A stretch of 35,174 nt of DNA, from assembly GCA_031292145.1 (NCBI GenBank), contig JARLHR010000247.1, positions 1 to 35,174 on the forward strand, written 5' to 3'. The first letter of the stretch is position 1. Each line of letters starts with the position of its first letter. The stretch comes from Clostridium sp. GTDB lineage: Bacteria > Bacillota > Clostridia > Clostridiales > Clostridiaceae. Position numbers and translations under genes: made by a program. Below, piece after piece: positions 1-35,174 of the stretch. Under the pieces are notes generated by a model. It made no database searches. It saw nothing but the letters and a program-made list of their open reading frames with translations, and had not been told where the DNA came from.

Positions 1-151
1 AGGTTCTTAGTACAAGGTTGTACCATTTACTGCTTGTCAAAATTTTATATTTGGATCATGCAGAAATGGGCACAACCTTGTGCTTAGAACCTTCCAGTGG
101 AAATTTCATAGTCCTGTGGAACAAAAATGTATGGAATTTCGGTAGGATATC
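1..151 (+). repeat. Long-palindrome element, copy 1 (left part cut by window start)
   Basis: The window opens inside a large hairpin-forming element. The inner arms (1-29 and about 64-92) pair as AGGTTCTTAG...CTTAGAACCT and ACAAGGTTGT...ACAACCTTGT. The conserved right flank follows (CCAGTGGAAATTTCATAGTC, then AACAAAAATGTAT and a TTTCGGTA end). The same plan occurs at 9552-9737 (inverted), 9899-10085 and 31401-31588. The loop arms (TGCTTGTC / GGATCATGCA) are more decayed than in the other copies. The outer left arm lies outside the window. Beyond the element, CACATAAGTCTAAGTTCA is shared with the copy near 31590. Confidence 0.8.
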
Positions 152-187
152 ACATAAGTCTAAGTTCACATTTGGATATCTATACAA

Positions 188-253
188 TAAAAGTATGCTG
201 TTACAGCTTGTCCTAAGTTTTCTTAGGACAATAATTGTAATAGCATACTTTTA
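188..253 (-). terminator. Large hairpin, probable terminator of the minus-strand cell-wall protein gene
   Basis: TAAAAGTATGCT (188-199) pairs with AGCATACTTTTA (242-253). A perfect inner stem GTCCTAAG/CTTAGGAC (210-217 and 222-229) closes a TTTT loop. Read on the minus strand, the stem ends in a T-rich stretch just beyond the stop codon at 286, as expected for a rho-independent terminator. It may also act on the plus strand. Confidence 0.7.
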
Positions 254-285
254 TATTAAGTGAAACTAGTTAGTGATATTTGGTA

Positions 286-1323
286 TTACTTTTCTAATTT
301 AAAAAGAGCTCCGTTTAATAAAGCATAATGTACTTCTTCATTGTTTTTATTAGTTGTAGTATAAATAGTTGCATTTGCACTAACTCCGTTATAGTTTAAA
401 TTAGTAGAAACGCTTGTAACCGTATTACCAGATGCACCTACATTATACTTATTATTAAAATCTGAAGTAGTCATAGTACCTTCAGTAATAGAAGTAGCAG
501 GAATGTCAATGTCCTTGTACTCGATTGATTTATCTTTGATTGTTAATTGCTTTCCTACAAACGAAGATGTTAGGTCAGTTGATAAGTTTCCATTATTTGA
601 AACGCAGTCTCCAACGGTCCAAGTTCCATATAAGTTTTTAGAATATGATGTTGTACTGCTTGAACTAGAACCGCCTGATCCACCAGAACCACCTGATGAA
701 CCACCTGAACTGCTTGATGTAGTAGAACCAGTACTAGTTGTTGCAGTTGAAGTAGTGGATGTAGTTGTAGAAGCTGTAGTATTAGTAACTGTAGTATTAG
801 ATGTAGCTTCTGAATTTACTTTTTCACCAGTTGTAGCAAAGGTATAATTTACACCGTTAATTGTAACATTTCCAGTTTTCATTGCTCCAGATTCACTTAA
901 GTAATAAGTTTTGCCATTTATGTCAGCTAATCCAGTTTGCATAGCGCCTGATGAATTTAAGTAATACCAAGCACCATTATCAAGTAACCATCCAGTTGCC
1001 ATAGAACCTGATGAATTAGTATAGTACCATTTACCGCCATCGTTAACCCATCCAGTTTTCATTTCTCCAGAAGGTGCTAGGTAATACCATGCAGTGCCAT
1101 CATTAACCCATCCAGTTTGCATATTTCCGTCAGAATTAAAGAGGTACCATTGTCCATCTACTGATTTCCAGCCTGAAACATAACTATCCCCTTCAGTGTA
1201 GCTCCAATTACCGCTGTTTGATTGTCTCCAAGCGGCTGATGCTCCAGTTGGCAATACAGCTATTGAAGCTACAACTGCCACAGCCATCAATGTAAATAAC
1301 TTTTTAAGTTCAAATTTTTTCAT
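286..1323 (-). CDS. Secreted cell-wall-binding repeat protein
   Basis: This 345-residue exported protein has a clear signal peptide at residues 1-30 (KK-rich start, hydrophobic core, ASA cleavage site). Residues about 31-168 are tandem aromatic/glycine repeats of the type TGWVNDGGKWYYTNSSGSM, the CW_binding_1 (choline-binding-like) repeat that in Firmicutes tethers proteins to cell-wall polymers. A Ser/Thr/Gly linker follows (about 169-229). The C-terminal domain of about 115 residues (from YGTWTVGDC) I do not recognise; its beta-rich look and opening GTW recall small lipocalin-like folds, but this is weak. The start ATG follows GGGAGTG at good spacing. The repeat half closely matches the protein at 3736-4746 while the C-terminal domains differ, so the two are paralogues with exchanged effector domains. 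A role at the surface with the adjacent polysaccharide locus is an inference. Confidence 0.85.
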   Translation of the reverse strand: MKKFELKKLFTLMAVAVVASIAVLPTGASAAWRQSNSGNWSYTEGDSYVSGWKSVDGQWYLFNSDGNMQTGWVNDGTAWYYLAPSGEMKTGWVNDGGKWYYTNSSGSMATGWLLDNGAWYYLNSSGAMQTGLADINGKTYYLSESGAMKTGNVTINGVNYTFATTGEKVNSEATSNTTVTNTTASTTTSTTSTATTSTGSTTSSSSGGSSGGSGGSGGSSSSSTTSYSKNLYGTWTVGDCVSNNGNLSTDLTSSFVGKQLTIKDKSIEYKDIDIPATSITEGTMTTSDFNNKYNVGASGNTVTSVSTNLNYNGVSANATIYTTTNKNNEEVHYALLNGALFKLEK

Positions 1324-1650
1324 TTTAACACTCCCTATATAGTATATTATTAGTCAACATTATATTTTATTGGAAAAGTAACTGCATAAAATTTCGACTT
1401 CATAATATAATTTACCATGATAATTGGAAAATTTCAAAGAAATTATGAATAATTTGCAAGTGTAAATATAATTTTATTTTGTATACATTTTCATTGTAAA
1501 TCTGTGAAAGTCAATGAAAATAACGCAAAAAATATTGTAATTAAAGGTTAAATACTATAATATAATCATATGTAGGTTTTAATTTCCAATAGAAGTATTA
1601 TATTCATAATTTAAAAATACTACACATTCATAATATTGAAAGGGGATATG
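1324..1650. other. Divergent intergenic region between two secreted-protein genes
   Basis: This AT-rich spacer separates the minus-strand cell-wall protein gene from the plus-strand secreted-protein gene, so it must hold two promoters. I can point to a plausible -10 for the right gene (1556-1561) and a TATAAT-like minus-strand hexamer at 1359-1364 for the left gene. I see no clear repeat, structured RNA or small coding frame. Confidence 0.5.
1535..1566 (+). promoter_or_regulatory. Candidate promoter for the 1651 gene
   Basis: Two overlapping TATAAT hexamers (1556-1561 and 1561-1566) lie about 85 bases before the start codon. The best -35 candidate is TTGTAA at 1535-1540, but its spacing (15 or 20 bases) is not ideal. 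The -10 is convincing by sequence; the full promoter is tentative. Confidence 0.4.
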
Positions 1651-2289
1651 ATGAAAATGAAAATGAAAAAATTATTATCAACAGGAGCGATTGGACTTGC
1701 GTTAGCTTGCGTTACATCTGTTGGAGCTTCAGCAGCTGTTATACCAAGTAATGCTGATTTAATAAATATAGCTGTAAAGCAATATGAAAATGGTACAAAT
1801 CCAGTAGGTGTATTATCAGGAGTTGATAAGAATACTAAAATTAGTTCTATTTTTAGTCAAGAGGTTTTAGATGCAGTTGATTCTGAACTTTCTGGTTATC
1901 AATCTGCAGATACACTTGTGACAAAAATTGATAACAATAAAGATAATACAGTAGCAACTGTTATAAATAAGATTATTGCAGATGAAGCGACGTTCACTAA
2001 ATTCCAAAATAAATTTGTGGAAATTGCACAAAAGGTGCAAGCTATTGATAATAAAGTTGGAGCTGATAGAATAGCAGCAGAAGACAAAGTTGTCGATATA
2101 GTAAAAGCATATGATTCAAGTTTTGATGTTACTTTTGGTAAAGATTATCAAGGTAAGACCACCGCGTCTATATCAAAAGGTGGAAGTGTTGTAATTCAAC
2201 TTAACTCTGATAATTTACAAACAATTATTGATAGAGTTAACAGTATAACTTGGGAACAAGTTAGTGCTGCTAAATTATTATTAAAATAG
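1651..2289 (+). CDS. Small secreted protein of unknown function
   Basis: The protein is about 212 residues long. It opens with MKMKMKKLL and a hydrophobic segment ending GASAA near residue 29, a standard Sec signal peptide. An in-frame TTG lies at 1636, but AAGGGG at 1640-1645 overlaps that reading and fits the ATG at 1651 (or 1648) as a Shine-Dalgarno sequence, so I start at 1651. The mature part is mostly predicted helical and charged, with a final beta-like segment (KTTASISKGGSVVIQL); no known domain is apparent. There is a Cys in the signal core (ALAC), but the lipobox is poor, so a lipoprotein is unlikely. The next gene begins two bases after its stop, implying co-expression and probably a shared job at the envelope. 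Confidence 0.75.
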   Translation: MKMKMKKLLSTGAIGLALACVTSVGASAAVIPSNADLINIAVKQYENGTNPVGVLSGVDKNTKISSIFSQEVLDAVDSELSGYQSADTLVTKIDNNKDNTVATVINKIIADEATFTKFQNKFVEIAQKVQAIDNKVGADRIAAEDKVVDIVKAYDSSFDVTFGKDYQGKTTASISKGGSVVIQLNSDNLQTIIDRVNSITWEQVSAAKLLLK

Positions 2290-2291
2290 GA

Positions 2292-3656
2292 ATGAATAAA
2301 GCAAAAAAATGCATTTCTAATATCATTGAAATAGCACTAGCGTTTAGTATTGTACTAGCAATATTATCTATATTTCTCAAGTGCGTTATTTTTAACAAGT
2401 ATACATATACAAGTATGCTCGATAAAAATAATGTTTATGGGCAAGTTAAAGATGCAGTATATGAGAAAATAGATGCTGCATTAAAAGCTAAGAATATTGA
2501 TTATGATATTAAGGGAGACATATTAACAGAAGATGATATAAAAAGAGAAGCAGATAGTGCAATTACTGGAATTATAGAGTATTTGGAAACTGGTGAAAAT
2601 AACGTAAAGCCAATAGATACTCAGGTATATAAGCAAAGGGTTGCAGATATTTTGCATTCTACTATAGAGAATATTATAAAACCAACTGATAAAGAAGTAT
2701 CTTTTAATGATAACTTAAACATTAAAAATACAGCATGTTTTGTAAGCAAACCTCAGGTTAATGAAATGGTGTTTGTTAAAAAAAATCTGCAAGTTGGACA
2801 AGATGCCTTAGAAGTAGAAAGATTAATGACAAAAGATGAAGCAGAAGCTAAGGTGAGAGAACTGTTAAAGCAAAAAGGTTTAACAGAAGAACAAGCAATT
2901 GAAAAGGCACAGAAAAAAGGCATAACAGAAGAACAAGCATTGAAAATATTGGCTGGTTACGGTATAACAATCGATGATCAACCCAAAGAAAATGATACTA
3001 AAAATGAAGCCCAAAATGATACTTCAAGTAACAACAAAAGTCAATTAGACGATAATGGTACTTCTTCTATACAGAATAATAGCAATAATAATACTACAGG
3101 AAATTATGCTAATGAAGCAGCCTCAAATAGTAAAGAAGAAGGTTCAACAGCAGATAAAAGTGCCCAAAGTGCTAAAAGTAAGTTAGATATGCTGGAAAAC
3201 AAACTGATTGATGAAGCAAATAGCAGCATCGAAAAGGAAGTTGAAAAAATAGACATAAATAAAATATTAGAATCTAATAAAGTTGAAAAACTTGCAAAAA
3301 TAACATCAATAATTTATAAAATGTTTTGGTTATTTATGATTTTACCTATAATTTTTATGGCAATATTGATAAGTATAAATAGGAAAAATTTAAGTTATGG
3401 ATTAAAACAAATAGGAAGAGCTTTTTTATCAGTAGGGTTAATTTTATCTTTAATATTTGTTGGTGTTTATGTTTTTAAAGTTTACGAAAAAATTAATGTT
3501 GGTCCAGTTTACTTTAAAGAAGTAATTTCTTATGCCATAAAATATTTTTCGGCAGTTTTGGCGGAGTATGGGATTATAACAGTCTCGATAGGTATGCTTA
3601 TGTTTATGCCTATGATTATAAGAAAGTGGAAAACTAGGCGAAAAATTATTACTTAG
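2292..3656 (+). CDS. Multi-pass membrane protein with large extracytoplasmic domain
   Basis: This 454-residue protein has one transmembrane helix near the N-terminus (about 9-33) and three at the C-terminus (about 338-361, 377-397, 420-443), with a large soluble region between. That region has an ordered part to about 225, including two short helical repeats of the form LTEEQAIEKA / ITEEQALKIL, then an Asn/Ser/Lys low-complexity stretch (about 230-290) and a helical return (295-335). I do not recognise the family. The ATG lies two bases past the upstream stop with only a weak TAGGA before it, so translation is probably coupled to the secreted protein gene. The location between two cell-wall-binding proteins and an exopolysaccharide locus suggests an envelope role; no catalytic motif is visible. 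Confidence 0.75.
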   Translation: MNKAKKCISNIIEIALAFSIVLAILSIFLKCVIFNKYTYTSMLDKNNVYGQVKDAVYEKIDAALKAKNIDYDIKGDILTEDDIKREADSAITGIIEYLETGENNVKPIDTQVYKQRVADILHSTIENIIKPTDKEVSFNDNLNIKNTACFVSKPQVNEMVFVKKNLQVGQDALEVERLMTKDEAEAKVRELLKQKGLTEEQAIEKAQKKGITEEQALKILAGYGITIDDQPKENDTKNEAQNDTSSNNKSQLDDNGTSSIQNNSNNNTTGNYANEAASNSKEEGSTADKSAQSAKSKLDMLENKLIDEANSSIEKEVEKIDINKILESNKVEKLAKITSIIYKMFWLFMILPIIFMAILISINRKNLSYGLKQIGRAFLSVGLILSLIFVGVYVFKVYEKINVGPVYFKEVISYAIKYFSAVLAEYGIITVSIGMLMFMPMIIRKWKTRRKIIT

Positions 3657-3735
3657 TAAAATCATTTATTAAATTAGGATTTATAGGTAATAGAATAGTT
3701 AAAATAGCGAGATTATTAAGGAGGGTAATATAATA

Positions 3736-4746
3736 ATGAAAAGTTTAAAATTAAGAAAGATAGTTGCAGCAGTAGCAGTAGCAACAACAGTAGCAGCTTT
3801 ATCTCCAATTGGTGCTTCAGCACAATGGAAGCAAGACTCTAATGGATGGTGGAATACAGAGGGAAATTCATATTCTATTGGTTGGAGAAGCATAGATGGA
3901 ACTTGGTATAATTTTGATTCAACTGGATATATGAGAACAGGTTGGGTAAATGATGGAGGTACATGGTACTACATGCAACCGTCAGGAGCAATGAAGACAG
4001 GTTGGGCAAAAGATGGAGATACTTGGTATTATCTACAGCCATCAGGAGCAATGAAGACAGGCTGGGTAAGTGACGGAGGTACATGGTATTATCTACAATC
4101 GTCAGGAGCAATGAAAACAGGTTGGGTTAATGATGGAGGTACATGGTACTTTACAGCAGCATCAGGGGCAATGCAAACAGGTGTAGTGCAAGTTGATGGA
4201 AAAGTATATTATTTAGCACCATCAGGAGCAATGCAAACTGGAAATGTAACAATTAATGGAGTAACTTATACTTTTGCAGCAAGTGGAGAAGCAATAGGTG
4301 ATAAAATACCAACTCCAACTGTAGCATTCTCAGGTTCTGGAGTTGCTACAACACCAACAAACACAGCAGGATCGACAGGTTCAACAGAATCAACAGGATC
4401 AACAAGCAGCAGCAGTTCATCAGGCGGCGGCGGTGGTTCAAGCAGCACAGCAGCAATTAGTGCTGTAGAAACACCTAATGCAGATGGAACAACAACTATA
4501 AAAGTTACAACTAACTTTACACCAGGAACAACTACTGATGCAAATGGTAATACAGTTTTAAATGATGTATATGTTACTTTAAATGGTAGAGATGCATATA
4601 TAGATACAGTAAGCAATGGTGTATATAAAATTGCTAAGGGTCAAACAGGAAATGTACAAGTATCTGCAGTTAAATCTGTATATGATAGTAAAAATGTTAA
4701 GTTATCTTATACAACTCTTGGTACAGCAACAGTTATAATTAAGTAA
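3736..4746 (+). CDS. Secreted cell-wall-binding repeat protein
   Basis: This 336-residue exported protein has a signal peptide at 1-29 (ASA before Gln30). About seven aromatic/glycine wall-binding repeats (residues 30-190) follow, several nearly identical (GWVNDGGTWYYMQPSGAMKT type), so the array has recently expanded or been homogenised. A Ser/Thr/Gly linker (about 190-245) leads to a C-terminal domain of about 90 residues, beta-rich and Thr/Val-rich, which I do not recognise. AAGGAGGG at 3718-3725 sits ten bases before the ATG. The last repeat and linker entry (MQTGNVTINGV.YTFA) match the paralogue at 286-1323 almost exactly. Wall attachment follows from the repeat family; the ligand and the role of the C-terminal domain are unknown. 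Confidence 0.87.
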   Translation: MKSLKLRKIVAAVAVATTVAALSPIGASAQWKQDSNGWWNTEGNSYSIGWRSIDGTWYNFDSTGYMRTGWVNDGGTWYYMQPSGAMKTGWAKDGDTWYYLQPSGAMKTGWVSDGGTWYYLQSSGAMKTGWVNDGGTWYFTAASGAMQTGVVQVDGKVYYLAPSGAMQTGNVTINGVTYTFAASGEAIGDKIPTPTVAFSGSGVATTPTNTAGSTGSTESTGSTSSSSSSGGGGGSSSTAAISAVETPNADGTTTIKVTTNFTPGTTTDANGNTVLNDVYVTLNGRDAYIDTVSNGVYKIAKGQTGNVQVSAVKSVYDSKNVKLSYTTLGTATVIIK

Positions 4747-4840
4747 AATCTAATAAAATAAGCATTTATATGATGGATTGGTATTAATTATTCAGAATCA
4801 ACATATAACTGTATTTCATTCATTTTTTTGAATATGTTTT

Positions 4841-4904
4841 AAGGCACATGAAAGAAAATAGTAGACCAAGCGTACTGATCTGTTATTTTCTTGATTATGC
4901 TTAA
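4841..4904 (+). repeat. Short inverted-repeat element (AAGGCAYATG family)
   Basis: The left end AAGGCACATGAAAGAAAATA and right end TTGATTATGCTTAAG are imperfect inverted repeats of about 10 bases around a body of about 45 bases that contains a GACCA-CGTACTGA core. Related copies lie near 5005, 13824, 14797, 22011 and 26232. No coding frame is present, so it is MITE-like or a mobile palindrome. Confidence 0.65.
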
Positions 4905-4906
4905 GT

Positions 4907-4941
4907 AAAGCAGTAAGAATACAAAATATTCTTACTGCTTT
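4907..4941. terminator. Strong hairpin terminator, likely bidirectional
   Basis: AAAGCAGTAAGAATA (4907-4921) pairs perfectly over 15 bases with TATTCTTACTGCTTT (4927-4941) around a five-base loop. It separates the cell-wall protein gene from the exopolysaccharide operon. The T-tract is short, so attenuation and not full termination is possible. Confidence 0.75.
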
Positions 4942-5004
4942 ATTAACGTATAAGGGGAAATATAAAATTTTTAATATTGCATAAAGAAGAACTTTTTGCA
5001 GATA

Positions 5005-5063
5005 CTAAGGCATATGAAAGAAAATATACTAGTATGCTGACTTATTATTTTTAAAATATGCAA
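5005..5063 (+). repeat. Short inverted-repeat element (AAGGCAYATG family)
   Basis: A second copy begins TAAGGCATATGAAAGAAAAT and ends TTTTTAAAATATGCAAAA, with the family core (ACTAGTATGCTGACTTATTA). It lies about 40 bases ahead of the first exopolysaccharide gene and would be in its leader if transcription starts upstream. Confidence 0.65.
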
Positions 5064-5103
5064 AATTAAAAGGTGAAAAATAGTGTTGTGGAGAGTTTGA
5101 GAA

Positions 5104-5796
5104 ATGAATGAAGAATTTATAAAAAATGAACCAATTATAAGATTTGATGATATTTTTGATGTATTAATTAAAAGATGGAAAATGATACTTTCAATAACAT
5201 TAGCTATAACTTTAATAGCGGCGGGTATCAATTTTTTTCTGATTACACCTAAGTATAAATCAAGTGAAAAGATATTTGTAGGAAAGGAAGATACTAAAGA
5301 TCAAAATTATAATACTAATGATGTTCAAATGTATCAAAAATTAATAAAGACATATGCGGAATTGATGAAGACGAATGATTTGGTTGATAGGGCAATTAAA
5401 GCAGATAATTTAAATACGACTTCAGACAAGGTACTTAAAAATTTATCGGTCACTCCAAGTACTGATACTCAAATCATGGAAATTCAGTATATAGATACAG
5501 ATAAAACATTGGCAAGAGATGTGGTGAATTCCGTTACAAATGAATTTGTAAGATCATCTACTGCGCTTATACCAAATGGTAAGGTAAAAGTAATAGAAAG
5601 TGCAAGAGTACCAGAAAGTCCAGCTAGCCCTAATAAAACTATGAATACAGCTATTGCATTTTTAGGTGGGCTTATTATTAGTGTTGGATTGTCATTTTTA
5701 TTAAAACTAATGGATAATACATTTAAAACAAAGGATCAGTTAGAAGAAACACTAGGGGTACCTGTTATCGGTGTAATTCCTGATGATTTTGATTGA
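5104..5796 (+). CDS. Polysaccharide chain-length regulator / BY-kinase activator (Wzz/CpsC type)
   Basis: This 230-residue membrane protein has two transmembrane helices (about 28-47 and 181-201) flanking an extracytoplasmic domain, the Wzz architecture. A proline-rich segment (RVPESPASPNK, 169-178) precedes the second helix as in this family. The short cytoplasmic tail ends in GVPVIGVIPDD, which in the split Firmicute systems contacts and activates the separate kinase. That kinase is the next gene, whose chosen start (5810) lies 14 bases after this stop. In these systems the pair controls chain length of a Wzy-made polymer. A GGAGAG sequence lies ahead of the ATG. Confidence 0.9.
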   Translation: MNEEFIKNEPIIRFDDIFDVLIKRWKMILSITLAITLIAAGINFFLITPKYKSSEKIFVGKEDTKDQNYNTNDVQMYQKLIKTYAELMKTNDLVDRAIKADNLNTTSDKVLKNLSVTPSTDTQIMEIQYIDTDKTLARDVVNSVTNEFVRSSTALIPNGKVKVIESARVPESPASPNKTMNTAIAFLGGLIISVGLSFLLKLMDNTFKTKDQLEETLGVPVIGVIPDDFD

Positions 5797-5809
5797 AGGG
5801 GATAATGTT

Positions 5810-6544
5810 ATGTTAGAGTCAAGAAGAATTAAAAAAGCAGTGCAATTACAGGAGTACAAAGGTTTTGTAGTAGAACAAAAGCCAAAATCAATATCAGCAG
5901 AAGCTTATAGAACTTTAAGAACGAATATACAATATTCCTCATTTGACAAACCAATAAAAACAATTGTAATCACAAGTGCAGAAGCAGCTGAAGGAAAATC
6001 TACTGTATCAGGAAATCTTGCGTTATCATTTGCTCAAAATGATAAGAAGGTTATAATAATAGATTGTGATTTAAGAAAACCTTCAATGCATAAAAACTTT
6101 AAAATATCTAATTTAATTGGTCTTTCTGAAGTGCTTATAGGTAAAGAAGAACTAGAAAATGCGATACAAAAGCGTAATGATAATCTAGATATATTACCAT
6201 CAGGTAAAATTCCACCTAATCCGTCAGAAATGTTAGCATCATCAGCTATGAATAGATTAATAGAAAAATTAAGTGAAAAGTATGATATAATTATTTTAGA
6301 CAGTGCACCACTTAAGGCAGTTACAGATGCTCAGATACTTTCAACAAAGGCAGATGGAACGATTCTAGTTGTAAGAGCTCAAAGAACTAATAAGGAATCT
6401 GTAATCGAAGCTAAAAGTCTCTTAACGAAGGTAGGTGCTAATATAATAGGAACTGTTTTACATGCAGTTGAAAATACTAAGGGAAAATATTACTATTATT
6501 ATGGAAGTGATGAGAGTAGTAATAAGGCACAATCAAAAAAATAA
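5810..6544 (+). CDS. Tyrosine-protein kinase (BY-kinase, CpsD/YwqD type)
   Basis: The 244-residue cytoplasmic ATPase/autokinase has Walker A SAEAAEGKST with Lys63, Walker A' IIDCDLRKP (about 83-91), Walker B IIILDSAP (about 160-167) and a C-terminal cluster of five tyrosines (227-231), the autophosphorylation site. An upstream in-frame ATG at 5783 overlaps the previous gene. GAAGGGGA at 5795-5802 instead points to the ATG at 5810. The last residues KAQSKK and the stop codon come from a 23-base stretch (6524-6546) identical to part of the intergenic repeat at 14835-14857, so a repeat has replaced or extended the original C-terminus just after the tyrosine cluster. The kinase works with the upstream activator and is expected to be reversed by the phosphatase encoded next. 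Confidence 0.92.
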   Translation: MLESRRIKKAVQLQEYKGFVVEQKPKSISAEAYRTLRTNIQYSSFDKPIKTIVITSAEAAEGKSTVSGNLALSFAQNDKKVIIIDCDLRKPSMHKNFKISNLIGLSEVLIGKEELENAIQKRNDNLDILPSGKIPPNPSEMLASSAMNRLIEKLSEKYDIIILDSAPLKAVTDAQILSTKADGTILVVRAQRTNKESVIEAKSLLTKVGANIIGTVLHAVENTKGKYYYYYGSDESSNKAQSKK

Positions 6545-6559
6545 TAAGTAGGAGTAAAT

Positions 6560-7330
6560 ATGATATTAGATATTCATTCACATATAATACCAGGAATTGA
6601 TGATGGATCAAAAAATATGGATATGACGTTAGAGATGCTAAGGAATGCAGAGAAAGATGGTACTTCTGGCATCATAGCCACACCGCATTACTTGCTAGAG
6701 TATGGTGAAGCTGTGATTTCAGAAGTAAAAGCATTCGTTGAAGAAATTAATTCTATTATAAACAATGAAGGAATAAATTTAAGGGTATATAGTGGACAAG
6801 AAGTTTATTATACCGAAAAAATAATACAAAATTATATAGAAGGAAAGATTGGAACTTTAAATGATTCAAAATATATGCTTATTGAATTTCCTATGAGAAG
6901 ATTTGATGATGATATTTTGGATGTAATTTATGAACTTCAAATTAGAGATATAACGCCAATAATAGCCCATCCTGAAAGATATAGACCTATTATAGAAAAA
7001 CCTTCATATATTAATAAATTTATTAATGAGGGATACTTATTTCAAATGAATGCAGGAAGTTTAGAAGGAAAGTTTGGTGGAGATGTAAAAAAGACTGCCG
7101 AAATTCTTTTACAGAATGAAATATACAATTTTATTGGATCAGATGCTCATAACACGAAAAGCAGGAATACAGGATTATCCAATGCAATAAATTTAGTCAA
7201 TAAGTATGACAATAATATTGAAAATATATTTGAAGATAGTTCGAGAAAAATTCTAAATAGTGAACATGTTGATTTTTTAGGTCAAAGAATTAAAGAAAAG
7301 AAATCAATATTTTCATTTTTTAAAAATTAA
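6560..7330 (+). CDS. PHP-family protein-tyrosine phosphatase (CpsB/YwqE type)
   Basis: The 256-residue protein carries metal-binding PHP motifs in family order: DIHSHIIPGIDDG (residues 4-16), ATPHY (His43), a central GQEVYY acidic segment, IAHPERY and GSDAHNT. These ligate metals that hydrolyse phosphotyrosine on the BY-kinase tail, completing the phosphorylation cycle that controls polymer length and export. TAGGAG sits before the ATG and the gene follows the kinase by 15 bases, so the three are one operon. Length is normal for the family. Confidence 0.92.
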   Translation: MILDIHSHIIPGIDDGSKNMDMTLEMLRNAEKDGTSGIIATPHYLLEYGEAVISEVKAFVEEINSIINNEGINLRVYSGQEVYYTEKIIQNYIEGKIGTLNDSKYMLIEFPMRRFDDDILDVIYELQIRDITPIIAHPERYRPIIEKPSYINKFINEGYLFQMNAGSLEGKFGGDVKKTAEILLQNEIYNFIGSDAHNTKSRNTGLSNAINLVNKYDNNIENIFEDSSRKILNSEHVDFLGQRIKEKKSIFSFFKN

Positions 7331-7358
7331 TATGATACTATAAAATATATACTAACTA

Positions 7359-7535
7359 ATGAAATATGGTGTAAAAGAATATTGTATAGTTAATCCTATA
7401 TTAAATACTGTTATGTTAAATACATTAAATTAAGATAAAATGTATGAACAAAGCCTAGTTAAAATTGAAACTGGAATTGTTAAATCAAAACTTTTTGAAG
7501 AATTTGGAGTTGATATAGGAGAGTTGTTCAATTAG
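7359..7535 (+). pseudogene. C-terminal remnant of a Uma2-family (DUF820) protein
   Basis: One frame reads MKYGVKEYCIVNPILNTVML, then a TAA at 7431-7433, then DKMYEQSLVKIETG and IVKSKLFEEFGVDIGELF to a TAG at 7533-7535. The GVKEYWIVDP-like block and the terminal IKSKLFEGFEVDLEEIF-like block are hallmarks of the Uma2 (PD-(D/E)XK nuclease-like, DUF820) C-terminus and occur here in the right order and spacing. The N-terminal two thirds is absent and an in-frame stop interrupts the rest, so it is a decayed remnant and not a working gene. The family call rests on motif memory. Confidence 0.65.
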
Positions 7536-7585
7536 AGATCTGAACGGGGGAAGAGTATACTGAAAAGCAAGTGAAAATTAAATAT

Positions 7586-7634
7586 ATAAGCATAGCACTA
7601 AATGATTATTTGATGCTATGCTTATTTTTGTTTT
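7586..7634 (+). terminator. Terminator after the regulatory module
   Basis: ATAAGCATAGCA (7586-7597) pairs with TGCTATGCTTAT (7614-7625) over 12 bases and is followed directly by TTTTG and TTTTC. It would end transcripts reading through from the phosphatase gene before the new promoter at 7739-7767. Confidence 0.75.
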
Positions 7635-7738
7635 CTTTCATATGACTAAATATTTCAAAATAATACGACACAATGTAACAATGAAAAATATAACTGCTTA
7701 ACTATACATATTCTGCATAAATAACAAACAATTAATAA

Positions 7739-7767
7739 TTAACTTCTTACATAGACTGTGTTATAAT
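7739..7767 (+). promoter_or_regulatory. Extended -10 promoter for the biosynthetic genes
   Basis: TATAAT at 7762-7767 carries an upstream TG at 7759-7760 (TGNTATAAT, extended -10). A partial -35, TTAACT at 7739-7744, is spaced 17 bases away. It lies between the terminator and the initiating transferase and would leave a leader of about 100 bases. Confidence 0.65.
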
Positions 7768-7875
7768 TTGTTCATGTCAGAAATTCACTAAAATATTAAT
7801 TAGAATTTGTATTAAATACAAAATAAAAATAAAAATAAGTAATATTTTAGTAATAAAATCATAGGAGGGATATGC

Positions 7876-8538
7876 TTGCAACAAATCAACATAGAAAGAC
7901 AAGGCGTTTTGTTTAGAGATCAGATTCAAACAAGAAGAGGATATTGTTTTTTTAAGAGAATGATGGACATAGTATGTTCACTGGTTGGGATAATAGCATT
8001 AATTCCAGTATTCTTTATAGTAGCACTTGCAATTAAAATTGAATCAAGAGGACCAATAGTTTTTGTACAAAAGAGAGTAGGTAAGGACGGCAAAACTTTT
8101 GGTATATATAAGTTTAGATCAATGGTAGTTAATGCAGAAGAATTAAAAGACAAGCTGTATGATAAAAACGAAATGAACGGACCAATGTTTAAAATGAGAG
8201 AAGATCCTAGAATAACTAGAGTTGGTAAATTTATAAGAAAGACAAGTATAGATGAACTTCCTCAGTTAATTAATGTGTTAAGAGGTGAAATGAGTCTAGT
8301 AGGACCAAGACCATCAATTTCAAGTGAAGTTAAACATTTTGAGGATTGGATGCTACAAAGATTAAGTGTTAGGCCAGGACTTACTTGCTACTGGCAAGTG
8401 TCAGGAAGAAATGACATTGAATTTAGAGATTGGATGAAACTTGATATTAAGTATATAGAAGAGAGAAGTATGTTAGTTGATATAAAATTAATATTTAAAA
8501 CATTTTTTGTACTATTTGGTGATGAGCACGCAAGATAG
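7876..8538 (+). CDS. Undecaprenyl-phosphate sugar-1-phosphate transferase (initiating, WcaJ/EpsL type)
   Basis: The 220-residue bacterial sugar transferase starts polymer assembly by moving a hexose-1-phosphate from a UDP-sugar onto undecaprenyl phosphate at the inner face of the membrane. It has one membrane-embedded helix (about 33-54), the KRVGKDGK.F..YKFRSM block (66-83), DELPQLINVLRGEMSLVGPRP (126-146), and RPGLTCYWQVSGR with the closing DIKYIEERS. The short single-helix form fits the minimal catalytic class. The start is TTG: AGGAGGG at 7863-7869 lies six bases ahead, while the nearby ATG at 7872 is too close and runs into a stop. Whether the sugar is galactose or glucose cannot be told. 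Confidence 0.9.
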   Translation: MQQINIERQGVLFRDQIQTRRGYCFFKRMMDIVCSLVGIIALIPVFFIVALAIKIESRGPIVFVQKRVGKDGKTFGIYKFRSMVVNAEELKDKLYDKNEMNGPMFKMREDPRITRVGKFIRKTSIDELPQLINVLRGEMSLVGPRPSISSEVKHFEDWMLQRLSVRPGLTCYWQVSGRNDIEFRDWMKLDIKYIEERSMLVDIKLIFKTFFVLFGDEHAR

Positions 8539-8554
8539 AAGGAGGAATGACTAA

Positions 8555-9025
8555 ATGGAGATATGTAATAACGAAATGAAGATATGTTTTGTAACATCAA
8601 GTGGAGGTCATTTAACACATCTAATGCAATTGAAGGAATGGTGGAAGGACAAGGACAGATTTTGGGTTACTTTTGATAAGGAAGATTCAAGATCTATATT
8701 AAATGATGAACGTAAATATTGGTGCTATTTCCCTACTAACAGAAGCATTAAAAATCTTATTAAAAATACATTTTTATCAATAAAAGTATTGCTTAAGGAA
8801 AAACCAGATTTAATTATTAGTACGGGGGCTGCACCTGCTATACCATTCTTTTATATAGGGAAATTATTAGGTGCAAAAGTAGTTTATATAGAAGTATATG
8901 ATAGAATTGATAAACCGACTATAACAGGAAAACTAGTTCATCCAATAAGTGATTTATTAATATTACAATGGGAAGAACAAAAGAAATTCTATTCTAAAGG
9001 CCAAGTTATAGGAGGGATATTTTAA
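8555..9025 (+). CDS. Alg14-like glycosyltransferase subunit (PssD/CpsF type)
   Basis: This 156-residue protein resembles the N-terminal half of a GT-B fold. It has the SSGGHL loop near residues 15-20, the STGAAPAIPF segment near 89-98, and a membrane-associating stretch. In this family the protein anchors and activates a separately encoded catalytic partner, here the next gene, to add the second sugar (often beta-1,4-galactose) to the lipid-linked first sugar. GGAGG lies nine bases before the ATG. Its stop and the next start overlap (TAATG), which ensures equal synthesis of the two subunits. Confidence 0.9.
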   Translation: MEICNNEMKICFVTSSGGHLTHLMQLKEWWKDKDRFWVTFDKEDSRSILNDERKYWCYFPTNRSIKNLIKNTFLSIKVLLKEKPDLIISTGAAPAIPFFYIGKLLGAKVVYIEVYDRIDKPTITGKLVHPISDLLILQWEEQKKFYSKGQVIGGIF

Positions 9026-9510
9026 TGATATTTGTAACTGTAGGAACACACGAACAAGGATTAGATAGATTACTAATAGAGCTTGACAGGTTAGTAGAAA
9101 CAGGAGAAATAAAACATAAGGTATTTGCTCAAATAGGATACAGCAACTATATTCCTAAAAATTATGAATATAAAAAATTACTAGGCTATGATGAAATGGA
9201 GTCATATGTAAGCAAGAGTGATATAGTCATAACCCATGGTGGCCCAGGAAGTATATTTCAAGCATTACAGTATAATAAAGTGCCAATAGTGGTACCAAGG
9301 AATCCAGAATTTAAGGAACATGTTGATAATCATCAAATACTTTTTACAAAAAGACTAGAAAATTCAGATAAAATTATAGCAGTATATGATATTGGTGAAT
9401 TGGCGTCTAAAATTAATAATCATAAAGAATTGAGTTTAAAATGCAAAATTGATAATTCTGGAAAAGATAATTTTATCAGAAGTTTTGATAAATTGATTGT
9501 TAGATTATAA
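9025..9510 (+). CDS. Alg13-like catalytic glycosyltransferase subunit (PssE/CpsG type)
   Basis: The 161-residue partner of the preceding protein is the C-terminal half of the GT-B fold. It starts MIFVTVGTHEQGLDRL and carries the nucleotide-sugar-binding block VITHGGPGSIFQAL followed by VPIVVPRNPEFKEHVDNHQ, both typical of Alg13/PssE. It starts on the last base of the upstream stop codon, so translation is coupled. The specific sugar is unknown; a beta-1,4-galactosyl transfer is the common activity of such pairs. Confidence 0.9.
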   Translation: MIFVTVGTHEQGLDRLLIELDRLVETGEIKHKVFAQIGYSNYIPKNYEYKKLLGYDEMESYVSKSDIVITHGGPGSIFQALQYNKVPIVVPRNPEFKEHVDNHQILFTKRLENSDKIIAVYDIGELASKINNHKELSLKCKIDNSGKDNFIRSFDKLIVRL

Positions 9511-9551
9511 TTTACCGCTAGAGATATTAAATATGAAGTCTATACTTAACC

Positions 9552-9737
9552 GAAATTAGATACATGTTTATTTCGCAAGAATATGAAAATTGCGCTGAAA
9601 GCACTAAGCAGAAGGTTGCATCCACTTATGCTTGCTCCAAATATTCATTTAGACAAGCATAAGTGGAACAACCTTCAGCTAAGTGCTTTTGACAGCTCAT
9701 TTTCAAATGCTTGCTGCACAAACATGTATCTAATTTC
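9552..9737 (-). repeat. Long-palindrome element, copy 2 (inverted)
   Basis: The outer arms GAAATTAGATACATGTTT (9552-9569) and AAACATGTATCTAATTTC (9720-9737) pair perfectly over 18 bases. Inside, the family order is kept when read on the minus strand: a CATTTGAAAATGAGCTG block, a variable stem with GGTTG/CAACC, a TGCTTGTC/GGAGCAAGCA tip, and the CAGCGCAATTTTCAT block. The arm sequences differ from those of the copy at 9899-10085 yet pair with each other. Confidence 0.85.
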
Positions 9738-9898
9738 TTTGTTTGGATATGCTTTTAAGTTGAAATAACTGAGAAAATTATCTAAATTTAAGTGAATTGC
9801 TGCAGTAGAAATAAGTAACATATTGTACTCCGATTTCTCGTCCAGTAAATGTATATATATATATCCCTTTATAAGACTTTGAGTGCACATCTATACCA

Positions 9899-10085
9899 GA
9901 AATCAAATACATTTGTGTGAAACAGGCATTTGAAAATTTCGATGCTAAAAGCACTTAGAGGTAGGTTGTTCCACTTTTGCTTGTCCGATCGAATGATTGG
10001 AGCAAGCTAAAGTGGGTGCAACCTACCTCTTAGTACTTTCAGCGAAATTTTCATAGTCCTGTGGAACACAAATGTATTTGATTTC
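9899..10085 (+). repeat. Long-palindrome element, copy 3 (best preserved)
   Basis: The 20-base outer arms (9899-9918 and 10066-10085) are perfect complements, GAAATCAAATACATTTGTGT on the left. Further matched blocks follow inward: ACAGG/CCTGT, GAAAATTTC/GAAATTTTC, GCT/AGC, AGAGGTAGGTTG/CAACCTACCTCT, CCACTTT/AAAGTGG and GCTTG/CAAGC. A loop of about 12 bases closes the hairpin. Small internal loops fall at the same places as in the other copies. Confidence 0.88.
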
Positions 10086-10165
10086 GGTAGATTGCATTAT
10101 ATTTACATAGAAATTTACTTTGTGGGAAATAATTTAAATAGAAATTTAATTTAGAGGAGTAAGCA

Positions 10166-11257
10166 ATGAATATATTATATGTTAACAGGGGAATGGGTGT
10201 AGGTGGAGTTGAAAAATGTATTATTGAACTAACAAAATTATTTAAGGATGACAATAAAATTGTAGTAGCCAGCATGGGGGGAGAATTGGTAAAGGAACTA
10301 GAGGATATGGGAATTAAGCATTATAAAATCGTAAATACTGATTCTAAAAACGTGTTAGATATATTTAAGAATTTAAGAATTATAAATAAGATACTTAAAG
10401 AGGAGAAAATAGATTTAATACATAGTCATCACCGAATGACAACCCTTATCGCAAAAATAATATCAAAAATTAGTAAAGTTCCAATTGTTCATACGCAACA
10501 TTTATGTATTGAGGATAAATTTAAATTTACTAAGATGACTTTAGATGGTGTTAGTACCATAACAGTGAGCAATGGTGCTAAAGAAGCTTTAGTAAATAAA
10601 TGCGGTTTAGATGAAAGTAAAATAACTACTATTTATAATACTATCAATATTGAAAATGCAAACCAAGAAATAGATGCAACATTGCTCAAACTAAAGACTG
10701 ATAATAGGTTTGTTGTAGCACAGATTAGTAGATTAATAGATTATAAAGGTGTATATGATTTTTTAAATATTGCTAAAAGTGTTAGCCAAGAAGAAAGTAA
10801 TATAAGATTTGTTCTTATAGGTGATGGAGAGGAAAAAGAAAATATAAGAAGCTTTGTAGAAAAAAATGCACTAAAGGATATAGTATTTGTTTTGGGAAAT
10901 AAAGATAATGTCATAAATCAATTAAAATATATAGATTTAGTATTATTATGTTCGTATATTGAAGGATTGCCATTAACACCTTTAGAAGCATTTTCGCAAG
11001 GAGTGCCAGTTATTGCAACTAATATACCAGGTACAAATGAAGAAATTGAAAATGGAGTAAACGGGTATTTGGTTGAAATGAAAGACATTGATGGATTTAA
11101 GAAAAAAATAATGAATATATATCACAATAAAGAGGAATATATAATAATGAAGAAAAGATGTGTAGAAATATTTAATAAAAAATTTAATGGTGAGATATAT
11201 TTTAATTGTCATTTAGATGTATATAAGGCACTTCTAAAAGAAGCAGGTAAGAGATAA
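10166..11257 (+). CDS. Glycosyltransferase family 4
   Basis: This 363-residue cytoplasmic GT-B enzyme begins with a glycine-rich loop (GMGVGGVEK, about 9-17), has HSHHR at about 87-90, and ends the catalytic half with the EX7E motif EGLPLTPLE (Glu266 and Glu274) followed by AFSQGVPVIATNIPG. Such enzymes are retaining transferases that extend the lipid-linked repeat unit. GAGGAG lies ahead of the ATG. The stop overlaps the next start codon (TAATG). Donor and linkage cannot be assigned from sequence. Confidence 0.9.
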   Translation: MNILYVNRGMGVGGVEKCIIELTKLFKDDNKIVVASMGGELVKELEDMGIKHYKIVNTDSKNVLDIFKNLRIINKILKEEKIDLIHSHHRMTTLIAKIISKISKVPIVHTQHLCIEDKFKFTKMTLDGVSTITVSNGAKEALVNKCGLDESKITTIYNTINIENANQEIDATLLKLKTDNRFVVAQISRLIDYKGVYDFLNIAKSVSQEESNIRFVLIGDGEEKENIRSFVEKNALKDIVFVLGNKDNVINQLKYIDLVLLCSYIEGLPLTPLEAFSQGVPVIATNIPGTNEEIENGVNGYLVEMKDIDGFKKKIMNIYHNKEEYIIMKKRCVEIFNKKFNGEIYFNCHLDVYKALLKEAGKR

Positions 11258-11811
11258 TGATAGGTAAAGTTGTTAAATATATAAAATCCTTTATTAGAAT
11301 TGTAATAATGAAATTAAGGCTTGGAAGGCAAGTAAAGTTTAAATTAAGTAATATAAAATCTTTGTATATAGGAAAATGCGTAAGGGTTAACATAAACAAG
11401 GGCTATGAGCTATGCTTTGGAGAAAATGTATATATTGATGACTTTTGTAGGTTAGAATGTGTGGAAGGAAATATATATATTGGAAATAATACTTTCATTA
11501 ATACTAATTGCAATATAATATCTTTGACTGGAATACATGTTGGCAATGATTGCCTTTTTGGATCTAATATTGGCATTTATGATCATGATCATCGTTATGA
11601 TATGCAGGGAATAACTATTACAAAACAAGGCTTTACAATGGAAAAAATAAAAATAGAAGATAATGTTTGGATAGGTAGCAATTGTACTATTACAAAAGGC
11701 GTAACTATAAAAAGTGCAATAATAGTAGCAGCAAATTCAGTTGTTACAAAGGACTTAGAAGTGTTAGGGGTTTACGGTGGGGTTCCCAGTAAGTTAATAA
11801 AGAAATTATAG
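11257..11811 (+). CDS. Hexapeptide-repeat O-acetyltransferase
   Basis: The 184-residue protein is a left-handed beta-helix acyltransferase of the maltose acetyltransferase / WcaF type. Hexapeptide repeats run from about residue 45 to 170 (for example IYIGNNTFINTNC and VWIGSNCTITKGVTI), with the catalytic-histidine loop YDHDHRYD near 108-115 and the closing VYGGVPSKLIKKL. It would acetylate a sugar of the polymer using acetyl-CoA. It is coupled to the GT4 gene by a TAATG overlap. Its stop codon at 11809 is in frame with the following polymerase frame. Confidence 0.88.
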   Translation: MIGKVVKYIKSFIRIVIMKLRLGRQVKFKLSNIKSLYIGKCVRVNINKGYELCFGENVYIDDFCRLECVEGNIYIGNNTFINTNCNIISLTGIHVGNDCLFGSNIGIYDHDHRYDMQGITITKQGFTMEKIKIEDNVWIGSNCTITKGVTIKSAIIVAANSVVTKDLEVLGVYGGVPSKLIKKL

Positions 11812-11928
11812 AGAAAGGAGAAAAGAAAGTTTTTCTTTTTTAATATTTTATTTGAGATATTATTATTTCAAAATTGCCTTTTTTCGATTTTTCCAAGCAT
11901 TACATATATAGACGCGGTATGCACAATT

Positions 11929-13095
11929 TTGTTAATAATTTTAACTTTGTGTGCATTGATGAATAAATTTCGTAAAAGTGCACTTCTAAAAATGGAAAAA
12001 AGAATTATAACTTTTGTGTTAATTTTTATGATTATAGGAGTAGTGAGCACAGTTATTTTTAAAATTCAGCCTGAAAGTGATGCCGTTTATAAAGATGCTT
12101 TTAATATTATAAAGTTTCCGATTTTTTATATATGCACACTGATATTATCTAACGGGTTAGATAAAAAAAAGCTATTAACAAGTATAGCTAAAAGATCGCG
12201 GATTTATATAAATATTATATTTGTATTTTCAATCATTAATATATTTTTTTCAATAGGAATGAATAATGATGTGAGATACGGATTAAGAAGCTTTAGATTT
12301 TTATTTAGCCATGCAACTTATTTAGTTTCATCTATGGTAATCATGATGTGTGTGATTTTAGCAGATCAGCATAAAAAGTGGGATTCAATAATTATCTTTG
12401 AGTCTATAGTTATATTAATTTTAAGCTTTAGAAATAAAGCATTTGTATTTATTTTAGCATATTTTCTAGGAAAACAAGTAATGAGGTATTTGAGAAACAT
12501 AAAATTAAAACATATATTATTACTTGGAATATTTGGAGTTTTGATAAGCTACAAAAAAATATTGGACGTTGCATCCTATGGGCTTATAGCTGCAAGACCT
12601 GCCCTTTATATTGTAGGATGGGAATTGGCCTGTAATTACTTTCCATTTGGATCCGGATTTGGAACCTTTGCATCATATTTATCAGGTAAATATTATTCGC
12701 CTATATATGAAATGTATTCGATTAACAATGTAAATGGATTAACAAGTGATATGTATGATTATATTGCTGATACATTCTGGCCATATATTTATGGACAGTT
12801 TGGATTTATTGGATTAGGAATATTTATTGCTATATTAATATCTATATTTATATCAGTAAAAAAACGATATTACTTAAGTCAAAGCAACATGCTGGCAGCT
12901 TTGCTACTATTTTCATATATTCTAATTGCAAGTACGGCGGAAGCAATTTTTACTGATGTTACGGGGATAGCTAGTTTTATGGCTTTGGGGACTTATTTAG
13001 GTGAGAATAGAATTCGCACTAAACTTCAATATAATAAAAATTATAACAATAATAATAGTAGTAGCAATGCTATAGATAGACGGAGGATAAGATGA
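11929..13095 (+). CDS. Wzy-like O-antigen/exopolysaccharide polymerase; true start unclear
   Basis: This is a 388-residue multi-helix membrane protein as counted from a TTG. It has about ten hydrophobic segments and a large loop with the AARPALY...WELACNYFPFGSGFGTF motif seen in Wzy polymerases. The TTG at 11929 has no ribosome binding site. The same frame stays open upstream to 11812 and reads FFFNILFEILLFQNCLFSIF and PSITYIDAVCTILLIILTLC, which resembles the first helices of this family. AAAGGAG at 11814-11820 is well placed for a start near 11826, but no ATG, GTG or TTG follows in any frame. The gene may use a rare start codon or may have lost its start. It overlaps the next gene by four bases (ATGA). 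Confidence 0.8.
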   Translation: MLIILTLCALMNKFRKSALLKMEKRIITFVLIFMIIGVVSTVIFKIQPESDAVYKDAFNIIKFPIFYICTLILSNGLDKKKLLTSIAKRSRIYINIIFVFSIINIFFSIGMNNDVRYGLRSFRFLFSHATYLVSSMVIMMCVILADQHKKWDSIIIFESIVILILSFRNKAFVFILAYFLGKQVMRYLRNIKLKHILLLGIFGVLISYKKILDVASYGLIAARPALYIVGWELACNYFPFGSGFGTFASYLSGKYYSPIYEMYSINNVNGLTSDMYDYIADTFWPYIYGQFGFIGLGIFIAILISIFISVKKRYYLSQSNMLAALLLFSYILIASTAEAIFTDVTGIASFMALGTYLGENRIRTKLQYNKNYNNNNSSSNAIDRRRIR

Positions 13096-13820
13096 ATACT
13101 ATACCTAAGGTAATACATTATTGCTGGTTTGGAGGAAAAGATAAACCGCAGTTAATTGGAGAATGTATAAATTCATGGAAAGAAAATTTGCCAGACTACA
13201 AGATAATAGAATGGAATGAAAAAAATTTTAATATAGAAGAATTTGATTTTAGTAAAAAAGCATATAACGCTAAGAAGTGGGCATTTGTGGCGGATTACTG
13301 TAGAATTTGGGTTTTGTATAATTACGGTGGAATATATTTAGATACGGATATGGAGGTTTTGAAAAGTTTAGATGAATTTATAAAAAATGAATCTTTTGCA
13401 GGAATAGAAAGAGACCAAATAATAAATGCTGCTATATTAGGTGCTAAAGCTAAAAATGAATTTATAAAAAAGATTATTAATTATTATGATGATATAGATT
13501 TTATGGATTATATAGATGATTTGGAGAAAATAGCTATACCAAATATCATTACTGAATTGGCTGCACATGAAGGATATATGGGAAATAAAAAAATAGAAAA
13601 TGTAAGAAATATAATTACAATTTATTCGAAGGAATACTTTTATCCTAAGAATCATTCATGGGAAAGGGCTGATATTACTAAAAATACATATACCATACAT
13701 CATTATGAGGGATCATGGAGAAGTAAAACTAAAATAGGCAAATCAAAGTTTAAACAAATTTTAATTAACATATTTGGATATGAAAGAATTATTAAATTAA
13801 CAGAGAAATTTAATAAATAA
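13092..13820 (+). CDS. Glycosyltransferase family 32 (DxD sugar-binding type)
   Basis: This 242-residue GT-A enzyme opens with IPKVIHYCWFGG (4-15), then has WAFVADYCRIWVLYNYGGIYLDTDME with the metal/nucleotide-sugar DTD at 84-86, the signature of the GT32/OCH1-like capsular transferases. A late IHHYEGSW motif supports the family. The ATGA overlap with the polymerase gene indicates coupled translation. It is probably a retaining transferase acting in the cytoplasm on the lipid-linked repeat; the sugar is unknown. Confidence 0.9.
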   Translation: MNTIPKVIHYCWFGGKDKPQLIGECINSWKENLPDYKIIEWNEKNFNIEEFDFSKKAYNAKKWAFVADYCRIWVLYNYGGIYLDTDMEVLKSLDEFIKNESFAGIERDQIINAAILGAKAKNEFIKKIINYYDDIDFMDYIDDLEKIAIPNIITELAAHEGYMGNKKIENVRNIITIYSKEYFYPKNHSWERADITKNTYTIHHYEGSWRSKTKIGKSKFKQILINIFGYERIIKLTEKFNK

Positions 13821-13823
13821 GTA

Positions 13824-13874
13824 TTAGGCACAATCAAAGCGTATCTTTGGTCTATTATTTTTTTAATGTGCCTT
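13824..13874 (+). repeat. Short inverted-repeat element (AAGGCAYATG family), compact copy
   Basis: TTAGGCACAATCAAA on the left and TTTTTTTAATGTGCCTTA on the right are imperfect inverted ends around a core of about 20 bases. The element begins just after the GT32 stop codon and ends about 15 bases before the Shine-Dalgarno sequence of the next gene. Confidence 0.65.
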
Positions 13875-13901
13875 ATATATGACGGCTAGGGAGGTAGGGC
13901 G

Positions 13902-14780
13902 TTGGACTTAAGTATAATAATACCTGTGTATAATTCAGAAAAAACTATATCTAAATGTATTGATAGCATATTAGAACAAGATTTGAAAGAGAAAGAGATA
14001 ATACTGATTGATGATGGATCTAGAGATAATTCACTACATATATTATTGGAATATGAACGGAAATATGATTGTGTTAAGGTAATAGCCCAAGATAATATGG
14101 GGCAAGGAGTAGCTAGAAATAATTGGATAAAAATTGCAAAAGGAAATTATATTACTTTTATTGATAGTGATGATTATATATCTGGAACTGATTCATATTC
14201 TAGATTTATAAAAAAATGTTATGAAAATAATTTGGATATATTGATTTTTAATTATGTAATAGTTAAAGACAATATAAAAAATGACGTAGTTACATTACAA
14301 GAAAATATAGTTTTTTCCAAGGAAGAAGTATTAAATAAATTTTTATTAACAGATGAAGTAGAAGGATATAGCTGGAATAAAATATTTAATAGCAAACTTT
14401 TTAAAGAAGGTGGTATTAGATTCATAGAAGGAAAGAAATATGAAGATATACCATTAGTAATAGAAGCAATAATGTTAAGCAGTAAAATAGAATTTGATAA
14501 TAGTAAAGTGTATAACTATGTTATAAATTATTTATCAACAACTCAAAATATAAATATAAATACGTTAAATGATGAAGCGTGCTCTATGGAACTTATTATA
14601 GATAAATTAAAGGAAATGAATTCTGATAAAATAAATTCCGGTCTTAAAGTTTACATTAGAAATAGACTGAAAATATATTCAATATACAGGTTTAAAAATT
14701 TGATAAAAGGAAAAATAAAGTTAAGTGAATTTTTGAGTATTAATAAAAAATATATTCAGTTGTTAAGAAAAGTGCTATAA
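13902..14780 (+). CDS. Glycosyltransferase family 2
   Basis: The 292-residue GT-A enzyme starts MDLSIIIPVYNSEKTISKCI, with the nucleotide-binding DDGSRDNS near 37-44 and DSDD near 87-90. The usual ARN motif is present (GVARNNWIKIAKGNYI). The start is TTG at 13902, chosen because AGGGAGGT at 13888-13894 lies seven bases upstream. It is the first of three tandem GT2 genes that look like diverged paralogues. It probably adds one sugar of the repeat unit; specificity is unknown. Confidence 0.88.
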   Translation: MDLSIIIPVYNSEKTISKCIDSILEQDLKEKEIILIDDGSRDNSLHILLEYERKYDCVKVIAQDNMGQGVARNNWIKIAKGNYITFIDSDDYISGTDSYSRFIKKCYENNLDILIFNYVIVKDNIKNDVVTLQENIVFSKEEVLNKFLLTDEVEGYSWNKIFNSKLFKEGGIRFIEGKKYEDIPLVIEAIMLSSKIEFDNSKVYNYVINYLSTTQNININTLNDEACSMELIIDKLKEMNSDKINSGLKVYIRNRLKIYSIYRFKNLIKGKIKLSEFLSINKKYIQLLRKVL

Positions 14781-14796
14781 GGATATTTCAATATTT

Positions 14797-14894
14797 TTAA
14801 GGTCTATGAAAGAAAATAGTCTAGCATGCTGACCAAGGCACAATCAAAAAAATAATAGACCAGCATGTGCCGTATTATTTTTGAATATTCCTGA
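14797..14894 (+). repeat. Nested short inverted-repeat element
   Basis: The outer copy starts TTAAGGTCTATGAAAGAAAA and ends TATTATTTTTGAATATTCCT. Within it lies a second left end (from 14835) that is identical over 23 bases to the tail of the BY-kinase gene, followed by GACCAGCATGTGCC. One element has apparently inserted into, or been duplicated inside, another. It fills the gap between two GT2 genes. Confidence 0.65.
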
Positions 14895-14920
14895 AGAACA
14901 ATAGTAGGGGGAGCATATTA

Positions 14921-15880
14921 ATGAAGGAGATTAGTGTAATAGTTCCTGTATATAATGTAGAAAAATATTTAGAAAAGTGTGTAGATTCAATATTATCACA
15001 GACCTTTAAAGATTTTGAGGTAATATTAGTTGATGATGGCTCTAAAGATAGATGTGGAATTATATGTGATAAATATGAAAGTTTAGATAATAGAGTGAAG
15101 GTAATTCATAAAACAAATGGTGGATTAAGTTCCGCAAGGAATTCTGGATTAGAAATTGCAAGTGGAGAATATGTAGCATTTGTAGATAGTGATGACTGGA
15201 TAGATAAAAGCATGTATAAGGAGTTATATAATGAAGCAAAAAAACATAATGCAGATATAGTTCAGTGTAAATTTATAAAAGCCAAAGATGAAAATGTAAG
15301 CATATATAATAATGAATCTAATGAAGCAGAAGTAATAAGGAATTTAGAGGCGTTATGTAATTTATATAACGAGAAATGCATTGAAACAGTAGTGACGTGG
15401 AATAAATTATATAGGCGTTATTTATTTAATGATATAGTTTTTCCAAATGGGAAAATACATGAGGATCAATTTACTACATATAAGTTATTATATAAAGCCA
15501 ATAAAGTAGTTTTAGTAGATAAAGAGCTTTATTATTATAGGCAGACTCCTAACAGTATAATGAATAGTGATTTCAATATGAGCAGATTAGATTTTTTAGA
15601 GGCATTAGATCAAAGATTAGAATTTTTTAAGAAAATAAATAATGAATTATTATATAAACAAACTATAAAAACATATGTAAATGTTTTAAAAGAATATTAC
15701 TTTAAATGCCAAAATAGCAAAAATGAAGAGCAAATCCTGAAAATAATTAGAGAGAAATATAAGAAAAAGTTTATTGAATATATGAATAATAATGAAGTTG
15801 GTTTTAAAGATAAAGTAATTAATACTATTTTTTTAATAAGTCCAGGTATTTATAAAAATATGAAAAAAATGATTGAATAG
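14921..15880 (+). CDS. Glycosyltransferase family 2
   Basis: This is a 319-residue GT-A transferase: ISVIVPVYNVEKYLEKCVDS (4-23), VDDGSKDRCG, a GGLSSARNSGLEIASGEYVAFVDSDDW block, and a later HEDQFTTYKL segment common in the capsular GT2 subgroup. TAGGGGGAG precedes the ATG at 14921. It follows the first GT2 gene after a repeat-filled gap of about 140 bases and is followed 12 bases later by the third. Sugar specificity cannot be read from the sequence. Confidence 0.9.
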   Translation: MKEISVIVPVYNVEKYLEKCVDSILSQTFKDFEVILVDDGSKDRCGIICDKYESLDNRVKVIHKTNGGLSSARNSGLEIASGEYVAFVDSDDWIDKSMYKELYNEAKKHNADIVQCKFIKAKDENVSIYNNESNEAEVIRNLEALCNLYNEKCIETVVTWNKLYRRYLFNDIVFPNGKIHEDQFTTYKLLYKANKVVLVDKELYYYRQTPNSIMNSDFNMSRLDFLEALDQRLEFFKKINNELLYKQTIKTYVNVLKEYYFKCQNSKNEEQILKIIREKYKKKFIEYMNNNEVGFKDKVINTIFLISPGIYKNMKKMIE

Positions 15881-15892
15881 GGTGAGAAGCTA

Positions 15893-16939
15893 GTGAAAGA
15901 ACCTTTGATAAGCATAATAGTTCCTGTTTATAATGCACAAGAATATTTATCAAAATGCATCGAATCAATTCTGAATCAAACAATGGAAGATTTTGAATTA
16001 ATACTAGTTAATGATGGTTCAAAGGATAAATCCCCTGAAATATGTGATGAATATTCTCTGAAAGATAGTAGAATAAAGGTTATACATAAAAAAAATGAAG
16101 GTGTTAGTATAGCTAGAAATACTGGTATAAACATTTCAAAAGGCACGTATATAGTTTTTTCTGACAGTGATGATTACGTCGATGATGATTGGTGTTATGA
16201 AATGTACAAAGAAATAATAAATAATAAGAAGGTCCTGGTAATAAGTGGTATTACTATACATAATATTAGAAAAAATAAGAATATAATTAATAAATTGAAT
16301 GTAACTTCAAGTACAAACATTTCAAGGATAAAGAAAAAGGATTTCTTTATTCTCTATCAAAAACAATTAATAAGTTCGCCCTGCAATAAGATGTACATAA
16401 CAAAAATAATTAAAGATAATAATGTACGATTCAAAGAAAATTTAACACTGGGAGAAGACTTGTTATTTAATCTAGAATATTTAAAGTTTATGGATGAAGA
16501 TATAATTGTAGTTAATAAGCCACTATATAACTATATTTTAACGGATAAAGAAAGCTTAGATAATAGATATTATGAAAATCTTTTTGAAATATACAATATG
16601 CAATACCGTGAATTATATAGTTTTATGGAATTATTTAATGCAGATATAAAAGCATATGAAGCCTCCTTTTATTCATCATATTTTTATATGTTAATGCGTG
16701 TGTTACATAATACGTTTAATAAAAAAAATAAAGCATTATTTTTTGAGAAGATAGATTTAAACTCTAAAATTTTAAGAAGCAAGGAATTTAAAATGTGTTT
16801 GGAAAAGATTGATAGGAATGCTTATAATAAAATGCATTTGCGTATACTTGAATCAGGAAATTATTACTTAGAATATGTATATGATAAATTAGTAAATATA
16901 AAAAACTTTAGTAAAGAATTGACCATGAAGGAGCAATAA
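15893..16939 (+). CDS. Glycosyltransferase family 2
   Basis: The 348-residue transferase starts at GTG (15893) with GGTGAG as a moderate ribosome binding site. Motifs are LISIIVPVYNAQEYLSKCIE, VNDGSKDKSPEICDEY, GVSIARNTGINISKGTYIVF and DSDDYVDDDW; TLGEDLLFNL is the usual late acidic motif of this subgroup. It is paralogous to the preceding GT2 and separated by a 12-base gap, so the pair is co-translated. The last 100 residues are divergent and may bind a specific acceptor. Confidence 0.9.
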   Translation: MKEPLISIIVPVYNAQEYLSKCIESILNQTMEDFELILVNDGSKDKSPEICDEYSLKDSRIKVIHKKNEGVSIARNTGINISKGTYIVFSDSDDYVDDDWCYEMYKEIINNKKVLVISGITIHNIRKNKNIINKLNVTSSTNISRIKKKDFFILYQKQLISSPCNKMYITKIIKDNNVRFKENLTLGEDLLFNLEYLKFMDEDIIVVNKPLYNYILTDKESLDNRYYENLFEIYNMQYRELYSFMELFNADIKAYEASFYSSYFYMLMRVLHNTFNKKNKALFFEKIDLNSKILRSKEFKMCLEKIDRNAYNKMHLRILESGNYYLEYVYDKLVNIKNFSKELTMKEQ

Positions 16940-16942
16940 CAT

Positions 16943-18145
16943 ATGAAGATAAATATAAAACATATAAGTAATACCTTTAATTATGGCAGCTGCATGATGG
17001 CTATAACATTAATATCAAAAATTAATGAAAATGTTGAGAATGTTGATTTTTATGTAGATGCAGCTAGTGATATAGATTTAGAAATATTAAAAATGGAAAC
17101 GAATATTAATAATATCCTTAGAGATAATGTAGAACGCAGCGATAATTTTATAAAAAAGTGCATAAATAAATTAAAACGAATTAAACTAAATAAGATTGTA
17201 GAAAAAATAAATACTGTGATTGTTATTGGTGGAGACGATATATCTGAATATTACGGAATAGAATATTTGGAAAAAGAATTGTATCGGCTAAGAGAAGAAA
17301 GTAAAAGCAAAAATATAATTTTATTAGGACAAACCATGGGACCGTTTACTGGAAATAGAGGTCGGCTTGCTATGGAAAGTCTTAAAAATACTAAAATTTA
17401 TACTAGAGATAATAAGTCATTAGATTATTTATTAGGACTTAGTTTTAAGAATGTAAGAGCAGGCAGAGATTTAGCTTTTTATAAATTACCTATGCAATTT
17501 ATGGCTAAGAGCATATTAAATAAATATAACATAAATAAAGAAGAATACATTACTATTGTTCCTTCAGGGTTAACTAAATGTTACACGAAAAATTTTGAAA
17601 AGTACATTGTAGAGCAAGTAAACATAACAAAAAAAATATTAGATAATCATAAGTTAAGTGATAAGAAAATAGTATTTTTACCACATGTATTAATTCCTGA
17701 ACACGTAGATGACCGATTGATCATCAGAGAAATAGTTAATAGATTAGATGAAAAATCTAAGATGAGAATTATTCCTATTGATGATGCAATGTTACCATCA
17801 GAGGCAAGAGAAATTTTAGGTAATGGTATATTTACAATAACAGGTAGAATGCATGCGGCAGTATCAACTTTTTATATGAGAAAACCAGCTATCTCATTAT
17901 CGTATAGTGTAAAGTATGCGGGGGTAATTGGTGAGGGGTTAGATATGAATGAATTAGTTATTGAATCTGCTGATGAAAAGTTATGGAACAGTGGAGACAT
18001 AAGTAAACTTGCAGATGAAAAAGTTAATTTTGTTTTAGATAATTATGATGAAATAGTTAAAAAAATAGATATCAAAGTTTCAGAAACTATCAAGATAGTA
18101 GAAGAAGAATTAGAGGATGTAGTATGTAAAATAAGTAAGAAGTAA
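16943..18145 (+). CDS. Polysaccharide pyruvyl transferase family protein
   Basis: This 400-residue protein of the CsaB/WcaK family transfers pyruvate from phosphoenolpyruvate to form a ketal on a sugar. Visible hallmarks are NTFNYGSCMM near the start (10-19), VIVIGGDDISEYYG (92-105), GQTMGPFTG (129-137), FLPHV (245-249) and GRMHAAVS (301-308). AAGGAG lies ten bases upstream of the ATG, and only three bases separate the gene from the GT2. The extreme C-terminus (ISKK) and the stop codon are made of the 7-bp repeat run that continues downstream. Pyruvylation would make the polymer acidic and could create a ligand for wall-binding domains. Confidence 0.87.
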   Translation: MKINIKHISNTFNYGSCMMAITLISKINENVENVDFYVDAASDIDLEILKMETNINNILRDNVERSDNFIKKCINKLKRIKLNKIVEKINTVIVIGGDDISEYYGIEYLEKELYRLREESKSKNIILLGQTMGPFTGNRGRLAMESLKNTKIYTRDNKSLDYLLGLSFKNVRAGRDLAFYKLPMQFMAKSILNKYNINKEEYITIVPSGLTKCYTKNFEKYIVEQVNITKKILDNHKLSDKKIVFLPHVLIPEHVDDRLIIREIVNRLDEKSKMRIIPIDDAMLPSEAREILGNGIFTITGRMHAAVSTFYMRKPAISLSYSVKYAGVIGEGLDMNELVIESADEKLWNSGDISKLADEKVNFVLDNYDEIVKKIDIKVSETIKIVEEELEDVVCKISKK

Positions 18146-18197
18146 GAAGTAAGAAATAAGAAGTAAGAAGTAAGAATTGAGAATTGACAATTAAGGG
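18135..18197 (+). repeat. 7-bp tandem repeat run (GTAAGAA) entering the 3' end of a gene
   Basis: Nine consecutive 7-base units run GTAAGAA x3, ATAAGAA, GTAAGAA x2, TTGAGAA, TTGACAA, TTAAGGG. The first two units are coding and supply the stop codon of the pyruvyl transferase gene at 18143-18145. No opposite arm is obvious here, unlike the runs near 24117 and 24757. Confidence 0.85.
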
Positions 18198-18263
18198 GAA
18201 AAGGCTTTATGAAAATATTTGTTAAAAATCCCTTTTAATATTTGAATTTGGAGTTGCAATATT

Positions 18264-19805
18264 ATGCGGATAGAGAATTCTTTAAAAAATTTTGGGTCAG
18301 GTTTAGCAATTAATTTAATAAATAATCTGCTAGCATTTCTTTCAAGAACTATATTTATAAATGTTCTCGGAAAGTCATATTTAGGGGTTAACGGTTTACT
18401 TACGAATGTTCTCTCTATGTTATCATTAGCAGAACTGGGAATTGGAACTGCTATTAATTTCAGTCTATATAAACCAGTAGCAGAAGGAGATACTAAAAAG
18501 ATAGAGTTACTTATGCGTTTTTATAAAAAGGTATATAGATGGATTGGATTATTGGTCTTTTGCGTTGGGTTAATATTAATGATGTTCTTGAATGTAATAA
18601 TAAAGGATCCTGGAGATGTGAAAAATATAAAGCTTATATTTTTTATATACCTTGTTAATACTTCATATTCATATCTTATGAGTTATAAAAACACATTACT
18701 TAGTGCAAATCAAAAAGATTATTTATTAACTTCCGCAAACATAATTTTTAGTATACTGACAATGGTAGCACAAATGGTGGTATTATTAATAGCTAAAAAT
18801 TATATCGCGTATTTATTAACTAATATGCTTATGCTGTTTATTCAAAGGCTTTACATAAATGATAAGATTACTAAAATGTATCCAATCTTAAAGGTGAAAA
18901 ATACAGAAAAACTTCCAGAGGAAGACTTACAAGCAATAATTAAAAACGTAAAAGCAGTGGCGTTTCACAAAATTGGAGATTATTGTATAAATGGAACGGA
19001 TAATATAGTGATTTCAGCATTTATAAGTGTAAGTATGGTTGGATTATATTCAAATTATTCAATGATAATTACCATGGTGAATGGGATGATAGTAATGTTT
19101 TTTAATAGCATAACTGCAAGCCTTGGAAATTTAATAGCAACAGAATCAGATGAAAAGAAAATTGAGATTTTTGAAATAATAAATTTTATTGCATTTTGGT
19201 TATTTGGTTTTGCAACAATTTGCTTTTATAATTTGTTGAACCCTTTTGTAGAACTTTGGCTCGGAAAAGATTATTTGATTTCCAGCAGTATATTAATAAT
19301 AGTTTTATTAAACTATTATTTAACTGGGATGAGAGTTCCTATATATGCAGTTAAAGCAGCATCTGGAATTTACGATGAGGATAAGTATACACCCTTAGTT
19401 CAATCAGTGGTTAATTTAGTGTTATCTGTTATATTGGTTCAAACCTGGGGATTGTCTGGAGTGTTTATGGGGACACTAGTTTCAAGTATAGTGCTACCAT
19501 GCTGGCAAAGACCATACATTGTATGCAAATATGCCTTAAAAACTTCTTCTAAAGGATATTTTATAAAATATACACAATATCTAATAACGATAATAGCAGT
19601 TACGCTGCTAATATCAAAAATATTAGATGTATTTTTATTAGGAGGTAAAGTTACTAATTTTATATTTAAAATGTTCATATGCACAGTTATTCCTAATATT
19701 ACATTTCTTCTATTATTCAGAAAGACAAAAGAATTTAAATATGTAGTAGGCATTGTAGAGAGGATCTTAGGAGGAAAATCAAAATGGATAAAATGGTTAG
19801 CATAA
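18264..19805 (+). CDS. Polysaccharide flippase (Wzx / MATE-like family)
   Basis: A 513-residue, very hydrophobic protein has about 12-14 membrane helices. It starts MRIENSLKNFGSGLAINLIN, includes NVLGKSYLGVNGLLTNVLSMLSLAELGIGTAI, and has a central loop EKLPEEDLQAIIKNVKAVAFHKIGDYCINGTDNIVIS typical of Gram-positive Wzx. It would flip lipid-linked repeat units to the outside for the Wzy polymerase. The start is separated from the pyruvyl transferase gene by the 7-bp repeat run. GGAG lies about 11 bases upstream. The next gene begins 22 bases before this one ends. Confidence 0.9.
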   Translation: MRIENSLKNFGSGLAINLINNLLAFLSRTIFINVLGKSYLGVNGLLTNVLSMLSLAELGIGTAINFSLYKPVAEGDTKKIELLMRFYKKVYRWIGLLVFCVGLILMMFLNVIIKDPGDVKNIKLIFFIYLVNTSYSYLMSYKNTLLSANQKDYLLTSANIIFSILTMVAQMVVLLIAKNYIAYLLTNMLMLFIQRLYINDKITKMYPILKVKNTEKLPEEDLQAIIKNVKAVAFHKIGDYCINGTDNIVISAFISVSMVGLYSNYSMIITMVNGMIVMFFNSITASLGNLIATESDEKKIEIFEIINFIAFWLFGFATICFYNLLNPFVELWLGKDYLISSSILIIVLLNYYLTGMRVPIYAVKAASGIYDEDKYTPLVQSVVNLVLSVILVQTWGLSGVFMGTLVSSIVLPCWQRPYIVCKYALKTSSKGYFIKYTQYLITIIAVTLLISKILDVFLLGGKVTNFIFKMFICTVIPNITFLLLFRKTKEFKYVVGIVERILGGKSKWIKWLA

Positions 19806-20770
19806 TAACTCCGTGTTTTAATGGAGAAGAATTTGTAGGCAGATACCTAGAATCTATATTAAATCAAACATACAAAAATGTGGAATTAATATTTGTAAAT
19901 GATGGTTCAACTGATAGGACAGAAGATATTGTTAAGTCATATATTTCAAAATTTGAGGAAAATAAAATGCAGCTTAAATATATTTGCCAAAAAAATGGAG
20001 GGCAGGCAAGTGCTTTAAATAAAGGACTTGAAATTTTTCGGGGAGATTATTTAACATGGCCTGATTCTGATGATATATTGACAGCGGATAGTATAGAAAA
20101 GAAAGCATTATTTTTAGAGGATAATAAGGAATATGGGTTAGTAAGAACTGATGGGGCTATAGTTAAGGAAAATAATTTAAGTGAAATTGAAGGATATTTT
20201 GCAAAAGATAATCCTAATAAGTTAAAAGAAGACTTGTTTTTAGATCTTATTACAGAGAACAAGGTTTGGTTTGCACCAGGCTGCTATATGGTGAGAAGGG
20301 CATCATTTCTAGAGGTTAATCCTAATAAAACAATATATGAAACTAGGGCAGGACAAAATTGGCAAATGTTACTGCCTATTACTTATAAGTATAAGTGTGG
20401 TTTCATCGATAAACCATTATATCTGTATGTAGTTAGAGAAAATAGCCATTCACATAGCATAACAGATTATGAAAAAATGTTGAAACGTTGTGATGAACAT
20501 GAAGATATATTGATAAATACAATTGAGTCTATAAATATGATAGTAGAAGAAAAGAAGAAATATATAAGTATCGTAAAAGAAAAATATATTAGGAAAAAGT
20601 TAGACATTGCTAGTGAATTTAAGGATAAAAATTTAGCAGATAAACAATATAGGATATTGAAGAATAATAATATGGACAATAGAGATGATTTTATCAAATA
20701 CTTAAGTTGTAAAAATAAGTTAGTGGATAGTGTAATTAAAGGATTTGGGAAAATAAGAAGCATGAAATAA
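19784..20770 (+). CDS. Glycosyltransferase family 2
   Basis: The 328-residue transferase has VSIITPCFNGEEFVGRYLES, VNDGSTDRTEDI, NGGQASALNKGLEIFRGDYL and PDSDD, a different GT2 subgroup from the three tandem genes (GGQASALN in place of SxARN). A MVRRASFLEVNP segment and HSHSI follow. TAGGAGG at 19768-19774 lies inside the end of the flippase gene, giving a 22-base overlap and coupled expression. It probably adds a side or late sugar to the repeat unit. Confidence 0.9.
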   Translation: MDKMVSIITPCFNGEEFVGRYLESILNQTYKNVELIFVNDGSTDRTEDIVKSYISKFEENKMQLKYICQKNGGQASALNKGLEIFRGDYLTWPDSDDILTADSIEKKALFLEDNKEYGLVRTDGAIVKENNLSEIEGYFAKDNPNKLKEDLFLDLITENKVWFAPGCYMVRRASFLEVNPNKTIYETRAGQNWQMLLPITYKYKCGFIDKPLYLYVVRENSHSHSITDYEKMLKRCDEHEDILINTIESINMIVEEKKKYISIVKEKYIRKKLDIASEFKDKNLADKQYRILKNNNMDNRDDFIKYLSCKNKLVDSVIKGFGKIRSMK

Positions 20771-20851
20771 TGTACAATTGTTCATTATCAATTGAAAAGT
20801 TATGGGCGTAACAAATTTTCTTTAAATGTACTGAAAGAGGTGATTCGCTTA

Positions 20852-22006
20852 ATGATTAATATAGTTAAAAAGTCAGAGTGTTCAGGATGTTATTCATGTG
20901 CAAATATATGCCCTAAAGAATGCATAAACATTGAAGCTGATGATGAAGGTTTTTGGTATCCATCGGTTAATAAAGATATGTGCATAAATTGCAATTTATG
21001 TGAAAAGGTATGTCCTGTAATTAATAATCCTAAAACTGAAAAGATACATACTATAGCATATGCTTGTAGAAATAAGGATGAACAAACTAGGAAAACTAGT
21101 TCATCAGGAGGAGTATTTACATTATTGTGTGAAGAAGTAATTAAAAGAGGCGGAGTAGTATTTGGTGCTGCTTTTGATGAAAATTTTGAGGTTAAACATA
21201 TACAGGCAGAAACCTTGGAGGAATGCCAAAAGTTAAAAGGTTCAAAGTATGTACAAAGTAAAATAGGAAATACATATACGCAGGCTAGGGAATTTTTAGA
21301 TTCGGGAAGGTTAGTTTTATTTAGTGGAACACAATGCCAAATAAAGGGGCTAAATTTATTTTTAATTAAGAATTATGATAATTTAATAACTTCAGAAATA
21401 ATTTGTCATGGAGTACCAAGTCCTAAAATTTTTAAACTGTATAGAGAGAATCTTAAAAATAAATATAATTCAAACATTAAAGATATACGATTTAGAGATA
21501 AATCATTAGGTTGGAATAAATTTAGTTATGTCACAGAGTTTGAAAATAATGAAATTTACTCAAAAACTTTGCATGATGATATATATATGACAGGATTTTT
21601 GAAAGACTTATATTTAAGGCCATCATGTTATGATTGCAGGGCAAAAAATTTTTCCAGTAACAGTGATATTTCATTAGCAGATTATTGGGGCGTAGAAAAA
21701 AAACATCAAGAATTTGATGATGATAAGGGAATATCATTAGTTTTAATAAACACTAAAAAGGGGAAAGATATATTTGAAAAAATAGCCTGTGACATGGAAG
21801 TTATGGAAACAGATATGGAGTACGCTATTAGCAATAACCCATGCATTGTAAGGCCAGTTAAATACAATGTAAATAGAGAAAAGTTTTTTAAGTCGGTAAA
21901 AGGAAAAAATTTAGAGGGTCACATAAGGAAATATACAAAAGTTCCATTTGCTCAAAGGGTAAAGGGAAAAATACGGTATAGTTTAGAGAAGATTAAAGAA
22001 TTTTAA
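20852..22006 (+). CDS. FrhB/FdhB-like iron-sulfur protein of polysaccharide loci
   Basis: The 384-residue protein has two 4Fe-4S ferredoxin motifs, CSGCYSCANICP (Cys 10, 13, 16, 20) and CINCNLCEKVCP (Cys 44, 47, 50, 54). A domain like the coenzyme F420 hydrogenase/dehydrogenase beta subunit follows (RKTSSSGGVFTLL, FSGTQCQIKGL, ICHGVPSPKIF, SDISLADYWG). The family is common in polysaccharide clusters beside pyruvyl transferases; its reaction there is not settled and a redox step on a sugar or nucleotide sugar is a guess. An in-frame ATG at 20792 exists, but AAAGAGGTGA at 20834-20843 selects the ATG at 20852. The leader has a decayed ACAATTG-type repeat. Confidence 0.87.
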   Translation: MINIVKKSECSGCYSCANICPKECINIEADDEGFWYPSVNKDMCINCNLCEKVCPVINNPKTEKIHTIAYACRNKDEQTRKTSSSGGVFTLLCEEVIKRGGVVFGAAFDENFEVKHIQAETLEECQKLKGSKYVQSKIGNTYTQAREFLDSGRLVLFSGTQCQIKGLNLFLIKNYDNLITSEIICHGVPSPKIFKLYRENLKNKYNSNIKDIRFRDKSLGWNKFSYVTEFENNEIYSKTLHDDIYMTGFLKDLYLRPSCYDCRAKNFSSNSDISLADYWGVEKKHQEFDDDKGISLVLINTKKGKDIFEKIACDMEVMETDMEYAISNNPCIVRPVKYNVNREKFFKSVKGKNLEGHIRKYTKVPFAQRVKGKIRYSLEKIKEF

Positions 22007-22010
22007 AGTG

Positions 22011-22067
22011 TTAGGCACATGAAAATGGCCTGGCAAATGGACTTGTTATTTTTTTGAATGTGCCTTA
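22011..22067 (+). repeat. Short inverted-repeat element (AAGGCAYATG family)
   Basis: TTAGGCACATGAAAATGGCC on the left and TTATTTTTTTGAATGTGCCT on the right form inverted ends (AGGCACAT/ATGTGCCT) just after the stop codon of the iron-sulfur protein gene. The core is the shortest of the set. It may double as a transcript end, although its T-run lies within the arm. Confidence 0.65.
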
Positions 22068-22144
22068 TATATAATGGACAATTGTCAATTGGAGTGTGGT
22101 GCAGCCACTTTGTTTTACAAAAGACTGATGGAAGGTGATAATAT

Positions 22145-24109
22145 ATGTGTTTACTAGAGCTAAAAAATGTTAGTAAGTACTATAAATTGAATATAAAAGA
22201 TAAATTTTATGCACTGAATCATATTAATCTGAATTTTAATAGAGGTGAATTAGTATCTGTTATTGGAGAATCGGGCAGTGGAAAATCTACATTAATGAAT
22301 TTGATTGGAGGATTAGACTCTAATTATTCTGGAGAAATAATTGTAGATAAAAAAGATCTTAATAAATTTAAAAAAATAGAACTTGATAGATATAGAAAAA
22401 ATAAAATTGGATTTGTTTTTCAAAGCTTTAATTTAATATCACATTTATCTGTTTTGGATAATGTAACAATAGCCATGACTTTATCCAATGTTAGAAAAAA
22501 GGAACGAATTAAGCGTGCAAAAGAAATATTGACTGAACTCGGATTAATAAACCATATGAATAAAAGACCCAATCAATTATCAGGAGGTCAAAAGCAAAGG
22601 GTTGCTATTGCAAGAGCTTTAGTTAATGATCCTGAAATAATTATTGCTGATGAGCCTACAGGCAGTTTAGATTCTAAGACATCCATGCAGGTATTGGAAG
22701 TATTGAAGGATATTGCTCAAAGTGGAAAGCTTGTAATCATGGTTACTCACTCTGAAAAGGTAGCCGCTTGTTCCAGTAGAGTAATTAGAATAGCAGACGG
22801 TAAAATAATTGAGGATAATGAAATTTATAAATTAGAGAGCAGCTTTGATGAAGAAAAAACTAATGTAAATAAAAAAAGGCAAAAATTAAGTATTATATCA
22901 GCTATTATGCTGGCTCTTATTAATATGAAAAAGAAATCAATACGTAATATACTTATTTCAATTGGAGCTAGCATTGGAATAATGGGAGTTATTTTAATGC
23001 TATCCTTTGGTAATGGGGTTAAATCATATTTTAACAATACTATGAACAGTTATGTTAATCCCTTAGTGGTAGAAGTTAATATGCCTAGCAATGATCAGGA
23101 AACCGTTAATTTAGATGTTACTGCCATACAAAAACCACAGATTAATAATCAAAATTCATTTGAAGATAAGGATATACAGGCTTTATCTAATATAGAAAAT
23201 GTGTCATCCGTAGAAAAAGGTTATGATATAATTTCTATGGGGGTTAATTCTTTAACTTATAATGGTCAAACAAGTGATTTAATGCGTATTTCAACTATAT
23301 CATCAAATATAATAAGTTCAAATATTCAAGAAGGGACTTTGCCTAAAGAAGGTGAAGTATTAATTAATAAGTCTGCAAGCGATAAGCTTGGAGGTGATGT
23401 AATTGGGAAAAAAGTTAGTATGCATATTTTAGTAAATCAAAAAATTTTAGATAAAGATTTTACTGTAAGTGGAATTTATACTGCAGTTGGCGCAGATTTA
23501 ACTGCAATAATGAAATCTGCTTTTTTGAATTATTCAGATTTAGAAAAATTATATTCAGATAATGGCTATACATTAAAACCAAATGCGGTTTATCTTAATA
23601 CAAAAAGTGATAAAAATACAGCTGGAATTAAAGATAAGGTTAAGGAACTTGGATATGTAGTGTCTTCCCAAGAGGAAATGACAAAATTATTTGATCAAAT
23701 GATAAGCATTTTAACATATGTATTATCAGGAGTTGCAGCAATATCTTTAGTAGTATCAGCAATTATGATAATAGTAGTAATGTATATTAGTGTTGTAGAA
23801 AGAACAAAGGAAATAGGAATAATTAAAGCCATTGGTGCAAGGAGAAAAGATATAAGAAGGATTTTTGTTTGCGAAGCATTTTTAATTGGAGTCTTTAGCG
23901 GTATTATAGGAGTGGCATTTGCATTTTTTCTAATGCGAGGTATAAATATTATGTCAAATAGATTGTTTAAGATTAATTTAGTTTTAATAAAAAAATCTTA
24001 TGCGGTATTTGGCGTAGTAGTAAGTGTTGTTATAAGTACATTGTCTGGATTATTGCCAGCAAATAAAGCTGCTAAGCTTGATCCGGTGGAATCTTTAAGG
24101 AGAGAATAG
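22145..24109 (+). CDS. MacB-like ABC exporter, fused ATPase and permease
   Basis: The 654-residue protein joins an ATPase domain (residues 1-230: Walker A GESGSGKST at 41-49, Q-loop VFQSFN, signature LSGGQ at 145-149, Walker B IIIADE at 165-170, switch His201) to a MacB/FtsX permease. The permease has one helix (about 268-288), a large extracytoplasmic domain and three helices in the last 130 residues. The family couples ATP hydrolysis to extracytoplasmic work or to export of peptides and lipids, commonly antimicrobial resistance in Firmicutes. AAGGTGA precedes the ATG. It is not a typical polysaccharide exporter (Wzx covers that step), so membership in the locus is uncertain. Promoter not identified. 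Confidence 0.88.
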   Translation: MCLLELKNVSKYYKLNIKDKFYALNHINLNFNRGELVSVIGESGSGKSTLMNLIGGLDSNYSGEIIVDKKDLNKFKKIELDRYRKNKIGFVFQSFNLISHLSVLDNVTIAMTLSNVRKKERIKRAKEILTELGLINHMNKRPNQLSGGQKQRVAIARALVNDPEIIIADEPTGSLDSKTSMQVLEVLKDIAQSGKLVIMVTHSEKVAACSSRVIRIADGKIIEDNEIYKLESSFDEEKTNVNKKRQKLSIISAIMLALINMKKKSIRNILISIGASIGIMGVILMLSFGNGVKSYFNNTMNSYVNPLVVEVNMPSNDQETVNLDVTAIQKPQINNQNSFEDKDIQALSNIENVSSVEKGYDIISMGVNSLTYNGQTSDLMRISTISSNIISSNIQEGTLPKEGEVLINKSASDKLGGDVIGKKVSMHILVNQKILDKDFTVSGIYTAVGADLTAIMKSAFLNYSDLEKLYSDNGYTLKPNAVYLNTKSDKNTAGIKDKVKELGYVVSSQEEMTKLFDQMISILTYVLSGVAAISLVVSAIMIIVVMYISVVERTKEIGIIKAIGARRKDIRRIFVCEAFLIGVFSGIIGVAFAFFLMRGINIMSNRLFKINLVLIKKSYAVFGVVVSVVISTLSGLLPANKAAKLDPVESLRRE

Positions 24110-24116
24110 CTAAGTG

Positions 24117-24238
24117 GTGAGAAGTAAGGGGTAAGAGGTAAGAAGTAAGGGTTAAGAGGTAAGAAGTATAAGTATAAAAACTCGAAGAGTTTTATCCATA
24201 ACTCTTACCTATTAACTATTAACTCTTACCTCTTAATT
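24117..24238. repeat. Heptad repeat element with central hairpin
   Basis: The left arm is a chain of 7-base units (GTGAGAA, GTAAGGG, GTAAGAG, GTAAGAA, GTAAGGG, TTAAGAG, GTAAGAA) from 24117. The right arm (about 24199-24238) carries the complementary units (CTCTTACC, TATTAAC x2, TCTTACC, TCTTAA). Between them sits a perfect hairpin, ATAAAACTC GAA GAGTTTTAT. The element begins eight bases after the ABC gene stop codon. Confidence 0.8.
24177..24194. terminator. Central hairpin of heptad element, possible terminator
   Basis: AAAACTC-GAA-GAGTTTT with flanking A/T pairs makes a compact stem with a three-base loop and ends TTTTAT. It lies between two converging genes (the ABC exporter and the small minus-strand gene) and could stop transcripts from both. 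It is short and has low GC, so efficiency is uncertain. Confidence 0.45.
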
Positions 24239-24291
24239 CATTCACAAATTACTATCCATATGAAGATTCATAATAGTTTATAATTTGATAT

Positions 24292-24468
24292 TTATTGACA
24301 TCGCACAAATCCATCTTCATAAATAATTAGACCATTATCACGGAATATATCACCAGTAATAAAGTCTTTACATGAAAAGCATACTCCGTTTTCTTGGAAT
24401 TCTTTTATTTTTTCTCTTCTTTGTTTTAATAATAATTCATCATTCTCATCTAACTTTTTTACGTACAT
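24292..24468 (-). CDS. Small Cys-containing protein of unknown function
   Basis: The 58-residue protein MYVKKLDENDELLLKQRREK...CQ has a helical, charged first half and a second half with CFSC, GDIFRDNGLIIYEDGFVRC and a final Gln. Three cysteines (CxxC plus a penultimate Cys) could bind a metal, but no family is recognised. AGGGG at 24476-24480 is one base from the first possible ATG (24474) and seven bases from the second (24468), so the second is preferred. A TATAAT hexamer on the minus strand at 24530-24535 could be its -10. Composition and ribosome binding site favour a real gene. Confidence 0.6.
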   Translation of the reverse strand: MYVKKLDENDELLLKQRREKIKEFQENGVCFSCKDFITGDIFRDNGLIIYEDGFVRCQ

Positions 24469-24474
24469 TCTCAT

Positions 24475-24927
24475 ACCCCTATTTATGCAAATTACTAGTG
24501 TTTATTAGAATATAGTTTTTGTGGCACTTATTATAACATATTTTGAAAAAATTACACATATTATACAGGTATTTATTTGATTGTGCCTAAATCAGAGAAT
24601 AATTAATTTTTAGCAATTTATATAAAATTACTTAAAGAATATAATTTATGTGCTATAATATTGCTTATTATGAATTTGGGAGAATTATAAGGAAACTCAT
24701 TGAGAAGTTTATTTATTGTATGTTATTTGATTTTTGATAAAGAATAATGTATTTAATTAGTTAAGAGTTAAGAGTTAAGAGTTAAGAACTAAAAACTAAG
24801 AGTTAATGATGAAATCCTTGAACGGTATTTCTAAAAATATTTTTTAAAAGCCTATGGCTTTTCTTCCTTAACTTTTATCTCTTACCTCTTACCTCTTAAC
24901 TGTATAATGGCATGAAGAGGTGAAGGA
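24475..24927. other. Intergenic region before rarA
   Basis: The left part is the upstream region of the small minus-strand gene. A lone repeat end TTGATTGTGCCTAA lies at 24578-24590. Two TATAAT hexamers (24640-24645 and 24654-24659) could serve rarA but lack good -35 partners. The right part is a second heptad element (24757-24900). No other gene is visible. Confidence 0.5.
24757..24900. repeat. Heptad repeat element with central hairpin
   Basis: The left arm is TTAGTTAAGAG then repeated AGTTAAG units (24757-24806). The right arm (about 24866-24900) is the complement, CTTAACTTTTATCTCTTACC and two more CTCTTA units. The interior (24807-24865) has a hairpin AAAAGCC TAT GGCTTTT at 24846-24862 followed by CTTCC. 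The layout matches the element at 24117 with a different hairpin stem. Confidence 0.8.
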
Positions 24928-26172
24928 ATGAGACCACTAGCAGATTTGATGAGACCTAATAAGTTAGAAGATTTTGTAGGACAACAACATATTTTAAGTG
25001 ACGGAAAGCCATTATATAATTTGATAAGAAGTAAGAATATATGTAATTGTATTTTTTATGGTCCACCTGGAACTGGTAAGACAACATTAGCTAACATAAT
25101 GGCTAATTATGTAGATAAGAAATTTTATAAATTAAATGCAACAACTGCATCGGTAAAAGACATTCAAGATATTACTGATAACATTAATAATTTACTTAAT
25201 TATAATGGCGTAGTTTTATACATAGATGAGCTTCAACATTTTAATAAAAAACAGCAGCAAGCTCTGTTAGAGTTCATTGAAGATGGAAGAATAACTTTAA
25301 TTGCAAGTACTACGGAAAATCCATACTTTGTTATACATAAAGCAATAATAAGCAGATGTAATATATTTTCCTTTAAACCATTAAATACTTCTGATATTGT
25401 AGTAGGCCTTAAGAACTCTATTGAAAAATTAATATCTCAAGGAATAGAAATAGAATATTCAGATGAAGCTCTTAATTTTATTGGAGAAATATCACAAGGG
25501 GATTATAGAAAAGCATATAATATCTTAGAAATTGCTATAAATTCTCAAATAAAAAAGGTTAGAGTAATTTCAAGTGAGTATATAGAAAGCTTAGGTCAGT
25601 CTAGTATGCGAGCTGATTCTAGTGGAGATGAGTTTTATAATTTGCTAAGCGCTCTTCAAAAGAGTATTAGGGGAAGTGATCCTAATGCTTCAATTCATTA
25701 TTTAGCAAGGCTCATTAAAGGAGGAAATTTAACTGCTATTATCAGAAGAATTTCTGTTATTGCGGCTGAAGATATTGGTCTTGCATTTCCTAATGCATTA
25801 TCGGTTGTTAATTCTGGTATAGAGCTTGCTTTAAAGGTGGGATTCCCGGAGGCGAGAATAATACTTTCTGAAATAGTTATATATTTAGCGACTCTTCCTA
25901 AATCCAATAGTGCATGTTTAGCTATTGATGCGGCTATGAGTGACTTGGAAAATATTAATTTTGGGGATGTGCCAATGCATTTAAAAGATGCACATTATAT
26001 GGGAGCAGCTAACCTCGGAGTTGGTGGATACAAATATCCACACAATTATAATGATCATTATGTAAAGCAGGATTACTTGCCTAAAGAGTTAGATGGAAAG
26101 ATATATTATAATGAGCAAAATAATAAGTACGAAGAGAGCTTAAAAAAGTATTGGGAAAAAATTAAAAAATAA
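24928..26172 (+). CDS. rarA: Replication-associated recombination protein A (AAA+ ATPase)
   Basis: This 414-residue RarA/MgsA protein is related to clamp-loader ATPases and acts at stalled replication forks. It starts RPLADLMRPNKLEDFVGQQH; Walker A is GPPGTGKTT (45-53), Walker B VVLYIDE (95-101), sensor 1 STTENP (127-132) and the arginine finger ISR (about 141-143). The C-terminal tetramerisation region has AEDIGLAFPNAL, ARIILSEIVIYLATLPKSN and YKYPHNYNDHYVKQDYLP. Length is close to the family norm. GAGGTGAAGG before the ATG is a strong ribosome binding site. It stands alone between repeat elements. Confidence 0.95.
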   Translation: MRPLADLMRPNKLEDFVGQQHILSDGKPLYNLIRSKNICNCIFYGPPGTGKTTLANIMANYVDKKFYKLNATTASVKDIQDITDNINNLLNYNGVVLYIDELQHFNKKQQQALLEFIEDGRITLIASTTENPYFVIHKAIISRCNIFSFKPLNTSDIVVGLKNSIEKLISQGIEIEYSDEALNFIGEISQGDYRKAYNILEIAINSQIKKVRVISSEYIESLGQSSMRADSSGDEFYNLLSALQKSIRGSDPNASIHYLARLIKGGNLTAIIRRISVIAAEDIGLAFPNALSVVNSGIELALKVGFPEARIILSEIVIYLATLPKSNSACLAIDAAMSDLENINFGDVPMHLKDAHYMGAANLGVGGYKYPHNYNDHYVKQDYLPKELDGKIYYNEQNNKYEESLKKYWEKIKK

Positions 26173-26182
26173 TAATTATCAT

Positions 26183-26211
26183 TTGACAAAAGCAGAGTAG
26201 TTTGCTAAGAT
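26183..26211 (+). promoter_or_regulatory. Promoter of the iscR operon
   Basis: TTGACA (26183-26188), a 17-base spacer and TAAGAT (26206-26211) lie about 210 bases upstream of iscR. The perfect -35 makes this a good sigma-A type promoter. The repeat at 26232-26396 would therefore be in the transcribed leader. Confidence 0.65.
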
Positions 26212-26231
26212 ATAAACAAAAGTTAATATAT

Positions 26232-26396
26232 TTAAGGCATATGAAAGAAAATAATAAGTCCATGATGCTATGTATATTTCCTGTCAGACAAGGAAGTATT
26301 TTTGCCTCATAGTGGGCCTATTAGGTAAAAATGCTGACGCAGTATGACTGGAAATAGACTAGCATGCTGACTCATTATTTTTTTGAATATGCCTAA
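26232..26396 (+). repeat. Expanded short inverted-repeat element in the iscR leader
   Basis: The outer ends are TTAAGGCATATGAAAGAAAA and TTTTTTTGAATATGCCTAAA. Unlike the short copies, the middle contains an extra nested palindrome: TATTTCC/GGAAATA (26275-26281 and 26350-26356) around GTATTTTTGCCT/AGGTAAAAATGC (26296-26307 and 26323-26334, two wobble pairs). The whole element can fold into one long stem. It occupies most of the space between the promoter and iscR. Confidence 0.75.
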
Positions 26397-26416
26397 AAAT
26401 ACAAAGAGGTGAAAGA

Positions 26417-26869
26417 ATGAAACTTTCAACTAAAGGAAGATATGGAGTTAGAGCTATGGTTGATTTAGCATCTAACTATGGCGGTGCCCCAGTTTCAATA
26501 AAGACTATATCGAAAAGAGAAAATCTTTCAGAATATTATTTAGAACAATTATTTAGTCCGCTTAGGCGTGCTAATGTTATAAGAAGCATAAGAGGCGCAC
26601 AAGGTGGATATATTTTATGCAAACCGCCTAGCGAAATAACTGTAGGAGATATAATGACTATTTTAGAAGGGCCTATTGAAATAGCAGATTGTATTGACGG
26701 TGTTGAATGCGATAGTGCAGATTGCTGTGCAACTAAAGCGGTATGGGAAAAAATAAAACATAGTATAGATAGTGTTATGAATTCAATAACATTACAAGAT
26801 ATACTTGATGATCACGAAGCGCTTCAAAAGAAAAATAGTGGCATTAAGATTGCAGATAGGAGTGAATAA
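26417..26869 (+). CDS. iscR: Rrf2-family iron-sulfur cluster regulator IscR
   Basis: The 150-residue winged-helix regulator starts MKLSTKGRYGVRAMVDLA, with the Rrf2 recognition segment SEYYLEQLFSPLRRANVIRSIRGAQGGY. Cys92, Cys98 and Cys104 match the three cluster ligands of E. coli IscR (a fourth Cys at 103 is extra). It senses Fe-S status and normally represses its own operon, here nifS-nifU-mnmA. GAGGTGA precedes the ATG. The nifS-like gene starts three bases after its stop codon region, so the operon is tight. Confidence 0.93.
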   Translation: MKLSTKGRYGVRAMVDLASNYGGAPVSIKTISKRENLSEYYLEQLFSPLRRANVIRSIRGAQGGYILCKPPSEITVGDIMTILEGPIEIADCIDGVECDSADCCATKAVWEKIKHSIDSVMNSITLQDILDDHEALQKKNSGIKIADRSE

Positions 26870-26871
26870 TT

Positions 26872-28053
26872 ATGAAAAATGTATATATGGACTATTCAGC
26901 TACAACTTATGTTAGACCTGAAGTTCTAGAAGAAATGCTTCCTTATTTTACACAAAAGTTTGGAAATCCATCTTCATTTTATGGAATATCAAGAGAGACT
27001 AAAAGAGCTATAGATAAAGCAAGGGAACAAGTTGCAAAGGCATTAAATTGTTTACCAGATGAAGTATATTTTACAGGTGGCGGATCAGAAGCTGATAACT
27101 GGGCAATAAAAGGAATAGCATCAGCTCATAAGAATAAAGGAAACCACATAATAACAACTAAAGTGGAACATCATGCAGTTCTTCATACTTGTGAGTATTT
27201 AGAAAAGAATGGCTTCGAAGTTACATATTTAGATGTAGATGAAGAAGGTTTTATTAGATTAGAAGATTTAAAAAATGCCATAACTGATAAAACAATTTTA
27301 GTTAGCATTATGTTTGCTAACAATGAAATAGGGACAATTCAACCAATAAAAGAAATTGGTGAGATTTGTAAGGAAAAGAAAATTTTCTTCCATACTGATG
27401 CAGTTCAAGCAGTTGGAAATATACCTGTAGATGTTAAAGAAATGAATATAGATATGTTATCATTAGCAGGTCATAAGGTTTATGGACCAAAAGGTATTGG
27501 AGCTTTATATATAAAGAAGGGAATTAAGATAGATAACTTAATTCATGGCGGAGGCCAAGAAAAAAATAGAAGAGCAGGAACAGAGAATATTGCATCCATC
27601 GTAGGTATTGGAAAAGCACTTGAACTTGCTACAGAAAATTTAGAAGAACATATGAAGAAATTAACAGTGCTTAGAGATAAGTTAATGGATGGGCTTTTAA
27701 AAGTTCCATATACTAGATTAAATGGACCAAGAGGAGATAAGAGGTTACCTGGAAATGTAAATGTATGTTTTAAATTTATTGAAGGTGAATCAATTCTTTT
27801 ATCTTTAGATTTTAAAGGGGTTTGTGCATCAAGTGGTAGTGCGTGTACATCAGGGTCTTTAGATCCATCTCATGTATTACTTGCAATTGGACTTCCACAT
27901 GAAATTGCTCATGGATCATTAAGATTATCAATGGGTGAAGGGTCAACAGAAGAAGATGTGGATTATGTTCTTGAAGTTGTTCCGCCAATTATTGAAAGAT
28001 TAAGAAATATGTCACCATTATGGGATGACTTTTTAAAGAAAGGGGAAAAATAA
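26872..28053 (+). CDS. nifS: Cysteine desulfurase (IscS/NifS family)
   Basis: The 393-residue PLP enzyme removes sulfur from cysteine for Fe-S cluster assembly and tRNA thiolation. Sequence hallmarks are DYSATTYVRPEV (7-18), GGGSEADNWAIKG (69-81), HHAVLH, HTDAVQAVG (174-182), the PLP lysine Lys202 in SLAGHKVYGPKG, and the catalytic Cys325 in SSGSACTSG. It sits directly between iscR and the scaffold gene and upstream of mnmA, so it probably supplies both partners. Clostridial copies are often called NifS or IscS without nitrogen-fixation meaning. Confidence 0.94.
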   Translation: MKNVYMDYSATTYVRPEVLEEMLPYFTQKFGNPSSFYGISRETKRAIDKAREQVAKALNCLPDEVYFTGGGSEADNWAIKGIASAHKNKGNHIITTKVEHHAVLHTCEYLEKNGFEVTYLDVDEEGFIRLEDLKNAITDKTILVSIMFANNEIGTIQPIKEIGEICKEKKIFFHTDAVQAVGNIPVDVKEMNIDMLSLAGHKVYGPKGIGALYIKKGIKIDNLIHGGGQEKNRRAGTENIASIVGIGKALELATENLEEHMKKLTVLRDKLMDGLLKVPYTRLNGPRGDKRLPGNVNVCFKFIEGESILLSLDFKGVCASSGSACTSGSLDPSHVLLAIGLPHEIAHGSLRLSMGEGSTEEDVDYVLEVVPPIIERLRNMSPLWDDFLKKGEK

Positions 28054-28054
28054 T

Positions 28055-28492
28055 ATGATATATACAGAAAAAGTAATGGATCATTTCCAAAATCCAAGAA
28101 ATGTTGGAGAAATAGAGGATGCTAATGGTGTTGGTGAAGTTGGAAACGCTAAGTGTGGAGATATAATGAAAATCTACTTAAAGGTTGAAGATAATATCAT
28201 AAAGGATGTTAAATTTAAAACTTTTGGCTGTGGATCTGCTATTGCTTCATCATCAATGGCAACTGAACTTATTAAAGGAAAAACTATTGATGAAGCTTGG
28301 GGGCTAACAAACAAAGCAGTTGCAGAAGCATTAGATGGTCTTCCACCAGTAAAAATGCACTGTTCAGTGTTAGCAGAAGAAGCAATTCATAAGGCTATAA
28401 ATGATTATAGAGCTAATAACGGTTTAGAAGTAATACCAATGGAAGAGCATAGTGATGAAGATTTACATGCTGCTGTACATGGAGAAGAATAG
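28055..28492 (+). CDS. nifU: Iron-sulfur cluster scaffold (NifU N-terminal/IscU type)
   Basis: The 145-residue scaffold protein on which clusters are built has FQNPRNVG (11-18), Cys34 in NAKCGD, Cys59 in [12 protein letters not shown] and Cys103 in [10 protein letters not shown], the three conserved ligand cysteines. The Asp at 36 typical of the first motif is present. It has only the U-type domain, with no NifU middle or C-terminal domain. It begins one base after the desulfurase stop codon, and mnmA follows eight bases on. Confidence 0.94.
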
Positions 28493-28500
28493 GAGAATTT

Positions 28501-29577
28501 ATGAAGAAAAAAGTTTTAGTAGGTATGAGCGGTGGTGTAGATAGTTCTGTTGCGGCATATTTATTAAAACAGCAGGGATACGAAGTCATTGGTGCTACAA
28601 TGCAAATTTGGCAGCAAGATAATGACTTTCAAGAAAGAGAAGGGGGCTGCTGCTCCCTTTCTGCTGTTGATGATGCTAGAAGAGTATGCGACAAACTTGA
28701 TATACCATTTTATGTTTTGAATTTTAGAGATTATTTCAAGGAAAAAGTTATTGATAAGTTTGTTCAAGAATACATAGATGGAAGGACGCCAAACCCTTGT
28801 ATTGAATGTAATAAACATTTAAAATTTGATGAACTTCTAAGAAGAGCAAGAGGTATAGGTGCTGATTATGTGGCTACAGGTCATTATGCTAAAATTGAAA
28901 AGAGTGATGATAGATATCTTTTAGTTAGATCTGATGATGATAGGAAAGATCAAACTTATGCTTTGTATAATTTTACACAAGACCAATTGGAACATACATT
29001 GATGCCTTGTGGAGAATATGAAAAGACAAGAATAAGGGAAATAGCAAAAGAAATAGGTCTTGCTGTTCATAATAAAAAAGATAGTGAAGAAATTTGTTTT
29101 ATTCCTGATAATAATCACGGAAGATATATTTTAGAGGCAAAACCTGATAGAGTAAAGCCAGGTAACTTTGTTGATAAAGATGGTAATGTACTTGGAAAGC
29201 ATAAGGGGATTGTGTATTATACTATAGGTCAAAGAAAAGGACTTGGACTTTCTCTTGGAAGACCAGTATTTGTAACAAGCATAAATCCTAGAACTAATGA
29301 AGTTGTATTAGGTGCTGAGGAAGATATATTTAAAACAGATTTAATTGCAACAGATGTTAATTTTATACCTTTTGATAAGCTTGAAAAGGAAATGGAAGTC
29401 AAAGCAAAAGTTAGATATTCTGCAAAGCCAGCAGAGGCAGTATTAATTCCAATGAGCAATGGGAAAATTAAAGTTTCCTTTAAAGAAAAACAAAGGGCAA
29501 TAACCAAAGGTCAATCAGTTGTATTTTATGATAATGAAATAGTTGTTGGTGGCGGAATAATTGAAGAGATAATATAG
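28501..29577 (+). CDS. mnmA: tRNA-specific 2-thiouridylase MnmA
   Basis: The 358-residue enzyme adds sulfur to U34 of Lys, Glu and Gln tRNAs using ATP and sulfur relayed from a desulfurase. It has the PP-loop GMSGGVDSS (8-16), the nucleophile Cys100 in TPNPCIECN and the second catalytic Cys199 in SEEICFIP, then [18 protein letters not shown] and the C-terminal beta-barrel. AGGAG overlaps the end of the scaffold gene region. It is the last gene of the operon before a terminator, and its place after nifS points to that enzyme as the sulfur donor. Confidence 0.95.
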
Positions 29578-29582
29578 GTTAT

Positions 29583-29622
29583 AAAAAAGCTGAGAGGTGT
29601 GTAGATACTCTTGGCTTTTTTT
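29583..29622 (+). terminator. Terminator of the isc-mnmA operon
   Basis: AAAAAGCTGAGAG pairs with CTCTTGGCTTTTT (two G-T wobbles) around a loop of about 10 bases and runs into a T-tract. It starts five bases after the mnmA stop codon. Confidence 0.85.
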
Positions 29623-29706
29623 AATTAATAATTCATCTGAATAATTTTCCTCTTAATGGATAGCATATAAACATTCCGAGTTGTATTGCTATTTTGGAGG
29701 TGTATA

Positions 29707-30207
29707 ATGTTTAAAACAAGGGATTTTTATTTTAAAAAAGTTTATAATGTTGATGGTAAAAAGGTTGGTATAATAGAAGACTTGTATATAGATTTCCATT
29801 TGGGAAAAGTTCTTGGTTTTAAGATATCTAATAGTCGTCTATTCGCAAAAAATAATTATGTGGATATGCAGGATGTTGTAGATATTGGGGAGGATATTAT
29901 AATAGATTCAATAAGGAAGGGCACTGGATTAACATTTAAGGAAATAAAGTATTTGGAGATTATTGATACATTAGGTGATGTTAGAGGTGTTTTAGAAGAC
30001 ATTATGATAGATATAAAGGATTATTCAATAAAAGCTATAGTAATAAGTTCAGGACTGCTAGACAAAATGATAAAAGGTAAGCAAATTATTCTTTTAAATA
30101 AATGTATACTAGGGGAAAAGTATATATTATATTCAGGAAATCAAGGTGTTTTATTTAAAACAATACCACATAATATGGAGAATTATAATGCAACTAAGAA
30201 AGCATAA
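29707..30207 (+). CDS. PRC-barrel domain protein
   Basis: This 166-residue protein has two PRC-barrel-like units: residues about 1-65 (FKTRDFYFKKVYNVDGKKVGIIEDLYIDFHLGKVLGFKIS) and about 80-150 (LEIIDTLGDVRGVLEDIMIDIKDYSIKAIVIS). PRC barrels are small beta-barrels used in RNA processing, photosystem assembly and sporulation-linked proteins (YlmC/YmxH type); the role here is unknown. An in-frame TTG at 29686 exists, but GGAGGTG at 29696-29702 selects the ATG at 29707. It overlaps the permease gene by 20 bases, so the two are co-expressed. Confidence 0.85.
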   Translation: MFKTRDFYFKKVYNVDGKKVGIIEDLYIDFHLGKVLGFKISNSRLFAKNNYVDMQDVVDIGEDIIIDSIRKGTGLTFKEIKYLEIIDTLGDVRGVLEDIMIDIKDYSIKAIVISSGLLDKMIKGKQIILLNKCILGEKYILYSGNQGVLFKTIPHNMENYNATKKA

Positions 30208-31216
30208 AAGAGCAATCTTATTAGGCGTAATCATATTATGTTTCATAGTATTTGTATTAGCTTACTTTTTAAATAAATCAATTAATACAATTGTAAATGT
30301 TATTTTTATATCTTTTATTTTGGCGTATACTTTAGGTCCTATTAGAGATGCATTTAAAACAAAGTTTAAGGTGAGTAAACGAGCAGCTTCTATCTTGGTC
30401 ATACTTTTAATAATTGGTATTTTTACTTCTTGTATAATAGTCATAGTTCCTGCTTTGTTTAAAGAAATAGCTAATATAAGCAATATATTTGGGAGCATAA
30501 GTAAATTTATGGATGGGCTATTACAAAAGAGTAAATTAAATAATCTTATATTAACTAACACAGTATATAATGAAATTTTAGAAAAAGGAAATGAAATTTG
30601 GATGAGATTTTCAGAAAATACTGTAGATAATTTAATCAGGATTAGTGATAATATCATGTCCCTTGCAATAATACCTATTGTTATTTATTATTTTCTTTGT
30701 GATGGAAATAAAATATATAATAAGATATTATTATTATTACCAACGGAAAAAAGAGGATTGACTAAAAAATTTTTAAGCGATATAGACAGAGTGTTAACAA
30801 GGTATATAACAAGTCAATTATTATTATCAGGTGTAATAGGTATATTAACTTTCATTATACTATTAATACTAAAGGTAAAATTCCCATTATGGATCTCTAT
30901 TTTAAATGCAATACTAAATATAATACCGTATTTTGGCCCGATATTTGGTGCGATTCCAGCAGTTATAGTGGCACTTTTAGATTCACCTGTAAAAGCCCTT
31001 TGGGTAATTGCCGGAATGTTTATAATTCAGCAGTTAGAAGGAGATATTTTAGCTCCAAAAATAACAGGGGACAGCACCGAAATGCATCCCCTTGTAATAG
31101 TAATTTTGCTCCTTATAGGCGATAAATTTGGAGGATTTATCGGAATGGTAATAGTAGTTCCAATAGCAGTTATTATAAAGGTTCTATATGATGATATAAA
31201 TTATTATTTGTTTTAA
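30188..31216 (+). CDS. AI-2E family transporter-like membrane protein
   Basis: The 342-residue protein belongs to the AI-2E / PerM / YtvI family. It has paired N-terminal helices, a long amphipathic middle region (about 95-145), and a C-terminal helical block with the conserved LNIIPYFGPIFGAIPAVIVAL, QQLEGDILAPKITGDSTEMHPLVIVI and GDKFGGFIGMVIVVPIAVIIKV. Members are proposed transporters or ion antiporters; the substrate is not known from sequence. The frame opens earlier (30146), but GGAG at 30177-30180 supports the ATG at 30188. It is commonly found near alaS in clostridia, as here. Confidence 0.88.
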   Translation: MQLRKHKRAILLGVIILCFIVFVLAYFLNKSINTIVNVIFISFILAYTLGPIRDAFKTKFKVSKRAASILVILLIIGIFTSCIIVIVPALFKEIANISNIFGSISKFMDGLLQKSKLNNLILTNTVYNEILEKGNEIWMRFSENTVDNLIRISDNIMSLAIIPIVIYYFLCDGNKIYNKILLLLPTEKRGLTKKFLSDIDRVLTRYITSQLLLSGVIGILTFIILLILKVKFPLWISILNAILNIIPYFGPIFGAIPAVIVALLDSPVKALWVIAGMFIIQQLEGDILAPKITGDSTEMHPLVIVILLLIGDKFGGFIGMVIVVPIAVIIKVLYDDINYYLF

Positions 31217-31652
31217 ATTATCATATGGATGTTGCATAAATAATAATTAATCATAATTTGATAATTTCTACAAGGCGTTGAAGGATAAAAATTTATTACA
31301 AATAACTGCCTGTTATCCATATAGATAGGCAATTGGTATATTGATTTATTGGTGAAATATATACGCTCATTTACCAGATGTCAAGTGTGTATCTTCACTA
31401 GAAATTAGAAATATTTTTGTGTAGTAGGCATTTGAAAATGAGCTGCTAAAGGTTCTTAATGACTGGTTGTTCCATTTATGCTTGTCTGAATCTTGCATTT
31501 GGAGCAAGCATAAATGGGCACAACCAGTCATTTAGAACCTTCCAGCGAAATTTTCATAGTCCTACGTAACAAAAATATTTCTGATTTCGGTAAGTTGCCA
31601 CATAAGTCTAGGTTCAGTACCGAGGATATAGGGCTGAAGATAAAGTTGAATA
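31217..31652. other. Intergenic region with long palindrome before the alaS promoter
   Basis: The region starts with a weak long-loop stem (AAATTATCA/TGATAATTT) and an imperfect TGCCT/AGGCA hairpin (31307-31331), neither a clear terminator. It then holds the fourth long-palindrome element (31401-31588). A short coding frame from 31514 is only the palindrome's right arm read through. Confidence 0.6.
31401..31588 (+). repeat. Long-palindrome element, copy 4
   Basis: The outer arms GAAATTAGAAATATTTTTGT (31401-31420) and ACAAAAATATTTCTGATTTC (31569-31588) pair with one wobble. Inner matched blocks are GAAAAT/ATTTTC, GCT/AGC, AAGGTTCT/AGAACCTT, AATGACTGGTTGT/ACAACCAGTCATT, CCATTTATGCTTG/CAAGCATAAATGG. 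The AATGACTGG stem replaces AGAGGTAGG of copy 3 with both arms changed together. Confidence 0.88.
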
Positions 31653-31681
31653 TTGACATAATTATCTATATGAAATATAAT
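31653..31681 (+). promoter_or_regulatory. Consensus promoter of the T-box/alaS transcript
   Basis: A perfect TTGACA (31653-31658) and a perfect TATAAT (31676-31681) are spaced exactly 17 bases. Transcription should begin near 31688, a few bases before the T-box leader. Confidence 0.88.
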
Positions 31682-31703
31682 TTTGATGAAATAATTAAAT
31701 ATT

Positions 31704-31899
31704 AAGCGATGAATAGGATAAGTAAATTTATTATAGATAATTCAGAGAAAAAGTGGTTGGTGAAAACTTTTTACTATTATATTTTGAAGCTGCCTAGGAG
31801 CTATAACTTACTAAGTGATGTGTGCTGTCGCACATAATTAGGGTGGTACCGCGGAATTTCAGCTTTCGTCCCTTTGTTTTATAGGGCGGAAGTTTTTTT
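31704..31899 (+). ncRNA. T-box leader (Ala-specific) controlling alaS
   Basis: The leader starts with the usual GATGAATAGGATAAGTAA sequence at the base of stem I. It carries a specifier loop TTTGAAGCTGCCTAGGAG whose codon GCT reads Ala. The T-box AGGGTGGTACCGCG (31840-31853) pairs with the free end of uncharged tRNA. An intrinsic terminator follows: CTTTCGTCCCT/AGGGCGGAAG with a T-run (31863-31899). When alanyl-tRNA is scarce, uncharged tRNA-Ala stabilises the antiterminator and alaS is transcribed. Confidence 0.93.
31863..31899 (+). terminator. Regulated T-box terminator
   Basis: CTTTCGTCCCT pairs with AGGGCGGAAG around TTGTTTTAT and ends in seven T residues. It is the terminator arm that competes with the T-box antiterminator. 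Confidence 0.88.
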
Positions 31900-31921
31900 G
31901 ATTTGGTAAATTATACACATT

Positions 31922-32045
31922 TAAAAAGAGCAGCTATGCTGCAATTAGGAACTTTTAACCTTTAAAAAGAGCAGCTATGCACCTATGAAAAGAGTAGCTA
32001 TGCTGAAATACGGAACTTTTCTGCAATTAGGAACTTTTCATCTTT
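31922..32045 (+). repeat. Three imperfect direct repeats (GAGCAGCTATGC units)
   Basis: Units start at about 31922, 31962 and 31986. The full unit reads AAAAAGAGCAGCTATGCTGC followed by AATTAGGAACTTTT. GCAGC TAT GCTGC is a small hairpin and AAAAG/CTTTT can close it. The second unit is shortened and the third has GTAGC and an extra AATTAGGAACTTTT, so the run grew by unequal duplication. Confidence 0.7.
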
Positions 32046-32098
32046 AAATTAAAAATAATTATAAAATATTAGTTAGAATTATTAAAAACAAAATAAAA

Positions 32099-32157
32099 AG
32101 ATATTCCGAAGGAATATCTTCATCAACTATTACCTATTACTTATTACCTATTAACTA
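32099..32157. repeat. Hairpin plus right arm of a heptad element
   Basis: AGATATTCC GAA GGAATATCT forms a perfect nine-base-pair hairpin (32099-32119). It is followed by CTATTACCTATTACTTATTA and CCTATTAACT, the right-arm type of the 7-bp repeats at 24199-24238. No left arm is present. It shares the GAA loop with the hairpin at 24177-24194. Confidence 0.65.
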
Positions 32158-32176
32158 AAAAATGGAGGAATGATTT

Positions 32177-34816
32177 ATGAAATTTACAAAAACAAATGAT
32201 TTAAGAGAAGCATATTTAAAGTTTTTTGAAGGTAAAGAACATTTAAAATTAGAAAGTTTTTCTTTAGTTCCAAGAAATGATAAGAGTTTATTATTAATAA
32301 ATGCTGGTATGGCTCCTTTAAAACCTTATTTTACTGGCTTACAAGAACCACCAAAGAAAAGAATAACAACTTGTCAAAAATGTGTTAGAACAGGTGACAT
32401 TGAAAATGTAGGAATTACAAGCAGACACTGTACTTTCTTCGAAATGCTTGGAAATTTCTCTTTTGGAGATTATTTTAAGAAAGAAATAATTCCATGGGCT
32501 TGGGAATTCATAACAGAAGTTTTAGACATGCCAAAGGAAAAATTATATGTAACAATATATTTAGATGACGATGAAGCATATGAATATTGGACTACACTTA
32601 CAGATGTAGATAAGAGCCATATATTTAGACTAGGAAAAGAAGATAACTTCTGGGAACATGGTGCAGGTCCTTGTGGTCCTTGTACAGAAATTCATTTCAG
32701 CAGAACTGATGAAGTGCCTACTAATTCTGAAGAATTTGTTGCTTTAGCTGATGAAGATAAAATAATAGAATTTTGGAATCTTGTGTTCACTCAATTCGAT
32801 GGAGATGGAAAAGGAAATTATGAAAAGCTTGCTAGTACTAATATAGATACTGGTATGGGACTTGAAAGACTTGCAGTTGTAATGCAAAATAAGAATAGTG
32901 TATTTGAAATTGACACTTTAGAGAATATATTAAATGAAGTTTCTAAACTTGCTAATATTGAATATGGTCAAAATAGTAAAAAAGATATTTCATTAAGAAT
33001 TATAACTGATCACATCAGATCAATAACTTTCTTGATTTCTGACGATGTAATGCCTTCAAATGAAGGAAGAGGTTATGTTTTAAGAAGACTTCTTAGAAGA
33101 GCAGCTAGACATGGAAAAACTCTAGGAATAAACGATGCTTTCCTATGTAACTTATGTGATGTTGTTATTAGAGATTCAAAGGCTGCATATCCAGAATTAG
33201 AAGCTAAGAAAGAATACATTAAAAAGGTAATTAAAATAGAAGAAGATAAATTTAGAGAAACTTTAGATTCAGGAATGGAAATATTAAATGGATTTATAAA
33301 TGAATTAAAAGAAAATAATGAAAAAGTTCTTAAGGGTGCAGATGGATTTAAGTTATATGATACTTTTGGATTCCCTATGGAACTTACAAAAGAAATATTA
33401 GAAGATGAAGGTTTCTCTTTAGATGAAGATGCTTTCCATGAAGAAATGAAAGTTCAAAGAGAAAGAGCTAGAAGTGCAAGAAAAACTTCTAATTACATGG
33501 GCGCAGATGTTAAGACTTTAGATGTTATACCAGCTGAAATAGAAACAGTTTTTGATGGATATGATAATGATGTTCTAAATGCAGAAGTTAACATTCTAAT
33601 AGAAGGCGAAGACTTTGTAGATAGCATAACTGAAGGAAATAAAGCTATTGTTGTTACTAATGTTACACCTCTATATGCAGAAATGGGTGGACAAATAGGG
33701 GATACTGGTGTTATATTTAATGATAGCTTTAAAGCAAAAGTTGTTGATACTAAAAAGAATATTGGTGGAAAGATAGTTCACTTTGTAGAAGTTTTATCTG
33801 GGGAACTTAAAGTAGGAGACAACGTTACTATAGAAGTAGATAAAGAAAGACGTCAAAGTATAAAGAAGAATCATACTGCAACACACCTTTTAGATAAAGC
33901 ATTAGTTACTGTTCTTGGAACACATGTACATCAAGCAGGTTCATATGTTAGTTATGATAGATTAAGATTTGACTTCTCTCATTTTGAAGCTATGACTGAA
34001 GAGGAAATAACTAAGGTCGAAGATTTAGTAAATGAAGCAATAACTAGTGTAACATCAGTTGTTACAGAGGTTATGGATCTTCAAGATGCTAAAAACAGTG
34101 GTGCTATAGGTATATTCGATGACAAGTATTCTGATAAAGTTAGAGTTGTAATGGCTGGAGAATATTCTAAAGAATTATGTGGAGGAACACACATAGATAA
34201 TACAGGTAAAATTGGATTATTTAAGATTATATCTGAAGCAGGTATTGCAGCTGGTACTAGAAGAATAGAAGCAGTGATTGGAAAAGAAGCATATAAGCTA
34301 GTTAATGAGAAGAAAGATTTGTTAAAAGAAGTTTCAAGTAAACTTAAATGTGCAGAAAAGGAACTAATAAGTAAACTAGATCAACAAGTTAAGGAATTAA
34401 AAGAAAAAGATAAAGAAATAGCTGTTTTAAAATCTAAATTTGCATCAATGGGAATGAATGATATTGTTGCAAGTGCAAAAAATGTTAATGATATTAATGT
34501 TATAGCATATGAATTAAAAGATGTTGACAGCGATGCTCTAAGAGATGTATGCGAAAAAGTAAGAGATAAAGTTGAAAATAGTATAGTTTTACTTATGAGT
34601 GCAAATGCAGGAAAAGTTGCTATATGTGCTATGGCAACTAAAGATGCAGTAGCAAAAGGTGCTCATTGTGGAAAATTAATAAAAGAGGTATCTGCAATTC
34701 TTGGAGGCGGTGGTGGTGGAAGACCAGACATGGCTCAAGCAGGCGGAAAATCACCAGAAAAAATACAAGAGGCAATCGAAGAATCGTATAAAATAATGGG
34801 AAGTTTAGTAAAATAG
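32177..34816 (+). CDS. alaS: Alanyl-tRNA synthetase
   Basis: This full-length 879-residue class II enzyme charges tRNA-Ala. The N-terminal catalytic domain has [30 protein letters not shown], [22 protein letters not shown] [16 protein letters not shown] and GMGLERLA. The editing domain has the zinc-type [11 protein letters not shown] and [10 protein letters not shown] motifs, then a coiled coil (about 710-750) and the C-Ala domain ending [25 protein letters not shown] precedes the ATG. It is controlled by the Ala T-box upstream. Confidence 0.97.
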
Positions 34817-34839
34817 TATACTTTTTATTAAATATAGGT

Positions 34840-34845
34840 TATAAT
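34840..34845 (+). promoter_or_regulatory. Candidate -10 of an ireB promoter
   Basis: TATAAT at 34840-34845 lies 24 bases after the alaS stop codon and about 115 bases ahead of ireB. No good -35 is seen at 16-18 bases, so this is a weak call. Read-through from alaS is also possible because no terminator lies between them. Confidence 0.4.
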
Positions 34846-34958
34846 CTAGATATAGATTCGTGAATAAATTAAAAATATAAAGTTAATAATAAATATATAT
34901 ATGGATATCGTTTCCTTATAACATGATTAAGGGGGGAGTTGCATAGAGCAACAATTTT

Positions 34959-35174
34959 ATGAGTAATAATATTGAACATACAATGCAATTTGATTTAAGT
35001 AAGAATAAAGAAGCTCTTACAAAAACAATATTAACAGAGGTTTATAATTCATTAAAAGAAAAAGGATATAATCCTATAAACCAATTAGTTGGATATTTGC
35101 TTTCAGGAGACCCTACTTACATCACTAATTACAACGGAGCAAGAGCTTTAGTAAGAAAACTCGAAAGAGATGAC
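34959..35174 (+). CDS. ireB: IreB-family regulatory phosphoprotein, 3' end beyond window
   Basis: Seventy-two codons remain before the window ends: [20 protein letters not shown], then [20 protein letters not shown] and [20 protein letters not shown]. This matches the small IreB (DUF965) family, which is phosphorylated by the PASTA-domain Ser/Thr kinase and linked to cephalosporin tolerance in enterococci. The family is usually about 85-90 residues, so only the end is missing. It follows alaS as in many Firmicutes. The strong GGGGGGAG sequence is 20 bases from the ATG, with a small hairpin between (see findings). Confidence 0.9.

Follow-up and report, generated by a model that had tools for sequence, protein, structure and literature searches.

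The 35,174-nt stretch of Clostridium DNA analyzed here (the window, which is the whole of contig G000:C153) raises the question of what its four long palindromes are, and of why their stems, which differ between copies, still pair within each copy. The original prediction had left two readings side by side, selection for a folded RNA or DNA and correction of one arm from the other. All four palindromes lie at their predicted positions (Table 1), the first of them truncated by the contig start. When the three full copies were folded as RNA, pairing within each copy and interruptions at the same places in each stem were both confirmed; folding energies were -101.6 to -108 kcal/mol, with z-scores of -15.0 to -15.9, and not one of 200 shuffled sequences folded equally well. 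The predicted size of about 187 bp holds for the hairpin core and not for the element, which is longer and has terminal inverted repeats outside the hairpin.

Table 1. Elements of the palindrome family in the window
Feature	Positions	Strand	Remarks
Copy 1, type A	1..184	+	left part lost at contig start; profile match 2-143
Copy 2, type A, inverted	9519..9775	-	hairpin 9549-9737
Type C relative, possible remnant (GTAGAAATAAGTAACATATTGT)	9800..9850	+	by eye; resembles type C starts
Copy 3, type A	9852..10090	+	hairpin 9899-10088; left arm from about 9852, by eye
Copy 4, type A	31320..31631	+	hairpin 31401-31591

The right terminal inverted repeat of copy 1 is clear (154-184, with the end pattern at 154-182 on the minus strand), and those of copy 3 are not recognizable. 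Because chance alone accounts for dozens of matches when the window is scanned for ends at 4 to 5 mismatches, the degenerate right repeat of copy 2 (9519-9549, 4 mismatches) and the left repeat of copy 4 (31320-31350, inside a 5-mismatch match) are weak and rest on position and alignment. By eye, a left-arm remnant of copy 2 reaches to about 9775, a degenerate right repeat of copy 4 lies at about 31601-31631, and the possible type C remnant sits between copies 2 and 3. A convergent open reading frame (ORF) at 9025-9510 has its 3' end about 9 nt away from the right repeat of copy 2 and about 38 nt away from the foot of that copy's hairpin. A search of the whole window against Rfam at the gathering score returned nothing except a T-box at 31700-31876.

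The window palindromes are the cores of larger elements. Thirteen elements followed from end to end measure 176 to 312 bp; nine of these are complete relatives belonging to type A and span 281 to 312 bp. Terminal inverted repeats of about 31 bp, ending in TA, are common to the family, and neighboring elements in chains share the TA. The ends enclose a long hairpin of one of several related types (A, B, and C), which have an apical motif in common. After iteration, type C was no longer separable from type A, and hence no type C counts are given. The genome to which the window belongs holds about 160 copies (180 profile matches versus 16 in the control) and 95 matches to the end pattern (0 for the reversed pattern). 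An end scan of 68 congeneric genomes gave 78 matches in this genome, 11 to 148 in nine others of 5.1 to 6.7 Mb, 2 in G030, and 0 or 1 in the rest; G032 and G067, both of 6.1 Mb, lack the ends. The family occurs in a group of Clostridium with large genomes, C. beijerinckii among them. Plasmid and phage collections queried with copy 3 held nothing similar, and an exact 20-mer occurred in 27 stretches of named genomes, three of which (L128, L142, and L144) are from other phyla and are missing among the listed profile matches.

A relative, G059, carries beside such elements a 1,200-bp IS630-family insertion sequence, and an alignment of the ends showed that its terminal inverted repeats are those of the elements. 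It has two overlapping ORFs, the first matching HTH_33 and the second DDE_3 (94.6 bits; G059:C1 2124049-2124489); against an IS630 transposase model with a cutoff of 100 bits, they scored 80 and 107.3 bits, respectively. DDE_3 matches with such ends nearby were found only in G059 and in three contig-end matches of G034. The DDE_3 search found none in the genome of the window (95.85% complete) or in the carriers G068, G027, and G030, and the DDE_3 matches of G060, G072, G008, G069, and G081 had no such ends nearby. The partner therefore appears to have been lost or to be absent in most carriers, and the prediction that no transposase is nearby agrees with this in so far as the window's own genome shows no DDE_3 domain. 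At 176 to 312 bp, the elements are too short to have a transposase of their own; no forward reading frame through the hairpin is free of stops in more than 1 of 161 copies, and a single reverse frame lacks them in 54.

Mobility, one of the predicted readings, is supported by three differences between filled and empty sites in G008 (5.55 Mb) and G059 (5.88 Mb), two closed genomes, that were read at the junctions; two more are listed (L269:1479 and L271:18752). At the three empty sites the TA duplication is not clean: the junctions lie within TA-rich DNA or deviate by some bases. One candidate empty site has different repeats in each strain. Judged by their sequence, the elements are of a mobile type, namely, nonautonomous miniature inverted-repeat transposable elements (MITEs) of the RUP kind, from an IS630-family insertion sequence. 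The predicted absence of a named family stands as regards Rfam at the gathering score, both for the window and for one complete element (best match, mir-5365, 21.9 bits versus 70), and the family was not found in print among the open-license literature searched; the kind (RUP-type MITE) is already known, given the IS630-family element with matching ends in a relative. The prediction that this is more than a plain intergenic repeat was correct.

Transposition is probably not the sole route by which the hairpins spread. At one shared site a whole hairpin was cleanly replaced in place by another type (L269:6847 versus L280:14681), which indicates that recombination between copies also spreads hairpins, a route absent from the original prediction. 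Hairpin-type differences at shared sites formed 18 clusters (16 mapped, 1 unmapped, and 1 at an edge), of which this was the only clean exchange. L269:4706 is an ambiguous case; L269:15543 and, with the hairpins on opposite strands, L271:14174 are further differences in hairpin type. L264:6111 and L266:12825 were rejected as exchanges because they look like insertion plus loss.

To determine if the stems covary beyond descent, double changes were counted with a custom R-scape-like script on full-length copies, 131 from 170 unique matches and, in a later set, 161 from 223, of which 142 had 400-bp flanks. There were 181 double Watson-Crick changes versus 11.9 ± 3.0 expected (maximum, 25) in 60 simulations that kept the tree and each column's substitutions, the parsimony counts and the null both depending on one alignment and one tree. 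Sliding the partner column left 1 to 5 double changes, and 54 of 80 stem pairs had at least one. These events are not fully independent, because the copies are related, some represent the same site in relatives, and hairpins have been exchanged. Several interruptions were nearly fixed: four columns of a 3x3 loop (21, 23, 164, and 166) were conserved in 125 to 129 of 131 copies, a T-T mismatch (57/132) had T in 125 and 128 of 131, a T-G pair (31-157) was kept in 122 of 124, and several bulges were nearly fixed across copies. Two other T-G pairs (70-119 and 71-117) were in the majority only (89 and 85 of 131), with T-A in 32 each.

One-sided changes revealed a polarity. In the 161 copies, Watson-Crick pairs changed to G-T 205 times versus 110 times to A-C, compared with 80 versus 117 for the corresponding changes in unpaired columns (Fisher P = 6e-8), an analysis that supersedes one on a structure with fewer pairs (40:17 on internal and 139:68 on terminal branches). 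Type B behaved alike (37 copies; 54 versus 24, unpaired 31 versus 36; P = 0.007), and the terminal-branch ratio was unchanged with (83:45) or without (61:34) an abutting convergent gene. This substitution bias marks the strand termed forward here as the folded one. A scan for sigma-70-type promoters around one complete copy gave 5 matches, no more than expected by chance (4.4 ± 2.1). Together with the paired changes, the near fixation of several mismatches and bulges and the excess of G-T over A-C support selection on one folded strand, the first of the predicted readings. Unusually, the long hairpin has retained its fold on one strand despite changes in sequence, which suggests a role for the fold itself.

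The other predicted reading, in which one arm is rewritten from its partner by replication template switching or hairpin-mediated conversion and folding is not selected for, is in keeping with the high frequency of double changes and with a C. chromiireducens copy (L135) that has, by eye, matching small-hairpin insertions in both arms. However, such correction would erase the 3x3 loop, the T-T mismatch, the bulges, and the T-G pair 31-157, all of which persist, and it predicts no bias of G-T over A-C; we therefore consider it quite improbable as the main cause. Most double changes (176 of 208) stand alone rather than in tracts, but correction of a single mutation would likewise leave an isolated change. 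It is somewhat less improbable, although still unlikely, that the elements are purely selfish, their palindromicity inherited from a few master copies and the hairpin a by-product without function. Long stem-loops are typical of bacterial MITEs according to the portion of a review drawn on here (PMC2229807), hairpins are exchanged between copies, and many copies decay, one-sided changes to nonpairs (210) being as common as double changes (208) in the 161 copies. Nevertheless, double changes occurred on 124 branches of the 161-copy tree, far too many to trace back to a few masters. In addition, the tree and the column substitutions were preserved in the null, and the strand bias also speaks against a mere by-product.

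An element that serves the host by ending or protecting, in the reverse direction, the mRNA of the gene abutting its right end is doubtful but deserves more weight than either of these. With nominal boundaries used where an end was unrecognized, the right end lay within 60 bp of a convergent ORF 3' end in 88 of 142 copies and the left end in 14; in type B (n = 34) the right end alone did so in 20 and the left alone in 3, and some sites are, by eye, common to several species. The bias, however, is already present in the youngest quarter of copies (17 versus 1 of 35) and may therefore stem from insertion preference or from tolerance; tolerance is how a convergent-gene enrichment of other repeats was read in the portion of PMC3049150 drawn on here. 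Terminator-like sites in the hairpin were found on the reverse strand in only 3 of 161 copies (forward, 12 of 161), and the substitution bias indicates folding of the opposite strand. In a region of 100 bp outside the left end, leftward terminators were present in 10 of the 88 copies that have an abutting gene and in 2 of the remaining 54; terminators followed 33 of 149 element-free genes and 6 of 29 convergent ones.

Together, these results make it highly probable that the palindromes belong to MITEs of an IS630-family insertion sequence with a selected forward-strand hairpin. The IS630 transposase would move the elements in trans, by cut-and-paste at TA, with recombination between copies as a further route for hairpins. 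The stems have changed by paired substitutions around certain nearly fixed features (loops and bulges, one G-U pair, and a U-U mismatch), and the element or its host presumably depends on the folded strand, most likely as an RNA recognized by a protein. We put forward, as a tentative possibility only, a transposon family with exchangeable structured-RNA cassettes whose forward-strand fold, with its fixed loops, is bound by a protein of the cell or transposon and whose persistence and one-way insertion at gene 3' ends are due to the RNA. Long hairpins of bacterial MITEs are easily taken for by-products of inverted repeats. In this family, evidence that needs no functional assumption indicates that the fold of one strand has been maintained through many paired changes, that an entire hairpin can be replaced at its site, and that insertion is strongly one-sided with respect to gene ends. 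With many copies, empty sites in close strains, and an IS630 partner, whether MITE folds have any function would be directly testable in solvent-producing Clostridium.

REP/RAYT systems pair GTAG-tagged short hairpins with a Y1 transposase (in part from PMC3733652); membership is unlikely, given the element size and the DDE partner. YPAL, BOX, and similar high-copy repeats have conserved stem-loops, and BOX is modular (portions of PMC2267715 and PMC3049150); it is built of boxA, boxB, and boxC blocks, whereas in the Clostridium elements the whole hairpin is exchangeable. Compared by description only, bcr1 to bcr18 of Bacillus cereus are likewise intergenic, bcr1 to bcr3 being MITE-like, and 84 of 165 and 62 of 155 copies occur in transcripts of two strains (portions of PMC3446304). 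Correia/NEMIS and ERIC are also TA-ended MITEs with long stem-loop transcripts; their hosts differ, and compensatory changes are not mentioned in the portion of PMC2229807 drawn on here. The closest likeness is to RUP (repeat unit of pneumococcus), a simple, intergenic 107-bp element with TA at its ends, 108 copies, and a proposed mover, IS630-Spn1 (portions of PMC2229807 and PMC3049150). According to that review (PMC2229807, in part), no other bacterial repeat has had its ends matched to those of an insertion sequence. Like RUP, the Clostridium elements are intergenic, end in TA, and have terminal repeats matching an IS630-family element. They differ from what those portions describe in genus, in length (281 to 312 bp for type A), in holding several hairpin types in one frame, and in their covarying stems, nearly fixed loops, strand polarity, and hairpin exchange.

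All four palindromes of the original prediction were present at the predicted positions in the window, which makes up an entire contig (C153) of a 6.34-Mb assembly (G000) congeneric with C. beijerinckii HUN142. Folding z-scores of the three full copies lay between -15.0 and -15.9, and none of 200 shuffles folded as well. A 16-base core, sought with up to two mismatches, gave 180 matches in this genome versus 16 in the control, and the genome was therefore taken to hold about 160 copies. When a 370-bp query was searched against 59 genomes, nine matched; besides the own genome, matches were strong in G008, G027, G030, and G034, single and partial in G023, and short (23-34 bp) in G015, G028, and G029. 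This hairpin (type A) was absent from the plasmid and phage collections searched. Several G000 contigs start at or inside an element (window position 1; position 96 of C17 and of C22), which suggests that assembly was interrupted at these repeats.

Coordinates of features in the window and in loci (L) from related genomes
Feature	Location	Description
Type A palindromes	window ~1-151, 9552-9737, 9899-10085, 31401-31588	first cut by contig start
Second dispersed repeat	window 4840-4875, 5006-5041, 14798-14867, 22020-22065, 26336-26394	TAAGGCAyATGAAAGAAAATA ... ATTATTTTTTTGAATGTGCCT
Sequence like second repeat	L265:927-1081	in one of G008/G059, missing from the other
AAGTAAG-like short repeat runs	window 18116-18207, 24105-24182	
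T-box leader	window 31700-31876	upstream of 879-aa ORF (32177-34816)
Filled/empty sites	L265:5505-5821, L271:3104-3671, L281:1028-1468	G008 versus G059
Insertion sequence	L232:332-1531 (G059)	1200 bp; two overlapping ORFs
Insertion sequence ORF 1		winged-helix domains; IS630 transposase model 80 bits, below cut-off of 100
Insertion sequence ORF 2		DDE_3; IS630 transposase model 107.3 bits, above cut-off
Palindrome of ~100 bp	L231 ~1401-1500; L086	TATATGGTTCC ... GGAACCCTATA; by eye, borders elements in both G059 and G008, meeting them at TATA
Type A variant	L135:1211-1440 (C. chromiireducens)	small hairpin inserted in both arms at mirrored positions (by eye)

The element is longer than the palindrome. 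Comparison of flanks revealed outer ends common to many copies, TATAGATAnnCAA...GACTTAT and its mirror, of about 31 bp each and ending in TA; because a stretch of about 45-60 bp on the left side has no counterpart on the right, the element has a direction. The exact end pattern matched 95 times in G000, and a reversed-pattern control matched 0 times. Across 68 congeneric genomes, a slightly stricter pattern was plentiful in large genomes only (G069, 148; G000, 78; G068, 45; G059, 43; G081, 39; G008 and G034, 25 each; G060 and G072, 20 each; G027, 11); the count was 2 in G030 and 0 or 1 in the other 57, including the 6.1-Mb G032 and G067. Thirteen end-to-end elements in G059 ranged in length from 176 to 312 bp; nine of these were of type A and measured 281-312 bp. 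Several of the thirteen were chained, with neighbors having one TA in common.

Not all such ends enclose the same hairpin. Of 191 unique end sequences in the loci sampled, some of which are chance matches because up to two mismatches were allowed, 70 lacked a type A hairpin; some of these enclosed other long hairpins (types B and C), short hairpins, or almost nothing. By eye, types A, B, and C have in common an apical motif, roughly GTTGTTCC...GCTTGTC...GGAGC..GC...GTGCAAC. An extra block, CACAGAGAAAGTTC..., was inserted at the tip of type C-like hairpins in L086, L092, and L120; L092 comes from G028, a genome otherwise almost without these ends. At one orthologous site (L269:6847 in G008; L280:14681 in G059), the flanks and both junctions agreed, with the right junction already fused to a gene end in both strains, but the two strains carried hairpins of different types (A versus B). 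Moreover, loci L237 and L238 had near-identical hairpins and differing left ends. These cases indicated that hairpins can move between copies as units, so the prediction that the arms change together is partly trivial between some copies; the deep covariation stands.

An alignment of 131 full-length copies gave a single long hairpin of 80 pairs. Watson-Crick pairs filled 9455 of its 10425 pair cells; G·T accounted for 531, A·C for 109, and other combinations for 330. Along the tree, 181 branch changes swapped one Watson-Crick pair for another, versus 11.9±3.0 (maximum, 25) in 60 simulations preserving each column's substitutions and 1-5 double Watson-Crick changes in a slid-partner control; at least one double change occurred in 54 of the 80 pairs. 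Matched arms might also arise by plain arm-to-arm copying, which does not predict the fixed irregularities of the hairpin: a G-N-A/G-N-A interruption (columns 21-23/164-166), a CATTTGAAAAT/ATTTTCATAGT block that hardly varies, a T·T mismatch at 57/132 (125 and 128 of 131 copies have T at these columns), T·G pairing of 31-157 (in 122 of 124), and several bulges persist across copies. T·G at 70-119 and 71-117 is an unfixed majority state (89 and 85 of 131). Nor does such copying predict the strand bias, in that one-sided changes in 161 copies gave G·T 205 times versus A·C 110 times, with unpaired columns leaning the opposite way (80 versus 117; Fisher P = 6e-8). Type B was similar (54 versus 24; 37 copies). 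The presence of an abutting gene made no difference to the G·T:A·C ratio on terminal branches, which was 83:45 for the 88 copies with such a gene and 61:34 for the 54 without. Counting against a kept fold, other non-pairs arose through 210 one-sided changes, indicating that many copies are decaying. Of the six reading frames of the type A hairpin, one on the reverse strand was stop-free in 54 of 161 copies, and the remaining five were in 0 to 5.

Strains differed in the presence of elements, as expected if the elements are mobile. In ten 20-kb stretches each from G008 and G059, with collinear blocks mostly 88-99% identical, three sites were empty in one strain and occupied, by a single element or by two, in the other; the junctions coincided with element ends, the TA duplication not being cleanly readable at these sites. 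Sixteen of 18 G008 element clusters could be mapped in G059, five being of the same type in both and the rest empty, different, or complex. A DDE_3 search over 15 genomes gave matches in eight (seven above the cut-off) and none in the carriers G000, G068, G030, and G027. One G059 match, within an insertion sequence whose ends align with those of the small elements, directly adjoins element ends: a shared TA joins this insertion sequence to a complete type A element downstream, and upstream lies another element with a degenerate near end. Three G034 matches at contig ends also adjoin such ends; no such ends lay near the matches of G008, G060, G067, G069, G072, and G081.

Position relative to genes was one-sided. 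Among 142 copies flanked on each side by 400 bp or more, a convergent ORF of 100 codons or more had its 3' end within 60 bp of the right end in 88 and of the left end in 14, discordant copies numbering 80 versus 6. The bias held in the quarter with the shortest branches (17 versus 1; n = 35), and type B (n = 34) gave 20 right only, 3 left only, 2 both, and 9 neither. Stop codons of some open frames fall within the inverted repeat. In the available text of PMC3049150, pneumococcal repeats are enriched between convergent genes, and a one-sided bias is not described there.

Judged by sequence, namely, shared ends and an insertion sequence in a relative, the elements are RUP-type IS630 MITEs, which would be mobilized in trans by an IS630 transposase. 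Our best guess is that the fold is a candidate RNA recognized by a putative protein. Compared with RUP, the pneumococcal IS630-linked MITE, the hairpins of these elements are larger, exchangeable, and structurally conserved.
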